Source: Mycobacterium sp. MS1601 (GTDB lineage Bacteria; Actinomycetota; Actinomycetes; Mycobacteriales; Mycobacteriaceae). Taken from it: a DNA stretch of 64,000 bases. Made by a program: the position numbers and the translations under genes. Shown one piece after another: positions 1-64,000 of this stretch; position 1 is the stretch's first letter, and each line of letters begins with the position of its first letter. The DNA is taken from assembly GCF_001984215.1 (NCBI RefSeq), contig NZ_CP019420.1, forward strand, positions 3,348,001 to 3,412,000, given 5' to 3'. The notes beneath the pieces are model-generated. The model had not been told where the DNA came from. It worked only from the letters and a program-made list of their open reading frames with translations, and searched no databases.

Positions 1-1025
1 GCCACATCGGCGGCACGGATGAGGGCATCCAGAGTGGCCATGTGGGTGTCGGGGGCGCAGCGGTTGAACGGCGCACTGGCGGTGCCGATGCTGGCGGTGA
101 TCGGAAACGGAATGTCGGCGATGGCCTGCCGTAGGCGTTCGGCGAGCACCGCCGGATCTCCGACGGCACCGATGTCGACGATGACGAATTCCTCGCCGCC
201 GACACGGCCGATCACCGCGGTCTCGGGACATTGTTCGCGCAGGGCCGTACCCACCGCGGCCAGCGCCTGATCGCCGGCGGCATGGCCGCGGGTGTCGTTG
301 AGGTTCTTGAAGTTGTCCAGGTCGACGAGTAGGACGACGATGCAGGCGCTGCCGTCGCCGTGGTCGCGGACCAGCAGTTCGTAGGCGGTGTGCCCGAAGG
401 CCCGGCGGTTCAGCAGGCCGGTGAGCGGGTCGTGTCCCGAGGTGCGCAAATCAGTGCGCAGTGCGTGCGTCAGCGAGTGGATGCCAAACGGCACCCCGAC
501 GTTGAGGCCGAGGACGATGAGCGCCGCCGACGCTGTCATGGCGATATCGCCGGTGTCCGTCAGCAGGCGGAACGCGGAGACAGTGGCGCATGTCATGGCG
601 ATGACGAAGTTGAAACTCACCAGGGCAAGAGTGTGAAAGTGCGCGACAAACCCGCCGATGACAGCGAACGTGGTGCAGCCCATCAACGCCGTGTAGGGGT
701 CGGACTGGGCCGAGCATGAAGCGGCGATCGACGCTGACGCAAGGCCGGCGAACGCCGTCGACTGCCGTCGGGTGGGCCACCGTCGCAGCCACAGCAACGC
801 GCCTGCCACGCCCACGACGGAGGCGACCAGGGACATGGTGATGGTGACCGCACTGTTCGGGCCCGCGGGGCTGAGCAACAGGGCCAGCGGTACCGCCGCC
901 AGTGCGAACGTGAAGATGACGGTGGTGGTCCGCCACTGAGTCTGCAACCCGCGGTCGTTGATGTAGGCGGTGAACCAGTCGAACTGGTCGGGGTGCTGCC
1001 ACCACCGGTGGCTGAGGCGATCCAT
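1..1025 (-). CDS. Membrane-anchored GGDEF-domain protein (probable diguanylate cyclase), partial at the window edge
   Basis: The reading frame opens with ATG at 1025 on the minus strand and runs off the left edge, so the C-terminus is missing. The first ~190 residues hold several hydrophobic segments, consistent with a membrane sensor region. A GGDEF domain follows: DPLTGLLNRRAF, then VDLDNFKNLNDTRGHAAGD, then the catalytic motif as GGEEF inside GRVGGEEFVIV. GGEEF is an accepted active variant, so synthesis of cyclic di-GMP from two GTP is likely. The inhibitory RxxD site that often sits just before the motif is not present (PETA there). The stimulus is not evident. It lies downstream of the GAP-family gene on the same strand, 80 bases apart. 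Confidence 0.88.
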   Translation of the reverse strand, partial: MDRLSHRWWQHPDQFDWFTAYINDRGLQTQWRTTTVIFTFALAAVPLALLLSPAGPNSAVTITMSLVASVVGVAGALLWLRRWPTRRQSTAFAGLASASIAASCSAQSDPYTALMGCTTFAVIGGFVAHFHTLALVSFNFVIAMTCATVSAFRLLTDTGDIAMTASAALIVLGLNVGVPFGIHSLTHALRTDLRTSGHDPLTGLLNRRAFGHTAYELLVRDHGDGSACIVVLLVDLDNFKNLNDTRGHAAGDQALAAVGTALREQCPETAVIGRVGGEEFVIVDIGAVGDPAVLAERLRQAIADIPFPITASIGTASAPFNRCAPDTHMATLDALIRAADV

Positions 1026-1105
1026 CGTGGCCTTCTCCAGAAGCACGGCCCCCGCCATCCATTTCTACCGCCGCGACAATAACAGGGGTGTGCCGGCCAG
1101 CCGGC

Positions 1106-1774
1106 TCACAGGCCGTGAATCCCCTTGTAGAGCACCATGACGCCGATCACCACCAGGATGCCCGCCACCAGAACGGCGTTGTACTTCTCCATCCAGGCCT
1201 TCACCTGCGCCAGCGCGGGATCCAGCTTCGACCCCCATGCCGCGTACGCCAGGATGGGCAGCGCCACGGTGGACCCGGCCAACACAACGAAAACGACGAC
1301 GGCAGCAGGGATGCCCGCGCCGAGGCCGGAGGTACCGATCGCCAGGCCCGCGGCCGCACAGATGAACAGCACCTTGGGGTTGACCACTGTGAGCAGGGCG
1401 CCGATCACCAATGCCTTGGCCGGTCCGGCCTCGGCGATGTGCCGGGTCCCCGGCATCTCGTGGGGTCTGCTGTGCCGCGTCACCCAGCGGAAGATGCCGA
1501 ACACGATCAGCGCGGCACCCACCACGATCCGGATCCAGGAGGCCCACGCCGGAGGCTGACCGCCCATTCCGCCGAGCAGGCCGGAAATCCCGACGAACAG
1601 CGAGGTCAACACCGCCAAGGCCGCCATCCACCCAGCCAGGAACGCCAGACCGGTGGGTTTCGGCCGGGCCGTGTGCAGCACCAGTACGGCCGGAATGATC
1701 GACAGCGGTGACAGCGCCACCACCATCGAGAGCGGAATCAGTTCCGCCAGCGCTGAGCCCCAGCTGTTAGCCAC
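1106..1774 (-). CDS. GAP/Sap family (sulfolipid-addressing type) integral membrane protein
   Basis: 222 residues with about six hydrophobic segments, beginning ELIPLSMVVALSPLSIIP and including VVNPKVLFICAAAGLAIG. This layout matches the mycobacterial GAP/Sap family (LysE-like fold), whose known members help move surface lipids such as sulfolipid or glycopeptidolipids across the membrane. The transported lipid cannot be read from the sequence and there is no lipid biosynthesis gene beside it. The chosen start is GTG at 1774. A LysE-type exporter role is the main alternative. Confidence 0.75.
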   Translation of the reverse strand: MANSWGSALAELIPLSMVVALSPLSIIPAVLVLHTARPKPTGLAFLAGWMAALAVLTSLFVGISGLLGGMGGQPPAWASWIRIVVGAALIVFGIFRWVTRHSRPHEMPGTRHIAEAGPAKALVIGALLTVVNPKVLFICAAAGLAIGTSGLGAGIPAAVVVFVVLAGSTVALPILAYAAWGSKLDPALAQVKAWMEKYNAVLVAGILVVIGVMVLYKGIHGL

Positions 1775-1923
1775 GCCATGAAACTAGCGAATGACGTCGA
1801 CGTTCGCGCATGACATCGCGGTCCAGTGCGGGAACAGCTGGTGAATCGGTTTGCTGATACGGCACTGCGGAGCATCCCGGGAGTCGGTAGTCTGCGGGCA
1901 CCGTCGGCAACAGGGGAGTGCTT

Positions 1924-3333
1924 GTGAGTCAGGTTCATCTCGGCCACATCCTGCACATCGGCGGCAACCCAGCCGTGGACGCTGCGGCCGAGGCCTTGGT
2001 CTCCATACCCGATGGTGCTCTGCTGGTCGACGACGACGGCAGGATCACCTTCTGCGGACGGCGTTCCGATCTGCCCGACGATGACGGGCTGGCTCAGGTG
2101 CACGATCACCGGCCGGGCTTCCTGCTGCCCGGTTTCGTGGACACCCACATTCACTTCCCGCAGACCTACTCCGGGGACTCCTACGGCGGCGGCCAGCTTC
2201 TGGAGTGGCTCAATTCCTGTATTTTCCCCGCGGAGTCCCGCTTCGCCGATCCGGAGTTCGCCCAGCGAGCGGCCGTCGAGTTCTGTGACCGCCGGATTGC
2301 GGCGGGCACCACCGCGGCAATGGTGTTCGGTTCGGCGTTCCCGCACGCTCAGGACGCGTTGTTCACCGAGACCCACAAGCGAGGGCTGCGGATTGTGAGC
2401 GGCCGAGGTATCCAGACCGTGGGGCCGGACTCGGCCGCCGCGCTGATCACCTCGGAGGATGACGCCATCCGGTTGACCCGTGAAGAGATCGACAAGTGGC
2501 ACGCCGCCGACACCGGTGACGTCGGCACAGCCTTGCTGCACGTGGCCATCGTTCCGAGATTCTCCCTGTCGGTCACCGTCGAGACGCTGAAAAGCCTTGG
2601 CGAACTGTATGACTCGGTGCGCGACCGCGGTGTCTACGTGCACACCCATCTCAACGAGAACAACCGCCCGGGCACAGGTGAAGTGGCCAGCGTGATCGAG
2701 AGCTACCAGGTGGACTCGTACCTGGACACCTACGATGGCAAGTTCCTGCCGGGGTCGGCAGTGGGGGGCAAGACCCTGCTGGGTCGGCGCACCATCTTGG
2801 CCCACGCTGTGCACTGCCAGGACGGGGAATTGGCGCGGATGGCCGAGACCGGTACCTCCATCTCGCATTGCCCGGTGTCCCAACTATTCCTCGGGTCGGG
2901 CACCATGCCGTGGAAGAGAACCGTGGCCTCGGGGGTGAACATCGCCGCCGGAACCGATTTCGGCGGCGGCGACGAATGGCTGATACCGCGGGTGTTGGGC
3001 GATGCGTTCAAGGTGCACATCAGCGAACCCGGCGACGACGGAGTATCCATGCATCCCGCCGAGATGCTGTTCTTGGGCACTCTGGCCGGTGCCAGGGCTC
3101 TGGACATGGAGGACCGCTTCGGTAACTTCGACGTCGGCAAGGAGGCCGACCTGGTGGTGGTGGATCCGCCCGAGTGCCGGCACTCGATGCGGCGCTACGG
3201 TACGGCGTGCGCTCTCATGAACCCGAAATGGCACGGGACCAGCTGCTTTTCGCGTTGCTCATGGGTTTGCGCGAGGACGCCATCGCCGAAGTTTACGTGC
3301 GCGGCAGGCGGGTGTCGGGGGGTTAGCACATGA
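1924..3333 (+). CDS. Guanine-deaminase-like amidohydrolase with an apparent C-terminal frameshift
   Basis: Zinc amidohydrolase of the guanine deaminase/chlorohydrolase type. PGFVDTHIHFPQT supplies the HxH metal pair, HTHLNEN and LAHAVHC the further histidines, and AAGTDFGG the catalytic aspartate. The likely reaction is hydrolytic deamination of a purine or related ring. GTG at 1924 is preferred over GTG at 1918 because GGGGAG then lies at a normal distance. The tail after about residue 418 looks wrong in this frame. The next frame reads ALDAALRYGVRSHEP and later GLREDAIAEVYVRGRRV before TAG at 3324-3326, so one base appears lost near 3176. As read, the frame ends at 3333 and overlaps the next ATG. 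Function is intact only if the shift is a sequence error. Confidence 0.8.
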   Translation: MSQVHLGHILHIGGNPAVDAAAEALVSIPDGALLVDDDGRITFCGRRSDLPDDDGLAQVHDHRPGFLLPGFVDTHIHFPQTYSGDSYGGGQLLEWLNSCIFPAESRFADPEFAQRAAVEFCDRRIAAGTTAAMVFGSAFPHAQDALFTETHKRGLRIVSGRGIQTVGPDSAAALITSEDDAIRLTREEIDKWHAADTGDVGTALLHVAIVPRFSLSVTVETLKSLGELYDSVRDRGVYVHTHLNENNRPGTGEVASVIESYQVDSYLDTYDGKFLPGSAVGGKTLLGRRTILAHAVHCQDGELARMAETGTSISHCPVSQLFLGSGTMPWKRTVASGVNIAAGTDFGGGDEWLIPRVLGDAFKVHISEPGDDGVSMHPAEMLFLGTLAGARALDMEDRFGNFDVGKEADLVVVDPPECRHSMRRYGTACALMNPKWHGTSCFSRCSWVCARTPSPKFTCAAGGCRGVST

Positions 3334-4280
3334 CCGCTGCCATCGTTGTCAGCGTGTTCCACCCGGCGGCCGACGGTTCGGCTTTCGACGCGTGGACCGC
3401 CGAGTTGATCGCGTGCGCGCAGGCCGCCGACGGGTTCCGGTCCGGACGTGCCTCACTGCACACCAGCAGGCAATTGGACTGGGCGGTGGCCATCACCTTC
3501 GAGGACGAAGACCTGCTGCATGCCTGGCTGGACAGCACTGAGCGAGCTGGGTCTCTGCGCAACGGTTCGGACCGGGGATACCGCCTGCGGACCACGGACA
3601 TCGTGATGGTGGACGGCAAACCCGCACCCACCGGGGTCGGGGCCTTCCGACAGGTGGTCGCCGAGGGCAAGGAAGACGAGTTCGTGGCAGCGCAGCGCGG
3701 ACTGAACGAAGCCAGCGCCGAGTACCCGGGATTCGAAGGTGCCGGGCTGTTTCCGCCCGTCGCCGGTGACGAGTGGTTGTCAATGGTGCGATACCGCACG
3801 GCCGAACAGCTTGGTGTATGGAGTGATTCGGCCGAGCGGGCCTCGGCGCTGGCTCCGATGCGTCGAGCGCTCACCACAGAGTTCGCTCCGCTGACTTCCA
3901 CCACCCCCTTCGCGACCACCGTGCGCATCGAGAACGGCCGTACCCTGATGACGCCGAACTGGAAGTCGGCCATGATGGTGCTGCTGGTGCTCTATCCGAC
4001 CGTGATGCTGCTGTCGCGTTTCGTGGGACCGGTTTTCGACGGGTGGGGCGCACAGCCCTGGCTGGCACTGTGGCTGAGCCAGGTGCTGAGTATCTCGCTG
4101 ATGCAGTGGTGGCTGATGCCGTGGGCCACCCGGCCGTTCACCCGATGGCTGGATCCAGTGGACGGCAGAGGAACTCGGATCAGTGTGCTGGGTGCTGTCG
4201 TGGTGCTGGCCGGATACGCGGTGACGCTGGCGCTGTTTTCGACGGTGCACTGGCTGCAGTACTGGGACTACAACACCTGA
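3330..4280 (+). CDS. Tandem ABM-domain protein with a C-terminal membrane region
   Basis: 316 residues. Residues ~1-95 and ~100-200 each look like an antibiotic biosynthesis monooxygenase (ABM) ferredoxin-like domain: FRSGRASLHTSRQLDWAVAITFED in the first, GFEGAGLFPP and WLSMVRYRT in the second. The last ~110 residues contain three hydrophobic helices (MMVLLVLYPTVMLLSRFVG, SQVLSISLMQWWLM, VLGAVVVLAGYAVTLALF), so the ABM pair is probably held at the inner membrane. ABM domains act as cofactor-free monooxygenases, haem-degrading enzymes or stress proteins. No residue here decides between them. The start overlaps the end of the amidohydrolase gene, suggesting co-transcription. Confidence 0.75.
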   Translation: MTAAIVVSVFHPAADGSAFDAWTAELIACAQAADGFRSGRASLHTSRQLDWAVAITFEDEDLLHAWLDSTERAGSLRNGSDRGYRLRTTDIVMVDGKPAPTGVGAFRQVVAEGKEDEFVAAQRGLNEASAEYPGFEGAGLFPPVAGDEWLSMVRYRTAEQLGVWSDSAERASALAPMRRALTTEFAPLTSTTPFATTVRIENGRTLMTPNWKSAMMVLLVLYPTVMLLSRFVGPVFDGWGAQPWLALWLSQVLSISLMQWWLMPWATRPFTRWLDPVDGRGTRISVLGAVVVLAGYAVTLALFSTVHWLQYWDYNT

Positions 4281-4283
4281 CCG

Positions 4284-4979
4284 TCAGGGCGCGTCGTCGG
4301 CCAGGCTCTCCGCGATCTGGGTGCGGCCGCCGTCGAGGTGGTGGCGCAGCAGTTCCACACACTGCTGATCGCCGGCCGCCCACGCGTCGAAGATCTGTTG
4401 ATGCTCCACCACACCGCGGGGGGCCACCACCGGGTGGCGGTACATCCGGACCAGGTAGCGCTGCACGGCCTGCCAGACCGGTTCGAGGGTGCGCCGCGAG
4501 ACCACCGTGGTGGCGGGCAGGACGAGCGCGGCGTGGAAATCGCGATGGGCGTTCTGGAAGGCCACTGGATCGGTCGCCGGATCCAGGTCCGACATCGCCT
4601 CCAGCGCACGCCGTGCCACCTCGACGTCGGCAGCCGACCTTTGTGTGCATGACCGTGCTATCAGCGCGGTCTCCAGAATCAATCGCAGGTCGTAGAGTCC
4701 GTCGATCTCTGCGGCGCTGAGGTCCGTGACGCGTGCGCCATGATTGGGCACGTTCTGGATCAGCCCTTCGCCCTCCAGCGATCGCAGCGCTTCCCGGACC
4801 GGGATGTGAGACACGCTGTAGCGCCGCCGGATGTCGTCGACCACGATCCGGGAGCCGGGCTCCAGATCGTTGGACAGGATGCGAGCCCGCAGCGCCGTCA
4901 CCAGTCGCTGGGTGACGGTGGTGGCCCCGGCGTCAGGAGCCTTGTCCCTGGGGCGCCGGAGGTTCTCGGTGGCAGGCAT
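4284..4979 (-). CDS. GntR-family (FCD subfamily) transcriptional regulator
   Basis: 231 residues. An N-terminal winged helix is seen at ~20-85 (TVTQRLVTALRARILSNDL, then YSVSHIPVREALRSLEGEGLI, typical of GntR). It is followed by an all-helical FCD ligand domain at ~95-220 with the metal-site pattern DLRLILE, NAHRDFHAALV and HQQIFDAW. FCD regulators generally repress catabolic genes and are released by small carboxylic acids. It sits just downstream of, and on the same strand as, the oxygenase gene at 5040-6017, 60 bases apart, so it is the leading candidate to control that gene through the AT-rich palindrome at 6056-6072. Ligand unknown. Confidence 0.88.
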   Translation of the reverse strand: MPATENLRRPRDKAPDAGATTVTQRLVTALRARILSNDLEPGSRIVVDDIRRRYSVSHIPVREALRSLEGEGLIQNVPNHGARVTDLSAAEIDGLYDLRLILETALIARSCTQRSAADVEVARRALEAMSDLDPATDPVAFQNAHRDFHAALVLPATTVVSRRTLEPVWQAVQRYLVRMYRHPVVAPRGVVEHQQIFDAWAAGDQQCVELLRHHLDGGRTQIAESLADDAP

Positions 4980-5039
4980 CTTCGTATGATAAATGCGCTC
5001 GCCAGGTGCGGGCTCGGTCTTGACGCGGTGAGCGAACGG

Positions 5040-6017
5040 CTACTTCTTGACTTCGGACATCCGGTGCTTGCCCCAGTCACGCCACATGATCGGGGCGTAC
5101 TTGGGTGCTTCACCGGGTTCGAGGCAGGTGGGGATGGTCTCGATGATCGCGTCGAGGTTGGGATGCTGGAAGAATGGCACGGAGATCCGTTCGGAACCAG
5201 CTTCGGCTTCCTCGGTGTTGCGCACGCGGTGCATGGTGGCAACCCAGCGGTCGTTGGTCCAATTGGCAAGCATGTCACCGAGATTGACGATAAAGGTGCC
5301 GGGGATTGCCGGTACCCGCAGCCAAGAGCCATCTCGACGCAGGACCTCGAGCCCACCCAGGTCGTTCTCCTGGTACAAGATGGTGAAGGCCCCGAAGTCG
5401 GTATGTGCGTGCAGGCGTTGCTGTCCGGCCAGCGGTGCGGAGTCCTGGGCCGGGTAGTAGTTGCCCAGGAGGTACGAACTCTGTCGCGAGAATTTGTCCT
5501 CGAACCAGTTCTCCGGGAGATCCAGCGCCAGGGCGGCGATCCGCATCAGGTAGTCACCCAGGTCGCGGACGCGGTCGAGGTAAGTGCGCCAAGCATTCTG
5601 GAAGTCAGCCGGTTCGCCCGGCCAGATGTTGGGTTCGAACTCGGCGGCGAATTCTTCGCTGTAGCCGGCGGTACGCATATCGTCAGCGGTGTCGAAAAGC
5701 GACACCTGGAAACCCTCTTTGAGATCCGGTGGGCCGTCCTGGTAGCGCGACTTGGCGGTGAAACCGCGGAACTGGTTGTCGAAGGGGGAGCGGTAGCGCT
5801 CCTTTGCCTCCGTCGGTAGATGGAAGAACGTGCGGGTGGCTTCGAGCATCGGGGTGATCACATCGTCGCCGATGCCATGCCCGCCGATCACGAGGAAGCC
5901 GAGATCTGCACAGGCCGAACCGAATTCGTCGACGACAGTCTGGTCGATGGCGGGTTCGCCGGCGCGGACGTCGATCACAGGGATGGCGCCGGGGCCGGCT
6001 TTGAGCGTGGCGGTCAC
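5040..6017 (-). CDS. 2-oxoglutarate/Fe(II)-dependent oxygenase, isopenicillin-N-synthase-like family
   Basis: 325 residues, normal length for the family. The N-terminal half carries the DIOX_N region (IPVIDVRAG and GFLVIGGHGI). The core has HxD at 205/207 (HAHTDFGAFTIL), the distal iron histidine at 263 (TMHRVRN) and the RxS co-substrate motif at 277/279 (RISVPFF). All Fe(II) and 2-oxoglutarate ligands are therefore present. It probably hydroxylates or dealkylates the substrate of cluster 1. It stands alone on the minus strand with a perfect AT-rich palindrome 39-55 bases before its ATG, so its expression is likely tightly controlled. Substrate not deducible. Confidence 0.88.
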   Translation of the reverse strand: MTATLKAGPGAIPVIDVRAGEPAIDQTVVDEFGSACADLGFLVIGGHGIGDDVITPMLEATRTFFHLPTEAKERYRSPFDNQFRGFTAKSRYQDGPPDLKEGFQVSLFDTADDMRTAGYSEEFAAEFEPNIWPGEPADFQNAWRTYLDRVRDLGDYLMRIAALALDLPENWFEDKFSRQSSYLLGNYYPAQDSAPLAGQQRLHAHTDFGAFTILYQENDLGGLEVLRRDGSWLRVPAIPGTFIVNLGDMLANWTNDRWVATMHRVRNTEEAEAGSERISVPFFQHPNLDAIIETIPTCLEPGEAPKYAPIMWRDWGKHRMSEVKK

Positions 6018-6055
6018 GGGAGCTTCGATCCTTTCAGATGGGACGTTCGGGAATC

Positions 6056-6072
6056 AGATTATATTATAATCT
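6056..6072. promoter_or_regulatory. AT-rich perfect palindrome, probable operator of the oxygenase gene
   Basis: AGATTATA-T-TATAATCT: two perfect 8-base arms around one base, made almost entirely of A and T in a GC-rich region. It lies 39-55 bases upstream of the minus-strand ATG at 6017. The position suits a repressor or activator site for the neighbouring GntR or XRE-cupin protein. Which protein binds it is not shown by the sequence. Confidence 0.55.
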
Positions 6073-6102
6073 TTGGAAGCGCACCTCGATCGGCTGATTG
6101 CC

Positions 6103-6137
6103 TTTCGAGAGGTGCTGTCAGGCAGCACTTCTCGAAA
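6103..6137 (-). terminator. Stem-loop directly after the XRE-cupin gene
   Basis: Arms TTTCGAGAGGTGCTG (6103-6117) and CAGCACTTCTCGAAA (6123-6137) pair over 15 positions with a single G/A difference that can wobble in RNA, around the loop TCAGG. It abuts the stop of the minus-strand regulator gene at 6138. There is no run of T after it, so if it terminates transcription it is of the U-tract-poor kind common in mycobacteria. Confidence 0.5.
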
Positions 6138-6773
6138 TCAGTGACCGTACTGTTGATGTGCCGGCAGTCGGACGACCAGGAGCACGTGCGACATCGCGGC
6201 ACTGTTGTTGGCGAACCGGTGTGGCGATTCGGCGTCCAGGCGGATCGAGTCGCCCTCGCCGAGTTCGAAAGTGTCGTCGTTGATGTGCACGGTGAGTTCG
6301 CCGGTCTGCACGGTCACGACTTCCTGGCCCTCGTGGCGGACGAACTCGTCACCGGTATGCGCACCCGGTTCCAGTTGCAGGGCGGCAACTTCCAGGCCGT
6401 GCTCGCGGCTGCGCTGGATGATCCGGCGGGTGACACCGGGGCCGATCGCCAGCCGTGGCTGCTCGTCCAGACGCACCAGTGAGGAGTCCGGGGTGGAGGC
6501 CGGGTGGAAGAGATCGCCGACCGCGACACCAAGGGCCGAGGCCACCGCGACCAGGGAGCCGACCGACACCCCGGTCTTGCCGCGCTCGAGCATGGAGAGC
6601 ATCGACACGCTCAGGCCGGTGGAGGCGGCGATGTCGACGAGGGTGAGTCCCTTCTCGATCCGGTTGCGCCGGATCTCCGAACCCAGCCGGCGCGTGGCGA
6701 TCTCCGAGATCGACTGTGGCGAGCCTGGCCCACCCAAGGGTGTCGTGCTCTCCAACGTCATGTACGCCCCCAA
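6138..6773 (-). CDS. XRE-family regulator with a C-terminal cupin domain
   Basis: 211 residues. A Cro/CI helix-turn-helix lies at ~30-85 (RRNRIEKGLTLVDIAASTGL and LSMLERGKTGVSVGSL). A cupin follows at ~125-205 (EPGAHTGDEFVRHEGQE and LGEGDSIRLDAESPHRFAN). Proteins of this build sense a small ligand in the cupin and repress nearby catabolic or transport genes. It diverges from the FAD monooxygenase gene across a 295-base AT-richer gap and so probably controls the 7-18.6 kb gene run and itself. The ATG at 6760, giving MTLESTTPL, is another possible start. Confidence 0.88.
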   Translation of the reverse strand: MGAYMTLESTTPLGGPGSPQSISEIATRRLGSEIRRNRIEKGLTLVDIAASTGLSVSMLSMLERGKTGVSVGSLVAVASALGVAVGDLFHPASTPDSSLVRLDEQPRLAIGPGVTRRIIQRSREHGLEVAALQLEPGAHTGDEFVRHEGQEVVTVQTGELTVHINDDTFELGEGDSIRLDAESPHRFANNSAAMSHVLLVVRLPAHQQYGH

Positions 6774-7068
6774 AACTGATGTCCGCAGATCCCTTCAATC
6801 TGACTGTCACTGCATTGTGCACTGCCGGGGTAAGCCTGTCACAACTTCAACCAGTCGTCCCCTTCAACCTGCGGATTTGCCTGGTGGTCACAGTCGTAAT
6901 GAAGTTTTTACAGTATTCCAGGGGCTTTGGTCCCCGATCGTGATTACAGTCTGACTCAACTTCTTGGGGATGACCCCCAAGGGGCCGGCAATGAGTAACA
7001 CGCCGACAGCGTCTGTCCGGCGTCGGCCGTCAGCGTCTGCGAGCACGGCCTCACAACAAGGAGTCTTG
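6774..7068. promoter_or_regulatory. Divergent promoter region between the XRE-cupin regulator and cluster 1
   Basis: About 295 bases without a convincing gene, less GC-rich than the genes around it. It contains the inverted repeat CTTGGGG-ATGAC-CCCCAAG at 6963-6981 and the looser GGGG...CCCC pair near 6920-6935. The region should hold the promoters for both directions and the regulator's binding sites. An upstream in-frame extension to 6964 of the monooxygenase gene is open but lacks a good ribosome site. Confidence 0.5.
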
Positions 7069-8277
7069 GTGTCTGAAGGCAAGATCGTCATTGTCGGTGC
7101 GGGTATTGGTGGGTTGGTGCTCACTCTGGCCTTGCAGCGCGTTGGGATCGAGGTGGAGGTTTACGAGGCGGCTGAGTCTCTTGATGAGGTGGGTGCGGGG
7201 GTGGCGTTGTGGTCGAACGCGACTCGGTTGTTGCATGGTTTGGGTTTGGAGGAGGAGTTGGCTGAGTTCGGTTCTGAGCCGACTCAGTTGATCATCCGTG
7301 ACGGTGTCGATGGCACCGACATCATTCGGCACGAACTGACGGAGAACAACTGGTACCGCAACGAATTCGGTGCTCCTTACTACGGGATCCACCGCAGGAG
7401 CTTTCAGAAGATCCTCGCCGATCGGGTGAAGCCTGGGACGATCAATCTGGGGCACCGGCTGGTCGGTATCGAGCGTGTCGACGCCGGTGTCACCCGCTTG
7501 CGGTGGGCCAACGGCAGCAGCACCGATGCCGGCCTGGTGGTGGGCGCCGACGGTATCCGTTCGGTGGTGCGGTCCTGGATGTACGACGGCCTGGACTACA
7601 CGATGTTCTCCAAGACCAGTGGGTTCCGTGGCGTGGTGCCGCTGGCTGACCTCAAGGAGCTGCCTGATCCGACGGCCACTCAGTTCTGGGTCGGCGACGG
7701 AAAGCACTTTCTGCACTTCCCGATCGGTCCCGACTACACCCACGCCACCTTCCTGGCCGTCGTGGAGGACCCGAAGATCTGGACCAACCCCTCTGGTTCC
7801 CGGGTCAGCTGTACCCCGCAGGATGCGGTGGCACCGTTCCTGGATTGGCACCCGGCGATCGCTGAGATGATCAACGCCGCTGCGCCCGACGAGCGGTGGG
7901 GACTGTTCGGTGTCGGCCCCATGCCCACTTGGGTGAAGGACAACGTGGTGCTGCTGGGCGACGCCGCTCATGGCCTGCTGCCGCACCACGGCCAGGGCGC
8001 CAACCAGTGTGTGGAGGACGCGATCATCCTGGCTGATCTGCTGGCCGAGCCCAGTGAGGCCAGCCAGGCGCAGCGTTTGCAGCGGTACTGCGATCTGCGA
8101 ATGGATCGTGCGCAGCGAGTGCAGAAAATTTCGTGGGTCAGCAACCGGTTGTTCCACCTGCCTGCCGGCCCCGAGATCCCGGTCCGCGACGCGACGTTCA
8201 AGAACCTCTACAACAACGTCCGTTGGATCCACGAGTACGACGCCAGCACCGCAGTCGCGCTGCCCACCACCGTCTGA
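7069..8277 (+). CDS. FAD-dependent aromatic-ring monooxygenase (salicylate/hydroxynicotinate hydroxylase type)
   Basis: 402 residues from GTG 7069, chosen because AAGGAG lies just upstream at 7059-7063 and the protein then opens with IVIVGAGIGGLVLTLAL, the FAD dinucleotide fold. VVGADGIRSVVR is the middle DG-type motif. GDAAHGLLPHHGQGANQCVED binds the FAD ribityl and flavin. This is class A flavoprotein monooxygenase architecture: NAD(P)H-dependent hydroxylation of an aromatic or heteroaromatic ring. Relatives act on salicylate, 6-hydroxynicotinate, urate or pyridine carboxylates. Some pyridine-type members also open the ring. It is the first gene of the run 7.1-18.6 kb, and the hydrolases after it suggest its product is opened and hydrolysed. 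Confidence 0.88.
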   Translation: MSEGKIVIVGAGIGGLVLTLALQRVGIEVEVYEAAESLDEVGAGVALWSNATRLLHGLGLEEELAEFGSEPTQLIIRDGVDGTDIIRHELTENNWYRNEFGAPYYGIHRRSFQKILADRVKPGTINLGHRLVGIERVDAGVTRLRWANGSSTDAGLVVGADGIRSVVRSWMYDGLDYTMFSKTSGFRGVVPLADLKELPDPTATQFWVGDGKHFLHFPIGPDYTHATFLAVVEDPKIWTNPSGSRVSCTPQDAVAPFLDWHPAIAEMINAAAPDERWGLFGVGPMPTWVKDNVVLLGDAAHGLLPHHGQGANQCVEDAIILADLLAEPSEASQAQRLQRYCDLRMDRAQRVQKISWVSNRLFHLPAGPEIPVRDATFKNLYNNVRWIHEYDASTAVALPTTV

Positions 8278-8316
8278 CCCCCTTATCCCGTTACCAGCCC
8301 GACGAGGAGCACTCCC

Positions 8317-8703
8317 ATGATCAACTACATCCCCAGCATCGAGGGCATCGGGTCCTTCGGCGACTACTCGCCGGTGTCGATTGCCGACGGCCTGGTTGCG
8401 GTGGCCGGCCAGTTCGGTACCGACGACCTGGACCCCGCAGGACAGGTTCGTGGTGCGTTCGCGAACGTGGGCAAGGCCCTGGCCGCGGCCGGGTTGGGAT
8501 TCGACGATGTGGTGAAGTTCACCACCTTTGTGGTGGGTCGGGAGACCATCCCGGTGTTCATGGAGGTCCGCAAGGAGGTCTTCGCCGAGATCTATCCGTC
8601 CGGCGTGTATCCACCGAACACGCTGTTGGTGGTGGCGGGTCTGGTGCATGAGGAGTTCGTGGTCGAGATCGAGGCGCTGGCGCAACCCAAGACCGGTGCC
8701 TGA
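8317..8703 (+). CDS. Rid-family (YjgF/YER057c/UK114) protein lacking the RidA arginine
   Basis: 128 residues, standard length for a trimeric Rid protein. The fold signature is clear: VAVAGQFGTDDL, the helix KALAAAGLGFDDVVKFTTFV, and the end YPPNTLLVVAGLVHEEFVVEIEA. In classical RidA the last segment carries an arginine in PARSxV that binds the carboxylate of the 2-aminoacrylate-type imine. Here that place reads PPNTLL, so classical enamine deaminase activity is doubtful. In nitrogen-heterocycle pathways, Rid proteins hydrolyse reactive enamines or aminoacrylates, which would fit its place between monooxygenase and hydrolase. It is 39 bases after the monooxygenase gene and abuts the next gene. 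Confidence 0.85.
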   Translation: MINYIPSIEGIGSFGDYSPVSIADGLVAVAGQFGTDDLDPAGQVRGAFANVGKALAAAGLGFDDVVKFTTFVVGRETIPVFMEVRKEVFAEIYPSGVYPPNTLLVVAGLVHEEFVVEIEALAQPKTGA

Positions 8704-9557
8704 TGGCAGGCAAACCCTTCAGCTACGGCCGGGATCAGGTGATCTCCTATCCGGTGACGGCTCTCGGTATTCGGACCCGGGTGGTGGAATCACACGGTGG
8801 CACCACACCGTTGATCTGCCTGCATGGCGTCGGATCGCGGGCTGACCGCTTCATCCCGGTGATTCCCGGTCTGGTGGACGCCGGATTCCATGTGTACGCC
8901 ATCGACTTCCCCGGGCACGGGCTCGCCGACAAGTTCGACGGCATCGACTACCGGCCCCGCGGTTTCGCCGAGTTCATCGCCGCCGTGCTCGACGAACTCG
9001 GCTTGGCCGATGTGGTGATCGCCGGGACGTCCCTCGGTGGCCAGGTGGCGGCCCGGATCGCCTGCGACCGCCCGGATTTGGTGACCGCCGTGGTGCTCAT
9101 CGGCACCATGGGCATCGCCGAGCTGCCCGAGGAGAACAAGGTGGCTGCAGAGAACGTCTCCAACGGCAGTGAGGACGCGATCCGCACCAAGTTCGCCTTC
9201 CTGGTGTCGGATCCGGCGATGATCACCGACGCCTGGGTGCGCGAGGAGTCGATGATCAACTCCTCCGCCGGTGCCACCGCAGCGTTGAGTGCTGCTGCAG
9301 CGCTGCTGAATACCGAAGCCAACGACGACCGCCAAGATCAGCGGCTGCGGTCCCAACGCCCGGATATGCCGGTGCTGATCGTCTGGGGCGAGAACGACAA
9401 GTGGACCCCGCTGCCCATGGGTCAGACATCCCATGAGCTGCTGCCCGGCTCGCATTTTGTGGTCATGCCCGGTTGCGGTCACGCCCCCTACTTCGAAGAC
9501 CCCGACACCTTCACCGAGGTCGTGTCCGCATTCGCCATCAAGGAGGGCCTGCGATGA
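8703..9557 (+). CDS. Alpha/beta-fold hydrolase of catabolic cluster 1
   Basis: 284 residues. The nucleophile elbow is GTSLGG with Ser110. The oxyanion stretch is CLHGVGSRADRF near 39-50, the acid is in WGENDKWTPL and the histidine in GCGHAPYFEDPD. A full catalytic triad is present, so it is likely an active hydrolase for a C-C, ester or amide bond. Comparable enzymes in pyridine catabolism hydrolyse the ring-opened product of a flavin monooxygenase. The ATG overlaps the Rid gene stop by one base, and its stop overlaps the next ATG, which shows translational coupling. Confidence 0.85.
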   Translation: MAGKPFSYGRDQVISYPVTALGIRTRVVESHGGTTPLICLHGVGSRADRFIPVIPGLVDAGFHVYAIDFPGHGLADKFDGIDYRPRGFAEFIAAVLDELGLADVVIAGTSLGGQVAARIACDRPDLVTAVVLIGTMGIAELPEENKVAAENVSNGSEDAIRTKFAFLVSDPAMITDAWVREESMINSSAGATAALSAAAALLNTEANDDRQDQRLRSQRPDMPVLIVWGENDKWTPLPMGQTSHELLPGSHFVVMPGCGHAPYFEDPDTFTEVVSAFAIKEGLR

Positions 9558-11023
9558 GTGAGCGTTGGTTGTTGATCGAGAACGGCACCGTCATCGACGG
9601 GGACGCCAACCCACCGATCCCCGACTGCGCGGTATTGGTGCGTAATGCGCGGATTGTGAAAATGGGGTCGGTGGATGTCGAGACCGACATCCCCCGCGGG
9701 GCCACCCTGACCCGGATTGATGCCCGCGGCAAAACGGTGATGCCCGGCCTGATCGATGTGCACTGCCACATGACCTACGGCCTGGCCCGCACCGAAGAAG
9801 AGATCTCGATCTATACCCCACCAGAGCTGCGGACCCTGATCGCCGCCGCGAACGTCGAAAAAGTGTTGTCGGCGGGGGTGACGTCGTTTTCCCAGCCGGG
9901 CGGGAGCTACTTCATCGGGGTCGGGCTGCGCGAAGGCATCAAACGCGGACTGGTGCACGGCCCACGGATGACCTCGGCCGGCCGCTATCTGACCACCAGC
10001 AATGGGTTGACCGACTGGTTTCCCGATGCGACCGGCAACCCGGAATCCAGTATCGGGAAGTTGACCAATACCGCGGATGCGATGAAAGACGAGATCCGCC
10101 GCCAGGCCAAGGCCGGGGTGGATCTGATCAAACTGGCGGATTCTCCGTATGGGGATTTTCAGGCGTTCACCAATGATGAGTTGAAGATGTGCGCCGACCT
10201 CGCTCATCAACTCGGACTCAAGATCACCATCCACGCCCGCGGTGACGGCGAGATGAACGCCGCGGTCAACGCCGGGTTCGATCACATCATGCACGGCAAT
10301 TACATGTCTGATGCCACCATCGAGAACCTCGCGGCGAGTGGGATTCCGTTGGCGCCGACGCAGTTGTTCATGCATCACATCGTGGAGTTCGCCGAGATCT
10401 CCCGGAATCGTCCCTCGATTGTGGAGGCGACGAAGCGGATGAACGACGCCACCCAGGAAACCCTGCACCGCGCCCACGCCGCCGGCGTGAAATTCGCCAT
10501 GGGCACCGACAGTGGTTTTGCGACGGTGCCGTACGGGGTGTGGCACGCCCGCGAACTCGAAATGCTCATGCTCTACACCGGCATGACCAGCCTGGAAGCC
10601 ATCCAAGCCGGCACCAAACACGGTGCGAATGCCGTGAACCTGCCTGATGACGTGGGTGTCCTGGAAGAAGGCAGGCTCGCCGACATCCTCATCGTCGATG
10701 GGGATCCGGTGGCCGATATCCGGGTCCTATATCAACCCGGGAAGGTTGAGACGGTGATCCTCAACGGGGAGGTGCAGACCTTCCCGGACGACATCCGCGA
10801 CCGCTTTATGCGTAATGATTATCTGCCGCATGAGTACGGCTGGGAAGTGTTGTCCTACGAGCGGGTCTACCACGGCGCTCCGCAACCCAAGACGCAGTTG
10901 GATTGGACCTCCGAGCAACGCCACGACGTCGTCAACGACGTCCGCAAATCCGAAAAACTCGGAGCGCTCGCCGCCGCCGGTACCGCCGCCAACCTCAACG
11001 GGGAAGGCCCTGCAGCAGAATGA
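9554..11023 (+). CDS. Amidohydrolase (imidazolonepropionase/prolidase-like, metal dependent)
   Basis: 489 residues starting at ATG 9554, in an ATGA overlap with the previous stop and after AGGAGGG. The metal site is visible in order: DVHCHMTYG (HxH), VDLIKLADSP (the bridging-lysine region), ITIHARGDGE, FDHIMHGNY and FAMGTDSGF (catalytic Asp). The C-terminal ~60 residues return to the small beta domain and then run on as a polar tail. The enzyme should hydrolyse an amide or cyclic amidine or lactam bond. In this cluster it could release nitrogen from an opened ring. Exact substrate unknown. Confidence 0.87.
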   Translation: MSERWLLIENGTVIDGDANPPIPDCAVLVRNARIVKMGSVDVETDIPRGATLTRIDARGKTVMPGLIDVHCHMTYGLARTEEEISIYTPPELRTLIAAANVEKVLSAGVTSFSQPGGSYFIGVGLREGIKRGLVHGPRMTSAGRYLTTSNGLTDWFPDATGNPESSIGKLTNTADAMKDEIRRQAKAGVDLIKLADSPYGDFQAFTNDELKMCADLAHQLGLKITIHARGDGEMNAAVNAGFDHIMHGNYMSDATIENLAASGIPLAPTQLFMHHIVEFAEISRNRPSIVEATKRMNDATQETLHRAHAAGVKFAMGTDSGFATVPYGVWHARELEMLMLYTGMTSLEAIQAGTKHGANAVNLPDDVGVLEEGRLADILIVDGDPVADIRVLYQPGKVETVILNGEVQTFPDDIRDRFMRNDYLPHEYGWEVLSYERVYHGAPQPKTQLDWTSEQRHDVVNDVRKSEKLGALAAAGTAANLNGEGPAAE

Positions 11024-11883
11024 AATACGTCCACTTCCGCCACGGCAACCAGTGGGCCGTCGGCCAGCTCACCGACGACAACACCATCCTCGAAGTGCAC
11101 AGCAGCGATCCCACCCTGGGTGTGCTGGCACTCGTCGAAGAAGGCAGCGTCGCTGCCGCGCCACGGCGCGGTCAGACCCACCACGTCGACGACGTGGAAC
11201 TCGGTGCGCCGTTCCCGCTGCCGCGGCGCAACATCTTCTGCGTCGGCAAAAACTACCGTGAGCACGCCGCCGAATTCGCCGGCAGCGGCTACGATTCCGG
11301 CGCCGCCCAGGTGATCCCGAAGTTCCCGATCATCTTCACCAAAGCCCCCTCGTCGGTCACCGGCCCTGATACCCGCGTCACCGTCTCCGAAAACCTCAGC
11401 CACGAATTGGACTACGAAGCAGAACTCGCCGTCATCATCGGCACCGGCGGCCGCCACATCACCAAAGAGAAAGCCCTGGAACATGTCTGGGGATACACCC
11501 TGGTCAACGATCTAACCGCCCGAGACCTACAACGCGACCATCAACAGTGGTTCCTCGGCAAATCCCCCGACAACTTCGCACCCATGGGGCCGTGGGCCGT
11601 GACCAAAGACGAGATCAACCTCGACGATACGGTCATCACGTGCACCGTCAACGGTGAACTGCGGCAGAAGGCCAACACCGCCGACCTGATCTTCGACATC
11701 CCCACCCTCATCCACACCATCTCCGCCGTCATGACCCTTCAACCCGGCGACATCATCGCCACCGGCACACCCGCCGGCGTCGGCATCGGCTTCCTGCCGC
11801 CGCAGTTCCTCGCCGACGGAGATCTGGTGGAGGTGACCGCAACCGGCCTAGGCACCCTCCGCACCCGGATCCAATTCGAGTGA
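11020..11883 (+). CDS. Fumarylacetoacetate hydrolase (FAH) family protein
   Basis: 287 residues from ATG 11020, overlapping the previous stop. FAH-fold marks are IFCVGKNYREHAAEF, the metal-binding ELDYEAELAVIIG (E-x-E pattern), TLVNDLTARDLQ, WFLGKSPDNFAPMGPW and PGDIIATGTPAGVG. The family includes fumarylpyruvate hydrolases, 2-oxo-hept-3-ene-dioate isomerases/decarboxylases and oxaloacetate decarboxylases. All act on 2-oxo acids late in aromatic breakdown. Here it is probably the last chemical step of the hydrolase series, yielding central metabolites. The importer genes follow after a 150-base gap. Confidence 0.88.
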   Translation: MKYVHFRHGNQWAVGQLTDDNTILEVHSSDPTLGVLALVEEGSVAAAPRRGQTHHVDDVELGAPFPLPRRNIFCVGKNYREHAAEFAGSGYDSGAAQVIPKFPIIFTKAPSSVTGPDTRVTVSENLSHELDYEAELAVIIGTGGRHITKEKALEHVWGYTLVNDLTARDLQRDHQQWFLGKSPDNFAPMGPWAVTKDEINLDDTVITCTVNGELRQKANTADLIFDIPTLIHTISAVMTLQPGDIIATGTPAGVGIGFLPPQFLADGDLVEVTATGLGTLRTRIQFE

Positions 11884-12034
11884 CTTGGACCACAGTTAAC
11901 AGTCAACATCGCCGTAACTTCAGTGCAACTTAGTCAGAACTCAATGCAGCTTAAATGGGCTGGTCCACGACGGGCCCAGCCTCACCGCATCAGCGGGCAA
12001 ACCATCGCGGGACTCACCAACTGAAGGGACCACT

Positions 12035-13278
12035 GTGAAGAAGAACATGATTGCGCTGGGGCGGCGCTGTCTGTGGGAGTTTTACTGGCGGGCTGTGCCG
12101 AAGGTGGCAACCAGGCCGGCGGCAGTGGGGGAGGAGCGCCGGGCGACGAGATCGTCTTCGGCCAGATGCTCGGTGTCACTGGTGATTACGCACCGTGGGC
12201 CAGCTCCACCATCGAACCGGCCCAGATGGCCATCGACGAGATCAACGCCGAAGGCGGCGTGATGGGCACCCCGGTGCGGCTCATCACCGAGGACACGCGC
12301 TCCACAGTCGACGGCGCGGTGTCGGGCTTCTCGAAGCTCACCACCTCCAGCGGCATCACAGTGCTCGGCAGCCTGGAGTCGGACGGCCAGGTGGCGTTGT
12401 TCGACCAGATCCAGCAGCGTCAGTTGCCCAATATCTGCCCGTCCTGCGGTACGCCCTTCCTGGACGAACGAGGAGGCGAATACTCCTTCCGCATCACGGC
12501 TTCCGACAGTGACGCCGGCCTGATCGTGGCGCAGGTGGCCCGCGACAGTGGCGTGAAGAAGCTCGGCATGATCGTGCAGAACACCGAGGGTGCCTCGGGT
12601 CCCGCCGAGGTGGCTCGCGAGGCGTTCGAGCGCACCGGTGGAGAGGTCAATTACGTCACCATCGAGCCGGGCGCGTCGTCGTACAACAGTGAGATCGCCC
12701 GCGCCCTCGAAGGAAACCCTGACGCGCTCTATGTCGCTGCCGGTATCGAGGCCGGTATCCCGATCCTGCGTGAGATCGACCGCCGCGGCTACGACGTACC
12801 GATCTTCGTCTCGCCCGACCTGATCACCAACGAGATCGCGGCAATGCCGAATGCCGATCAGCTGCAAGCGGTTTTGACTGCGTTCGACACCGAGTCTCCT
12901 GCGTACAAGTCCTTCGCCGAGCGGTGGATGGAGAAGAGCGGCCACGCCCCTGAGCCAGGTATGTACGATGCCAACAACTACGACCAGTACATCCTGTTCG
13001 CGTTGGCCATGGAAGCGGCGCAGTCCACCGACGGCCCGGCAGTGGCTTCCAAGATCATCGACGTGGCCAGCGCTCCCGGCACCAAGGTCTACTCCTTCAA
13101 GGAAGGCAAGGAAGCCCTGGCCCGCGGCGAGGACATCGACTACGACGGCGCCTCCAGCTCGCTGGACCTCAACGAGTACGGCAACCTGCTCTCGCCCGTG
13201 CTGTCCAAGATGACCGTGCAGGACGGCGAATGGGTGGTCGGCGAATCCGTCGACGTCGACCCCTCGCTGCGTCCCTGA
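12035..13278 (+). CDS. Branched-chain-type ABC importer, lipid-anchored substrate-binding protein (frameshift in the signal peptide)
   Basis: The mature part (LLAGC lipobox, then DEIVFGQMLGVTGDYAP) is a Liv-type periplasmic-binding fold protein of ~395 residues. In its own frame the only start is GTG 12073, giving a signal peptide without its charged n-region. One frame over, GTG 12035 with AAGGGA five bases upstream reads MKKNMIALG and then breaks. Adding one G/C at about 12060 joins both into MKKNMIALGAALSVGVLLAGC, a perfect lipoprotein signal. A lost base, real or from sequencing, is therefore likely. It is the first gene of a five-gene importer. Ligands of such proteins range from amino acids to amides and aromatic acids, and cluster context suggests the cluster 1 substrate. 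Confidence 0.82.
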
Positions 13279-13297
13279 CCGGGAGATACCCACCACC

Positions 13298-14158
13298 ATG
13301 CAGAATCTCTTCTTCGGTCTGCTGACCGGTGCTGTATTGGCAGTCGCCACGTCGGGTTTCGCGCTCCTGCGCAACACCGAGCGGTTCCTGCACACAGCAC
13401 ACGGCCAGTTCATGGCCCTGGGCGGACTGCTGGGCCTCACCCTGGCCCAGCAGCTCGGCCCCTGGATCGGACTGCCCATCGCCGTGCTGATCACCGCCGC
13501 GATCGGCGTCATCTGCGGCAAGATGCTTTTCGACCCGATCAAGGCGCAGGGCGCGAACGTCATGCTGTTCACCTCGGTGGGCTTGGCGTTTCTCACCTAC
13601 GCGGTGATGCTGGTGGTGTTCGGTGCCGACATCAAGGTTTTCGACATCTCACTCGGATCCGCACAACAGTTCGGGCCGTTCATGATTGCCCCCGGTGAGA
13701 TCGTCCTACTGCTCGTCGCCGCAGCGGTCACCGCTGGGCTGTGGCTGCTTTTGTCCCATTCCTCGGTGGGGCGCAGCATCCGTGCGGTGTCGTCCAACCG
13801 GGAGCTTGCCCAGATCCGTGGTGTGCCCACCAACCAGATCAGTTCAGTGGTGTGGGCCCTCAGCTCGGGCCTGGCCGCCATTGCCGGCATCATGATGGGC
13901 ATCCTCGGTTCGACATCCGCCGAAGCGGGCTGGACCTACATCCTGCTGGTGCTGGCCGCCGCCGTCCTCGGTGGTGTCAGCAACATCTTGGGTGTGGTTG
14001 CCGCGGCGATGCTGCTCGGCATCGTGATGGATCTCAGTGCGTTGGTGGTGGATACGGCGTTCCGCCCTGTCATCGCCTTCGCGCTGCTGATCGCGGTGCT
14101 GATCGTGCGGCCTCAGGGTCTGTTCTCCTTCGCCGCTCGAAAAGAGGCCGTCGCATGA
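13298..14158 (+). CDS. Liv-type ABC transporter permease (LivH class)
   Basis: 286 residues with about eight hydrophobic helices. It begins LFFGLLTGAVLAVATSGFALL and has the LivH-like cytoplasmic loop SHSSVGRSIRAVSSNRELAQIRGV, which contacts the ATPases. The end LIVRPQGLFSFAARKE is characteristic of the class. It forms the membrane channel with the next gene. The stop overlaps that gene's ATG by ATGA, indicating coupled translation. Confidence 0.9.
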   Translation: MQNLFFGLLTGAVLAVATSGFALLRNTERFLHTAHGQFMALGGLLGLTLAQQLGPWIGLPIAVLITAAIGVICGKMLFDPIKAQGANVMLFTSVGLAFLTYAVMLVVFGADIKVFDISLGSAQQFGPFMIAPGEIVLLLVAAAVTAGLWLLLSHSSVGRSIRAVSSNRELAQIRGVPTNQISSVVWALSSGLAAIAGIMMGILGSTSAEAGWTYILLVLAAAVLGGVSNILGVVAAAMLLGIVMDLSALVVDTAFRPVIAFALLIAVLIVRPQGLFSFAARKEAVA

Positions 14159-15147
14159 TCTCGATGTCCTTCCTGGCCACCGTGCTCACCCTGGCGGTGG
14201 TGTACTCGATGGCCACCCAGCTGCTCAACCTCGAAGCGGGCTGGGGCGGTATGTGGGATCTGGGCGTTGCCGGCCTGATCGCTGTGGGTGCCTACAGCTA
14301 CGTGCTGCTGACCTCCGCACCTGACGCGATGGTGCCCGGTCTCGGACTCCCGGTGCTGGGTGGCATGATCGGTGCAGGCATCATCACGGCGCTGATCGCG
14401 GCGCTGATCGGCTGGCCCGCGTTGCGTTTGCGCGGTGAGTACTTCCTCATCAGCACCTTTGCGTTCGCCGAGATCATCCGGCAGCTCATCATCATCGGCA
14501 AGGGCTTCACCGGCGGTACTTTCGGCATCACGTTCGTCAAGCGCCCGTTCGAGGCGGCGTTCCGCTTCGACGCGTACCCGTTTGTGCTGCTGGGCATCAC
14601 CATCGTGATGTCGGTGGTGGTGTTCCTGATCTGCTCGCGGGTCGCCGGATCCGTCTACGGCATGACCCTGCGTGCCGCGCGTGACAACGAGCCATTGGCG
14701 ATGGCCACCGGTACCTCGGTGAAAACCCTTCGGATGTCCACGTATTCGTTTGTCGGACTGCTGGTCGGGTTCTTCGTGGCCCCGGCGTTCGTATGGTTCC
14801 TCGGTGCCCTGGTGCCGTCGACCTTCGGCGCCACGCTCACCTTCACCATCTGGGCCGGACTGGTGATCGGTGGTCTGGGCAGCCGGATCGGCCCGGTGGT
14901 CGGCGCTCTGCTGCTCACCTGCGCCAGCGAGGCCGTCCGGCTCATCGAGGTGTCGCCGGCGCACGCGCACCTGCTCTCGGCGGTTCAGCCCGCACTGGTC
15001 GGCATCCTGCTGATCGTCGTGCTGCGGTGGAGGCCGGGCGGATTGTTCACCGAACGTGGATCATTCGCCCGAGCCCGGCACATCTCCGGGGAATTGAAAC
15101 GTCTGAAGCCGGTTGGCGCAGCGGCAGTCAAGGGAGGCGCAGCCTGA
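14155..15147 (+). CDS. Liv-type ABC transporter permease (LivM class)
   Basis: 330 residues from ATG 14155, inside an ATGA overlap. Multiple membrane helices are seen, with the LivM-type stretch GWPALRLRGEYFLISTFAFAEIIR and the coupling loop YGMTLRAARDNEPLAMATG. The region WAGLVIGGLGSRIGPVVGALLL and the tail WRPGGLFTERG are typical. It pairs with the LivH-class permease. The last ~30 residues are polar. An upstream in-frame extension to 13741 exists but lies entirely within the LivH gene. Confidence 0.9.
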   Translation: MISMSFLATVLTLAVVYSMATQLLNLEAGWGGMWDLGVAGLIAVGAYSYVLLTSAPDAMVPGLGLPVLGGMIGAGIITALIAALIGWPALRLRGEYFLISTFAFAEIIRQLIIIGKGFTGGTFGITFVKRPFEAAFRFDAYPFVLLGITIVMSVVVFLICSRVAGSVYGMTLRAARDNEPLAMATGTSVKTLRMSTYSFVGLLVGFFVAPAFVWFLGALVPSTFGATLTFTIWAGLVIGGLGSRIGPVVGALLLTCASEAVRLIEVSPAHAHLLSAVQPALVGILLIVVLRWRPGGLFTERGSFARARHISGELKRLKPVGAAAVKGGAA

Positions 15148-15962
15148 TGTCGAACGACACATCCCCGACACAGAAGACCGACCCGCCGATGCTGACGTTG
15201 AAGGACGTCAACAAGCAGTTCGGCGGAGTCAAGGCGGTGCAGAACGTCAACCTGGCGATCGACAGCACCAAGGTCACCGCGTTGATCGGCCCCAACGGGG
15301 CCGGCAAGACCACGCTGTTCAACGTGATCTCCGGCTTCGGTACCCCGTACACCGGCACCATCACGTTCGGCGACGTCGACCTGACCGGGCTGGTGCCGCA
15401 CAAGGCTGCCCGCGCCGGCGTGGTTCGGACGTTCCAGACGCCTATCGGGTTCCCGTCGATGACGGTGGCAGAGAACATCGCCATCGCCATCGTCGGGCAC
15501 AGCCTGAGCAACCCGTGGAGCCCGTTCCTGCGGTGGCGCCGTGACAAGCAGATGCGTCAGCAGGCCATGGAGCAGGCACGAGAGCTGTTGGCCAAGGCCG
15601 GAATCGAAGGACTGGCCGACGTGCCGGGTTCCGATCTGTCACCGGGCAATGCCAAGCTGGTGGAGATCACGCGTCAGCTGGCGATGCGGCCGAAAATGCT
15701 GCTGCTCGACGAACCGGCCGCGGCCATGGCCGTCGACCAGATCCGTACGCTGTCGCGACTGATCCGCGGTATCGCCGACGACGGTATCGGCGTGCTGGTG
15801 ATCGACCACAACCTGGGCTTCGTCCTGGAACTGGCCGACACCGTTCACGTCCTGGAGTACGGAGCCGTCGTGGCCTCCGGCACCCCCGAGGAAATCGGTA
15901 ACGACCCACGAGTGCGCGAGATCTATCTCGGCGGAGCGGAGGAGGAAGCCGGTGCTGCTTGA
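15147..15962 (+). CDS. Liv-type ABC transporter ATP-binding protein (LivG class)
   Basis: 271 residues from ATG 15147, after AGGGAGG and overlapping the previous stop. Walker A is GPNGAGKTT, the Q-loop VVRTFQTP, Walker B MLLLDEPAAAMA and the H-loop VIDHNLGFV. The ABC signature reads LSPGNAKLVEI instead of the usual LSYGQ/LSGGQ form, so it has diverged but keeps the serine and glycine. The motor function is probably retained, in a heterodimer with the LivF-class protein. It overlaps the LivF gene by 11 bases. Confidence 0.88.
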   Translation: MSNDTSPTQKTDPPMLTLKDVNKQFGGVKAVQNVNLAIDSTKVTALIGPNGAGKTTLFNVISGFGTPYTGTITFGDVDLTGLVPHKAARAGVVRTFQTPIGFPSMTVAENIAIAIVGHSLSNPWSPFLRWRRDKQMRQQAMEQARELLAKAGIEGLADVPGSDLSPGNAKLVEITRQLAMRPKMLLLDEPAAAMAVDQIRTLSRLIRGIADDGIGVLVIDHNLGFVLELADTVHVLEYGAVVASGTPEEIGNDPRVREIYLGGAEEEAGAA

Positions 15963-16662
15963 CGTACGCGACTTGGCGGCGGGTTACGGCAACCTCGAGG
16001 TGGTGCGTAGCGCCAGCTTGCAGGTTGCCGAGGGTGAGATCGTAGCCATCGTCGGCCCCAACGGGGCGGGCAAGACCACCCTGCTGAAGGCAATTGCGCG
16101 GTCGTTGCCGCTGAAAGGCGGCAGCCTCCACTTTGCCGGCGACGACATCAGCACCCTTGCGCAGACCAAGATCTCCGAACGCGGCATGGGCTATGTTCCC
16201 CAGCGCGGCAACGTGTTTCCCGAGCTGTCAGTGGCCGAGAACCTCCAGGTCTCCTGGCGGGGATCGGCAGCCGACCTGCGTCGTGAGTCGGAATCCATCT
16301 ACCACCGGTTCCCGCGACTCCTGGAGCGCAAGAAGCAGGCGGCCAGCACCCTGTCCGGCGGTGAGCGCCAGATGCTGGCCATCGCCTGCGCGCTGCTGGG
16401 ACGCCCGTCGCTCCTGCTTCTCGACGAACCGACGACCGGACTGGCGCCGATCGTGGTCAAGGAACGGATCGACGACATCTTGCGGTTACGTGACGAGGGG
16501 GCCGGGGTGCTGTGGGTGATCGAAGAACATCCCCGCATCTGTCTGCCCGCCGTCGACAAGGTGCACTTCATGGCCGACGGCAACCTGGCCGCACCCATTC
16601 CCGCGGCCGAACTTCTCGCTGAGGGGGCTCTCGAAGAACTGTTCTTCGGCGCCCACACCTGA
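15952..16662 (+). CDS. Liv-type ABC transporter ATP-binding protein (LivF class)
   Basis: 236 residues, start GTG 15952 inside the end of the LivG-class gene. Walker A GPNGAGKTTLLKAI, signature LSGGERQMLAI, Walker B LLLLDEPTTGLAP and H-loop VIEEHPR are all canonical. The region ERGMGYVPQRGNVFPELSV is typical of LivF. It powers import with the LivG-class subunit. The oxygenase gene follows after 14 bases, which ties transport to catabolism in one transcript. Confidence 0.9.
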   Translation: MLLDVRDLAAGYGNLEVVRSASLQVAEGEIVAIVGPNGAGKTTLLKAIARSLPLKGGSLHFAGDDISTLAQTKISERGMGYVPQRGNVFPELSVAENLQVSWRGSAADLRRESESIYHRFPRLLERKKQAASTLSGGERQMLAIACALLGRPSLLLLDEPTTGLAPIVVKERIDDILRLRDEGAGVLWVIEEHPRICLPAVDKVHFMADGNLAAPIPAAELLAEGALEELFFGAHT

Positions 16663-16676
16663 CGAAATGAGCTGAA

Positions 16677-17666
16677 ATGAACGGACTCAACCGGTTCTGG
16701 CATCCGCTGACCACCTCGGAGCGGGTGGCAGAACAGCCTCGCCGCTTCACCCTGCTCGATGACTACGTGGTTGCCTACCGCGACGACGAAGGCAACGTCG
16801 CGGCGTTCCGCGACATCTGCATCCACCGTGGTGCGGCGCTGTCGCTGGGCTGGGTGCGTGACGGCAAGCTGGTGTGCCCGTACCACGGTTGGCAGTACAA
16901 CCGCGAGGGCGCCTGTGTGCGCATCCCCTCGCGGCCCGAAGGCACCGCCATTCCCGCCGCGGCCAAGGCGTACAAGTACGCGGTGCAGGAGCGCTACGGC
17001 CTCATCTGGGTTGCCGTCGATGACCCGGAGTTGGGAGTGCCCGACTTCCCGGGTGACATCTACGACCAGCCCGGCTGGCATTCGTTCATCAGCTACAACG
17101 AGATCTGGCAGACCTCGGCCGCCCGCGCCGTCGAGAACTTCATGGACTTCTCGCATTTCCCGTACGTCCACGAAGGGCTGCTGGGCACCGAGGACAACGC
17201 CGAGATCGCGCCCTACGTCGTGGAGAAGCGCGAGGACGGCCTGCACTACTGGCTGGAACAGGAAGAGCCCAGCGATCTCTACGGCGCAGGCGGGTCTCAG
17301 CTGGTGCGCTACGAGTACACCCTGGTGGTCCCGTTCACCATCCATCTGAAGAAGATCGAGGTGGGCACCGGTCGCGAGACCATCATCACCCAGTTCACCT
17401 CGCCGCAGACGGCGAAGACCACCGAGCTGTTCGTCTTCATCGTGCGCAACCACAGCCACGACGACCCCGACAGCAAGTTCGGCGACTTCACCAACAAGAT
17501 CATGGAGCAGGATCGCGTGATCGTGGAAAGCCAGCGGCCCGAACAGCTTCCGGAGTCACTGCGCGAGGAGCTGCACATCAAGGTGCCCGACTCGGCGAGC
17601 CTGCTCTACCGTCAGCGCCTGGCCTCGCTGGCCAAGGTCGAGGTCTCCGGACCGTACGGGGCCTGA
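16677..17666 (+). CDS. Rieske non-haem iron oxygenase, terminal oxygenase subunit
   Basis: 329 residues. The Rieske [2Fe-2S] ligands are C48-x-H50 (ICIHRG) and C67-x2-H70 (CPYHGW). The catalytic iron site shows D157, H160 and H165 in NFMDFSHFPYVHEG. The length and single-subunit form resemble vanillate O-demethylase and N-demethylase-type monooxygenases rather than large dioxygenase alpha subunits. It probably removes an O- or N-alkyl group, or hydroxylates, using electrons from the reductase encoded next. Its stop shares one base with the reductase start. Confidence 0.9.
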   Translation: MNGLNRFWHPLTTSERVAEQPRRFTLLDDYVVAYRDDEGNVAAFRDICIHRGAALSLGWVRDGKLVCPYHGWQYNREGACVRIPSRPEGTAIPAAAKAYKYAVQERYGLIWVAVDDPELGVPDFPGDIYDQPGWHSFISYNEIWQTSAARAVENFMDFSHFPYVHEGLLGTEDNAEIAPYVVEKREDGLHYWLEQEEPSDLYGAGGSQLVRYEYTLVVPFTIHLKKIEVGTGRETIITQFTSPQTAKTTELFVFIVRNHSHDDPDSKFGDFTNKIMEQDRVIVESQRPEQLPESLREELHIKVPDSASLLYRQRLASLAKVEVSGPYGA

Positions 17667-18607
17667 TGGCCGATCTTCACCGGGTTCAGGTGGTCGATCG
17701 GGTGACCGTGGGCACCGATGTGGTGATCCTGCGACTGCACGGCCCGACGCTGCCGGCGTGGACGCCTGGAGCGCACGTTGACGTGGTGTTGCCGTCAGGT
17801 CAGATCCGCCAGTACTCGCTGTGCGGGCCGGCTGACGCGCAGGGGGAGTACACCATCGCTGTCCTGCGCCAGCAGGATGGCCGTGGTGGCTCCGAGGAGG
17901 TGCACCAGAAGCTCACTGTGGGAACCCAACTCACCCTTGTCGGGCCGCGCAACAAGTTCGAGCTGCAACCGGCGCAGGAGTATGTCTTTGTCGCCGGTGG
18001 TATCGGGATCACCCCGTTGCTGCCGATGATCGAGTCCGTGGCCGCGGCCGGGTTGCCCTGGCGGCTGGTCTACGGCGGGCGGTCTCGGTCATCGATGGCG
18101 TTCCTGGAGCGACTCGAGGCGTTCGGCGGCGCCGTGCAGGTGATTCCGGAAGACGAGCTGGGCCGGATGGACGTCAGTGCGGTGCTGTCGCCATCGGTAG
18201 GGGCCGCGGTGTACGTCTGCGGTCCGGCTGGGCTGATCGATGCTGTCGGCGAGGTTGTCGAGGGTTGGGCGTCCGGCAGCTTCCATTTCGAACGCTTTGG
18301 TGGCGATGGTGTGGCGGCATCGGAGCACGGTGATCAGGCCTTCGAGGTGCAGCTGGGGCTGGGCGGCCCGGTGGTGCAGGTGGCCGCAGACCAGACGGTG
18401 CTGCAGGCGGTGCTCGACGCGGGGGCCGATGTCCTCTACTCCTGCGAGGAGGGCAGCTGCGGCAGCTGCGAGACCGCTGTTCTGGACGGCGAAGTGGTAC
18501 ACTGGGATACGGCGCTCACCGATGACGAGCGGGCCGGCGGCGCCATGCTGATCTGCGTGTCCAGGGCAGCCTGCCCGCGGCTGGTGTTGGACATCGACGC
18601 GCCCTGA
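17666..18607 (+). CDS. Phthalate-dioxygenase-reductase-type flavin/[2Fe-2S] reductase
   Basis: 313 residues in the PDR order. A flavin domain comes first (IRQYSLCGPA), then an NAD(P)H domain (FVAGGIGITPLLPMIE and VYVCGPAGLID). A C-terminal plant-type ferredoxin follows with CEEGSCGSCETAV and LICVSRA, giving all four cluster cysteines. It passes electrons from NAD(P)H to the Rieske oxygenase encoded immediately upstream. The two genes together are a complete class IA system. Confidence 0.92.
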   Translation: MADLHRVQVVDRVTVGTDVVILRLHGPTLPAWTPGAHVDVVLPSGQIRQYSLCGPADAQGEYTIAVLRQQDGRGGSEEVHQKLTVGTQLTLVGPRNKFELQPAQEYVFVAGGIGITPLLPMIESVAAAGLPWRLVYGGRSRSSMAFLERLEAFGGAVQVIPEDELGRMDVSAVLSPSVGAAVYVCGPAGLIDAVGEVVEGWASGSFHFERFGGDGVAASEHGDQAFEVQLGLGGPVVQVAADQTVLQAVLDAGADVLYSCEEGSCGSCETAVLDGEVVHWDTALTDDERAGGAMLICVSRAACPRLVLDIDAP

Positions 18608-18716
18608 CTCCCGGGTGGGTCCGAAGGGCGGTGGCACGTCGGGGCGGGGTGTGGCCCGCCAGTGGGTCGTGGTCGATTTCGGCGATGATGTCCACGATCA
18701 CCCCGTCCTTCGACGC

Positions 18717-19457
18717 TCAGCCGCCGTGTCCCTGCACCGCCTCGGCCCACAGCTCGTCGGCGTCCAGGGGTGAGTTCTGATCGTTAATCGACTGTGCGAC
18801 AAGGATTTTGCATGTCGATGTGAGATGGTGGCGCATGGCGTCCATGGCCGCCTTCGGTTGATTCGCCATGACGGCTTCGACGAAGGGGTGGTGCTCGGCG
18901 TCGATGTCGTGCACGGTGCGGGCGCGGTCGGTGGTGGTGGCGCCGAGTAGCCGGATGGACTCGCGCATGGACCGCACGATGGTCCTGGCCCGGGTATTGC
19001 CCGCGGCCTCCATGATGTGGTCGTGCAGGAGTTGGTCGTGGTGGGCGAAGGTCCGTTCGTCGCCGGCCGCCGCGGCGGCGTGCAGCAACTCCATTCGCTG
19101 CTGTAGCCGGGCTGCCAGCGTCGTGTCGCACACCGTGGCCGCCCGACCGACTGCGGGAACCTCGAGCGCCAAGCGGATAGCGAAGATGTCGGCGATCTCC
19201 CGGGGGTCGGGGAGTAGTACCCGAAAACCCTGACGGGCTTCGAAGCGGATCAGGCCGACTTCTTCCAGCCGTAGCAGGGCGTCGCGCACCGGGGTCCGGG
19301 AGACGCCGAGGGCATCGGCCAACTGATACACCGAGTACTTCACACCGGGGCGCATGACGCCCGAATCCAGTGCGGCACGAACGGCCTCCATGACCTGCTC
19401 AGCGCGCCTGCCTTCCGCGTGGGGCAAGGGTGCCAGCTCGAGGTCGGCTTCGGCCAT
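18717..19457 (-). CDS. GntR-family (FCD subfamily) regulator of the adjacent dehydrogenase
   Basis: The winged helix lies at ~15-80 (LADALGVSRTPVRDALLRLEEVGLI) and an FCD domain with metal residues at ~90-220 (AIRLALEV, HHDQLLHDHIM, HHPFVEAVM). ATG 19457 (MAEADLEL) is preferred. The in-frame ATG at 19493 lies inside the palindrome at 19484-19520 and would make part of the operator coding. It diverges from the 2-hydroxyacid dehydrogenase gene, so a 2-hydroxy acid such as D-lactate is a plausible inducer by analogy with LldR-type regulators. Confidence 0.87.
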   Translation of the reverse strand: MAEADLELAPLPHAEGRRAEQVMEAVRAALDSGVMRPGVKYSVYQLADALGVSRTPVRDALLRLEEVGLIRFEARQGFRVLLPDPREIADIFAIRLALEVPAVGRAATVCDTTLAARLQQRMELLHAAAAAGDERTFAHHDQLLHDHIMEAAGNTRARTIVRSMRESIRLLGATTTDRARTVHDIDAEHHPFVEAVMANQPKAAMDAMRHHLTSTCKILVAQSINDQNSPLDADELWAEAVQGHGG

Positions 19458-19483
19458 CTGCGCACTGTAGCAATAATCTCCAC

Positions 19484-19520
19484 TTCCTAGCATGCTACGA
19501 ATGACGTAGCATGCTAGGAA
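19484..19520. promoter_or_regulatory. Double palindromic operator between GntR regulator and dehydrogenase
   Basis: TTCCTAGCATGCTACG at 19484-19499 and its exact reverse complement at 19505-19520 are separated by AATGA. Each arm also contains TAGCATGCTA, which is itself a perfect palindrome, so the site is two symmetric boxes inside a larger symmetric whole. Two dimers of the divergently encoded GntR protein could bind. The possible ATG of the dehydrogenase at 19511 lies within it. Confidence 0.75.
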
Positions 19521-22330
19521 TGGACGAGGCGGAGACCCTGCGTGCCCAACTGCGTGCGGCCGGTGTCGCAGATGTACGGATCGACGGCACCAGCAGAGCT
19601 GTGTACTCGTCGGACGCGTCGCTGTACCGGGTCACGCCCACCGCGGTGGTCTGCCCTGCCGATCACGATGAGGTGGCTGCCGTTCTCGAGGTGTGCCGGC
19701 GGCAGAATGTGCCCGTCACGGCCCGCGGTGGCGGCACATCCATCGCCGGCAACGCGGTGGGCGCCGGGGTGGTCATGGACTTCAGCCGATACATGAACAA
19801 GGTCTTGTCCGTCGACCCCGACACGCGTACTGCCGTCGTCCAGCCTGGGGTGGTGCAGTCGGTTCTGCAGAAGGCGGCGGCACCATTCGGGCTGCGGTTC
19901 GGTCCTGATCCGTCCTCGCTGTCCCGCTGCACCATCGGTGGCATGATCGGCAACAATGCCTGCGGCTCAAGGGCTTTGGGTTATGGCCGAACCTCGGACA
20001 ACGTGACCGCCATGCGCGTGTTGACGGCCAGGGGGGAAGATCTGCGGTTACCGTCTGCGCAGTCGCCCACTCTGGACGCACTGTCGTCGGTCATCGGCGC
20101 CGGGCTGGCCACCATCCGCACCGAGTTCGGCACCTTCGGTCGCCAGGTATCGGGCTACTCGTTGGAACACCTGTTGCCGGAGAACGGGTTTGACGTCACC
20201 AAGCTGCTGGTCGGCAGTGAAGGAACCCTGGCCGTGTGTACAGAGGCGACGGTGAACCTGGTGCATGAACCGGCGCACCGGATGCTGGTGGTGCTGGGTT
20301 ACCCCGACATCGCTGCGGCCGGGGACGCCACGCCGGCGATCCTGGCGCACCGGCCGACGGCGTGCGAAGGTATCGACTCCCGGATCGTGGACGTGGTCCG
20401 CGAGCGTAAGGGTGACGGTGCGGTGCCCCCGCTACCGGCGGGTGCGGCGTGGGTGTTCGTCGAGGTCGTCGGCGACACGGTGGAGGAAGCGCTGCGACGG
20501 GCAGAGGAAACCGGAAGCTCCTGTGGTGCGGTCGATTCACTGGTGGTCGAGGATCCGGTGCGAGCGGCGACGCTGTGGCAGATCCGCACCGACGGCGCAG
20601 GTCTGGCGGCGCGCAGCCCGCAGAATCGGCCTGCGCACGCCGGCTGGGAAGACGCGGCGGTTCCGCCGGCCAGGCTTGGGGACTACCTGCGTGACTTCGA
20701 TGCCTTGATGGCCGACTTCGGGGTCACCGGCATGCCATACGGCCACTTCGGCGAGGGTTGTATGCACGTCCGTATAGACCTGCCGCTGGATCGACCCGGT
20801 GGACGAAAGGTGTTCCGCGACTTCATGTTCGCCGCGGCAGAGTTGGTGGCCGGTTACGGCGGATCACTGTCCGGCGAGCACGGTGACGGCCGTGCCCGCG
20901 GCGAGTTGCTGCCACTGATGTATTCATCTGACGCGTTGGCCCTGCTGGCTGCCGTCAAGCACACCTTTGACCCGGACAATCTGCTGAATCCCGGCGTGGT
21001 GGTGGATCCGCTGCCCCTGGATGCCGATCTCCGTGTGCCGGCGGCGCCGGCGCTGCGCCGCGACTTGGCTCTGGCCTACCGCCACGACGGCGGCGACTTC
21101 ACCCAGGCCGTGCACCGCTGCACCGGGGTCGGGAAGTGCCGTGCAGACAACACCGGCAGCGGAGGCGTGATGTGTCCGTCGTACCAGGCCACCCGGGAGG
21201 AGAAGGACTCCACCCGCGGCCGCGCCCGGGTTTTGCAGGAGATGATCAACGGAACCGATGTGCGCGGCGGGTGGCGCTCCCCGGAAGTGCATGAGGCGCT
21301 CGATCTGTGCCTGTCCTGCAAGGGATGTGCGTCCGACTGCCCGACCGGCGTGGACATGGCCGCCTACAAGGCCGAGGTGCTGCATCAGAGCTACCGGGGT
21401 CGCATCCGGCCCGCCTCGCACTACTCGCTCGGCTGGCTGCCGCGCTGGGCGAAGATGGCCGCGGTGGCACCGAAGCTGGCCAACGCCGCCATGAAGGTGC
21501 CCGGAGTGGGATCCGCCGCGCTGGCTGTCGCCGGGGTGGATCATCGCCGGACCATTCCGGCGTTCGCACCCCAGACGTTCCGGTCGTGGTTCAAAGGCAA
21601 CGTCCCTGCCGGCGGCCCGGGCGACGAGGTACTGCTGTTCGTCGACACGTTCACCAACTACTTCTCACCTGAGGTGGGGATCGCGACCGTGCGGGTGCTG
21701 CAGGACGCCGGCTACCGTCCGCGACTGACCGAGCGTCAGGAATGCTGCGGACTCACCTGGATCTCGACCGGCCAGCTGGACACCGCGCGACGCAAGCTCG
21801 ACCGCACCCTGGCGGCCCTGGCTCCCAGCGTCGACCGCGGTGTTCCGGTGGTCGGGATGGAACCGTCGTGCACGGCGGTGTTGCGTTCGGAGGCGGTCGA
21901 ACTGGTGGGCGGTGCACGCGCAGAAGCGGTGGGGGCAGCCACGCGCACGCTGGCCGAACTGTTGACCGCCACGGGATGGCAGCCGCCATCGATGGCCGGC
22001 ACCGAGGTGGTGGCCCAGCCGCACTGCCACCACCACTCGGTGATGGGGTGGAGTCCCGACGCCGAACTGCTCCGTGATGCCGGCGCCGAGCTGACGCGAC
22101 TCGGTGGCTGCTGTGGGCTGGCCGGCAACTTCGGGGTGGAGCAGGGGCATTACGAGGTGTCGGTTGCGGTGGCCGAACAACAGTTGCTGCCAGCCGTGCG
22201 GGCGGCGTCGGCAGAGGCGGTGGTGCTGGCGGACGGGTTCTCCTGCCGCACGCAGCTCGACGACCTGACCGATCGCCACGGTACCCATCTGGCGCAGCTA
22301 TTGGCCGAACGCCTGCCTGATAGGGTTTAA
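19520..22330 (+). CDS. FAD- and [4Fe-4S]-dependent 2-hydroxyacid dehydrogenase (GlcD/D-lactate dehydrogenase type fusion)
   Basis: About 936 residues. The PCMH-type FAD domain (VTARGGGTSIAGNAVG) and FAD-oxidase C domain (YGHFGEGCMHVRIDL and SLSGEHGDGRARGELL) fill the first ~500 residues. A ferredoxin-like part follows with CLSCKGCASDCPTG and the earlier CTGVGKCRAD...CPSY. Two CCG-type domains end it (ECCGLTW and GGCCGLAGNFG). Such fusions oxidise D-lactate, D-2-hydroxyglutarate or glycolate and feed electrons to the respiratory chain. ATG 19520 clears the palindrome. ATG 19511 is three codons earlier and equally open. The operator beneath the start implies tight induction. Confidence 0.9.
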   Translation: MDEAETLRAQLRAAGVADVRIDGTSRAVYSSDASLYRVTPTAVVCPADHDEVAAVLEVCRRQNVPVTARGGGTSIAGNAVGAGVVMDFSRYMNKVLSVDPDTRTAVVQPGVVQSVLQKAAAPFGLRFGPDPSSLSRCTIGGMIGNNACGSRALGYGRTSDNVTAMRVLTARGEDLRLPSAQSPTLDALSSVIGAGLATIRTEFGTFGRQVSGYSLEHLLPENGFDVTKLLVGSEGTLAVCTEATVNLVHEPAHRMLVVLGYPDIAAAGDATPAILAHRPTACEGIDSRIVDVVRERKGDGAVPPLPAGAAWVFVEVVGDTVEEALRRAEETGSSCGAVDSLVVEDPVRAATLWQIRTDGAGLAARSPQNRPAHAGWEDAAVPPARLGDYLRDFDALMADFGVTGMPYGHFGEGCMHVRIDLPLDRPGGRKVFRDFMFAAAELVAGYGGSLSGEHGDGRARGELLPLMYSSDALALLAAVKHTFDPDNLLNPGVVVDPLPLDADLRVPAAPALRRDLALAYRHDGGDFTQAVHRCTGVGKCRADNTGSGGVMCPSYQATREEKDSTRGRARVLQEMINGTDVRGGWRSPEVHEALDLCLSCKGCASDCPTGVDMAAYKAEVLHQSYRGRIRPASHYSLGWLPRWAKMAAVAPKLANAAMKVPGVGSAALAVAGVDHRRTIPAFAPQTFRSWFKGNVPAGGPGDEVLLFVDTFTNYFSPEVGIATVRVLQDAGYRPRLTERQECCGLTWISTGQLDTARRKLDRTLAALAPSVDRGVPVVGMEPSCTAVLRSEAVELVGGARAEAVGAATRTLAELLTATGWQPPSMAGTEVVAQPHCHHHSVMGWSPDAELLRDAGAELTRLGGCCGLAGNFGVEQGHYEVSVAVAEQQLLPAVRAASAEAVVLADGFSCRTQLDDLTDRHGTHLAQLLAERLPDRV

Positions 22331-22359
22331 GCGGCACTGAAGTTGCTGGCGCCGCTATC

Positions 22360-22391
22360 TGTCTGCGGGTCGTTCGAACGGGCCGCAGACA
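22360..22391 (+). promoter_or_regulatory. Strong stem-loop just before the MFS transporter ribosome site
   Basis: TGTCTGCGG and CCGCAGACA form a perfect 9-base outer stem, and inside lies the palindrome CGTTCGAACG at 22371-22380. The 3' arm ends at the first A of the AAGGAG ribosome site of the next gene. It may act as the terminator of the dehydrogenase gene, or as a leader structure that limits translation of the transporter. No T-run follows. Confidence 0.5.
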
Positions 22392-22402
22392 AGGAGAGCC
22401 AG

Positions 22403-23578
22403 GTGCGTCATCCGGTCGGCGAGCGTGTGCTCGTCGCGGTCTCGGTTTTCGGCCTGGCGGCCTGCCTGAGACCGGCGATCACGGCCGTCGGCCCACTGAT
22501 TCCCGACATCAGCGCTACCACCGGCCTCAGCTACGCCAGCCTCGGCGTTCTCGGCTCCCTGCCACTGTTGCTGTTCGCCTCCGTGGCCCCGTTCGGTGCG
22601 GTGGCGCTGCGCTACGGCACCCCGCCGGTGGTGGCCCGCTGGGTTGCGCTGATCCTCATGCTCGGCATCGTGGTGCGCTCAACTGTTGGGGTGCCTGGAT
22701 TATGGTTGGGCACAGTGCTTTTGGCCGGTGCCGTCGCGGTGGGCAATGTGTTGGTGCCGGTGTTGGTGCGCCGGGACTATGCCCAGAACGCCGCCCTGGC
22801 CTCCGGTGTCAACGCATTGACCGTCAGCGGTTTCGCGGCCCTCGGGTCCGGCCTGGCGATCGTCTTCACCGACTGGACCGGTGACTGGCGGCGCACCCTG
22901 TTGTTGTGGGCGATCCTGCCCGCTGCCATCGCTGTGGTGTGGTTCGCGCGCCGCGACGACCCCGACGAGTCGTTCCTGGGGGCGACGCCCCCGGGTGGGG
23001 CAAAAAGGGTGAGCCAGTTGCGCTCGCCGGTGGCTTGGGCGGTGACCGGCTACATGGGGTTTCAGTCGGTGACGTTCTACCTGATCATCACCTGGATGCC
23101 GAGCATCGAGCTCAGCCGAGGCGTGAGTGTTGAAGCCTCCGCGCTGCATCTGCTGGTTTACCAGTTGTGGGGTGCGCCCTTTGGGCTGGCGGTCAGCTGG
23201 TGGCTGCACCGCACCGGGCGTTACGTGCTGGTCGCGGTGGTGACCAGTGTGCCGATGCTGATCGGCGCCGTCGGCATCCTCGTCACCGACGGCAGTGCCC
23301 TGCTCTGGCTGGCCATCGCCGCGCCGGGCAGTGCGGCCGCCTTGTCGGTGGCCTTCCTGCTGATGGCGCATCATTCCGCCGACGCACGGGAGGCCGCGGG
23401 ACTGTCGGCGATGGTGAACGCGGGCGGCTATCTCATGGCCGCCACCGGACCCTTCGCGGCAGGGCTGCTGCACGAGTGGACCTCGTCGTGGCTTCCCGCG
23501 CTGATCCTGCTGGCCGTCGCGGCGGCGTTGCAGGTGCTGGTGGCGTTCCCGGCGGCCCGCCAGCGGGCGGCGGGCTAG
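22403..23578 (+). CDS. MFS transporter, CynX/NimT (cyanate/nitroimidazole) subfamily
   Basis: 391 residues with 12 hydrophobic segments. GTG 22403 is chosen because AAGGAG sits five bases upstream, and the protein then begins VRHPVGERVLVAVSVFGLA. The stretch CLRPAITAVGPLIPDI near the N-terminus is the typical CynX-like helix 1, and RRTLLLWAILPA ends helix 6. Family members move cyanate, nitroimidazoles or small organic anions. The location after the hydroxyacid dehydrogenase is compatible with carboxylate transport but does not prove it. Its TAG overlaps the opposite-strand stop of the next gene within CTAG. Confidence 0.82.
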   Translation: MRHPVGERVLVAVSVFGLAACLRPAITAVGPLIPDISATTGLSYASLGVLGSLPLLLFASVAPFGAVALRYGTPPVVARWVALILMLGIVVRSTVGVPGLWLGTVLLAGAVAVGNVLVPVLVRRDYAQNAALASGVNALTVSGFAALGSGLAIVFTDWTGDWRRTLLLWAILPAAIAVVWFARRDDPDESFLGATPPGGAKRVSQLRSPVAWAVTGYMGFQSVTFYLIITWMPSIELSRGVSVEASALHLLVYQLWGAPFGLAVSWWLHRTGRYVLVAVVTSVPMLIGAVGILVTDGSALLWLAIAAPGSAAALSVAFLLMAHHSADAREAAGLSAMVNAGGYLMAATGPFAAGLLHEWTSSWLPALILLAVAAALQVLVAFPAARQRAAG

Positions 23579-23892
23579 ACGCGGCCCTTGCTGCGGGGCT
23601 TGAGCGTCCACGCGGGCACCCAGTGCGTGACGGGTGTGTGCTTGGAGCCGTAGCTGACCTGATAGGTCACCCAGCCCCACCAGTCGCCCTGCTCACAGAT
23701 GCCCCAGCAGCTCAACAGTCCCTCGACCACCTTGTGCATCTGCAGCCCCTGCGGGTGGTAGCGGCCGCTGCGGTGTGGCTCACGCGGGAACAGGACGGTC
23801 AGATCCACCAGCACGGCGACGGGCGGCTGCACCACTCGGAACGAGTCGCGCAGCGGCTGGCCGTTGTAGCCGATCGACGGCAGCTCACCCAC
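23575..23892 (-). CDS. Small protein of unknown function
   Basis: 105 residues, not recognised. The frame is well formed and rich in tryptophan (CWGICEQGDWWGWVTYQVSYG), with a basic C-terminal end. No signal peptide or membrane helix is obvious. It is convergent with the MFS gene, the two stop codons sharing CTAG. The sequence has the composition expected of a real mycobacterial gene, and no longer frame competes in this interval. Confidence 0.6.
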   Translation of the reverse strand: MGELPSIGYNGQPLRDSFRVVQPPVAVLVDLTVLFPREPHRSGRYHPQGLQMHKVVEGLLSCWGICEQGDWWGWVTYQVSYGSKHTPVTHWVPAWTLKPRSKGRV

Positions 23893-23924
23893 AATTCGAT
23901 CATATGTTCGAATCGAATGTGCGG

Positions 23925-24647
23925 CTAGACCGGCCGGACCTCGAGCGGTGTCTCCTCGGCAGCCCCGCCCACAGACCTGATGAAATAGGCTCCAGCGCCA
24001 GGCTTCTCGCTGACTGCCTGGGCGAACTCGGTTCCGCGATACAGCACGCCTGCGCCGTCGTCGGTCGCGTATGCCGCAGGCAGCACGCCTGCGCCCACCA
24101 ACTGGTGCACAAGCGGCCGGCGTTGCTCCTCGGAGTCGTAGTGCACGCCGTTGGCGAAAGGCACAAAACCCAGACCGTTGGTGACCGGTCGCAGCTCAGG
24201 GCCGAACGAGTCCGTCGTCCCGCCGACGTGCCAGCAGATGGACCCGGCGGAGATGCCCGTGAGGACCACGCCGGATGACCAGGCCGCGCGCAGGGCCTCG
24301 TCGACCCCGTGCAGCCGCCACATCGCCAACAAGCCGGCGACACTGCCGCCGAACACCCAGATCACGTCCTGGTCGAGAAGATGGGCGGTGATGTCGTCGA
24401 CATTGGGCATGGGGAACAACGACAGGTGCGATGGTACGAACCCGCGATCCCGCGCCGCCTCGGTCAGATGGTGCAGGACCGTCCTGTCGTCGCCCATCGC
24501 CGTCGCTAGGAGACACATCTTCGGCGCACCGGTGGTGCCGGACAGTTCCACGGCGAAGTCGGTGAGGGCGCTGAACGCGAACCGGGTGCGGCGGCCGTCC
24601 GTGATACCCCCGCTGGTCGCCAGAATGGTCGGTTCATCGGCCGGCAT
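23925..24647 (-). CDS. Peptidase S51 (dipeptidase E/cyanophycinase-like) family protein
   Basis: About 240 residues from ATG 24647 (MPADEPTILATSGG). An upstream ATG at 24683 adds 12 residues without a clear ribosome site. The catalytic serine lies in LTGISAGSICW, the S51 nucleophile elbow, after the FGGSVAGLLAMWR segment. A histidine-containing GVHYDSEEQRR follows. The family cleaves Asp-X dipeptides or isoaspartyl and cyanophycin bonds as cytoplasmic serine peptidases. No cyanophycin genes are nearby, so a general dipeptidase role is more likely. Confidence 0.85.
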   Translation of the reverse strand: MPADEPTILATSGGITDGRRTRFAFSALTDFAVELSGTTGAPKMCLLATAMGDDRTVLHHLTEAARDRGFVPSHLSLFPMPNVDDITAHLLDQDVIWVFGGSVAGLLAMWRLHGVDEALRAAWSSGVVLTGISAGSICWHVGGTTDSFGPELRPVTNGLGFVPFANGVHYDSEEQRRPLVHQLVGAGVLPAAYATDDGAGVLYRGTEFAQAVSEKPGAGAYFIRSVGGAAEETPLEVRPV

Positions 24648-24751
24648 CCCGCGACGGTAGGGCAGTTGCGCAGCGTTGGGCAATCGGATTCTGGGCGCTG
24701 GTATCGTCGCGGACCCGGGGCGGCCGCAGGCGTTCTTCCCGGTGCGCCGGA

Positions 24752-25699
24752 ATGAACATGGGAGCTTGTGCGGTGGCGGTCGTCGAAGTGGATCGTGCGC
24801 GTGGTGGTGACCAGATCCTGTCCCACGCTCGACGTCGGTGGATGGCGGTGCTGATCACCGCCGTGCTGTGCGGGGCCGTGGTGTACGTGCTGGCAGTGCA
24901 GACCCGCACCGGCCAGGCGCTGGAGAACGCGGCCCTGCGCGGAGCCAGCCAGGTGGACCCCGAGTTACGGCGGGTGGCGCTGCACCAGTTCCACACCATC
25001 TCGGTCACCTCACAGCTGGCGGCGGCGCTGATAGTCGGTGTCATCGGGCTGCTGCGGCGACAGCTGTGGCTGGCCGTCGCCGGAGTCTCGGTGATCCTGG
25101 TGGGCCAGGCCGTCACCCAGGTGCTGAAGTACTACGCACTGCCGCGCCCGGATCTCGGCGTGACGCACAGCGGGTGGGTGGACAACACTCTGCCGAGTGG
25201 GCACACCACCGCAGCCATGTCGCTGTTGTTCGCGACGTTGATCGTGATGCCGTACCGATTCCGCGGCATCGCCATGTTCTTCACCCTCACGTGGGCAGTG
25301 GGTATCGGCGCCTACACCGTCATCATCAGGGCGCACCGGCTCTCCGACACGCTGGCCGCCGACGCGGTGGCACTGACCGTCGCCTGTGCGGCATCACATT
25401 TTCTGGCCCGCACGGGCCGGATCCGAGCTGTGGTGTCACCGGGCGCCGCACGCTTCACGTTGCGGACGGTGTTCGTGGTGCTGGTGGGCGCCGTCGGCGC
25501 TTTCAGTCTGTTGTGGGGCGCGATTCAGGTGGTGCAGGCCGCGGCTGCCCACCTCGATGACCGGCCCGTCGAATGGGACCTCTTCCTCGGCTCGCAGTGG
25601 CTGGCCGCAGCGGGGTCCATAGGGTCTGCCCTGCTGTTCTGGTGGACCTGGCGGCGGTTGGAGACCAAGCGGCAACGCGATCCCGTCTCCGTCCGTTAG
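24752..25699 (+). CDS. PAP2-superfamily membrane phosphatase
   Basis: 315 residues. The phosphatase motifs are present in order: KYYALPRPDLGV (K...RP), LPSGHTTAAM (PSGH) and RAHRLSDTLAADAV (R...H...D), set between membrane helices. The C-terminal ~100 residues add further hydrophobic segments. PAP2 membrane enzymes remove phosphate from phosphatidic acid, prenyl diphosphates or similar lipids at the outer face. The exact lipid is not evident and no lipid pathway gene adjoins. Confidence 0.85.
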   Translation: MNMGACAVAVVEVDRARGGDQILSHARRRWMAVLITAVLCGAVVYVLAVQTRTGQALENAALRGASQVDPELRRVALHQFHTISVTSQLAAALIVGVIGLLRRQLWLAVAGVSVILVGQAVTQVLKYYALPRPDLGVTHSGWVDNTLPSGHTTAAMSLLFATLIVMPYRFRGIAMFFTLTWAVGIGAYTVIIRAHRLSDTLAADAVALTVACAASHFLARTGRIRAVVSPGAARFTLRTVFVVLVGAVGAFSLLWGAIQVVQAAAAHLDDRPVEWDLFLGSQWLAAAGSIGSALLFWWTWRRLETKRQRDPVSVR

Positions 25700-25709
25700 C
25701 GAAGCGGGG

Positions 25710-26333
25710 CTAGTGACCTTCGAACTGGTTCCGGCCCAGGCTCTCGACGAACCGTGGCCCGAGCAGGTCGAGCTCACGGCGGTATTCGTCGGCCCATGCG
25801 CCGAACGGGTGGTGGGCCAGGTACTCGTTGCGGAACCGGTCGTCCTCGGACACCTCGGTGAGACAGAACGACGGGATGGTCAGGTCCACGACGGGCGAAT
25901 TGCGCTCCACCTCGGCGACCAGCAAGGGCGCATTGCCGCCCAGGAAGCGGTCGATGACCCAGCCGTCCTCACCCAGCCACACCGAGGACCTGATCTTGAC
26001 GACGACGTGCTCTGCCCGCGCCACGATCTGCCCCGCCACCAAGGGGTCGAGATCGCGTTCGGCTTCGTAGCGGGTACCGCCGGCAGCGGGGCCTTTGGCG
26101 GTCATGGTGCCGATGCCCTCCGCATCCAGTGCGTCGACCAGTTCGGGGATTCCTGCGTCGAGCTCGGCGGGCGCGGGTCCTTGCAGGCGGACGCGCACGG
26201 CGTAGCCGTCGGACGCGAACAGATAGGCCTGGGCGATCAGAAGCGGGCCTGGGTCGGAGGCCGCGACAGCCGGCATCTCGCTGAGCAGGAACTTGCGTTC
26301 GAACTCGAAGTCGCCGGGATTACAGTCGGACAT
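25710..26333 (-). CDS. CYTH-domain (triphosphate tunnel metalloenzyme) protein
   Basis: 207 residues. The CYTH signature ExExK appears at 10-14 as EFERK. Charged tunnel residues follow in YAVRVRLQ, TMTAKGP, RYEAERDL, VVVKIRSSVW and WVIDRFLGG, and LLVAEVERN gives the late acidic pair. The family hydrolyses inorganic triphosphate or thiamine triphosphate, or acts as class IV adenylate cyclase. The motifs alone do not choose between these. It lies convergent to the PAP2 gene. Confidence 0.82.
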   Translation of the reverse strand: MSDCNPGDFEFERKFLLSEMPAVAASDPGPLLIAQAYLFASDGYAVRVRLQGPAPAELDAGIPELVDALDAEGIGTMTAKGPAAGGTRYEAERDLDPLVAGQIVARAEHVVVKIRSSVWLGEDGWVIDRFLGGNAPLLVAEVERNSPVVDLTIPSFCLTEVSEDDRFRNEYLAHHPFGAWADEYRRELDLLGPRFVESLGRNQFEGH

Positions 26334-26414
26334 CTGGCGACGTTAACCCGGTTACGGCGACGACGGTGGCCCGGCCTGCTGTGATCCGTGCGAAAAATTC
26401 TGAAAAAGTCTAAA

Positions 26415-26447
26415 GTTGAGCGGAACAGACTCAACCTTGACGGCGTT
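26415..26447 (+). promoter_or_regulatory. HAIR-like HspR site overlapping a SigE/SigH-like promoter upstream of clpB
   Basis: GTTGAGC-GGAACAG-ACTCAAC at 26415-26435 matches the HspR HAIR element (CTTGAGT-N7-ACTCAAG) except at the outer bases and one inner base. GGAAC at 26422-26426 followed by GTT at 26445-26447, 18 bases apart, also fits the extracytoplasmic-type -35/-10 used by SigH and SigE. HspR bound to the first would block the second, giving heat and redox control of clpB. Confidence 0.65.
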
Positions 26448-26511
26448 GGTCTAGAGGACAAGCATTTATCGGGCCGTGTATTGGCCCCTTCGTGATTGAA
26501 ATGGAGGTGTC

Positions 26512-29058
26512 GTGGACTCGTTCAACCCGACCACGAAAACCCAGGCGGCGCTGACGTCGGCGTTGCAGGCGGCCACTGCTGCCGGCAACCCCGAGATCCG
26601 GCCCGCCCATCTGTTGATGGCGTTGCTGACGCAGAACGACGGCATCGCTGCCCCGCTGCTGGAAGCGGTCGGAGTTGATCCCGCGACCATCCGGACCGAG
26701 GCCGAGCGTCAGATCGCCCGGATGCCCAGCGCCAGCGGCGCCAACTCCACGCCGCAGCTCTCGCGGGAGTCGCTCGCGGCTGTCACCGCGGCCCAGCAGT
26801 TGGCCACCGAGATGGACGACGAGTACGTCTCCACCGAGCACCTGCTGTTCGGTCTCGCCACCGGCGATTCGGAGGTGGCCAAGCTGCTCAGCGGCCACGG
26901 CGCCTCACCCCAGGCGTTGCGTGACGCGTTCGTCAAGGTCCGCGGCAGTGCCCGCGTGACCAGCCCGGACCCGGAGGGCACGTACCAGGCGTTGGAGAAG
27001 TACTCCACCGATCTGACTGCGCGCGCCCGTGAGGGCAAGCTGGACCCGGTCATCGGACGCGACAACGAGATTCGCCGGGTGGTCCAGGTGCTGTCGCGCC
27101 GGACCAAGAACAACCCGGTGCTCATCGGTGAACCCGGCGTCGGCAAGACCGCCATCGTCGAAGGCCTGGCCCAGCGCATCATCGCCGGCGACGTGCCGGA
27201 ATCCCTGCGTGACAAGACCGTCGTCTCCCTGGACCTGGGGTCCATGGTGGCCGGCGCCAAGTACCGCGGTGAATTCGAGGAGCGGCTCAAGGCCGTGCTC
27301 GACGACATCAAGAACTCCGCCGGCCAGGTCATCACCTTCATCGACGAGCTGCACACCATCGTCGGCGCCGGGGCCACCGGTGAATCGGCCATGGACGCGG
27401 GCAACATGATCAAGCCCATGTTGGCTCGTGGTGAACTGCGCCTGGTGGGTGCCACCACCCTCGACGAGTACCGCAAGTACATCGAGAAGGACGCCGCCCT
27501 GGAGCGGCGATTCCAGCAGGTGCTCGTGGGAGAACCGTCGGTGGAGGACACGGTGGGCATCCTGCGCGGCCTCAAGGACCGCTACGAGGTGCACCACGGC
27601 GTGCGGATCACCGACTCCGCGTTGGTGGCCGCCGCCACGCTGAGTGACCGCTACATCACCAGCCGCTTCCTGCCCGACAAGGCCATCGACCTGGTGGACG
27701 AGGCAGCGTCGCGGTTGCGGATGGAAATCGATTCTCGCCCAGTCGAAATCGACGAGGTGGAGCGCCTGGTCCGTCGTCTCGAGATCGAGGAGATGGCGCT
27801 GGCCAAGGAGGAGGACGCGGCGTCGAAGGACCGGCTGGAGAAGCTGCGCGCCGAACTGGCCGATCACAAGGAGAAGCTCTCCGAGCTCACCACCCGCTGG
27901 CAGAACGAGAAGGGCGCCATCGACGTGGTGCGCGATCTCAAGGAACAGCTGGACACCCTGCGCGGTGAGGCTGATCGAGCCGAGCGCGACGGTGACCTGG
28001 CCAAGGCCGCCGAGCTGCGGTACGGCCGCATTCCCGAGGTCGAGAAGAAACTCGACGCGCTGCTGCCCGCCGCCGAAGCCCGCGAGAACGTGATGCTCAA
28101 GGAGGAGGTGGGTCCCGACGACATCGCCGACGTGGTGTCGGCCTGGACCGGCATCCCCGCCGGACGCATGCTCGAGGGCGAGACGGCCAAACTGCTGCGG
28201 ATGGAGGAGGAACTCGGCAAGCGGGTGATCGGACAGCGCAAGGCCGTCACCGCGGTGTCGGATGCGGTGCGCCGCTCGCGTGCCGGCGTCGCCGACCCGA
28301 ACCGGCCGACCGGTTCGTTCATGTTCCTCGGCCCCACCGGTGTCGGCAAGACCGAGCTGGCCAAGGCACTGGCGGAGTTCCTGTTCGACGACGAGCGCGC
28401 CATGGTGCGCATCGACATGAGTGAGTACGGCGAGAAGCATTCCGTGGCACGGCTTGTCGGAGCGCCGCCGGGATACATCGGCTACGACCAGGGCGGCCAG
28501 CTCACCGAGGCGGTGCGGCGACGTCCGTACACGGTGATCCTGTTCGACGAGATCGAGAAGGCACACCCCGATGTGTTCGACGTGCTGCTGCAGGTGCTCG
28601 ACGAGGGCAGGCTGACCGACGGCCAGGGCCGCACGGTCGACTTCCGCAACACCATCTTGATCCTGACGTCCAACCTGGGTGCCGGTGGCACCGAGGAGCA
28701 GGTGATGGCGGCGGTGCGCTCGGCGTTCAAGCCGGAGTTCATCAACCGGCTCGACGACGTGATCATCTTCGACGGGCTCAACCCGGAGGAGCTGGTGTCG
28801 ATCGTCGACATCCAGCTGAAGCAGCTGGCCAAGCGATTGGCGCAGCGACGGCTCACCCTCGAGGTGTCGCTGCCCGCCAAGAAGTGGCTGGGGGAGCGCG
28901 GTTTCGACCCGCTCTACGGTGCCCGCCCGCTGCGCCGGCTGGTGCAGCAGGCCATCGGTGACCAGCTGGCCAAGATGCTGTTGGCCGGCGAGGTGCACGA
29001 CGGCGACGTGGTGCCGGTCAACCTCGGCGCCGACGGCGAGCACCTGGTACTGGGCTGA
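26512..29058 (+). CDS. clpB: ClpB chaperone (AAA+ disaggregase)
   Basis: 848 residues, the full family length. The N-domain runs to ~145 ([18 protein letters not shown]). AAA-1 has Walker [10 protein letters not shown] at 206-214 and Walker [11 protein letters not shown]. The coiled middle domain spans ~410-525 ([23 protein letters not shown] shows its heptads). AAA-2 has Walker [11 protein letters not shown] at 607-616 and Walker [15 protein letters not shown]. It extracts proteins from aggregates with DnaK. GTG 26512 is chosen for the GGAGG upstream. Adjacent ttfA and pyrE reproduce the mycobacterial clpB locus. Confidence 0.98.
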
Positions 29059-29064
29059 CCAGAG

Positions 29065-29110
29065 GACAAGGGCGCGCCTACCGCACAACCGCGGTAGGCG
29101 CGCCTTTGTC
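29065..29110. terminator. Bidirectional terminator between clpB and the VOC gene
   Basis: GGCGCGCCTACCGC (29071-29084) pairs perfectly with GCGGTAGGCGCGCC (29091-29104) around the loop ACAACC. The flanks GACAAG and TTTGTC extend the stem to about 20 pairs with one G-T pair. It lies 12 bases after the clpB stop and abuts the end of the convergent VOC gene, so it can stop both transcripts. Confidence 0.88.
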
Positions 29111-29462
29111 AGTAGTCCACCCGGAAACTGCCGATCAGCGTGACGGTGTTGCCGTCAGGATCGGTCAGAGACGACAACCGCACGCCCTTGGTGACGTCGC
29201 GGATTGCACCGGGCGCCAATCCGCGTCCGGACAGCTCGGCGACGGCGGCGTCCAGATCAGCCACGGCCAGGTTCACCGAGGCGGTGCCGGGGTGCCCGGC
29301 GTCGGTGGACACCTGGACCCAGCCGGATCCGGTCGCCTGCCATTCGACCAGCGACGGCATCGGGTTGTTGGTGGGCGGCGTACCGAACAGCTGCTGGTAC
29401 CAGGACCGAGCCACCGATAGGTCCGAGACCGGGACGACAGCGAGGACATGGTCGATGTTCAC
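29109..29462 (-). CDS. VOC-superfamily (glyoxalase/bleomycin-resistance fold) protein
   Basis: 117 residues, one VOC module pair. It starts INIDHV-like (MNIDHVLAVVPVSDLSVARSWYQQLFG), has GSGWVQVSTDAGHPGTASV in the middle and ends RLSSLTDPDGNTVTLIGSF. The metal-ligand positions (His at 5, Glu-type at the end) are only partly conserved, so enzymatic activity is uncertain. The fold is used for glyoxalases, ring-cleaving dioxygenases and drug-binding proteins. It faces clpB across a shared terminator. Confidence 0.82.
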   Translation of the reverse strand: MNIDHVLAVVPVSDLSVARSWYQQLFGTPPTNNPMPSLVEWQATGSGWVQVSTDAGHPGTASVNLAVADLDAAVAELSGRGLAPGAIRDVTKGVRLSSLTDPDGNTVTLIGSFRVDY

Positions 29463-29587
29463 GGGTCTCCTTGCGCTGTTTCTCGTGCGTAGGGAGGTAG
29501 ACCGCTAGCAGGAGCGAAAGTCATCGATACCAGCTTGTAATGCCGTGGATTCTCACCCCGCGACGCGTAACCGATAGTCTGGTCGCA

Positions 29588-30415
29588 ATGGTCCCGCTCT
29601 GGTTCACGCTGTCCGCACTCTGTTTCGTGGGTGCGGCCGTTTTGATGTACGTCGACCACGATCGACGTCGTGGACTCGGTCGTCGCCGTAAGTCGTGGGC
29701 ACGCTCCCACGGTTTCGACTTCGAGCCGGAGTCCGCGGACATCCTCAAGCGCTGGAAGCGCGGTGTGATGTCCACGGTCGGTGATGTCACCGCGCGCAAT
29801 GTCGTGCTGGGACAGATCCGTGGTGAAGCGGTCTTCATCTTCGATCTCGAGGACGTCGCCACCGTCATCGCGCTGCACCGCAAGGTCGGCACCAACGTGG
29901 TGATGGATCTGCGGCTCAAGGGCATCAAGGAACCGCGCGAGAACGACATGTGGCTGCTGGGCGCCATCGGCCCGCGGATGGTGTACTCCACCAACCTCGA
30001 CGCGGCCCGGCGCGCGTGCGACCGCCGCATGGTCACGTTCGCCCACACCGCGCCGGACTGCGCCGAGATCATGTGGAACGAGCAGAACTGGACGCTGGTC
30101 TCCATGCCGATCAGCAGTACCCGCGCCCAATGGGACGAGGGGCTGCGCACAGTGCGGCAGTTCAACGACCTGCTGCGCGTGCTGCCGCCCATGCCTCAGC
30201 AGGCGGCACTGGCCGGTTCATCCCGCCGCAACGCGGCACCAGGACGTCCGCTGGCCCCGGCCGGACGGACCGGCGAGCTGCCACCGGCCCGCGCCGGTGA
30301 ACTGCCGCCCGCCCCCGCCGTGACCCCGGACATGGTGCGGCGTGAGCCCGACCATCGGGAACCCGTTCGGCGCACCCCGCCGCTCGGGCACCAGACTCCG
30401 CATTTCCAGCGGTAG
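29588..30415 (+). CDS. ttfA: TtfA, trehalose monomycolate transport factor A
   Basis: 275 residues from ATG 29588. One N-terminal membrane helix is seen (PLWFTLSALCFVGAAVLMYV), then a cytoplasmic domain (RKSWARSHGFDFEPES to QFNDLLRVLPPMP). A proline-rich disordered tail repeats GELPPAR/GELPPAP. Gene order beside clpB and pyrE identifies it as the Rv0383c counterpart. That protein was characterised as TtfA, a partner of the MmpL3 exporter needed to deliver trehalose monomycolate to the mycomembrane. Assignment rests on position and architecture from memory. Confidence 0.82.
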   Translation: MVPLWFTLSALCFVGAAVLMYVDHDRRRGLGRRRKSWARSHGFDFEPESADILKRWKRGVMSTVGDVTARNVVLGQIRGEAVFIFDLEDVATVIALHRKVGTNVVMDLRLKGIKEPRENDMWLLGAIGPRMVYSTNLDAARRACDRRMVTFAHTAPDCAEIMWNEQNWTLVSMPISSTRAQWDEGLRTVRQFNDLLRVLPPMPQQAALAGSSRRNAAPGRPLAPAGRTGELPPARAGELPPAPAVTPDMVRREPDHREPVRRTPPLGHQTPHFQR

Positions 30416-30428
30416 CTAGGCTTGCGGG

Positions 30429-31223
30429 GTGGCCACCGGAACTCACTCCCACCCGCCCACCGCACTGATCACCGGACCCACGTCCGGCCTCGGTGAAGGC
30501 TACGCACGCAGGCTCGCCGCAGACGGTTACGACCTGGTGTTGGTGGCACGGGATGCGGACCGACTCACCGAGCTCGCTGCAGACCTGCGCCGGCGTCACG
30601 GCCGCAACGTCGACATCCTGCCCGCCGACCTTTCGGTGGCCGCGGATCGGGCGAAGGTTGCTGAGCGGGCCGCCGCCGGGCTGGACATCCTGGTGAACAA
30701 CGCGGGCTTCGGCACGGCGGGGGAGTTCTGGACTGCCGAGCCGGCGCTGCTGCAGTCGCAGCTGGACGTCAACGTCACCGCGGTGCTGCACCTGACCCGC
30801 GCGGCGCTGCCCGCCATGCTGGCCGCCGGAACCGGAACCGTCATCAACATCGCCAGCGTCGCCGGATTGATCTCGGGTCGAGGGTCTACCTATTCGGCGT
30901 CCAAAGCCTGGGTGGTGTCGTTCACCGAAGGCCTGTCGGGAGCACTGAACGGCAGTGGCGTCAGTGTGCACGCGGTATGCCCGGGCTTTGTCCGCACCGA
31001 GTTCCACCAGCGCGCGGGCATCGAGATGGCGGGCACCCGGGAGATACTCTGGCTGACCGTCGAGGACGTGGTGCGCGACAGCATGGCGGCTGTCGCCAAG
31101 GGTGTCGTCGTCATCGTCCCCGGTTGGCAGTACAAGCTCCTGACCACCGTGAGCCGGCTTACACCCCGCACACTGGTCCGGGGGTTCGCCACCAGAATGG
31201 GCAAAGGCCGCGACAGAACGTGA
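30429..31223 (+). CDS. Short-chain dehydrogenase/reductase (classical SDR)
   Basis: 264 residues. The cofactor motif TGPTSGLGEGYARRL (TGxxxGxG) and an arginine after strand 2 (LVARDADRL) suggest NADP(H) preference. NNAGFGTAG stabilises the fold and YSASKAW gives the catalytic Tyr-x3-Lys, after INIASVAGLIS with the serine. Substrate is not evident. It lies between ttfA and pyrE on the same strand with 7-14 base gaps, so the three are probably one transcript. The C-terminal ~30 residues are basic. Confidence 0.88.
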   Translation: MATGTHSHPPTALITGPTSGLGEGYARRLAADGYDLVLVARDADRLTELAADLRRRHGRNVDILPADLSVAADRAKVAERAAAGLDILVNNAGFGTAGEFWTAEPALLQSQLDVNVTAVLHLTRAALPAMLAAGTGTVINIASVAGLISGRGSTYSASKAWVVSFTEGLSGALNGSGVSVHAVCPGFVRTEFHQRAGIEMAGTREILWLTVEDVVRDSMAAVAKGVVVIVPGWQYKLLTTVSRLTPRTLVRGFATRMGKGRDRT

Positions 31224-31230
31224 GGAAACC

Positions 31231-31785
31231 GTGACAGCACCCGAGATGACCCACAGCGACCGCGCTGAGCTGGCCGAGCTGGTGCGCGAGCTGGCGGTGG
31301 TGCGCGGCCGCGTCATCCTGTCGTCGGGCAAGGAGTCGGACTACTACGTGGACCTGCGTCGGGCTACTTTGCACCACCGCGCGTCCCGGCTGATCGGTTC
31401 ACTGATGCGTGAGCTCACCAGTGACTGGGACTACGCCGCGGTGGGCGGACTGACCTTGGGCGCCGACCCGGTGGCCACCGCGATCATGCACGCCGGCGGC
31501 CGTCCCATCGACGCATTCGTGGTCCGAAAATCTGCCAAGACGCACGGCATGCAGAAGCTCATCGAGGGTTTCGACGTCGCTGGACAGCGGGTCCTGGTGG
31601 TCGAGGACACCAGCACCACGGGGGCCTCGCCGCTGACCGCCGTGCGGGCGGTCCGTGAGGCCGGCGGCGAGGTGGTGGGTGTGGCGACAGTGGTGGACCG
31701 TGCCACTGGCGCCGCCGAGATCATCGAGGCCGAGGGAGTTCCGTACCGCAGCGCGCTGGGCCTCGAGGACCTGGGGCTGGGATGA
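31231..31785 (+). CDS. pyrE: Orotate phosphoribosyltransferase
   Basis: 184 residues. The PRPP-binding loop VLVVEDTSTTGASPL and the catalytic-loop residues in VVRKSAKTHGMQK (R, K, K and H in the right places) identify OPRT, with the substrate segment SSGKESDYYVDLRRA near the N-terminus. It makes OMP from orotate and PRPP in pyrimidine synthesis. GTG 31231 follows GAGGAAA. The clpB-ttfA-pyrE order matches M. tuberculosis Rv0384c-Rv0382c, where an SDR is not interposed as far as I recall. Confidence 0.93.
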   Translation: MTAPEMTHSDRAELAELVRELAVVRGRVILSSGKESDYYVDLRRATLHHRASRLIGSLMRELTSDWDYAAVGGLTLGADPVATAIMHAGGRPIDAFVVRKSAKTHGMQKLIEGFDVAGQRVLVVEDTSTTGASPLTAVRAVREAGGEVVGVATVVDRATGAAEIIEAEGVPYRSALGLEDLGLG

Positions 31786-32198
31786 GTGACGAGACCCCGT
31801 CGGACCGCCGCCGCGGTGACGGGCAATGGTCACCCATCGACACCCTGCAGCAGCTGCCTGCGTTGGTGGTGCTGGAGCGTTTCCCGGTGCCAGTGCTTGC
31901 CATCAGCGACGACGGCACCATTCTGTTCGCCAATTCCGCGTTTGCGGACATGCTGGGGCATCCGGCTCAGCATGTTCTCACCCTGGCCTACAGCGAGATC
32001 TTCCAGATCGCACCGGATCGCGGATCGCCGGTGCCCTCTATTCGCGCCCGCGGTGAGCACCTGGTGGAGCTGCGCCATGCCGACGGTTCTACGGTGCGCG
32101 CCCAGGTGAGCCACTCCGCGTTGCGACGCGACGACGACCGTCTGGTGCTGGTGGTGTTCCACGATCTGACCGAACGGCTCTGGCTCGAGGAGATCTGA
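31782..32198 (+). CDS. Stand-alone PAS-domain protein
   Basis: 138 residues made up almost wholly of one PAS domain (FPVPVLAISDDGTILFANSAFADMLGHPA, then VELRHADGSTVRAQVS and VLVVFHDLTERLWLEEI). No kinase, GGDEF or DNA-binding output domain follows, so it would have to act by binding another protein or as a small-molecule sensor. The ATG overlaps the pyrE stop (ATGA), implying coupled translation with pyrE. It ends 5 bases before a convergent TetR gene. Confidence 0.82.
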   Translation: MSDETPSDRRRGDGQWSPIDTLQQLPALVVLERFPVPVLAISDDGTILFANSAFADMLGHPAQHVLTLAYSEIFQIAPDRGSPVPSIRARGEHLVELRHADGSTVRAQVSHSALRRDDDRLVLVVFHDLTERLWLEEI

Positions 32199-32202
32199 GC
32201 GG

Positions 32203-32862
32203 TCACCGGCGGCGTTGGGTCTCCCGGTCGACGAACTCCTGGAAGTACGCCACGGCATCGGTGTCGGCGATGGCGGGCAGCAGCACACTCCAGGCCCGGC
32301 CCAGCCTGCCGGGCATGTCGCGGCCGCCGGATTCTGCGACCGACAGCAGTTCGATGCCCAAGAACGTGCTCATGAACAGCTCTCCGACTGCTTCGGGAGG
32401 CACTGCCTCACGCAGGTCGCCTTCGATGCCCGCCTGCCGAGCCAACGCGACCACCTGTGCCCCGAGCAGCGAATAGGTCTGCAGGGCAACCTCATTGAAC
32501 TCGCTGAGCGCGCGCATCAGCTGTGAGCCGGTCCGCACTGTCGGGTCCCCAGCCACCAGGTCGGCGATCACAAAGGAGACGTGTACGAGGTTCTCCATCG
32601 CGGGGGCGGGGGAGTCGGCAAGACCGCGCAGGGCGTCGAGCACCGCCGAGGACGTGGCGTTGATGATGGCCGACGCCAACACTTCCTTGGACTCGAAGTG
32701 GTGGTACAGCGCGCCTTTGGTGAGTCCCGCGTGTTCGATGATGTCGCCGAGGCCGGTGCCGGCGTAGCCGTTGCTGTTGAAGAGCTCGACGGCAGCGTCG
32801 ATGATCTTCTGCCGGGTCGCCTGCGAGCGCGCCTGCTGCGCCATCGCCTCCGAACCCCCCAT
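32203..32862 (-). CDS. TetR-family regulator (ScbR/gamma-butyrolactone-receptor-like)
   Basis: 219 residues. The DNA-binding helices are at ~10-60 (RQKIIDAAVELFNSNGYAGTGLGDIIEHAGLTKGALYHHFESKE). The ligand domain ends LGRAWSVLLPAIAD, which resembles the autoregulator-receptor subfamily. Mycobacteria have such proteins without known butyrolactone signals. It follows a second TetR gene of the same strand by 21 bases. Targets unknown. Confidence 0.85.
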   Translation of the reverse strand: MGGSEAMAQQARSQATRQKIIDAAVELFNSNGYAGTGLGDIIEHAGLTKGALYHHFESKEVLASAIINATSSAVLDALRGLADSPAPAMENLVHVSFVIADLVAGDPTVRTGSQLMRALSEFNEVALQTYSLLGAQVVALARQAGIEGDLREAVPPEAVGELFMSTFLGIELLSVAESGGRDMPGRLGRAWSVLLPAIADTDAVAYFQEFVDRETQRRR

Positions 32863-32883
32863 CGCCGCGAAGCTGAGCGGGCC

Positions 32884-33579
32884 TCAGCCTAGATGGTTCA
32901 CCTTGGCCAGCGCGACACGTGTCCGGCGTCGCACCAGCTGGGTGAAGTACCCCACTCGGTCGGGGACGACGAACCCCGGCAGTACCAGGGACCAGGAGCT
33001 CTGGACGTGGGCCAGCAGCGCAGGACCGTCGTCCAGGCCGGTGGTTTGGCGCAGCCCGGCGTAGAGGGAGACCAGCAGGTGGCTCACCTGTGCCGGGTCA
33101 CGGTCCGGAGCCACGTCGCCTTCCTCGACGGCGCGTCCGAGTATCTCGCCGAGGGCCGTGGTCAAGTCGGCGATGCGCTTGGTCTGTAGTCCGTCGGTGC
33201 GTCCGACCGCCTCGGTCAGGTGGATGCCGGCCTTGGCGGTGTCGAGGGTGAGGTCCTGGACGGCCATCTGATAGGACACGTCGATCAGCGTTTCCAGCCC
33301 GGAGCGTTGCAGCCGGAGCTGCTCGGCGAGGGTCTCGTTGCACAGTTCGATGTAGCGGTCGATGATGGCCAGCGCCAGCGCGTACTTCGACGTGAAGTGG
33401 AAGTACATGGCGCCCTTGGTGACGGCGGCGTCGCCGAGGATGTCATCCAGGCTCACCAGGTGGTACGAGCGACGGGCGAACTGCCTGGTGGCGGCCCGCA
33501 GGATCTGTTCTCGGGCTGTTTCGGTTCCGCTGTCCCGGGATTCTGTCACCGCGCGGTCCAGCACGTGTGCACTGTGCAC
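32884..33579 (-). CDS. Second TetR-family regulator (ScbR-like)
   Basis: About 231 residues from GTG 33579, which has AAGGAGG upstream (an earlier in-frame start at 33630 overlaps that site). The helix-turn-helix is in REQILRAATRQFARRSYHLVSLDDILGDAAVTKGAMYFHF. The ending VQSSWSLVLPGFV matches the end of the neighbouring TetR (LGRAWSVLLPAI), so the two may be diverged duplicates. The gene is divergent from the Rossmann-protein gene at 33698 and may control it. Confidence 0.84.
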   Translation of the reverse strand: MHSAHVLDRAVTESRDSGTETAREQILRAATRQFARRSYHLVSLDDILGDAAVTKGAMYFHFTSKYALALAIIDRYIELCNETLAEQLRLQRSGLETLIDVSYQMAVQDLTLDTAKAGIHLTEAVGRTDGLQTKRIADLTTALGEILGRAVEEGDVAPDRDPAQVSHLLVSLYAGLRQTTGLDDGPALLAHVQSSWSLVLPGFVVPDRVGYFTQLVRRRTRVALAKVNHLG

Positions 33580-33697
33580 CTCATCACCTGCCTCCTTCAC
33601 AGAGAGCACCCGTGCGCGTGGGCCGGGCACCCCCTGTTAATACTCTAAGTCATGACACCCGAGAGAAAACAGACGAAAGGTATGTAAACTCCCATCC

Positions 33698-34654
33698 GTG
33701 AAGACTCTTGGTTCGTCGACGGAGACCCCATCGAAGGTCGGCATACTTGGAGCCATGGGTGCCAAACATGCCACGTTCACGGGTGAGTCGGACGATGGCA
33801 GCGCCGGGTATGCCGGTGTGAAGGCGGCCGGTCGCTGGGTGGACGAGGACCGTGAGTACCGCCCGCGCCAGTTCCGTGTCTCCGATGCCGACGCCAGCCA
33901 GGAGTCCGACGACATCGACTGGGATGACGTCGCCGACGTGATCTGTGTCGGTGGGCGCCTCGGCGTCGCCACGGCGATCGCCGCGCGGGAGGTCGGATTG
34001 GATGTCATCCTCGTCGACGCTCAAGCGCAGTCCATCGACGGCGCGTTCGGCCTCACCGACCCCGACACCGTGGAGTACCTACGTTCCCTCACCGAGGATT
34101 TCGACCCGGTGACCGCCGTGGACCCCGAGGTTCCGGTGCGGGTGGTCGACGGGCCCGCGCAACCCGAACCCAGGGGCAGCCGACTCCCCACCTTTCATGG
34201 CGCGGCACTGCGTGATTGGGGCTCGGCGTGTGTCGCATCGCGCTTCGGCCTGCTCTACACGCGTGTGCACGATCCGCGATTGTCGGTGACTTACACGGGC
34301 CCGGGTGGCTCCATCGAGGCGACGGTGCTGGCGACCATCGACCTGGACGCCGAGCGACCCACCGACAGCCTGGAGAACTGGTTGTCCACGCTCGACGGCG
34401 AGGAACTCAACACGTCGGGTTCGCTGGAGCGACTGGTGTTCGACAACGGTGTGGTGGTGGGAGCGGCGTTGGCATCGGCTACTGGCGTCCGCATGGTGCG
34501 GGCCCGGCACGGCGTGATGCTGTCACCGCTGGGCTCCGAACCTGAGATCGAAAGGCCTGCAGGCGAACTGAATGCGGGTGAGGCCGCGGAGGTAGCGCTG
34601 GTGTCGCGGGCGGCCAGCCGATTCGCGCGGCTGGAGCTCTTGCGCCGCAGCTAG
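33698..34654 (+). CDS. Rossmann-fold protein resembling part of an FAD-binding dehydrogenase
   Basis: 318 residues from GTG 33698, or 299 from ATG 33755. A dinucleotide-binding strand is seen: DVICVGGRLGVATAIAAREVGLDVILVDA, with GGRLG where GxGxxG is expected. A second region VFDNGVVVGAALASATGVRMVRARHGVMLS resembles the segment of FAD-binding dehydrogenases that re-enters the FAD domain. Most catalytic parts of a fumarate-reductase-like enzyme are missing, so it may bind a nucleotide without redox chemistry. It is the last complete gene before the island and could also be a mycobacteria-specific family I do not recognise. Confidence 0.6.
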   Translation: MKTLGSSTETPSKVGILGAMGAKHATFTGESDDGSAGYAGVKAAGRWVDEDREYRPRQFRVSDADASQESDDIDWDDVADVICVGGRLGVATAIAAREVGLDVILVDAQAQSIDGAFGLTDPDTVEYLRSLTEDFDPVTAVDPEVPVRVVDGPAQPEPRGSRLPTFHGAALRDWGSACVASRFGLLYTRVHDPRLSVTYTGPGGSIEATVLATIDLDAERPTDSLENWLSTLDGEELNTSGSLERLVFDNGVVVGAALASATGVRMVRARHGVMLSPLGSEPEIERPAGELNAGEAAEVALVSRAASRFARLELLRRS

Positions 34655-34827
34655 GGCCGGGTTGCGGGCTGCCTTCTTCACAGCCCGTGGACTTATTCCG
34701 GTGAGGTGGTGAGGGACTGCTCTCGCTGGCTTTCCTATGTTGTCCGGTTGAGCCTTTCGGGGGATGGTCAGGTGGTGACGGTCGCGGGTGGGCTGTAGCC
34801 GATAGTGTTGCCCCACAGGACAATCCA

Positions 34828-35070
34828 GTGAGTGTCCCAGGGGCGGTGGGCCACCGCCGCCACGCCGTCATCGAAGCCGTCTTCGTCGACGGACCCTTGG
34901 CCCACATGCCTGCGAGGCGCTTCGGCGCGAAATCGGCCTGGATCCTGTGCGCCGCGATCGCCCACAACCTGCTGCGCTCGGTCGGTGTGCTCGTCCGCGG
35001 CGGACACGCCGCGGCCCGCGGAGTCACCGCGGTTGTCTGCCGACCGTCGAAGCGCGGGGCGCTGATCTGA
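34828..35070 (+). mobile_element. IS1380-family transposase remnant (C-terminal fragment), left island edge
   Basis: The open frame reads GHRRHAVIEAVFVDGPLAHMP and AWILCAAIAHNLLRSVG, the characteristic C-terminal segment of IS1380-type DDE transposases. The rest of the transposase is missing upstream, so it is a dead fragment. A related fragment in the opposite orientation lies at 49425-49910. Confidence 0.72.
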
Positions 35071-35164
35071 GCGGGTTTGCTCAGCCGCCTCCGTGTTGCC
35101 GGTCGACGTCGACACAGTGTGGATGGCGGCTCCCATTGACGCCGGCGCCGGCGTGCGCCTAAGG

Positions 35165-35195
35165 TATGCGCACATTGTGGGCAAATGCCCGCATA
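35165..35195. promoter_or_regulatory. Inverted TATGCGNNCATT repeat upstream of the importer operon
   Basis: TATGCGCACATT (35165-35176) faces AATGCCCGCATA (35184-35195). Read on the opposite strand the second is TATGCGGGCATT, so ten of twelve positions agree across a 7-base spacer. It ends 19 bases before the GTG at 35214. The same half-site occurs at 45002. It is a candidate operator for the island IclR regulator. Confidence 0.5.
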
Positions 35196-35213
35196 GCGAG
35201 CAAAGGAACATTC

Positions 35214-36344
35214 GTGAACGTGATGCGTTGGGTCGCAAGCGCGGTGGCGTGCATGTCACTGGCCGCATGCTCTTCCGTGGGATCGGGGGCCACCAGCGTG
35301 GATGGTGCCGACTCGATGGATGTCGATGGGGCCCGCGAGGCATACACGGCCGCGCTGGCCGAGCCCGTATTCGAGGCGCCGGGGCCCGCCTTCGACGCCG
35401 CTGAGGCCACGGGAAAGCTCATTTTCAACATTCCCGCCTCGAGTTCCATCCCCTATCTCGAAGCGATGAACGAGAACATGGCGGACGTCGCCGAGCGAGT
35501 TGGCGTCCGCTACAAGTACTACGCCAACCAGGGCCAGCCGGACCAGTGGACCCAGGGCGTGCAGCAGGCGATCAACGAAAAGGCGGACGTCCTCGTCCTC
35601 AGCGGCGCCCCTGACCCGGCGCTGCTTCAGCCTCAGCTGAAGGAGGCGCGCGCGGCCGGAGTGAAGGTGATCGTCGCTTCCCTCTACCCGGACGGCACCG
35701 CGCTCCCGGACAATGTCGACGCGCTGGTTACGCTCCCCTCTGTCGAGCTACAGAGCCTCGTCACCGACTATGCGATAGCCAATTCCGGAGAATCGCTGAA
35801 CGCGCTGGTGTTGATCGCCTCCGAGTTCCCGTCGACCGGGCCGCTCCAAGAAGCGGTTGTCGCGGAGCTGGAAAAGCGGTGCGGCAACGCGTGCAAGTAC
35901 CGCGTGATCGACACCAAGCTCGCTGACTGGGCCACAAAAATCCCGACAAAGGTCCAATCGTCGCTTGCCGCGGACGCGGACATCAACTGGATCATCTCCA
36001 TCTACGACGGCATGGCACCCCCGGCCGCGTCCGGCATCGAGCAGGCCGGCCGTACCGGCAAGGTCCAGATCACGACCGGGGACGCATCGCTGGGGGTTCT
36101 CAGGAGCGTCGCCGACGGTGTTGTCGCCCAAGACGCCGGCTATTCATCGGATTGGATTGCGTGGGCGACCGTAGACCAGGCGCTGCGCATCCTCAGCGGA
36201 CAGCCCGCGCTCGCTACCGCAGGTCTCCCGATCCGGATGTTCGACAAAACCAATATCGATGCGGTCGGCAATCCGCCGGTCCAAGACCAGGGTTGGGGCG
36301 ACTCGTATGTCGATGGCTATCTCAAATTGTGGGGAATGGGATGA
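35214..36344 (+). CDS. Sugar-type ABC importer, lipid-anchored substrate-binding protein (RbsB-like)
   Basis: About 376 residues from GTG 35214, chosen because AAAGGA lies six bases upstream and the protein then opens with a short lipoprotein signal ending SLAACSS. The ATG at 35166 falls within the operator repeat. The mature part is a type-I periplasmic-binding fold of the ribose/LacI kind: LIFNIPASSSIPYLEAMNENM, then QQAINEKADVLVLSGAPDP, and a C-terminal half with IISIYDGMAPPAASGIEQAG. It captures the cluster 2 substrate, probably sugar-like or polyhydroxylated. Its stop overlaps the next ATG. Confidence 0.88.
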   Translation: MNVMRWVASAVACMSLAACSSVGSGATSVDGADSMDVDGAREAYTAALAEPVFEAPGPAFDAAEATGKLIFNIPASSSIPYLEAMNENMADVAERVGVRYKYYANQGQPDQWTQGVQQAINEKADVLVLSGAPDPALLQPQLKEARAAGVKVIVASLYPDGTALPDNVDALVTLPSVELQSLVTDYAIANSGESLNALVLIASEFPSTGPLQEAVVAELEKRCGNACKYRVIDTKLADWATKIPTKVQSSLAADADINWIISIYDGMAPPAASGIEQAGRTGKVQITTGDASLGVLRSVADGVVAQDAGYSSDWIAWATVDQALRILSGQPALATAGLPIRMFDKTNIDAVGNPPVQDQGWGDSYVDGYLKLWGMG

Positions 36345-37357
36345 AGGCGAAACAAGCTGAAGCTCCGCTTCGAGTAGGGATTCTGGGGTATGGGGCGCTG
36401 GCTCGCGCGGTAGCGCAGAACCTGCGAGAGCGCAGTGGACAGGTTTTGTTGACGGGTATCGCCAACCGCTCGGGCGGCCGCGACGCCGTCGGTGGCGATC
36501 TCCGCCGCGGAATCGCCGAGCTGCTTGCAACCGGCCCTGAGGTGGTGCTGATGGCCACCGCGCCGAAGATCGGGCTTCAGGAGGAGGCGCTGGCGGCCTG
36601 TGCCGCCGCAGGAGTTTCGGTAGTCAGCACCTGTGAGGAGCTGTCGTTCCCCACGGTGGAAACCGCTGCGGCGATCGACGCGCTGGACGCCCTGGCGCGT
36701 AAACATGCGATCGCCGTCACCGCGGCAGGAGTGAACCCGGGCTTCATCTTCGACTACGTGCCGGCGGTTTTTGCCGGCGGCCTGCCCCGAGTGGACGGTG
36801 TCCGTTGCCGTCGGGTTGTGGACATGGCGCCGTTCGATCCGCAGCGCCTGCGCGACGTCGGCCTGGGGCTGGCACTGAACGAGTTCGCCGACGCCGTCGA
36901 GCGCGGGCAGGTCAACGGCCATGTCGGATACATCCAGACCGGCCATTACCTCGCCTGGCGACTGGGTTGGCGTGAGGGTGTAGAAGTTGTCCAGACTTTC
37001 GAGCCGCACAGCTCCGGTGTACCGGTCACCGTCGGCGCCACCACCTTCGAACCCGGCCAGGTCATCCACGTAAACCAGGCGGCGAGCGTGCGCGTCCACG
37101 GGACGGAACGGATCAGGCTGGAGCTCGACCTGCATCTCGACCCCGCCGCGGGGGGACTGCCGGTCGTGGACGAGGTCTGCTTCACCGCCGAGGGACTCCC
37201 GGACACGCGGCTGACAGTCAGCCCGGGGCTTCCGGCCGCGCGTACCGGTGCCGCTGTGGCGGTGAACGCCCTGGCGTGGATCGCCGCAGCGGCGCCCGGT
37301 TACTACTCCCTGGCCGACTGGCACCCCGTATCGGTGTGGCCACGAGGCGAGGGATGA
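36341..37357 (+). CDS. DapB-like NAD(P)-dependent oxidoreductase
   Basis: 338 residues from ATG 36341, inside an ATGA overlap. The N-terminal Rossmann motif is RVGILGYGALARAVAQNL. VLMATAPKIGLQEEALAACAAAG and VTAAGVNPGFIFDYVPAVF are typical of dihydrodipicolinate-reductase-like and 2,4-diaminopentanoate-dehydrogenase-like proteins. It probably oxidises or reduces an amine, imine or hydroxyl group on the imported molecule. Finding such an enzyme inserted between the binding protein and ATPase of an importer is unusual and links it closely to uptake. Confidence 0.8.
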   Translation: MKAKQAEAPLRVGILGYGALARAVAQNLRERSGQVLLTGIANRSGGRDAVGGDLRRGIAELLATGPEVVLMATAPKIGLQEEALAACAAAGVSVVSTCEELSFPTVETAAAIDALDALARKHAIAVTAAGVNPGFIFDYVPAVFAGGLPRVDGVRCRRVVDMAPFDPQRLRDVGLGLALNEFADAVERGQVNGHVGYIQTGHYLAWRLGWREGVEVVQTFEPHSSGVPVTVGATTFEPGQVIHVNQAASVRVHGTERIRLELDLHLDPAAGGLPVVDEVCFTAEGLPDTRLTVSPGLPAARTGAAVAVNALAWIAAAAPGYYSLADWHPVSVWPRGEG

Positions 37358-38946
37358 TCGTGCCCACCAGGACGCACCCGCCCGGCGACGTCAGCCTCCA
37401 CGCAGCGAGTGTGAGCAAAACCTACGGCGCCAACCGCGTGGTCAGCGAGGCCTCGCTGCAGCTCAGGTCCGGAACGATCCACGCCCTGCTCGGTCCCAAC
37501 GGTTGTGGCAAGTCGACGTTGATCAAGATCCTCGCCGGGGTTGTCACGCCGGATTCGGGGGCGGTCATCGAGATAGGTGGCCACCCCGTCCAGACGCCAT
37601 TGCGGCCAGGGGAGGCGCGGTCACTTGGCCTTGCCTTTGTGCACCAGGACCTCGGACTGATTGATGGCCTGAGCGTTGCGGAGAACCTGCGGATGCCTTG
37701 GCTCATCGGAGCAGGTCTGTCGGTGTCGATGCGCCACGAGGTGCGTCGAGCCATGGCAAGCCTGGAACGTGCTGGCCTCCACATCAACCCGCGTGTCGAC
37801 GTGGCGAGCCTGTCGCGCTCGGAGCGGGCTCTCGTGGCCGTGGCGCGCAGCCTCGATCTGCTCGCGGAGAACAAGGAACAGCGAGGTGCGTCAGGCGTGC
37901 TGTTTCTCGACGAGACGACTGCTTTCCTTCCCCGTTCGGGGGCAGAGGCACTGTTCCGGACTGCCCGACAGTTCGCCGACGAGGGCGGGTCAGTTGTTTT
38001 CGTCTCCCACGACCTCGACGAGGCAATTGCGCACGCGGACGACATCACCGTGCTACGGGACGGCCAGGTCGTCGCGACCTGCCCGTCGACCGACGTCGAC
38101 CGTGACCAGCTGGTCCGCCTGATCGCCGGCCGCGACGTGAGCAGCCATTGTCGGCCGACCGGACCCATGTCGGAGACGGTGGCTCTCACGGTGACCGGCC
38201 TGTCTGGAGCCGCTGTCGAGCAGGTGTCCCTGACTGTCCGCGCCGGCGAGGTCGTGGGGCTGACCGGGATCATCGGCTCCGGGTACGACGACGTCCTCGA
38301 CCTGATTCATGGGGCAAAGGGCGCCAAGGCGGGCGAGATCGCGCTTGGCGACCGGCCGGCGTACGACGCCCGAGGGACAACGCCCGCACGCAGCGTGTCG
38401 TCCGGCATCGCCCTGGTCCCGGCCGACCGGCCGACCCAAGGGGTGGTTGCCGGTCTGACGATCGGCGAGAACATCCAGATGCAGAAGTTGGCGAGCCGGG
38501 GCAGGTCATGGTGGCTGCGCGTGGGAGCGGCTCGGAAGCAACAGGCGGCGACACTGCAGCGATTCGCCGTGCGGCCGCCTGTCCCGCACATGGCGATCGA
38601 GAACCTCAGCGGCGGCAACCAGCAGAAGGTGGTCCTGGGTAAGTGGCTCGAGGACGATCCTGCGGTGCTCCTCCTTCAAGAACCGACGCAGGGCGTCGAC
38701 ATCGGAGCACGAGCGGAGATCTACAGGCTGATCGAGGTAGCCACAAGCCAGGGGACGGCTGTCCTGCTGGCCAGCGCGGACCACGAGGAGCTCGCGCAGA
38801 TGTGCGACCGGGTCCTCGTCATGGAGCGCGGGCGCGTCAGCGCCGAGCTTGGCACGGCCGCGGCCACAAAGGCCTCGATCTCGGCCGCGTGCATGGGAAA
38901 ACTCATCGATTCCGCAGAGGAGAGTGGCCGTGTCAGTGCTGTCTGA
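37354..38946 (+). CDS. Sugar ABC importer ATPase with two ABC domains (RbsA/XylG-like)
   Basis: 530 residues from ATG 37354 in an ATGA overlap. Domain 1 has Walker A GPNGCGKSTLIKIL, signature LSRSERALVAV (not LSGGQ) and Walker B VLFLDETTAFL. Domain 2 has a degenerate Walker A (GIIGSGYDDVLDLI), a good signature LSGGNQQKVVLGKWL and LLLQEPTQGVDIGARAEIY. This split of canonical and degenerate motifs is normal for the ribose/xylose class. It energises import through the next gene's permease. Confidence 0.92.
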   Translation: MIVPTRTHPPGDVSLHAASVSKTYGANRVVSEASLQLRSGTIHALLGPNGCGKSTLIKILAGVVTPDSGAVIEIGGHPVQTPLRPGEARSLGLAFVHQDLGLIDGLSVAENLRMPWLIGAGLSVSMRHEVRRAMASLERAGLHINPRVDVASLSRSERALVAVARSLDLLAENKEQRGASGVLFLDETTAFLPRSGAEALFRTARQFADEGGSVVFVSHDLDEAIAHADDITVLRDGQVVATCPSTDVDRDQLVRLIAGRDVSSHCRPTGPMSETVALTVTGLSGAAVEQVSLTVRAGEVVGLTGIIGSGYDDVLDLIHGAKGAKAGEIALGDRPAYDARGTTPARSVSSGIALVPADRPTQGVVAGLTIGENIQMQKLASRGRSWWLRVGAARKQQAATLQRFAVRPPVPHMAIENLSGGNQQKVVLGKWLEDDPAVLLLQEPTQGVDIGARAEIYRLIEVATSQGTAVLLASADHEELAQMCDRVLVMERGRVSAELGTAAATKASISAACMGKLIDSAEESGRVSAV

Positions 38947-39958
38947 GAAGGAGACCCCTTCCGATACCGCGCCGGCGGCGCGACGCTCTCGAGCGGGCAG
39001 CGTCGACCTTGCCAACCGCTATGGGCTCCTGGTCGTGTGGGCGGCGGTCATCGTCTTCTTCGGCGTGCTGCGCCCGGACTCCTTTTTGACCTGGTCCAAC
39101 TTCGCCGCGATGTTCGGGTCCCAGGCAGCTCTGGTGGTGCTGAGCTCCGGTCTGCTGATCGCCCTACGCTGCGGCGACTACGACATGTCCATCGGTGGCG
39201 TCATGACGCTGTCGGCGATGACAGTAGCGGTACTGAATGCTCAGCACGGTGTGAACATCTGGGTCTGTGTGGCGCTCGCGGCCGCCATCGGCGTAACGGT
39301 AGGCCTGGTCAACGGCTTTGTCAGTGTCTTCTTCGACATCAACCCCTTCATCGTCACCCTCGGCACGGGCACGGTCTACACCGGTTTGGCACTGTGGCTG
39401 AGCGATTCGCAGACGATCAGCGGCGTCTCGACGGACCTGGTCAACGTGGTGATCGGGACGCGTTGGCTCGGAGTGCCGCTCGCGTTCTACTTCGGTCTGG
39501 GCGCCTGTTTGATCGTTCTTTACCTGTTCGAGCGGACGAGCCTTGGCAAGCGGATGCTGTTTGTCGGCAAGAGTCGGACGGTCGCCCATCTCAGCGGCAT
39601 CCGTGTCGACCGGGTCAGGGTCATTGGCTTTGCCCTGTCCGCGCTGTTCGCCGCCCTGGCCGGCGTGGTCTACGTCGGCACATTGGGGGGAGCGGACCCG
39701 ACGTCGGGCAGCAGTTACCTGATGCCCGCCTTTGCCGCAGCCTTCTTGGGTTCAGCCGCGATCAAACCCGGACTTTTCAACCCGATCGGCGCATTGATCG
39801 CGGTCTACTTCCTGGTCACTGGAATCTCGGGCCTCTCGATCCTGGGCTTTGCGAGCTTCGTCCAAGACCTCTTCTACGGTTCGGCCCTGGTGCTCGCAGT
39901 GGCACTTTCGCGACTGGTCGCCAAGCGTCGTGCACGTGTCGCCGCGGCTCGTGCCTGA
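38930..39958 (+). CDS. Sugar ABC importer permease (RbsC-like)
   Basis: 342 residues from GTG 38930, preceded by AGAGGAGAG and overlapping the ATPase gene. Eight to ten membrane helices are seen, with RbsC-family marks CGDYDMSIGGVMTLSAM, NPFIVTLGTGTVYTGLALWL and PTSGSSYLMPAFAAAFLGSAAI. It probably works as a homodimer with the dual ATPase. Only one permease and one ATPase gene are present, as usual for this class. Confidence 0.92.
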   Translation: MSVLSEKETPSDTAPAARRSRAGSVDLANRYGLLVVWAAVIVFFGVLRPDSFLTWSNFAAMFGSQAALVVLSSGLLIALRCGDYDMSIGGVMTLSAMTVAVLNAQHGVNIWVCVALAAAIGVTVGLVNGFVSVFFDINPFIVTLGTGTVYTGLALWLSDSQTISGVSTDLVNVVIGTRWLGVPLAFYFGLGACLIVLYLFERTSLGKRMLFVGKSRTVAHLSGIRVDRVRVIGFALSALFAALAGVVYVGTLGGADPTSGSSYLMPAFAAAFLGSAAIKPGLFNPIGALIAVYFLVTGISGLSILGFASFVQDLFYGSALVLAVALSRLVAKRRARVAAARA

Positions 39959-39989
39959 CCGACCACCCTCTCCTCGGAAGGAAATCCAG

Positions 39990-40898
39990 ATGAAGAAGAT
40001 CCAGGTGTGTGTGGGGGTCGACGTCGACTCCGTCGCAGGGTGGATCGGCAGCTACGGTGGCGAGGACTCGCCCGCGGACATCCAACGAGGTGTCTTCGCC
40101 GCCGAGGTCGGAATCCCGCGCATGCTTCGTCTCCTCGAGCGTCACTCGGTGCCGGCGACCTTCTTCATCCCCGGCCACTCCATCGAGTCGTTCCCGCGGG
40201 AGATGCAAATGGTGGCCGACGCCGGGCATGAGATCGGCGCCCACGGCTACACGCACGAGAACCCGACATCGCTGAGCCTGGAACAGGAGCGGGTGATCCT
40301 CGAGAAGTCCATCGAGCTCATCGACAGACTGTGCGGCCGGCCTCCCGTCGGCTATGTCGCGCCGTGGTTGGAGCTGTCCGAGAACACCATCGACCTGCTG
40401 GTGCGTAACGGGTTCTCCTACGATCACACGCAGCAGTTCGACGACTTCACGCCGTTCTATGCGCGCTCGGGTGACAGTTGGACTGCGATCGACTATGACC
40501 AAGCCGCGGAGTCGTGGATGAGGCCATACGTCAGCGGAGCCCCGGTCGACCTGGTGGTCCTCCCGCCGAACTGGTACCTCAGTGACTTCACGCCGATGGT
40601 GTTCATCAAGAAGATGAGCAACAGCCACGGCTGGGTCAGCCCGCGCTCGATCGAGCAGGACTGGAGAGACCAATTCGACTGGATCTACCGGGAGATGGAT
40701 TACGCCGTGTTCTCGCTGAACACGCACCCCGACGCGTCGGGGCGGCCGCAGATCGCGGCGATGCTGGAGCGGTTCATCCAGTACGTCGCCAGGCATCCGG
40801 GCGTCGAGTTCGTGACGATGGAGGCCGCGGCAGCGCAGTACCGACGCCGGGTGCCGTTCGACTCGGTTGCCCCGTCCCGGACGGAGCGCAACCAGTGA
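39990..40898 (+). CDS. NodB-fold polysaccharide deacetylase family protein (HpPgdA-like)
   Basis: 302 residues from ATG 39990 after GGAAGGAAA. It begins VGVDVDSVAGWIGSYGGEDS and has Asp13 plus H85-x3-H89 (AHGYTHE), the metal triad of NodB enzymes, with TFFIPGHSIE before it. No signal peptide is present, so it acts in the cytoplasm, more like the HpPgdA/allantoinase-type subgroup that hydrolyses small amides than a cell-wall enzyme. In the importer operon it may deacylate or ring-open the transported compound. Confidence 0.85.
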   Translation: MKKIQVCVGVDVDSVAGWIGSYGGEDSPADIQRGVFAAEVGIPRMLRLLERHSVPATFFIPGHSIESFPREMQMVADAGHEIGAHGYTHENPTSLSLEQERVILEKSIELIDRLCGRPPVGYVAPWLELSENTIDLLVRNGFSYDHTQQFDDFTPFYARSGDSWTAIDYDQAAESWMRPYVSGAPVDLVVLPPNWYLSDFTPMVFIKKMSNSHGWVSPRSIEQDWRDQFDWIYREMDYAVFSLNTHPDASGRPQIAAMLERFIQYVARHPGVEFVTMEAAAAQYRRRVPFDSVAPSRTERNQ

Positions 40899-41296
40899 AT
40901 GCCCCGTTGATCCCGGTCGACGCTGTGGAACTGCTCAGTGGTCTGAACTGCGGCGTGCTCTCCACAGCCGGAACCGGAGGACGCGTACAGTCATCGGTCG
41001 TCTGGGTGGCCCACGAGGCGGGGATTCCTGTGTTCAGTACGATCGAGGGACGTCTCAAGACCCGCAACATCCGGAGCAACCCGAACGTGTCCTTGCTGGT
41101 GCACGCGGTCGACAACCCGTATCGGTACCTGGAAGTGCGAGGCCGGGTGGATTTCTCGATCGACGATGACAACGCACTGATCAACAGTCTCGCGATGCGC
41201 TATCTGGGACAGCCTGTCTACACAGCCGACGCGACCGGAGCGAAACGCCTCAAAGGTGTGTTGCATCCGGAGAAGGTCGTTTGGAAGGCTGCGTGA
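40895..41296 (+). CDS. PPOX-class flavin (F420/FMN-dependent) protein
   Basis: 133 residues, a single pyridoxamine-phosphate-oxidase-like split beta-barrel: LNCGVLSTAGTGGRVQSSVVWV, STIEGRLKTRNIRSNPNVSLLV and YLEVRGRVDFS. In actinobacteria most such small proteins use F420 or FMN to reduce double bonds. The RTKxRNI-type stretch (RLKTRNI) contacts the cofactor phosphate. The start overlaps the deacetylase stop, so it belongs to the operon. Its partner substrate is unknown. Confidence 0.83.
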   Translation: MNAPLIPVDAVELLSGLNCGVLSTAGTGGRVQSSVVWVAHEAGIPVFSTIEGRLKTRNIRSNPNVSLLVHAVDNPYRYLEVRGRVDFSIDDDNALINSLAMRYLGQPVYTADATGAKRLKGVLHPEKVVWKAA

Positions 41297-41335
41297 CGCC
41301 CACACGGTCGAAGATCTAGTCAGGGGAGGTGCGAG

Positions 41336-42118
41336 TTGGACGACGACGTGCCGAGCTCATTGATTCAGTCGGTGGTGCGCGCTGCGTCCATCCTGGATCT
41401 GTTCACCCGGGAGCCGGGTGAGTGGACCGAGCAGGAGATCGTCCGGATGACCGGGCTGAACCGCGGAACTGTTTACCGGTTCTGCCAGTCCTTGGTGCAC
41501 GTCGGCTACCTCGAGGTGCTGCCCAGCGGGAAGTACCGGCCCGGAAGCAAGATGGTCGCTTTTGGCCAGATCGCGCTGCGTGGGCTGGTTCTCGCCGAAA
41601 TCGCCGAGCCGGTCCTTCGTCGCACTCGAGAGGCGCTGGGCACGACGATCAACATGTCGGTGCTCCGTGGGACGGATATCCAGTACATTCTGCGATTACG
41701 CGGTCCGAGCTTGCTCGATATCCGGTTGACCGTCGGAAGCACGCTGCCTGCCTATTGCTCCTCCCAAGGCCGGGCGATCCTGTCCCGACTCCCCGACGCC
41801 GAAGTCGACGCTGTGCTTGCTGCGTCCGATGTCGTCGCGAGGACGGCGAAGGGTGCAACATCGACCGCCGAGGTGTGGGAACGCATCCGCCAGGCACGCC
41901 AACTCGGCTATGCGGTGATTGATGAGGAAGTCGACGAGGGTATGCGGGGTGTCGCCGTCCCGGTGCTCGGCCCGGACGGCCGACCCGCGGCGGCGATCAA
42001 TGCCGCCTACGTCCGCGTCATCGAACGCGGAGAGATCGAGGACGTCATCGCGCCTCAGCTGCAGCAGGCGGCCAACGAGATCGAGTGCCTGATCCAGGCG
42101 CAACAGAACAGCCTCTGA
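41336..42118 (+). CDS. IclR-family regulator of the island
   Basis: 260 residues. The winged helix lies at ~10-75 (VRAASILDLFTREPGEWTEQEIVRMTGLNRGTVYRFCQSLV) and the effector domain at ~85-255 (TINMSVLRGTDIQYIL, LPAYCSSQGRAILSRL, YAVIDEEVDEGMRGVAVPVL). TTG 41336 follows GGGGAGG. IclR proteins control catabolic operons in response to a pathway compound. It follows the PPOX gene by 39 bases in the same direction, so it is likely expressed with its target operon and may recognise the TATGCG repeats. Confidence 0.88.
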   Translation: MDDDVPSSLIQSVVRAASILDLFTREPGEWTEQEIVRMTGLNRGTVYRFCQSLVHVGYLEVLPSGKYRPGSKMVAFGQIALRGLVLAEIAEPVLRRTREALGTTINMSVLRGTDIQYILRLRGPSLLDIRLTVGSTLPAYCSSQGRAILSRLPDAEVDAVLAASDVVARTAKGATSTAEVWERIRQARQLGYAVIDEEVDEGMRGVAVPVLGPDGRPAAAINAAYVRVIERGEIEDVIAPQLQQAANEIECLIQAQQNSL

Positions 42119-42438
42119 ACTCCGGTGATCGGGTGCCCGGAAACCGACTTCGCGGTGATTCCGGAAGGACCTGCTCCTAGCTGCGGCTTTTGGGAACCGG
42201 TGGTGGGCATCGGCTGTGCGGCGGGTGGGTTCCCTGCGCCGAGTTGAAAGGTGCGCAGGCCCTTAAGGTCGAAAGGCTCAGTAGCCCAGGCGATTTCCCC
42301 GTTTGCGCCGACCGGCGCCGAGAACACCAATCGCATGGTCTCTCGACATGTTGGACGAGGCTCGCAAGCTGTCGACCCGCCCGGACGTCTGTCGTAGTCG
42401 ACTGTCAACTCCTGAGTCATGTTCTGGACCCAGATCCG
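42119..42438. other. Gap of 320 bases between convergent IclR and MFS genes
   Basis: I see no convincing gene, RNA or strong terminator here. A minus-strand open frame through it has no recognisable motif and begins without a ribosome site. It may hold decayed sequence. Confidence 0.4.
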
Positions 42439-43812
42439 TCAAAGCCGTGGGCCGGGCTGGGGATCTTCACTAGAGGCAACACCGTGGTGGGGCCGGAGCG
42501 GCTCACTGAGAACCCGGCCCCGGGTTTCTGGCCCCAGCACGATCGCCAGCACCGTGATGAGTGCGAGGCCGCACAACAAAGCGGCGACAGCCCAGACTGT
42601 TCCGGTCACTTCCAGCAGGGTGAGGGATACGATCGGTGTGAGTCCACCAGCGAGGGATCCTCCTATGCTGTTGCCCAGAGCGGCCCCACTGTACCGGCTG
42701 CCGGTGTCGAAAAGCTCTGCGAAATAGGCTGCTTGAGCGCCGACCATCGCGCCGTGGCAGAGTGCCATCCCGATGATCAGGGCGATGGTGATCCACAGCA
42801 AGGACTCTGTGTTGATGAGCACGAAGAGCGGAAACGCAAACAGGCCAAGGCAACCGGCCCCGATCAGGTACACCGGGCGCCGACCGACCCGGTCGGACAG
42901 GGAGCCGAAGATCGGGATGGTGGCCAACTCGATCGTGACGGCAAGGACGAGGATCCAGAGGAGAGTCGAGCGATCCAGTCCGAGGGTTGTCGTCGCATAG
43001 ACGAGGACGAAGGTCTGAATCATGTAGGCGCCGCTGGTCTCCCCGACACGCGCGCCGATCGCGACGAACATCGACCGAGGGTTGTAGCGAATGGCTTGGA
43101 AGACAGGACTGCTTTTTTGCGGGCGCCGGTCGTGGGCGGTCTGAGCCTCTTGGAACAAAGGGGACTCGGATACTTGAAGGCGGATGTAGAGCCCGATGGC
43201 GAGCAGCGCGATCGAGAGAAGGAACGGGATCCGCCAGCCCCAGGACAGAAGCGCTTCGTCGGGGAGCATCGTCACGAGGGCAACAACGCCGGCGGAGAGC
43301 ACGAAGCCCGATGAGACACCGGACTGGCTGAGACCTGTGTAAAACCCGCGCTGCGAGTTCGGTGAATGCTCGGCAATAAGGGAAGTGGTGCCGCCCCATT
43401 CGCCTCCGACCGCGAACCCCTGGATGAAGCGCATCGTCACGAGAAGGATCGGGGCCCAGATGCCGGCGGTGTCGTAGGTGGGCAGAACGCCGATCAGCGT
43501 CGTGGCTGACCCCATCGTCACCAGGGTCACAATGAGCACGTTCTTACGTCCGAGACGGTCGCCGAAGTGGCCGAAGAAGATGCTGCCGAACGGCCGTGCG
43601 ATAAAACCCACTCCCCACGTACCGAATGCGGCGATGGTGCCGATCATGGGGGAGAGGTCGGGAAAGAACAGCACGTTGAACACGAGCGCGGCGGCGGTGC
43701 CGTACAGAAAGAAGTCGTAGTACTCGAGAGCGTTGGCGGTGGTGCCCGCCGCGGTGACCCGCCGGATCTCCGCTCGGGTCGAGGCCGTGGTCTGTGCGCT
43801 CGGCATACTCAT
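42439..43812 (-). CDS. MFS transporter, metabolite:H+ symporter (MHS, ProP/ShiA-like) family
   Basis: About 457 residues from ATG 43812, which follows AGAGAAG and overlaps the stop of the upstream gene. Twelve helices are seen. ANALEYYDFFLYGTAAALVFNVLFFP is the MHS N-terminal signature (EYYDF), RPFGSIFFGHFGDRLGRKNVL is the helix 2-3 loop and GFAVGGEWGG follows. The family takes up organic acids, shikimate, betaine or dicarboxylates with protons. Coupling to the Old Yellow Enzyme gene suggests uptake of its substrate or of a related acid. Confidence 0.9.
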   Translation of the reverse strand: MSMPSAQTTASTRAEIRRVTAAGTTANALEYYDFFLYGTAAALVFNVLFFPDLSPMIGTIAAFGTWGVGFIARPFGSIFFGHFGDRLGRKNVLIVTLVTMGSATTLIGVLPTYDTAGIWAPILLVTMRFIQGFAVGGEWGGTTSLIAEHSPNSQRGFYTGLSQSGVSSGFVLSAGVVALVTMLPDEALLSWGWRIPFLLSIALLAIGLYIRLQVSESPLFQEAQTAHDRRPQKSSPVFQAIRYNPRSMFVAIGARVGETSGAYMIQTFVLVYATTTLGLDRSTLLWILVLAVTIELATIPIFGSLSDRVGRRPVYLIGAGCLGLFAFPLFVLINTESLLWITIALIIGMALCHGAMVGAQAAYFAELFDTGSRYSGAALGNSIGGSLAGGLTPIVSLTLLEVTGTVWAVAALLCGLALITVLAIVLGPETRGRVLSEPLRPHHGVASSEDPQPGPRL

Positions 43813-44981
43813 GCTTCTCTCGTTGTCGGTGTGGCGCTCTTCGGTTCGGTGAAGTCGCTGTTTCCCCGTGGGCCAACGGCCCATTCGTACTGATCGGGGA
43901 AGGGGATACGCACTGCCCGCGACGCATTTCGTACCCAGTACGGCTCTTCCAGGAGCGCGCGGCCGACGAGGACCACATCTGCGTCTCCGGCGCCGACGAT
44001 GGACTCCGCATGTGTGGGATCGGTGATCTTGCCGACGGCGGACACGGCAGACCTACTGACGGCTTGTTTGATGTGCCTGGCGAACGGGACTTGGTAGCCC
44101 GGAAACACGTCGATGCGGGCCCCTTTGATGAGACCGCCGCTGGTCACGTCGATGAGGTCGACGCCGAGGGTGTCCAGCTCTTGTGCAAGGCGCGTTGCTT
44201 GCGTGAGGTCCCACGCGGGTTCGCCTCGGGGTGCCCAGTCGGTCGCGGACAGTCGGAAGAAGACGGGAAGCCCGCGAGGGAAGTTCTCTCGTACGCTTCG
44301 GAACACGTCGATGGCGAGCCTGGATCTGCCGGCGAAGTCGACACCGTAGGCGTCCGTGCGTGAATTGCTGGAGGGCGACAGGAACTGGTGGAGCAGATAC
44401 CCGTGCCCGCCGTGTATCTCGACGGCTTCGTATCCCGCGGCGGCTGCCCTGCGGGCTGCTGCGCCGAACTGTTCTGCGATGTCTGACATTTGCTCCACCG
44501 GTATTGCCTGAGCGCCCCAGACCGGATCGGAGACAGGCCCCAGCGGAGTCCATCCGCCCTGTTCCGGCAACAACCTTCGGCCGCGTGCCCGCCAGGGCAG
44601 GTCAGTTGATGCCTTCCGGCCCGCGTGCGCAAGTTGGATCGCCGGGACTGCGCCTGCCTCGCGGATGGCAGAGGAGAGGCGCCTCAGCGGCGCAATGTGG
44701 TGGTCGCTCCAGATTCCGAGGTCGCTCGGGGTGATACGAGCCTCCGGTGAGACCGCGGTGGCCTCGACGATTATGAGTCCGGCACCTCCGCAGGCACGTG
44801 TCATCAGATGCGCGAGATGCCAGTCAGTCGGCATTCCTGCGACGCCCCCGATTTCGCAGGCTGAGTACTGACACATCGGCGACATCCATACTCTGTTGCG
44901 CACGGCCACATCCCTGAGAACGATCTCGTCGAACAATCCAGGGCCCCCCGTGGGGGGGGCGTGCCGCGCATTCTTCGCCAA
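43809..44981 (-). CDS. Old Yellow Enzyme family NADH:flavin oxidoreductase (YqjM-like)
   Basis: 390 residues. The YqjM-type redox-tuning cysteine is Cys37 in MSPMCQYS. IQLAHAGRKAS, the His pair in VEIHGGHGYLLHQFLSP, and FFRLSATDW follow. VGKITDPTHAESIVGAGDADVVLVGRALLEEPYW binds the FMN phosphate. These enzymes reduce activated C=C bonds of enones, enals and nitro compounds with NAD(P)H. In the island it could saturate an unsaturated ring ketone before cleavage. It overlaps the MHS transporter gene and is transcribed with it. Confidence 0.92.
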   Translation of the reverse strand: MAKNARHAPPTGGPGLFDEIVLRDVAVRNRVWMSPMCQYSACEIGGVAGMPTDWHLAHLMTRACGGAGLIIVEATAVSPEARITPSDLGIWSDHHIAPLRRLSSAIREAGAVPAIQLAHAGRKASTDLPWRARGRRLLPEQGGWTPLGPVSDPVWGAQAIPVEQMSDIAEQFGAAARRAAAAGYEAVEIHGGHGYLLHQFLSPSSNSRTDAYGVDFAGRSRLAIDVFRSVRENFPRGLPVFFRLSATDWAPRGEPAWDLTQATRLAQELDTLGVDLIDVTSGGLIKGARIDVFPGYQVPFARHIKQAVSRSAVSAVGKITDPTHAESIVGAGDADVVLVGRALLEEPYWVRNASRAVRIPFPDQYEWAVGPRGNSDFTEPKSATPTTREA

Positions 44982-45001
44982 CTCGTTCTCCTTGCGCTCG
45001 T

Positions 45002-45023
45002 TATGCGAGCATTCGCTCGCATA
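45002..45023. promoter_or_regulatory. Perfect inverted repeat upstream of the Old Yellow Enzyme gene
   Basis: TATGCGAGC-ATTC-GCTCGCATA: two perfect 9-base arms 21 bases before the minus-strand ATG at 44981. The left arm read as TATGCGAGCATT matches the TATGCGNNCATT half-sites at 35165-35195. Likely operator of the MHS/OYE transcript. Confidence 0.6.
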
Positions 45024-45133
45024 GGGAACGGCTTTTTATACATCGCCCGCACAGTTTCTGTCCATGCCCCGAACAGTCGCGTTCCGGCTCACGTCGCACG
45101 CGGTGGTCACGGCTGCTGGACCTTTCAGGGCTC

Positions 45134-46378
45134 TCAGGCGTCGAATCGGCCCGACTCCAGTCGTGTCCGCAAGTCACTGAGAAAGCTGGCGGCGTCGGCG
45201 CCGTCGAGCAGCTGATGGTCGTAGGTCAGCGACAGGTAGACCATGCTCCGTATTGCAAGGGTCTCGCCGAGGTTGTCCGCACTGTCGGTCACGACCGGCC
45301 GTTTGACGACGGATCCGATCCCCAGAACCGCCACCTGTGGGTGGTTGATGATCGGTGTGTCGAACAGGGTGCCGCGGCTGCTGGTGTTGGTGATCGTGAA
45401 CGTGCCTCCGGTCAGCTCGTCGGTTTCCAGTGACCGGCTGCGTGCCCGTGCAGTCAGATCGTCGATCTTGCGGGCCAGTCCTGGCACCGAGAGGTTGCCG
45501 ACCTCGCGCACGACCGGCATGTAAAGCCCGGTCTCGGTGTCGACGGCAATCGCGATGTTCTGGTGGTTGTGCAGTACAACCTCGCCGGCGTGGAGGTCGA
45601 GCGAAGCGTTGAGCATGGGGTGGCTGGTCAGGGTGTCCGCAACGGCTTTGGTCACGAACGGCAGGAACGTCAGCTGAATGCCATGGCGCTCCAGGAATGC
45701 ATCCTCTGACTGCTCACACAACCGGGAGATGTTGGTGACGTCGACCTCGATGACAGTCGTCAGGGGCGCCGACGAACGCAGCGCTTCCATCATCTGAGTG
45801 GCGATCTCGCGGCGCCGGCGGCTCAGCTGCACGCGGCGTTCGGGACCGGTCACCCCGGGAGCGGGCGAGGGCGGTGCGGGCCGGCTGGGTGCGGCTGGGG
45901 CCGCCGTAGTCGTGGGGTTGTGCGCTGTGGCGGGTTGGATGGACCTCCCCGCCGCGGCGAGGACGTCCTGCTTGCGGACCCGTCCGTCGCGGCCGGTGCC
46001 AGTCAGGTCCGCGAGGGTGACGTTGTGCTCGGCCGCGAGCCGCCGGACGAGCGGGGTGTAGCGGAGCGCGCGGTAGGGGGAGGCCACGGCTGGCGCCAGC
46101 GGGTCGGGCGCGGTTTTGGCCGGCGCGGTGGTGTCCAGCTCAGGCTCGCCGACGATCGCGATGGGGTCCCCGACGGTGACCGTCGTGTCCTCCGCGGCGA
46201 GGATCTCCAACAGGATACCCGCAGTCGGGGAAGGGATTTCGGTGTCGACCTTGTCGGTGGACACTTCCACGAGCGGCTCGTCTACCGCGACGTGGTCGCC
46301 GACCGACTTCAGCCACCTCGCGATGGTGCCTTCGGTGACGGACTCGCCGAGGGTGGGCAAGACGACGGAATTGGACAC
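45134..46378 (-). CDS. 2-oxoacid dehydrogenase E2 component (dihydrolipoamide acyltransferase)
   Basis: 414 residues from GTG 46378, after AAGGAG. The lipoyl domain has the target Lys43 in VSTDKVDTE. A Pro/Ala/Thr linker with the E1/E3-binding domain follows (YTPLVRRLAAEHNVTLADLTGTGRDGRVRKQDV), then a second linker and the catalytic domain. The active site HxxxDG is in TYDHQLLDGADAA. It transfers an acyl group from lipoamide to CoA. The E1 genes diverge from it and no E3 gene is present, so the general lipoamide dehydrogenase must serve. Confidence 0.93.
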   Translation of the reverse strand: MSNSVVLPTLGESVTEGTIARWLKSVGDHVAVDEPLVEVSTDKVDTEIPSPTAGILLEILAAEDTTVTVGDPIAIVGEPELDTTAPAKTAPDPLAPAVASPYRALRYTPLVRRLAAEHNVTLADLTGTGRDGRVRKQDVLAAAGRSIQPATAHNPTTTAAPAAPSRPAPPSPAPGVTGPERRVQLSRRRREIATQMMEALRSSAPLTTVIEVDVTNISRLCEQSEDAFLERHGIQLTFLPFVTKAVADTLTSHPMLNASLDLHAGEVVLHNHQNIAIAVDTETGLYMPVVREVGNLSVPGLARKIDDLTARARSRSLETDELTGGTFTITNTSSRGTLFDTPIINHPQVAVLGIGSVVKRPVVTDSADNLGETLAIRSMVYLSLTYDHQLLDGADAASFLSDLRTRLESGRFDA

Positions 46379-46453
46379 GGTGCTCCTTCGGTGAGCGGCT
46401 TCGGCGGGCGAAACGGTTCCGCCGGCGTTGACCGGACGTTCCGCATGGTGCAC

Positions 46454-46482
46454 TATACGAGCACGTGACCACAATACGAGCA
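46454..46482. promoter_or_regulatory. Direct repeat ATACGAGCA in the divergent E2/E1 promoter region
   Basis: ATACGAGCA occurs at 46455-46463 and again at 46474-46482, 19 bases apart (about two helical turns). The first reads TATACGAGCA and resembles the TATGCGAGCA half-site at 45002. Located just before the E1alpha ribosome site, it could bind an island regulator. The match is partial, so this is tentative. Confidence 0.4.
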
Positions 46483-46493
46483 GGAGGCGGATC

Positions 46494-47498
46494 GTGACTA
46501 CCCCGCAGGCACACGTGCTGACCACCCCGGAGGTGGACCGCGCCTCGGACGTCGCGCTCTACCGGACGATGCTGCTGATCCGCGAGGTCGAAAGCGGGAT
46601 CGAACGAGTTCACCGACAGGGCCGAATCAACGGCTCGTTTCACTCCTCGCTGGGACAGGAGTCGGCTGCGGCGGGAGTGTGCGCCGCACTCGGCCCGGAC
46701 GACATCGTGACCAGCAACCACCGCGGCCACGGACATGCGATCGCCAAGGGCGTTACCGCCGACGCTGTCATCGGTGAGCTCTACAGGAAGACTCACGGAA
46801 CCACGGGCGGACGCGGCGCGTCGATGCACTTGCACGACCGGAGCGTGAACTTCTACGGCGAGTCCGCCATTGTCGGCGGTACCCTCCCGTGGGCGGCCGG
46901 CGCCGGCTGGGCGCGGCGGCGGCTGGGCAAGCCCGGGATCGCGGTGGCCTTCGCTGGCGACGGTGGCTTTGCCAATGGCGTCTTCTCCGAGACCATCCGC
47001 ACCGCGCGGCACTGGTCCGCGCCGTGCTTGTTCGTCTGCGAGAACAACGGCTGGGCGCACTCGATGTCGGCGGAGCGGGTCTTCGGACCTCCGGGCTCGA
47101 TCGCGCGCCAGGCCGCCGCGTCTGGTATCGAGGCGCGGTACGTCGACGGGCGCGACGTGCGTGACGTCTACGCCGTGGCCCAGGAACTCGTCGCGCTGGT
47201 GCGCACCGGTGTTCCGGCGTTCCTCGAGGTCGGGGTGTACCGGGTCCGACCGCACAGCTTGACCGACGCCGACTACATGTATCGCGGCAAACGGGACGGC
47301 GCCGATTGGCTCGATATGCACGACCCCTTGGCGCTCTTGCGGAGTCGGCTGCGTCCGGTCGAGGCCGAAGCGGTCGACGAAGAAGTCGCCGAGACCGTCC
47401 GGCAGGCGATCGAGAAGGGCGAGGCCGGCGCGGTACCGGCGGCCGAGACCGCAGAGATGTTCGTCTACAGCACGAAAGGTCTGCACTGGAATGCCTGA
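46494..47498 (+). CDS. 2-oxoacid dehydrogenase E1 component, alpha subunit
   Basis: 334 residues from GTG 46494, which follows AGGAGG. The thiamine diphosphate motif runs from AGDGGFANG (155-162) to ENNGWA (183-188). The substrate region GQESAAAGVCAAL and HRGHGHAIAKG is that of acetoin-dehydrogenase/pyruvate-dehydrogenase alpha subunits. It decarboxylates a 2-oxo acid or cleaves a 1,2-diketone-type substrate. It pairs with the beta subunit encoded next, which it overlaps by eight bases. Confidence 0.92.
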   Translation: MTTPQAHVLTTPEVDRASDVALYRTMLLIREVESGIERVHRQGRINGSFHSSLGQESAAAGVCAALGPDDIVTSNHRGHGHAIAKGVTADAVIGELYRKTHGTTGGRGASMHLHDRSVNFYGESAIVGGTLPWAAGAGWARRRLGKPGIAVAFAGDGGFANGVFSETIRTARHWSAPCLFVCENNGWAHSMSAERVFGPPGSIARQAAASGIEARYVDGRDVRDVYAVAQELVALVRTGVPAFLEVGVYRVRPHSLTDADYMYRGKRDGADWLDMHDPLALLRSRLRPVEAEAVDEEVAETVRQAIEKGEAGAVPAAETAEMFVYSTKGLHWNA

Positions 47499-48468
47499 AC
47501 TCAAATTCCTCGAGGCGATCCGTGAGGGAATGGCCGCGGAGATGGCAATCGACGAGAACGTCGTGATCATGGGCGAGGAAGTCGGTCAGCTCGGCGGCGT
47601 CTTCGCTGTCACCAAGGGGCTCATCGATCGGTTCGGCAGTGACCGGGTGATGGACTCGGTCCTGGCGGAGGGAGCGCTGACGGGGTTCGCCGTGGGGGTC
47701 GCGACGGAGGGAATGCGCCCGGTCGTAGAGATCATGTTCTCCGATTTCTCCACCCAGGCGATGGACCAGCTGTTCAACTTCGCGGCGAAGATTCACTACA
47801 TGAGCAACGGGCAGTTCAACGCGCCCATGGTCGTGCGCCTGCCGGGAGGTGCCGGGACCAACCACGGCCCGCAGCATTCGCAGAGCTTCGAGACGATCTA
47901 CGCACACATCCCAGGCCTGATCGTGGCGATGCCGAGCACTCCGTCCGACGCGTACTGGATGATGCGGCACGCCATCCGCACCGACGACCCCGTCATCTTC
48001 CTGGAGAACAAGTACCTCTACTTTCGCGCCGTAGAGGAGGTCGATGAGACCGAGGGATATCGGTCGATGGATGCGCGCGTAGTCCGGGCCGGCGACGACG
48101 TGACCATTGTCTCTGCCGGTCGCATGGTGCCGCGGGCGCTCGCGGCCGCAGAGCGGGCAGCCGCCGACGGCGTCCAGTGCGAGGTCGTCGACCTGCGATA
48201 TCTCTGGCCACTCGATTTCGAGACCGTCGCGCGCTCGGTGCGTCGGACCAACCGGCTCCTCATCGTCCACGAGGCCGTCGAGTTTTGCGGGTGGGGCGGC
48301 GAGGTGGCTTCTCGCGCAGCCGACCAGCTGCTCACCGACCTCGACGCACCGGTCCGGCGGGTGGGGTCCAAGCGCATCCCGATCCCCGTCGGCCAGCACC
48401 TGGAGGATCACGTGGTCCCGACCGAGGACCGCATTTACGCAGAGATCCGCGACATCGCGGCGTACTGA
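47491..48468 (+). CDS. 2-oxoacid dehydrogenase E1 component, beta subunit
   Basis: 325 residues, normal for the family: FLEAIREGMAAEMAIDENVVIMGEEVGQLGG at the start, RVMDSVLAEGALTGFAVGVA, and PVVEIMFSDFSTQAMDQLFNFAAK. RLPGGAGTNHGPQHSQS gives the conserved active-site histidine region. It forms the alpha2beta2 heterotetramer with the preceding gene product. Acetoin-type and branched-chain-type enzymes look alike here, so the oxo substrate remains open. Confidence 0.92.
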   Translation: MPELKFLEAIREGMAAEMAIDENVVIMGEEVGQLGGVFAVTKGLIDRFGSDRVMDSVLAEGALTGFAVGVATEGMRPVVEIMFSDFSTQAMDQLFNFAAKIHYMSNGQFNAPMVVRLPGGAGTNHGPQHSQSFETIYAHIPGLIVAMPSTPSDAYWMMRHAIRTDDPVIFLENKYLYFRAVEEVDETEGYRSMDARVVRAGDDVTIVSAGRMVPRALAAAERAAADGVQCEVVDLRYLWPLDFETVARSVRRTNRLLIVHEAVEFCGWGGEVASRAADQLLTDLDAPVRRVGSKRIPIPVGQHLEDHVVPTEDRIYAEIRDIAAY

Positions 48469-48496
48469 ACCACCGAAGATGAGGAGAACGAGTCAC

Positions 48497-49402
48497 GTGA
48501 TCGAACCGCAGTCCCTTTCCATCCCCAGCGACGGCGAGACCCTTTCCGCCGATCTCTATCTGCCCGACACCCCGGGGCCGCACCCGACGGTCGTGATGGC
48601 GGGTGGATGGTGCTATGTCAAAGAGCTCGCCCAGCCGACGTACGCGCGTGCCTTCGCGGAGGCTGGGCTCGCCGCGGTGGTGTTCGACTACCGTTGCTTC
48701 GGAGACAGCACCGGTGAGCCGCGTCAACACATCGACCCGGCTAAGCAGGTTGCCGACTACCGCAACACCATCACCTTCGCCGAGGGGCTCGACGCCGTCG
48801 ACGCGGAGCGCATCGGTGTCTGGGGAATCTCTTATAGCGGCGGGCACGTCCTCCAGGTCGGCGCAGAGGACAGCCGGGTGAAGGCACTGTGCGGCGTTGT
48901 CCCCGTCATCGACGGCTACCAGAACATGCGACTTGCCCACGGCACCATCGGCTTCCGGCGCTTCCAGCAGGCGTTGCTCGACATGCGGCGCGAGCAGTAC
49001 CGAACCGGCGAGGTGGGCTACATCGAACACCAGCCGGCACGTGAGGGAGATCTGTCGACCTGGCCCTTCCCGAGGAGCAAGGAAACCTTCCGCATGCTCA
49101 AGGATCGGGAGGCGCCGAACTACCTCGGACGGGCCACCTGGGAGTCCTCCGAGCTGCTGCTCGGCTATCACGTCGGCCCGTACCTCCGTCGCCTGGTCGG
49201 CAAGCCGGTCAAGCTGGTGATCGCAGAGGGTGACGACCACACCCACTGGGATCTCGCGGTCGACGCCTTCGGCCAGATCCCTGGAGAGGCAAAGGAGCTG
49301 ACCATCGTTCCCAAGTCCGATCATCTGACGCTGTACACCGATCGCCAGGCGCAGCAAGGGGTTGCTTCGGACATCGCTTCGTTCTTCAGCCGGAGTCTCT
49401 GA
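48497..49402 (+). CDS. Alpha/beta hydrolase (dienelactone hydrolase/acetyl-xylan-esterase-like)
   Basis: 301 residues from GTG 48497 after GAGGAG. The nucleophile elbow GISYSGGH is present. An acid-bearing VIAEGDDHTHWD and a late histidine in PKSDHLTLY complete the triad. The N-terminal strands (LSADLYLPDTPGPHPTVVMAGGW) match the S15/DLH-type group. It follows the E1beta gene by 28 bases. With a thiamine enzyme next door it may hydrolyse a diketone or lactone intermediate. It is the last intact gene before the right-hand transposase remnant. Confidence 0.82.
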   Translation: MIEPQSLSIPSDGETLSADLYLPDTPGPHPTVVMAGGWCYVKELAQPTYARAFAEAGLAAVVFDYRCFGDSTGEPRQHIDPAKQVADYRNTITFAEGLDAVDAERIGVWGISYSGGHVLQVGAEDSRVKALCGVVPVIDGYQNMRLAHGTIGFRRFQQALLDMRREQYRTGEVGYIEHQPAREGDLSTWPFPRSKETFRMLKDREAPNYLGRATWESSELLLGYHVGPYLRRLVGKPVKLVIAEGDDHTHWDLAVDAFGQIPGEAKELTIVPKSDHLTLYTDRQAQQGVASDIASFFSRSL

Positions 49403-49424
49403 CCACGTACCCGATGGAGAGGTC

Positions 49425-49910
49425 GGATGGCTCCGCGGACACGCCGACTGCGCGCAGCAGTGTGTGGGCGATCGCGGCGCACGGGATCCAGGCCGAAATC
49501 GCGCCGAAGCGTCCCGAGCGTATGTGGGTCGAGGGACCGTCGATGAACTCATCGGCGTCGGCTCACGCGAAATTGATTCCAGTACCCGGGTTTGTCCGAA
49601 AGTGAACTCCTGCAACAACGTTCCGATGGTCGAGGGCGCGGACACGCTGTCGAAAAGTGTCTCTATCTCGTCGCTGCGCAGCACGCCGAGGTTGTCGATA
49701 CTGTCCGCGCCCGCGCACATCCCTGCGATCACCGTGGTCAGCTTCGGAGACGGGTTGGCCGACCCGGACTTGATCCGAGGCTCGGCGCAAGGGACCTTCC
49801 CGGCCAACAGGTCAGACAACCCTGACTGGGTGGCCAGCATCATCACCCACGCGGTGCACTGCCACGAGATGATCGTCGTCGAACACCGCCGCCGCGGCGC
49901 CGACGTCATG
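49425..49910 (-). mobile_element. IS1380-family transposase remnant, right island edge
   Basis: On the minus strand, 49909-49590 reads an IS1380 N-terminal half (GANPSPK-like SANPSPKLTTVIAGMC, then GADSIDNLGVLRSDEI and STIGTLLQEFTFG). At about 49560-49430 a different frame reads FIDGPSTHIRSGRFGA and AWIPCAAIAHTLLRAVG, the C-terminal segment. The catalytic middle is gone and the frame is broken, so it is inactive. The C-terminal part closely matches the fragment at 34828-35070, but inverted. Confidence 0.78.
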
Positions 49911-50049
49911 CGACATCTACACCGGAAGTGCCTTTCCGAGCCCGGTTGATCAATTCTTAAGGAACATCAAACATCCCAGTTAGTTCAGAGGGCACTTTTT
50001 CTCAGTTCAACACCCCGAACCCACCGGCATTTCATCGGTGAATGGAGGC

Positions 50050-51903
50050 TCAGTTCGAGGCAGGTGCAGGCGTCGGAATGGGCGCCGGGATCCGCTTCTG
50101 GGCGAACAACGCCTCCATGGCAGGGCCCACCAGCGGGCGGGACAGCAGAAAGCCCTGTGCCCTGTTGCAGCCGTGCTGCACCAGGGTGCGCGCTGCTGCC
50201 TCGGTCTCCACGCCCTCGGCCACCAACTGCAGATCGAAGGCCTCGGCCAAGGCGATCACCGCCCGCACGATCGCGAGATCGCCTGCGCTGCTGCCCAAGT
50301 CGTGGACGAAGCTCCTGTCGATCTTCAGGGTGTCCACGGGCAGCGACTTCAGGTGTGACAGCACGCTGTAGCCGGTGCCGAAGTCATCGATGGCGATCTG
50401 GACACCCACCTCTTTGAGTGCCGCCAGGGTAATGCGTGTGGTCTCGATGTCTTGTACGACAACGCTTTCGGTGATCTCCAAGCACACCGACTGGCCGTCG
50501 AGACCGAACTCGTCGAGGATGTCGGCCACTGTCTCGGCAAAACCGTCGGCCACCAGTTGAACCGGCGAGACGTTGAGTCGCATGACGGCATCCAGGCCGA
50601 TGCCGCGCGAGCGCCACCGCGCGAACTCCGAGCACGCGGTCCGCATCACCCAGCGACCCAGCTCGCCCGCCAGGTTGATGGACTCGGCCACGGCGATGAA
50701 CGAATCGGGGTACAGCAGACCCCTGGTTGGGTGTTGCCAGCGGACCAGGGCCTCGGCGGCCAGCACTTCGCCGGTGCGCATGTCGATCTCGGGCAGATAG
50801 TGCAACACCAGCGAGTCGCTTTCGATGACACCCTGCAGGTGCAGCTCGATGTCGTTGCGGAACGTGGTCTTCAGCGACATGTCCTCGGAGAACACCGCGA
50901 TCTTGTTGCCGCCGGCGCTCTTGGCGGTGAGCACAGCTTGATCGGCTTTGCGCAGCAGATCCGAGGCGGAGTCGACACCAGGTTCGCCCAGTGCGACACC
51001 GACACTGACTGTGCGTGTGAGCGTTTCACCGTCGATGGCCACCCGCTCACGCAGCGCCGCCTGCAGACGGTGGGCCAGATTGTCGCCGCCCTCGACATCG
51101 ATGGCACCGTTGGGCACCACCACGAACTCGTCGCCGCCCAGGCGAGCGATCAGACTGTCGGAGCCTGCCTTGGCGCGCAACCGCTCTGCGAAGATGCGGA
51201 TGAACCAGTCACCGGCGTTGTGGCCGAGGTAGTCGTTGACGGCTTTGAGACGGTCCAGATCGAGGAACAGCGCGGCGACGGGTCCCGGCTGCCCGGCGGC
51301 CAACCGCTTCTCCAGGTGTGCGATCAGCGCCCTGCGATTGTGCAGCCCGGTCAGGTCGTCGTGCTCAGCGAGATAGCGGAGTTGTTCCTCGGCGAGGATG
51401 CGCGCCTGGACCTGGGAGAACAGCGACGCGATGGCTTTGAGCGCGTCGACCTCCTCAGGTAACCACTCGCGGTCGCCGTACTTGATGAATCCCATTGCGC
51501 CGGTGGTGACATCGCCAGAGACCAATGGCACGAACGCGCCCGACGTGGCCACCACGCCGCTGCTTTCCTCGATCTTTCGCTGGTAGTCGTCGGTGGCAGG
51601 CGTGGGGCGGATGATCACCGGTTCCTTGGCGTGCTCCGCGACGGCGAAGACCGGGTCGGCATCGGCGAAGTACACCACCCCGATGGGGTCCGGATCCGGG
51701 ATGAACGGTCGCGGCGGCCATTCGGCGACGAGCTTGGTGGCACGAATCTCGTGGTCGTTGTGGCGCAGGAAACTGACGTCGACGCCGAAGTATTCGACCA
51801 GGTGGGCCAGGACCTGGGTGCTCAACTCCACCGAGGTGTCGGCCGTGGCCGCCATGAGTCGCGTGGCGACGGACGTGACAAGGAGGTCCAAGCGTCTTGA
51901 CAT
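50050..51903 (-). CDS. GAF-GGDEF-EAL cyclic-di-GMP enzyme (Rv1354c/DcpA-like)
   Basis: 617 residues. A GAF sensor lies at ~10-165. The GGDEF domain has its motif at 256-260 (RLGGDEFVVV). The EAL domain spans ~355-605 with EAL at 384-386, ITES, DDFGTGYS at 506-513 and QGFLLSRPL. Both catalytic signatures are intact, so it may make and break cyclic di-GMP as the mycobacterial DcpA enzyme does. Two oddities are visible: no RxxD inhibitory site precedes GGDEF (GSDS there), and the usual YQP of the EAL domain is YLP at 369-371. No membrane segment. The gene beside it matches the Rv1355c type. Confidence 0.93.
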   Translation of the reverse strand: MSRRLDLLVTSVATRLMAATADTSVELSTQVLAHLVEYFGVDVSFLRHNDHEIRATKLVAEWPPRPFIPDPDPIGVVYFADADPVFAVAEHAKEPVIIRPTPATDDYQRKIEESSGVVATSGAFVPLVSGDVTTGAMGFIKYGDREWLPEEVDALKAIASLFSQVQARILAEEQLRYLAEHDDLTGLHNRRALIAHLEKRLAAGQPGPVAALFLDLDRLKAVNDYLGHNAGDWFIRIFAERLRAKAGSDSLIARLGGDEFVVVPNGAIDVEGGDNLAHRLQAALRERVAIDGETLTRTVSVGVALGEPGVDSASDLLRKADQAVLTAKSAGGNKIAVFSEDMSLKTTFRNDIELHLQGVIESDSLVLHYLPEIDMRTGEVLAAEALVRWQHPTRGLLYPDSFIAVAESINLAGELGRWVMRTACSEFARWRSRGIGLDAVMRLNVSPVQLVADGFAETVADILDEFGLDGQSVCLEITESVVVQDIETTRITLAALKEVGVQIAIDDFGTGYSVLSHLKSLPVDTLKIDRSFVHDLGSSAGDLAIVRAVIALAEAFDLQLVAEGVETEAAARTLVQHGCNRAQGFLLSRPLVGPAMEALFAQKRIPAPIPTPAPASN

Positions 51904-51914
51904 GACGTTACGCC

Positions 51915-54047
51915 TTAACCATCTTTCCTAGTGTAAGCCTCGCGGCGGCTGCGGATGGACGAGTCTGGCGCATGGGACAGCCGGAGCACCAGGGCATGAC
52001 GCAGGCCTGCAGTCTGAGCCAGCCGGTGAAATGCCTCCTGGAGTCCCTTCAGTGTGTCGGCGAATGGTGCCGAGAGCTCCGCCAGATCGCCGCCGTCATG
52101 AGCGTAGAGGAACACCGGCGACATCGGGTGCACAGCGAGCCCGTGTTGCTCGGCGGTGATCCAGACCAACTCGGTGGCCGCACCGCCGCGGGCGTAGTCG
52201 GTCAAGGTGTCGCCGTCGATGCTCACCACGGCCAGCGCCGAACTGGAACTCACCTTGTCGAACGTATCGTCACCCAATCCGGAGCCGGCGTCCCAGTCCG
52301 CCAGCCACGCCATCACATCGGGGCGGCGCAGCATCTCCAGGAGCACCATGTCGTTACGCTCGATCCCCAGTCCGAGGACGTCGATGCCGGTGTCCTGGTT
52401 CGCCTCGCCCGGCCAGCGGAGTTCCGAGATCATCTCCCGGTGCAGCTCGGCGGTCAGGTACCGCACACGATCTGCTGCGGCCATCAGCCTGCCGGCCGCT
52501 TCGATGTCAGCGCGGTCGGTGATCAGTCGCAGCGTGGCGCCCTGGCTGTCCGCCGCGGTTCGCAGGACATCGGCGGTGCGCGGGTCCAGCGCCTCGCCGG
52601 TGCCGAGGTTGCGGTTGGTGCCCCGGTCCAGCATCGGGCCGTACAACGTGGCCAGATCCGGGGCGGATCCCGGATACAGCCGGACGGTGGCCCGCATTGG
52701 GCAGTCCTCGCCCGGGTTCTCGTCGATGCGCACGTCGGTCCGGTGGTCGGCCGCCGCGGCAGCCACCCGTGCGTTGAACACCGACGCGCCGAGTGCCACC
52801 GCGCTGGCCCGGTAGGCGACATCCATGCGCGACGACCGGTCAGGTACCAGGCGGACCGTCACGGAGTCGGTGGCCGCAGAGATGCGCCAGGGCTGGACGT
52901 TGCCGCCGGAGGGGGCGCGGCCGGCCGCGGTGGCCACCCGGTCGATCACGGACTGCGGCACCGGTTCGTCGAACGGGGCGGGGTCGGGAAGGTCTCGGGG
53001 CAGTGGTGGCTGCTCGAGCTGATCGAGTGCTGCCGCGACGTCGATCCTGGTCCGTCCGGAGGACAGCGGCTCGCCGAGCCCGATACGCCGTACGCCCTCG
53101 ACAACTGCGGTGGCACCCAAGACCACCTCGCCGGCCAACTGCGGCCATGTGGTCAGCGTGGAGTTGACCTCGAGCATCGAGGCAGCCCCCCGCGCCGACG
53201 AACGCGCGATGTCGACGAAGCGGAGCATGTGAGGGATCTTGTCACGTGTCGACAGGCCTGCCAGCCGTGTGGAGTCGATACCACGTAGTAGTCCGTGCAG
53301 GATGGGCCGCCCAGGCTCCAGGTCGAATCGTTCGACGTCGACCAGTCCGCGGTCGGCGGTGGACATCAACACGGGTAGGCGGCGCTGCCTGGCTGCCTCG
53401 CGGATCACCACTTTCATGTCCAGCGAATCGCATTCGTCGATCACGATGTCCAGGCCGTCGAAGAAGGCGTCGAGAGTGTCCGTGGTCAGCCCGCCGGTGT
53501 GGGCGTCCACCGGTAGGTAGGGATCCAGCTCGGCGATACGCCTTGCCGCGATGACGGCCTTGTTGACGCCGAGGTCCAGCAGGGTGGCCGGCACCCGGTT
53601 GAGGTTCGACAGCTCGAGCTCGTCGAAGTCGGCCAGGCGCAGAAAACCTGCCGCACCCTGCATGGCGATGGTGTGGGCGATGACGTGGCCGACGCTCAGA
53701 CCCACCACCCCCACCCGCAGGCGGCCCAGGGCGGCCTGTTCGGTGGACGTGATCAGGTTGCGGTTGCGGTCCAGCCTCAGCGCGCTGAACGAGCGTGGTC
53801 CCAGTACAGCGAGCACGGTGCGCCGCCACGGATAGTGCACCCAGCGGGGGGCTTCGGCGTGAAGCTCGTCCGGAACGGGCGGTCGCAACCGTGACAGCGT
53901 GTCGCGCTGCTGGGCCAGGGTGTCGATGAACTCGGTGCCGGGATCGGCCCGCAGTCGGTCGACTACGCGCCGATGCTGCTCGTCGCGTTCGTCGAGCACT
54001 GTGGCGGTATGCGATTGAGGGTGATCGACGCCGTGGGGTCGGCTCAC
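51915..54047 (-). CDS. ThiF/E1-like and nitroreductase-like fusion protein (Rv1355c/MoeY type)
   Basis: 710 residues from GTG 54047, inside a GTGA overlap with the preceding gene. Residues ~95-350 form a ThiF/E1-like adenylation domain: VGVVGLSVGHVIAHTIA, then RLADFDELELSNLNR and IDECDSLDMKV. The second half (~380-700) resembles a nitroreductase (VIDRVATAAGRAPSGGNVQPWRI, then LLEMLRRPDVMAWL). The natural reaction is unknown. A flavin-dependent oxidation linked to activation of a carboxyl group, as in modified-peptide or cofactor synthesis, is conceivable. In M. tuberculosis it is named moeY without proof of molybdopterin function. Confidence 0.85.
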   Translation of the reverse strand: MSRPHGVDHPQSHTATVLDERDEQHRRVVDRLRADPGTEFIDTLAQQRDTLSRLRPPVPDELHAEAPRWVHYPWRRTVLAVLGPRSFSALRLDRNRNLITSTEQAALGRLRVGVVGLSVGHVIAHTIAMQGAAGFLRLADFDELELSNLNRVPATLLDLGVNKAVIAARRIAELDPYLPVDAHTGGLTTDTLDAFFDGLDIVIDECDSLDMKVVIREAARQRRLPVLMSTADRGLVDVERFDLEPGRPILHGLLRGIDSTRLAGLSTRDKIPHMLRFVDIARSSARGAASMLEVNSTLTTWPQLAGEVVLGATAVVEGVRRIGLGEPLSSGRTRIDVAAALDQLEQPPLPRDLPDPAPFDEPVPQSVIDRVATAAGRAPSGGNVQPWRISAATDSVTVRLVPDRSSRMDVAYRASAVALGASVFNARVAAAAADHRTDVRIDENPGEDCPMRATVRLYPGSAPDLATLYGPMLDRGTNRNLGTGEALDPRTADVLRTAADSQGATLRLITDRADIEAAGRLMAAADRVRYLTAELHREMISELRWPGEANQDTGIDVLGLGIERNDMVLLEMLRRPDVMAWLADWDAGSGLGDDTFDKVSSSSALAVVSIDGDTLTDYARGGAATELVWITAEQHGLAVHPMSPVFLYAHDGGDLAELSAPFADTLKGLQEAFHRLAQTAGLRHALVLRLSHAPDSSIRSRREAYTRKDG

Positions 54048-54796
54048 AGGCGAACCCCGCCGAGGGTCGCGGGAACTGGGCGCAGTCCGGAGGTCACCGG
54101 AGCAAGGTACGCGGCTTCGGTCACGATCTTGGCGACCTGGCTCGGTTGGGCGTGCTTGGTGTAGGTGCGCCGGTCCCAGAACATGATCTTGGTGCGGTAG
54201 CGCTCGTCGGGGTACGGGGTGGCCGGAACGCGGGACACCACAACGCCTCCGGATGAGCGCCAGCGGTCCAGGACGTGTGCTGCTGCAGTGGCCATGATGA
54301 ATTGGATATCGAGTAGTGCCATGGTGTGCATCGCGGTACGGGCCAGCGTGGTGGTCAAAACGCGGCTGCTGCCCGGGTCGTCGGACACCCATGCGGTCTT
54401 CATCTCCGAGAGCCCGAACGGGATTCGGTCATTGATCATCTTGCGCACCGTGTCGAGACCTGGCTGGCCTTCCCACTCCACCACGGCGTGGGATTCTTCG
54501 GCGTCGTCGTACGGCTCCTTGGCTCGCACACCTCCGACAACTTTGCCGGAAGAATCGACTGCGGCAAAGAACAGTGCGGTGCCACTGCCATCGGCGATCT
54601 CGTCCCAGTCGAGTGCCGCGTCGACACCGTATTTGTGGTAGCTGCGCTGGGCTCCGGCCAGGTAATCGGTCCACAGATTCGGATCGGCGTGAGGTTGCGA
54701 GACCACAATCGTGCAATCGCTTTCGGAGTCATGCCAACTGTAGTTGGCAGACAGGTGCAGTGATTGAGTGGTGACATCCTCGTGCAGAATGGTCAC
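54044..54796 (-). CDS. GNAT-like acyltransferase-related protein, unknown substrate
   Basis: About 250 residues from GTG 54796. An in-frame GTG at 54883 adds 29 residues, and neither has a strong ribosome site. WTDYLAGAQRSYHKYGVDAALDWDEIADG, then ALFFAAVDSSGKVVGGVRAKEPY and RTAMHTMALLDIQFIMATAA fit the N-acyl-amino-acid-synthase/GNAT fold, but no clear acetyl-CoA loop can be shown. Translation overlap with the ThiF/nitroreductase gene suggests the two proteins act together. The function stays open. Confidence 0.62.
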   Translation of the reverse strand: MTILHEDVTTQSLHLSANYSWHDSESDCTIVVSQPHADPNLWTDYLAGAQRSYHKYGVDAALDWDEIADGSGTALFFAAVDSSGKVVGGVRAKEPYDDAEESHAVVEWEGQPGLDTVRKMINDRIPFGLSEMKTAWVSDDPGSSRVLTTTLARTAMHTMALLDIQFIMATAAAHVLDRWRSSGGVVVSRVPATPYPDERYRTKIMFWDRRTYTKHAQPSQVAKIVTEAAYLAPVTSGLRPVPATLGGVRL

Positions 54797-54883
54797 TGGG
54801 TATCCGTTTCTGTCGGGCTGGTGGCACACGGTTTGCCACAGCGTTATCTGGTTTGCGCATCCCCCCGACGTGCCTTTGGACAC

Positions 54884-55458
54884 AACTAATTATTGCCTGT
54901 GCTGCCCAGTAGTTTCGAGCGTTAGTGCAGTTCAGGGACCTTTTGGCTAGTCTGGCCTGTTCGATTGGGGGCGCGGCGGCGAGGTGGTGCTGTGTTTGCC
55001 GCCAGAACTCGCCGGTAGCTCGGCGAGAACTGTCGGCCACAGTCCTTGGTGATGGGCTGAATTCAAAATTTGCGGGCGTGTCAGAATAGACTCGCCCGGG
55101 ACTTGTGTGGCGGAAGTGGGATGGGCTTTCATTCACCCGCTCGGTGACGAGAATCGGTCAGACCCGCGGCTGCATGAATTCATCGGATGGTGGTTCGGCG
55201 GTGGCTTTTCCGGAGTCGCGCTCCTCGTGTTCGACGTCGCTGGACGCCCTTTCGCCCGACGGCGAGCGCAGAGTGTGCGCCGGTTTGCTGACTGATCGAG
55301 GGGGCAGCAGAGACGGGGATCTGCGACACCATCGACCGGTGACGTCGCCGCTGACGTCTAGCGAATAATGCGCCCAGCCAGGGGTGACATGGCTCGATGG
55401 GCGAGCACCGTACAGTGCAACGGAGTTCCCGTCCACCGCCCCCCTGGTTGGAGCAGAT
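54884..55458. other. 575-base gap before the lipoprotein gene, mostly without recognisable content
   Basis: The stretch is less GC-rich than its surroundings at the left end and should carry promoters in both directions. CTCGCCG-GTAGCT-CGGCGAG at 55009-55028 forms a short perfect hairpin. A weak 62-residue frame at 55107-55295 is listed separately. Nothing else is supported. Confidence 0.4.
55107..55295 (+). CDS. Possible small membrane protein, unsupported by a ribosome site
   Basis: 62 residues from GTG 55107, with a hydrophobic centre (FIGWWFGGGFSGVALLVFDVAG) followed by RRRAQSVRR, a positive-inside pattern. There is no good ribosome site and no known relative comes to mind. It could equally be chance. 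Confidence 0.22.
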   Translation: MAEVGWAFIHPLGDENRSDPRLHEFIGWWFGGGFSGVALLVFDVAGRPFARRRAQSVRRFAD

Positions 55459-56351
55459 GTGCACGCCCACCGCGTAATCCTCGTGATAGCGATGCTCGTC
55501 CTCGCAGGTTGTGGTCACGGCACGTCCGACACCCCGGCGCCGTATGGTGCCGCGGCAGCCCGAATCGGGGAATCGCAGGAGCTTCTCGGCTGGAACGTGT
55601 CGGTGGCCGATCTACGATTCGAGGCCGACCATGTCCTCGTCGACATCGACGCCGCCCCCAGCGATCCGGCGGCGCCACACGCCGCACCACAGGACCTTCG
55701 ATTCGGGTTGTACGGAGCGCTGCTGCATCCCATCGAGCGCACCGGCATCGGTAGTTGCGACGACGTGCTCGCCACGGCGCTGCGACCGCTGTCGCAGCAG
55801 TCCGACGACCGACTGTCCGGGACGGTATGTCTTGGTCCCATCCGGGATCAGGCCCAGGTGCGCGGGGTCTACGCGTACTCGGCGGCCGAGCGGATACCTG
55901 GCACTGCCGCTGCATACGCGGCGGCGTTCCCGGTCGGGCTGCCGTCCACCAACCCCTCCGATACCGGACTGACCGTCAGTACCACCAGCATCGAGGCATG
56001 GCGGGCCGACGGGGTGCCGCTGACCGCACAGGCGCTCGGCGACCCGTCGGCGTTCGCCGGTAACGGCTACATGCTGCTGGGCCTGCAGATCGACGCGGTG
56101 GCACAGCAATACCGCGACGACTCCGAGGCCCGCGGTGGGCCGATGATGGTGGTGGTGGCGCCCACCCGGCCGCCCCGGGGATCAACCCTGCCTGTTCGGC
56201 GTACGGGGCGTCGCTGCTGGTGCTGCCCGACGCGTCGCTGAACTCGGTGCACCTGAACGCGTCCCTGTGTACTCAGGGTGAGATCAACGAGGCCCTGCTG
56301 TATGCGACAGTGTCGGTGATGGGCACCCACGCGGCGGTGTGGACCGAATGA
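55459..56351 (+). CDS. Lipoprotein of unknown function (Rv0381c-like position) with an apparent frameshift near its end
   Basis: GTG 55459 follows GGAG by five bases and gives a short lipoprotein signal (VILVIAMLVLAGCGH). The mature domain contains WNVSVADLRFEADHVLVDIDA, FGLYGALLHPIERTG and a likely disulfide pair around CDDVL and TVCLGPI. In the starting frame the protein would end at 56241 with an arginine- and cysteine-rich tail. One frame over, INPACSAYGASLLVLPDASL runs in-style to TGA 56349-56351. A single missing base near 56165-56178, in a run of C and G, explains this. The corrected gene overlaps the TrmH gene start by ATGA. Function unknown. Confidence 0.75.
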
Positions 56352-56992
56352 GTACCCCAGGACCCACCGAGTGGGGTGCCCAGGTCAACGGCGTCGGTCC
56401 CTGGGCGGGCCCGTGGCCGGATGATCCCCGTTACGACCCGGATCTGCTGCGTGACGGAGACTCCCGCAATGTTGTGGACGCCTACCGGTATTGGCGGCGG
56501 GAGGCGATCGTCGCCGATATCGACACCCGGCGTCACCCGTTGCACGTCGCCATCGAGAACTTCGGAAACGACGCCAACATCGGCGGCGTGGTGCGCACGG
56601 CCAACGCCTTTGCGGTCGACACCGTGCACATCGTCGGGCGCAGGCGCTGGAACCGCCGCGGAGCCATGGTGACCGATCGCTACCAGCGGCTTGCCCATCA
56701 CGACACCACGGCAGATCTGCTGGCGTACGCCGCCGAGACGGATCTGATCGTGGTCGCCGTCGACAACGTCCCCGGTGCGACACCACTGGAACGCACCGAT
56801 CTACCGCAGCGGGCACTGATGGTGTTCGGGCAGGAAGGCCCCGGCATTACCGATGCCGCCAGCAGCGGTGCCGCGATGGTGGTATCCATCGCACAGTTCG
56901 GATCGACCCGCAGTATCAATGCCTCCGTGGCCGCCGGAATCGCCATGCATGCCTGGATCCGGCAGTGGGGTGACCTCGACGCCGCCTGGTGA
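56348..56992 (+). CDS. TrmH/SpoU-family RNA 2'-O-methyltransferase (Rv0380c-like)
   Basis: 214 residues from ATG 56348. SPOUT motifs are present: NFGNDANIGGVVRTANAF (motif 1), LMVFGQEGPGITDAA (motif 2) and VVSIAQFGSTRSINASVAAGIAMHAW (motif 3), which form the knotted SAM site. The enzyme transfers a methyl group to a ribose 2'-OH of tRNA or rRNA. The order lipoprotein then methyltransferase matches M. tuberculosis Rv0381c-Rv0380c as I recall it. Confidence 0.9.
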   Translation: MSTPGPTEWGAQVNGVGPWAGPWPDDPRYDPDLLRDGDSRNVVDAYRYWRREAIVADIDTRRHPLHVAIENFGNDANIGGVVRTANAFAVDTVHIVGRRRWNRRGAMVTDRYQRLAHHDTTADLLAYAAETDLIVVAVDNVPGATPLERTDLPQRALMVFGQEGPGITDAASSGAAMVVSIAQFGSTRSINASVAAGIAMHAWIRQWGDLDAAW

Positions 56993-57019
56993 CGCGGGTT
57001 TTAGGGAAGGATGTCAGGA

Positions 57020-58126
57020 ATGGAGCAGGAATGGGCCAACCGCGCCGCTTCCGCTGAAACCGCCGTCGCCACCCGACATCTGACCAAGCTCTGGGGACTG
57101 CCCGGCACTCAACTGGGAGTGGTGGCCTGGCCACCGACGAAGCGGGACACGCGCTTTCTCACCTGGCACTACTGGTGGCAGGCGCACCTGCTGGACTGCC
57201 TGATCGACGCCCACCTGCGTGACCCTGAGCCCGACCGGGTGACTCGCATCGTCCGCCAGATCCGCGCGCACCGATTCCGCAACAACCTGTCCTGGACCAA
57301 CGACTACTACGACGACATGGCGTGGCTGGCGCTGGCGCTCGAACGCGCCGGCCGCCTGGTCGACGTCCACCAGCCAAAAGCCCTGGCCAAGCTGGCCGAC
57401 CAGGTTATGAAGGCGTGGGTGCCGGAGGACGGCGGTGGCATCCCGTGGCGCAAACAGGACCAGTTCTTCAACGCCCCCGCCAACGGACCCGCCGGCATCT
57501 TCTTGGCCCGGTACGTGACTTCTCACGGAGACCGGTTGCGCCGCGCCCAGCAGATGGCCGACTGGATCGACGAGACCCTCATTGACCCGGACACCCATCT
57601 GGTGTTCGACGGCATCAAGGCCGGGTCCCTGGTGCGGGCGCAGTACACCTACTGCCAGGGCGTGGTACTCGGCCTGGAGGCCGAGCTGGCGGTGCGCACC
57701 CAGGACTCTCGGCATGCGGCCAGAGTCGAACGGCTGATCACGGCGATTGCCGACCACATGACCGACGACGGTGTGCTGCGCGGTGCCGGAGGTGGTGACG
57801 GCGGGTTGTTCCACGGCGTCACCGCGCGCTACCTGGCGCTGGCTGCGACGCTGCTGCCCGAGGTCGCCGAGCAGGCGCGGGAGCTGGTGCTGGCGTCGGC
57901 GGAGTCGGCGTGGCAGTTCCGCCAGACGGTTGACGGACTGCCTCTGTTCGGTGCGTCCTGGGACCGCTCCGCGGTGATTCCGACCGCGGGAGGCAAGGAA
58001 GCCGAGTTCGTCGAAGGCGCGGTCAACGCCTCCGAGGTGCCGGAGCGGGATCTGTCGGTGCAGTTGTCGGGGTGGATGCTCATGGAAGCCGCGTACACCA
58101 TCTCCGACGGGCCCGCCGATGGCTGA
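57020..58126 (+). CDS. Glycoside hydrolase family 76 (alpha-1,6-mannanase-like) protein without signal peptide
   Basis: About 368 residues from ATG 57020, chosen over ATG 57011 because GGAAGGA then sits eight bases upstream. TNDYYDDMAWLALA carries the paired catalytic aspartates (98, 99) of GH76. FFNAPANGPAGIFLARY and YTYCQGVVLGLEAEL are typical (alpha/alpha)6-barrel segments. GH76 enzymes cut alpha-1,6-mannan, the backbone of lipomannan and lipoarabinomannan in mycobacteria. No export signal is visible, so a cytoplasmic role, or export by another route, has to be assumed. It overlaps the next gene by eight bases. Confidence 0.85.
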   Translation: MEQEWANRAASAETAVATRHLTKLWGLPGTQLGVVAWPPTKRDTRFLTWHYWWQAHLLDCLIDAHLRDPEPDRVTRIVRQIRAHRFRNNLSWTNDYYDDMAWLALALERAGRLVDVHQPKALAKLADQVMKAWVPEDGGGIPWRKQDQFFNAPANGPAGIFLARYVTSHGDRLRRAQQMADWIDETLIDPDTHLVFDGIKAGSLVRAQYTYCQGVVLGLEAELAVRTQDSRHAARVERLITAIADHMTDDGVLRGAGGGDGGLFHGVTARYLALAATLLPEVAEQARELVLASAESAWQFRQTVDGLPLFGASWDRSAVIPTAGGKEAEFVEGAVNASEVPERDLSVQLSGWMLMEAAYTISDGPADG

Positions 58127-60059
58127 ACCCGGGGGTTGGGACCCAGACGTCCACACCGTCGCCCACGCCAACCTCACCCGCTTCACCGACTGGCTACGCG
58201 ACACCGGGCGCGGCGATTTCTCCGGCTACCCGGCTCTGTGGGAGGCGTCGGTCAGTGACGTCGGCTGGTTCTGGCAGGCGGTCTGGGACTTCTTCGACGT
58301 GCGAGCCGGCGTCCACGCCACCTCGCCGTTGGGGCAGGCCACGATGCCGGGTGCGACGTGGTTTCCGGGGGCGACGCTGAACTACGTCAGTCAGGTGTTC
58401 TGCCACGGGGACCAGGATCGACCCGCATTGGTGGTTGTCGGCGAGGACGGTGCCCTCGAGTGGTCATGGGAGCGGTTGCGTTGTGAGACAGCCGCTTTCG
58501 CTCACTACCTGCGCAGTGTCGGGGTGACGTCCGGGGACAGGGTGGTGGGGTACCTGCCCAACATCGGCGAGACGGTGGTGGCCTTCCTGGCTGCCGCATC
58601 GTTGGGCGCCACGTGGGCAGTGTGCAACCCGGACCTGGCCGTCGACGGCGTGATCTCCCGGCTGGCCCAGCTGGAACCCACCGTCCTGGTGGCCGCGGAC
58701 GGCAGCGTCTACGGCGGCAAACGGCGAGACAAGCGCGCCGAACTCGCCGAGATCCGGCGTAGGCTGCCCACACTGGCGGCCACCGTCGTGGTTGCGCGAC
58801 TCGGCCTGGACGTCCCCGCCGGCGCGGTGCCCTGGGATATGGCGGTATCGGCGGACGTGCCGTTGCACATCGCCGATGTGCCCTTCGATCATCCGCTGTG
58901 GGTGTTGTTCTCCTCCGGTACCACCGGGTCTCCCAAGGGCATCGTCCACGGTCACGGCGGGGTGCTCCTGGAACACCTGAAATACCATGCGCTGCAACTG
59001 GATCTGCATTCCGACGACCGGTTCTTCTGGTACACCACCACCAGCTGGATGATGTGGAACTTCCTGGTGGGTGGCCTGCTGGTCGGGGCGACGGTGGTGG
59101 CCTACGACGGCAGCCCCACCCACCCCGGCGTCGACGCCCTGTGGCAGGTGGTCGCCGACCATAACGTCACCGTCTTCGGCACGGGCGCCGGTTATCTGAT
59201 CGGTTGCGCCAAGGAAGACCTGCGCCCGGGGGAACGTCACGATCTCAGCGCCCTGCGCGGCGTGGGATCGACCGGATCTCCGCTGCCGGCCTCGGTGTTC
59301 GAATGGGTGCAGGATGGGGTGGGGCGTGCAATACCGGTGCAATCCTGTTCCGGTGGAACAGATGTCGTCACAGCATTTGCAGGATCGGCTCCCATTGTGC
59401 CCATCGTGGCGGGCGAGCTGTCGTGTCTGGCGTTGGGCGTGGCCGCGCAGGCCTGGTCCCAAGAAGGAGTGGCGGTCACCGGGGAACCCGGTGAACTGGT
59501 GGTCACCCGGCCCATGCCGTCGATGCCGGTCTCGTTCTGGAACGACGACGACGGATCCCGCTACCGGGCAGTATATTTCGACAAGTATCCCGGAGTCTGG
59601 TGTCACGGCGACTGGATCACCATCACCGACCGGGGGTCGGTGCTGGTGCACGGCCGCTCCGACGCCACCCTCAATCGCAACGGCGTCCGGATGGGCAGCG
59701 CGGAGATCTACGATGCCGTCGAAACCCTGCCCCAGGTTGCCGACTGCCTGGTGGTGGGCGTCGAATCGGACGACGGCGGCTACTGGATGCCGCTGTTCGT
59801 GGCACTTGCGGGCGGAGCCGATCTGGACGACGACCTGAGATCCAGGCTGATCTCGGCCATCCGCACGCACGCCTCACCGCGTCACGTACCCGACGACATC
59901 ATCGCCGTACCCGGCATCCCCCGAACCATGACCGGCAAACGCTTGGAGATCCCCATCAAACGCATACTGCAGGGCACCGATCCCCAGAAGGCTGCCGTGT
60001 CCACCGCCATCGACCGCCCCGAACTGCTGGCCACCTTCACCGAATACGCACGCCGGTGA
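58119..60059 (+). CDS. Acetoacetate-CoA ligase (acetoacetyl-CoA synthetase)
   Basis: 646 residues, matching the family's ~650. The N-terminal cap is LTRFTDWLRDTGRGDFSGYPALWEASV. The AMP-binding motif VLFSSGTTGSPKGIVHGHGG is present, and the acyl pocket follows at FFWYTTTSWMMWN and SCSGGTDVVTAFAG. The adenylation hinge is HGRSDATLNRNGVRMGS and the catalytic C-terminal lysine lies in MTGKRLEIPIKRIL. It activates acetoacetate to acetoacetyl-CoA with ATP for reuse of ketone units or polymer precursors. It shares an overlap with GH76 upstream and with nhaA downstream. Confidence 0.93.
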   Translation: MAEPGGWDPDVHTVAHANLTRFTDWLRDTGRGDFSGYPALWEASVSDVGWFWQAVWDFFDVRAGVHATSPLGQATMPGATWFPGATLNYVSQVFCHGDQDRPALVVVGEDGALEWSWERLRCETAAFAHYLRSVGVTSGDRVVGYLPNIGETVVAFLAAASLGATWAVCNPDLAVDGVISRLAQLEPTVLVAADGSVYGGKRRDKRAELAEIRRRLPTLAATVVVARLGLDVPAGAVPWDMAVSADVPLHIADVPFDHPLWVLFSSGTTGSPKGIVHGHGGVLLEHLKYHALQLDLHSDDRFFWYTTTSWMMWNFLVGGLLVGATVVAYDGSPTHPGVDALWQVVADHNVTVFGTGAGYLIGCAKEDLRPGERHDLSALRGVGSTGSPLPASVFEWVQDGVGRAIPVQSCSGGTDVVTAFAGSAPIVPIVAGELSCLALGVAAQAWSQEGVAVTGEPGELVVTRPMPSMPVSFWNDDDGSRYRAVYFDKYPGVWCHGDWITITDRGSVLVHGRSDATLNRNGVRMGSAEIYDAVETLPQVADCLVVGVESDDGGYWMPLFVALAGGADLDDDLRSRLISAIRTHASPRHVPDDIIAVPGIPRTMTGKRLEIPIKRILQGTDPQKAAVSTAIDRPELLATFTEYARR

Positions 60060-61918
60060 CCGAAGCCGCCGATCAGACCAGCACCGAGAGCGAGTCTCGG
60101 TTCGTCAGGCTGTTGCCGCGCCGGTTCGGCAACGACCCCACCGCACCCCGCAACGGCGAGAACACCGCGGCGGCAATGCTTCTGCTGTTCACGGTGATCG
60201 CCATCGTGTGGGCCAACTCGCCGTGGGCCGACACCTACACCTCCTTCTGGGCCACCCACGTGGGGCTGAGCTTCGGCGACGCCCATGTGGAACTGTCGAT
60301 GAAGCACCTGGTCAACGACGGCCTGATGGCGTTCTTCTTCTTCATCGTCGGCCTGGAGGTCACCAGCCAGTTCAAGATCGGCGAGCTCACGGACCGGGCC
60401 AGAGCGGTGGTGCCGGTGGTGGCTGCGCTGGCCGGGCTGGTCCTGCCCGCCGTGGTTTTCCTGCTGTTCAACCCCGGCGGTGAGAACGCCGCCGCGTGGG
60501 GTGTGGTGATCTCCACGGACACCGCGTTCCTGGTGGGTGCACTGGCGATCATCGGCCCGAAGTTCCCGGCCCGGCTACGCACCTTCCTGCTCACGTTGGC
60601 AGTGGTCGACGACGTGGGCGCACTGCTGGTGATCGCGCTGTTCTACTCCGACGACGTGAGCCTGGCGCCGCTGGTGGCCGCGGTGCTGCTGCTGGGTGCG
60701 CTGGCTCTGGTGCGGCATCTGCCCGCCTGGCGCGGCCCGGTGTACGCGGTGCTGGCGTTCGCGCTGTGGGTGGCGCTGTACAACGGGGGAGTACACCCCA
60801 CCCTCGCGGGTGTCGGTGTGGCATTGCTGATTCCGGTGTTCACTCCGCAGCGGCAGCGGGTCGAAGCCGCGGTCGAGGTGATCCGTGCCTTCCGGCAGTC
60901 ACCGAACTCCGAATACGCCCGTGAGGCCACCCGCAGTCTGCGAGAGTCGATCTCGATCAACGAACGCCTCCAGACCGGGTTCGGGCCCTACGTGTCGTTT
61001 TTGGTGTTGCCGCTGTTCGCGCTCGCCAATGCCGGCGTGCGACTGGACGGTGCCACGGTCTCGGCGGCCATGTCTTCCTCGCTGACCTGGGGCATCGTCG
61101 CCGGTCTTGTGATCGGCAAGTTGATCGGCATCACCGGGGCCACCGCGCTGGTGAGCAGACTCGGCATCGGGCAGCTGGCGCCCGGGCTGACCCTGCGCCG
61201 CGTCGCCGGCGGCGCGGCGTTGTCCGGCATCGGGTTCACCATCTCGCTGTTCATCATCGACCTGGCCATCGCGGACCCGGTGAAACAGGACGAGGCCCGG
61301 GTGGGTGTGCTGATGGCATCGGTTGCGGCGTTCGCCCTCGGCGGGGCGATCTTCCGGATCACCGACCGGATCAGTCCGCCGGAGGCGGTGGGGGACACGC
61401 TGATCCGGCCCATCAGCCCCGAGCGTGATCACATCCGCGGCAACCCTGATGCCCCGCTGACACTGGTCGAGTACGGCGACTACGAGTGTCCGTTCTGTAG
61501 CCGTGCCACCGGCGCCATCGACGAGGTGCGGGAGTACTTCGGGGACCGGCTCTGCTATGTATGGCGGCATCTTCCGTTGGAGAAGGTGCACCCGCGGTCG
61601 ATGGATGCCGCACTGGCTGCTGAGGCGGCGGGACTGCAGGGCAAGTACTTCGAGATGGGCCGGATCATGTTCGAGTTCCAGGACTACCTCGAGTGGGAGC
61701 ATCTCTACCGCTACGCCGACATGGTGGGCTGCGACGTTCGTCGGTTCGACGAGGACCTGCAGTCGTCGAAGGTGCTGCACCGGGTCGAGGACGATGTCCA
61801 GGATGCCGAACTGATGGACCTGCAGTCGGTGCCGACGTTCTTCGTCAACGGCAAACGCCACAAGGGGCCGTGGGATGCGGCCAGCCTGATCCGTGCGCTC
61901 GAGGCCGGGAAGAGCTAG
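60056..61918 (+). CDS. nhaA: NhaA Na+/H+ antiporter fused to a C-terminal DsbA-like thioredoxin domain
   Basis: 620 residues from GTG 60056, in a GTGA overlap. NhaA occupies ~30-425 with FFFFIVGLEVTSQFKIGEL, STDTAFLVGALAIIG and the ion-binding pair D185-D186 (LAVVDDVGALLV, equal to D163/D164 of E. coli NhaA). After a short linker a thioredoxin/DsbA-like domain fills ~450-620 with C478-PF-C481 (YECPFCSRATG) and the cis-proline region QSVPTFFVNGK. Such fusions occur in actinobacteria. The redox domain may sense or repair thiols, linking ion exchange to oxidative state. Confidence 0.93.
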   Translation: MTEAADQTSTESESRFVRLLPRRFGNDPTAPRNGENTAAAMLLLFTVIAIVWANSPWADTYTSFWATHVGLSFGDAHVELSMKHLVNDGLMAFFFFIVGLEVTSQFKIGELTDRARAVVPVVAALAGLVLPAVVFLLFNPGGENAAAWGVVISTDTAFLVGALAIIGPKFPARLRTFLLTLAVVDDVGALLVIALFYSDDVSLAPLVAAVLLLGALALVRHLPAWRGPVYAVLAFALWVALYNGGVHPTLAGVGVALLIPVFTPQRQRVEAAVEVIRAFRQSPNSEYAREATRSLRESISINERLQTGFGPYVSFLVLPLFALANAGVRLDGATVSAAMSSSLTWGIVAGLVIGKLIGITGATALVSRLGIGQLAPGLTLRRVAGGAALSGIGFTISLFIIDLAIADPVKQDEARVGVLMASVAAFALGGAIFRITDRISPPEAVGDTLIRPISPERDHIRGNPDAPLTLVEYGDYECPFCSRATGAIDEVREYFGDRLCYVWRHLPLEKVHPRSMDAALAAEAAGLQGKYFEMGRIMFEFQDYLEWEHLYRYADMVGCDVRRFDEDLQSSKVLHRVEDDVQDAELMDLQSVPTFFVNGKRHKGPWDAASLIRALEAGKS

Positions 61919-61966
61919 CCGGGTCCCTCTTCCCCGGAGCCTGACTGCGCCTGGTCACCCGTCTGG

Positions 61967-62932
61967 TCAACTCCACAGCGTCACATGGACTTTCGGCCGG
62001 AACCGGGTGACGCCCACGCCCGAGCCCCGGATCATCGCCTGGGTGCACCGCGGGGTGGTGATGAAGCGGACCAGTTCGGAGACGGCGGGCTGGCGTGAGG
62101 CCGGTGGCAGCGTGGCCGCCGACCACTCGCCGGGCAGCTGCAGTCCGGGCCCCTTCACCTGCACCAGCCGGCCGTCGGCCAGGTCTTTGGCGACGGCGAA
62201 GCCGACGGTCAGTGATATTCCGCCGACGCGCTGCACCTCTTCGAGCGCGGCGGCTTCGCTTTGGAAGATGCGTTGACAGGCTTCGGGAATCGCGAGATTG
62301 TGCAGCATCGTGGCGATTTCGCCGTCGGTGCTACCGGCGGACGGTCCCAGCATCCACTGCTGGTCGCGCAGCTGCGCCGGATTCGCGACGCCGGTCGCCA
62401 CGGGATTGTCCGCGCCGGTGACCGCGATGATCTGGTACTTCAGGAACGGTCGCACAGCGATGTTGGCGCTCGCGTCGGCCAACCCGGCACCCACCGGCCC
62501 CAGCGTGACGTCCACGGCGCGGGATTCGATGAGGTAGCGGAAACGGCTCGCGGGATGCACGGAGAGTTCGACGGACAGGTCGTCGGCCCGCGCGGAGAAC
62601 AGTTCGATCAGACCCGGCGCGGCGTGTTCGGCGAACGCGCTGGAGGCCGCGATACGCAGCAGCCTGCGTCCGTGCGCGGCCTCGGTGACTTCGATCGCGG
62701 TCTGCTGCTGCAGGCCCAGGATCTCGATGGCGCGACTGGCCAGCCGCAGGCCTCCGGGGGTGAATGCCAGCCCCGCGGTGGCGCGGGTGAACAACGGATC
62801 GTCGAGCTCCTTGCGCAGGGCCGCCACGTGCAGGGACACACCGGCGTCGGTCATGCCGAGTTCTTCGGCGGCAGCACGCACCGATCCCAGCCGGACCACA
62901 GCCGAATAGGCGCGAAGTTGCGCAGGCGTCAC
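61967..62932 (-). CDS. LysR-family regulator (Rv0377-like position)
   Basis: 321 residues. The winged helix lies at ~1-60 (TPAQLRAYSAVVRLGSVRAAAEELGMTDAGVSLHVAAL) and two periplasmic-binding-like lobes at ~90-300. It diverges from the XdhC-like gene with only 33 bases between starts. That is the same pairing as Rv0377 and Rv0376c in M. tuberculosis, next to the carbon-monoxide-dehydrogenase-type genes. It is therefore a candidate regulator of that molybdenum hydroxylase locus, which would lie beyond the right edge if present. Confidence 0.88.
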   Translation of the reverse strand: MTPAQLRAYSAVVRLGSVRAAAEELGMTDAGVSLHVAALRKELDDPLFTRATAGLAFTPGGLRLASRAIEILGLQQQTAIEVTEAAHGRRLLRIAASSAFAEHAAPGLIELFSARADDLSVELSVHPASRFRYLIESRAVDVTLGPVGAGLADASANIAVRPFLKYQIIAVTGADNPVATGVANPAQLRDQQWMLGPSAGSTDGEIATMLHNLAIPEACQRIFQSEAAALEEVQRVGGISLTVGFAVAKDLADGRLVQVKGPGLQLPGEWSAATLPPASRQPAVSELVRFITTPRCTQAMIRGSGVGVTRFRPKVHVTLWS

Positions 62933-62965
62933 GCGATCAGAGTATGCCGGGCCTAGATTGGTGGT

Positions 62966-64000
62966 GTGCGAGAAGTATTGAGCGAACTCCTGAAGGTGTG
63001 GCGTTCGGGAGGCACTGCCGGGGTCGGGACCGTGGTGCGCACGTTCCGGTCGGCGCCGCGGCCCGCCGGTGCCTCGATGGTGGTGGCCCCGGACGGCACA
63101 GTCAGCGGCTCGGTCTCCGGTGGGTGCGTGGAGGGCGCGCTCTACGACCTGGCCGCCGAAGTGGCGGGCACCGGCGCGCCGGTGCTGCAGCGCTACGGGG
63201 TCAGTGACGACGACGCCTTCGAGGTCGGTCTGACCTGCGGTGGAGTGTTGGACGTCTTCGTCGAGGCGGTGTCACAGGCGTCGTTCCCCGAGTTCGAGTC
63301 GGTGGCCGAGGACATCGCCGGTCACCGGCCGGCGGCGGTGGCCACGGTGATCCGCCACCCCGACGCCCAGTGGCTCGGCCGACGTTTGATCGTGCGTCCG
63401 CACGAGGTTCTCGGCTCCCTCGGGTCGGTCCGGGCCAACGCCGCCGTCACCGACGACTCCCGAGGTCTGCTGGCAGCGGGCCGGACCGAGGTGCTCACAT
63501 TCGGCCCGGACGGTCAGCGCCGCGGCGAGGGCATGGAGGTGTTTGTCGCCAGCTACGCACCCAGGCCCCGGATGCTGGTGTTCGGCGCGATCGACTTCGC
63601 CGCGGCTGTCGCCCAACAGGGCGGTTTCCTCGGATACCGGGTCACCGTCTGCGATGCACGACCGGTGTTCGCCACCGCCGCACGATTTCCGACGGCTGAC
63701 GAGGTGGTGGTGGACTGGCCGCACCGCTATCTGGCCGCCCAAGTGGACGCCGGAGCGGTGGATGCGCGCACGGTGATCTGTGTGCTGACCCATGACCCGA
63801 AGTTCGACGTCCCCCTCCTCGAGGTCGCGCTTCGGTTGCCGCAGGTGGCCTATATCGGCGCGATGGGATCGCGGCGCACCCACGACGACCGGATGCAGCG
63901 GCTACGTGAGGCCGGGCTCTCCGAGTCGGAACTCACCCGGCTGTCGAGCCCGATCGGACTCGATCTCGGCGGCCGCACTCCCGAGGAGACCGCGGTGTCC
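62966..64000 (+). CDS. XdhC/CoxI-family molybdenum-hydroxylase maturation protein, 3' partial
   Basis: The frame begins at GTG 62966 (VREVLSELLKVWRSGG) and is still open at the window end, about 345 residues in. XdhC marks are SGSVSGGCVEGALYDLA, a Rossmann-like RMLVFGAIDFAAAVAQQGGFLGYRV, YIGAMGSRRTHDDRMQRL and SPIGLDLGGRTPEETAVS. The family inserts or sulfurates the molybdenum cofactor of xanthine- or CO-dehydrogenase-type enzymes. It is the expected neighbour of a coxSML-type operon. The stop codon lies outside the window. Confidence 0.9.
   Translation, partial: MREVLSELLKVWRSGGTAGVGTVVRTFRSAPRPAGASMVVAPDGTVSGSVSGGCVEGALYDLAAEVAGTGAPVLQRYGVSDDDAFEVGLTCGGVLDVFVEAVSQASFPEFESVAEDIAGHRPAAVATVIRHPDAQWLGRRLIVRPHEVLGSLGSVRANAAVTDDSRGLLAAGRTEVLTFGPDGQRRGEGMEVFVASYAPRPRMLVFGAIDFAAAVAQQGGFLGYRVTVCDARPVFATAARFPTADEVVVDWPHRYLAAQVDAGAVDARTVICVLTHDPKFDVPLLEVALRLPQVAYIGAMGSRRTHDDRMQRLREAGLSESELTRLSSPIGLDLGGRTPEETAVS

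Follow-up and report, generated by a model that had tools for sequence, protein, structure and literature searches.

A block of catabolic genes bordered by decayed IS1380-family remnants, probably acquired, in the chromosome of Mycobacterium sp. MS1601

In the chromosome of Mycobacterium sp. MS1601, thirteen genes lie between decayed remnants of IS1380-family elements and are absent, at the same site, from all relatives examined. They were found in a window of 64,000 nucleotides (the whole stretch of DNA analysed, positions 3,348,001 to 3,412,000 of contig NZ_CP019420.1; coordinates below are counted from its first letter). The block is a real IS1380-bounded insertion, probably of acquired DNA, and we consider it likely that it entered as, or at, an IS1380-family sequence. 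On this reading the segment from 34655 to 50048 (15.4 kb) was inserted, in this lineage only, into the short gap where a flavoprotein-like gene and a GGDEF/EAL gene converge.

The left neighbour of this site (33698..34654, +) has no Pfam match and appears flavoprotein-like from reading its sequence; the right neighbour (50050..51903, -) encodes a GAF-GGDEF-EAL protein. Both are conserved neighbours of the empty site. Among 20 relative loci, the matches to the two genes were 16-123 bp apart in 14, the closest relative included, while in the other six no flavoprotein gene was detected next to the GGDEF/EAL gene and the site could therefore not be read. All 13 block genes were searched and the cargo was absent from all 20 loci. 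In the closest relative examined, whose DNA is 87% identical over 523 bp of the right-flank gene, the stop codons of the flanking genes are 4 bp apart, compared with 15,395 bp here. A search of the block (35100-49402) against 395 other genomes of the genus at E 1e-50, scoring one or two candidate stretches per genome (whole-genome DNA searches score few), gave no match in 374 and a match to the deacetylase gene only, at 67-73% identity, in 21. The sample comprised 396 genomes of a larger group, and closer relatives may exist outside it. The empty site and this absence, the deacetylase gene aside, bear out the view that the block is an insertion, and no genome examined carried the genes in place without IS fragments. 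The first-pass annotation had also proposed that the block contributes to separating pyrE from Rv0381c, given as adjoining genes in Mycobacterium tuberculosis. In relatives that lack the block, pyrE is already followed by the flavoprotein, GGDEF/EAL and ThiF-domain genes, therefore the block only adds to that separation. The stretch from pyrE to the flavoprotein gene is itself variable, with a PAS gene and two TetR genes here that are missing in the closest relative.

Transposase segments on opposite strands at the two ends of the block, as first described, were recovered by two routes. A degenerate motif search matched the window only at 34936-34965 (+) and 49464-49493 (-), with no match in 100 shuffles, and a single inverted repeat was detected in 33000-51500 (seed 12, minimum 30), with arms of 108 nt (34882-34989 and 49440-49547) that are 83% complementary and 14,450 nt (about 14.4 kb) apart. 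Searching the whole genome with the transposase of an intact element (E 0.001) returned two intact copies and four fragments. All four fragments are located at the two block borders, at 34774-34851 (-, E 1.6e-4) and 34819-35028 (+, E 2.9e-20) on the left and at 49425-49550 (-, E 8.2e-10) and 49559-49852 (-, E 1.1e-34) on the right, and no other decayed fragment was found in 6.83 Mb at this threshold. The assignment to the IS1380 type was confirmed, as the intact relative has the Pfam domain DDE_Tnp_1_4 and many of the plasmid records that match the right remnant are annotated 'IS1380 family transposase' there.

The two remnants described earlier are both present, the right one being larger than noted and the left one holding a second, opposite piece. 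The right remnant consists of a C-terminal segment (49410..49561, -; element positions about 1207-1364) and the 5' part of the element (49562..50048, -; positions 1 to about 472); a deletion of about 735 bp separates the two. The 5' part ends in the terminal repeat CCTCCATTCACCGATGAAAT, which equals that of the intact element in 17 of 20 positions as counted by eye, and its outer end, the element's 5' end, is placed exactly at 50048. The left remnant is chimeric. Piece A (34701..34850, -) corresponds to the 3'-terminal part of the element with the transposase C-terminus (positions about 1445-1580), and piece B (34851..35030, +), which contains the left arm of the inverted repeat, to an inverted C-terminal transposase segment (positions about 1181-1369). 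The two pieces are fused in opposite orientations at 34850/34851, on a short palindrome, GGCGGTGGGCCACCGCC. Neither border has an intact transposase or both element ends, owing to the deletion on the right, the chimeric structure on the left and a left end that could not be identified.

The proposed mapping against full IS1380 elements thus placed the element positions and the right end, and neither a left terminal repeat nor a target-site duplication was identified when the left border was aligned and compared with IS ends. Eighteen loci supplied the IS ends for a first alignment, among them two of this genome and four that are near-identical to one another, and a second alignment used six of the 18. 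In addition, three stretches, one of them in both orientations, were compared with six elements using 500 shuffles each, and the lowest p was 0.09. No significant similarity to IS ends was found in 34655..34700, between the flavoprotein stop codon and recognisable IS sequence, or to IS sequence in 35031-35222 beyond piece B (lowest p 0.09), where the predicted end of an inverted stretch was not seen. A MAFFT match of the flavoprotein 3' end to an IS end was rejected, since the closest relative, which is IS-free there, has a closely similar sequence. On the right, CTCAG (50049..50053) directly adjoins the 5' end of the element and falls at the stop codon of the GGDEF/EAL gene. The intact copies have similar 5-bp target repeats, CTTAG and TTTAG, and the counterpart in the closest relative is GTTAG; GCTAG at the stop codon of the left gene is only suggestive as the partner of CTCAG.

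The orientation of piece A bears on how the block arrived. It equals that of the right remnant in 19 of the 19 reference loci matched by both, several of which are near-identical and not independent. Direct copies with a later internal inversion therefore fit at least as well as an inverted pair, and the earlier suggestion of acquisition or rearrangement through two IS copies stands for the insertion and its decayed IS1380 borders, while a simple pair of inverted copies is not supported, the outermost left piece having the right remnant's orientation. Entry would have been as, or at, an IS1380-family element with its 5' end at 50048 and its reading direction into the cargo. The cargo was most likely framed by two copies in the same orientation, the left one with its 3' end and the right one with its 5' end outermost; this would correspond to a direct composite transposon or to an IS1380 'transposable module' of the 3'-side type. 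The cargo is on the 3' side of the right remnant, and the IS1380-family element ISPme1 is described in the excerpted text of PMC9330008 as mobilising DNA from its 3' side. A later internal inversion in the left copy would have produced the apparent inverted repeat; inner ends would then have been lost from both copies, as would mobility, while the cargo reading frames stayed open. A once-identical pair of copies is not shown, because the shared segments are 83% identical and certain other IS1380 copies are at least as similar to them. The copy at locus L056 in another genome has 84.6% identity to the right segment over 104 bp, thus the two remnants need not be one element type, and identities to reference elements, fragment by fragment, showed A, B and the right remnant neither to share one type nor to differ in type.

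Two alternatives overlap with this explanation and differ in route or in original orientation. The first is integration of the Campbell type, in which a plasmid or other circle bearing a single IS1380 copy along with the cargo recombined with an IS resident at the site, leaving two direct copies that later decayed. This is possible, if on the whole unlikely. It would yield the same direct-copy geometry without composite transposition, and the element family does occur on plasmids. A related IS1380 element of 1661 bp is present in the genome in two intact copies (DDE_Tnp_1_4, E 6.7e-29; terminal inverted repeats CCTCGATCC; the right end of one copy was checked separately), one of them on a separate 191-kb contig. 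The right remnant was matched by 46 plasmid records, of which 11 are named Mycobacterium or Mycolicibacterium and 25 Rhodococcus, at 67-78% identity save three 38-bp matches at 95%. However, no plasmid record holds 80% of either cargo half, coverage being at most 15% in the best 10 of 538 and the best 10 of 326 records, and no gene among the 13 of the block matches a plasmid-maintenance family.

The second is a classical inverted composite transposon, with the left copy on the plus and the right copy on the minus strand and piece A left over from a third one. Piece B is indeed inverted relative to the right C-terminal segment, and the two alignments stop at nearly equal inner positions (about 1369 and 1364). 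These coincident inner ends, judged by eye, may only mark where alignments fade out within a variable region of the transposase, and a third IS fragment fused directly to piece B is required; we regard this origin as unlikely. Old vertical inheritance with loss of the block in relatives would accord with the strong divergence of the remnants, which indicates that the insertion is not recent, but it is very improbable, as none of the 395 other genomes matched beyond the deacetylase gene at E 1e-50 and repeated clean losses would be needed to leave the tight convergent gene pair seen in 14 of the 20 loci. That unrelated IS scars flank native genes by chance is hardly credible: IS1380-like elements are widespread in the genus (the right remnant is matched in 162 of 396 genomes, many matches being short), but the sole decayed fragments found in 6.83 Mb mark the two borders of lineage-specific DNA.

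The family matches of the 13 genes agree with the description of the contents as transport, catabolism and regulation. The left part of the block encodes a sugar-type ABC transporter substrate-binding protein (Peripla_BP_4; 35223..36344, +; reading frame from 35166, start placed by eye), a DAP_DH_C or native amine dehydrogenase-like oxidoreductase (36221..37357, +; open frame as searched, the true start being later), a sugar-type ABC transporter ATPase (RbsA/AraG-like; 37354..38946, +; frame from 37276), an ABC transporter permease (BPD_transp_2; 38921..39958, +; frame from 38849), a polysaccharide deacetylase or PuuE-like enzyme (39990..40898, +; closest solved chain 3qbu), a PNPOx-fold protein (40895..41296, +) and an IclR-type regulator (41336..42118, +). 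They are followed by an MFS metabolite:H+ symporter (42439..43884, -), an OYE-type NADH:flavin oxidoreductase (43809..44981, -), the E2 lipoyl acyltransferase (45134..46525, -), E1 alpha (46428..47498, +) and E1 beta (47491..48468, +) of a 2-oxoacid dehydrogenase, the starts of E2 and E1 alpha being uncertain, and an alpha/beta hydrolase (48494..49402, +) whose end directly adjoins the right IS remnant. Composition gave no sign of foreign origin, the G+C content of the block (65.4%) being close to that of the flanks (65.9% and 67.0%).

The amine-dehydrogenase-like protein aligns over about 320 residues with native amine dehydrogenases and 2,4-diaminopentanoate dehydrogenases (PF19328; PDB 6g1h, 6g1m) and has the stretch EELSFP at the position of their EEMAFP. 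It differs from these enzymes in that the best-scoring database homologs are only 33-36% identical, and none of the 119 other homologs listed exceeds 39%. A search of genome contigs with this protein found no relative. The corresponding search with a 10-row deacetylase alignment confirmed 252 places, of which 80 loci were kept; six of these have at least three block-gene homologs with the deacetylase counted, and their homologs other than the deacetylase are 24-36% identical. In L134, L146, L155 and L162 the deacetylase gene lies about 2-5 kb from genes for a sugar-type ABC ATPase and permease (24-36%), a partial echo of the cargo operon. No amine-dehydrogenase-like or substrate-binding protein was detected in the 80 loci at E 1e-10. 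Seven further deacetylase loci gave one weak ATPase match (26-30%), and eleven amine-dehydrogenase-like loci of the genus gave two weak ATPase matches and one weak OYE match (26-28%). On plasmids, the amine-dehydrogenase-like protein matched eight records at 25-32%, and the hydrolase reached 48% identity in the best 20 of 3533 records. A second insertion site of the block was not found in the plasmid and genus collections searched. Homologs of the substrate-binding protein (59%) and the deacetylase (72%) come from the same metagenomic source, both on contigs of 13,945 bp, so a single contig of this length probably carries a relative of the operon. Other metagenomic contigs with homologs from the deacetylase and transporter searches measure 14,125 and 14,331 bp.

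The left operon, with the sugar-type ABC importer, the amine-dehydrogenase-like enzyme, the PuuE-type amidohydrolase, the PNPOx-fold protein and the IclR regulator, might encode an undescribed catabolic pathway. Its substrate, an N-acylated or cyclic-imide compound, would be taken up, opened at the amide bond and converted by oxidative deamination of the amine; we offer this reading tentatively and hold it to be doubtful. If true, it would place a native-amine-dehydrogenase-like enzyme in a physiological context. For at least one group of native amine dehydrogenases, analysis of conserved context gave no clear metabolic function according to the excerpted text of PMC11164908, and this rare operon offers genomic context for an enzyme family of poorly known natural role.

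The kind of event is ordinary and already known; the cargo is unusual in its amine-dehydrogenase-like protein. The locus is a clearly delimited example of a mycobacterial chromosome that carries catabolic genes at IS1380 sequence, and a near relative still has the empty site. The cargo reading frames have stayed open despite the decay of the IS, which suggests that the genes were retained once mobility had gone. Literature listings that were searched gave no description of the island, and a term search of the main text of the Mycolicibacterium mobilome paper PMC8190616 gave no mention of IS1380.

Compared with known systems, the block resembles a genomic island in its absence from relatives at the same site and differs in lacking a distinct base composition and integration at a tRNA site, the sole tRNA call in the window being at 56.8 kb. 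The intact copies of the genome are like IS1247 of the IS1380 family (1672 bp with 5-bp repeats in the excerpted PMC3281130) in their length, DDE_Tnp_1_4 domain, terminal repeats and 5-bp target repeats, while the copies at the block borders are truncated and rearranged, with family-transposase homology still present (E 1.1e-34 to 1.6e-4). The transposable modules of ISPme1 and ISEcp1, as presented in the excerpted text of PMC9330008, use a single IS, whereas IS pieces are located at both ends here; the likeness is that the cargo adjoins the 3' side of the right-hand IS. Tn6097, given in the abstract of PMC3281130 as a composite between two copies of the IS1634-family ISPfe2, represents the composite transposons. 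Although the copies here are decayed, rearranged, 83% identical where shared and without target repeats found, as in such transposons two IS pieces of the same family frame a cargo that is absent from the relatives examined.

The island of transport and catabolic genes is real and is bounded by IS1380-type remnants. Two transposase segments were located in the window, at 34936-34965 (+) and at 49464-49493 (-), against none in 100 shuffled sequences; both fell inside the single inverted repeat of at least 30 nt in 33000-51500 (seed 12; 108 nt, 83%, arms 14,450 nt apart). A search of the transposase against the whole genome (6.83 Mb in six contigs; E 0.001) detected two intact copies of a related element and four fragments, and all four fragments were at the block borders. 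The right remnant (49410-50048) matched 46 plasmid records at 67-78% identity, except for three 38-bp matches at 95%. The first-pass annotation had placed IS1380-type transposase segments at both block ends on opposite strands; these positions confirm the placement, and the family assignment is supported by many of the plasmid records, in which the matched stretch is annotated as IS1380 family transposase, and by homology to a transposase with a DDE_Tnp_1_4 domain.

This domain was found in the 484-residue transposase of the intact element, which spans 1661 bp (L006 3226-4886) from CCTCGATCC to GGATCGAGG. Its two loci, L006 and L005, shared 1670 bp at 99.94% (BLAST), and the 5-bp target repeats were CTTAG and TTTAG. 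The sole mismatch between the copies was in this repeat. The main contig carries one copy (C1 ~5.72 Mb) and a 191-kb contig the other (C3 ~11-13 kb), and their near-identity suggests recent transposition between replicons.

Twenty loci (13 + 7) of relatives with the GGDEF/EAL gene (50050-51903, -) were examined. The left-border flavoprotein-like protein (33698-34654) had no Pfam match; its homologs (31-62% identity) were present in 14 of these loci, 16-123 bp from the GGDEF/EAL gene. No flavoprotein match was seen in L028, L032, L033, L048, L050 and L051, of which L028 and L032 may be other loci of their genome and L033 stops at a nearby contig end. When the test was repeated with all 13 block genes (E 1e-6), the cargo was found in none of the 20 loci; the matches were, in L046, an OYE (30%) at a distance of ~14 kb and, in L048, L050 and L051, paralogs of E1 alpha and E1 beta (27-44%). 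Relatives carrying the cargo in place without IS fragments, which would have spoken against an island, were thus not found among these loci. In G099, the closest relative examined, the stop codons of the flanking genes were separated only by GGCG, compared with 15,395 bp in this genome. Amino-acid identities between the two were 93% (GGDEF/EAL), 98% (ClpB) and 62% (flavoprotein), and longer matched flanking segments showed 72-86% DNA identity.

Here and in some relatives, three genes (one PAS-domain, two TetR; 31782-33630) lie between pyrE and the flavoprotein gene; they are absent from G099, where pyrE adjoins the flavoprotein gene. In several relatives, too, the gene for an 825-residue protein with ThiF and nitroreductase domains (51915-54392 here) adjoins the GGDEF/EAL gene. 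A tRNA-Gly with the unusual anticodon ACC (ARAGORN, 56819-56899), within a SpoU methylase reading frame (56339-56992), is probably a false call.

We compared the block DNA (35100-49402) with 396 genomes from the genus, scoring one or two candidate stretches in each. Besides this genome, 21 matched with an E value of 1e-50 or below, all inside the deacetylase gene (67-73%), and the other 374 gave no match. A right-border search (48400-50600) yielded, beyond the own genome and among the matches listed, only the GGDEF/EAL part (up to 87%). The insertion is old, since the right remnant was 71-76% identical to reference elements in its 5' part and up to 85% in the C-terminal segment; though old, it is absent from G099.

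The left operon (+) encodes, by family matches, a substrate-binding protein, a DAP_DH_C protein, an ABC ATPase, a permease, a polysaccharide-deacetylase/PuuE-like enzyme, a PNPOx-fold protein and an IclR regulator. The right group comprises an MFS symporter, OYE and E2 (-), followed by E1 alpha, E1 beta and an alpha/beta hydrolase (+). In an NCBIfam scan of 10 cargo proteins, the curated cut-off was reached, among the matches listed, only by E2 (SucB_Actino) and by E1 beta, the latter with a subfamily model. The DAP_DH_C protein matched chains 6g1h (E 2.6e-33) and 6g1m (E 3.8e-33), which we take to be native amine dehydrogenases, and retains both glutamates of their EE stretch, one of which is presumably catalytic. 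It had 171 database matches including itself (7,996 candidates scored); among the best 120, the best-scoring others were 33-36% identical and none exceeded 39%, and the best-scoring other match within the genus was 33% identical. The substrate-binding protein had 78 other homologs (E 1e-3; 7,998 candidates scored), the best at 59%. This homolog and a deacetylase homolog (72%) are each on a 13,945-bp contig from the same source, probably one contig. In L134, L146, L155 and L162, from other taxa, PuuE-like deacetylase homologs (59-61%) lie ~2-5 kb from a sugar-type ABC ATPase and permease, hinting that the transporter-deacetylase pairing recurs. This rare cargo accounts for most of the island's modest specialist interest.

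With positions numbered from the element's 5' end as 1 (calculated from L006), the right remnant consists of 1 to ~472 and ~1207-1364, reads leftwards and lacks ~735 bp between them. Its outer end is exact, CCTCCATTCACCGATGAAAT sharing 17 of 20 positions with the terminus of the intact element (by-eye count), and CTCAG follows directly at the GGDEF/EAL stop codon; G099 has GTTAG at the equivalent position. CTCAGTTC is present both within this IS end (50001-50008) and immediately beyond it (50049-50056), at a spacing of 48 bp, which may be chance. On the left, piece A (~34701-34850; element ~1445-1580) reads leftwards and piece B (34851-35030; element ~1181-1369) rightwards, joined at the palindrome GGCGGTGGGCCACCGCC. 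Piece A was oriented as the right remnant in 19 of 19 reference loci matching both, several being near-identical copies. Because piece A holds the element's 3' part and the right remnant its 5' end, the outermost border sequences are arranged as in a single unit of direct orientation. The L006 3560-3665 segment was found at both block sides; therefore, at least two IS copies, or one duplicated piece, were involved. An in-place inversion within the left copy would explain pieces A and B in one event, which we can only infer, because DNA beyond piece B gave no significant IS similarity.

We prefer an origin in which the cargo would have entered as a direct composite transposon or IS1380 module. 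Recombination-driven integration into a resident IS is a possible alternative, as it yields the same end geometry. The inverted IS pair of the first-pass annotation holds as regards an IS-bounded island with fragments at both borders, but is not supported as a simple pair of inverted copies, given the orientation of piece A, and would need a third IS fragment.

IS-bounded islands of this sort arise by events of a familiar kind. IS1247 is listed in an excerpt of PMC3281130 as 1672 bp with 5-bp repeats. As described in part of PMC9330008, the IS1380-family element ISPme1 mobilises DNA adjoining its 3' end, and ISEcp1 forms similar transposable modules. In this genome, too, the cargo flanks the right remnant at its 3' side.
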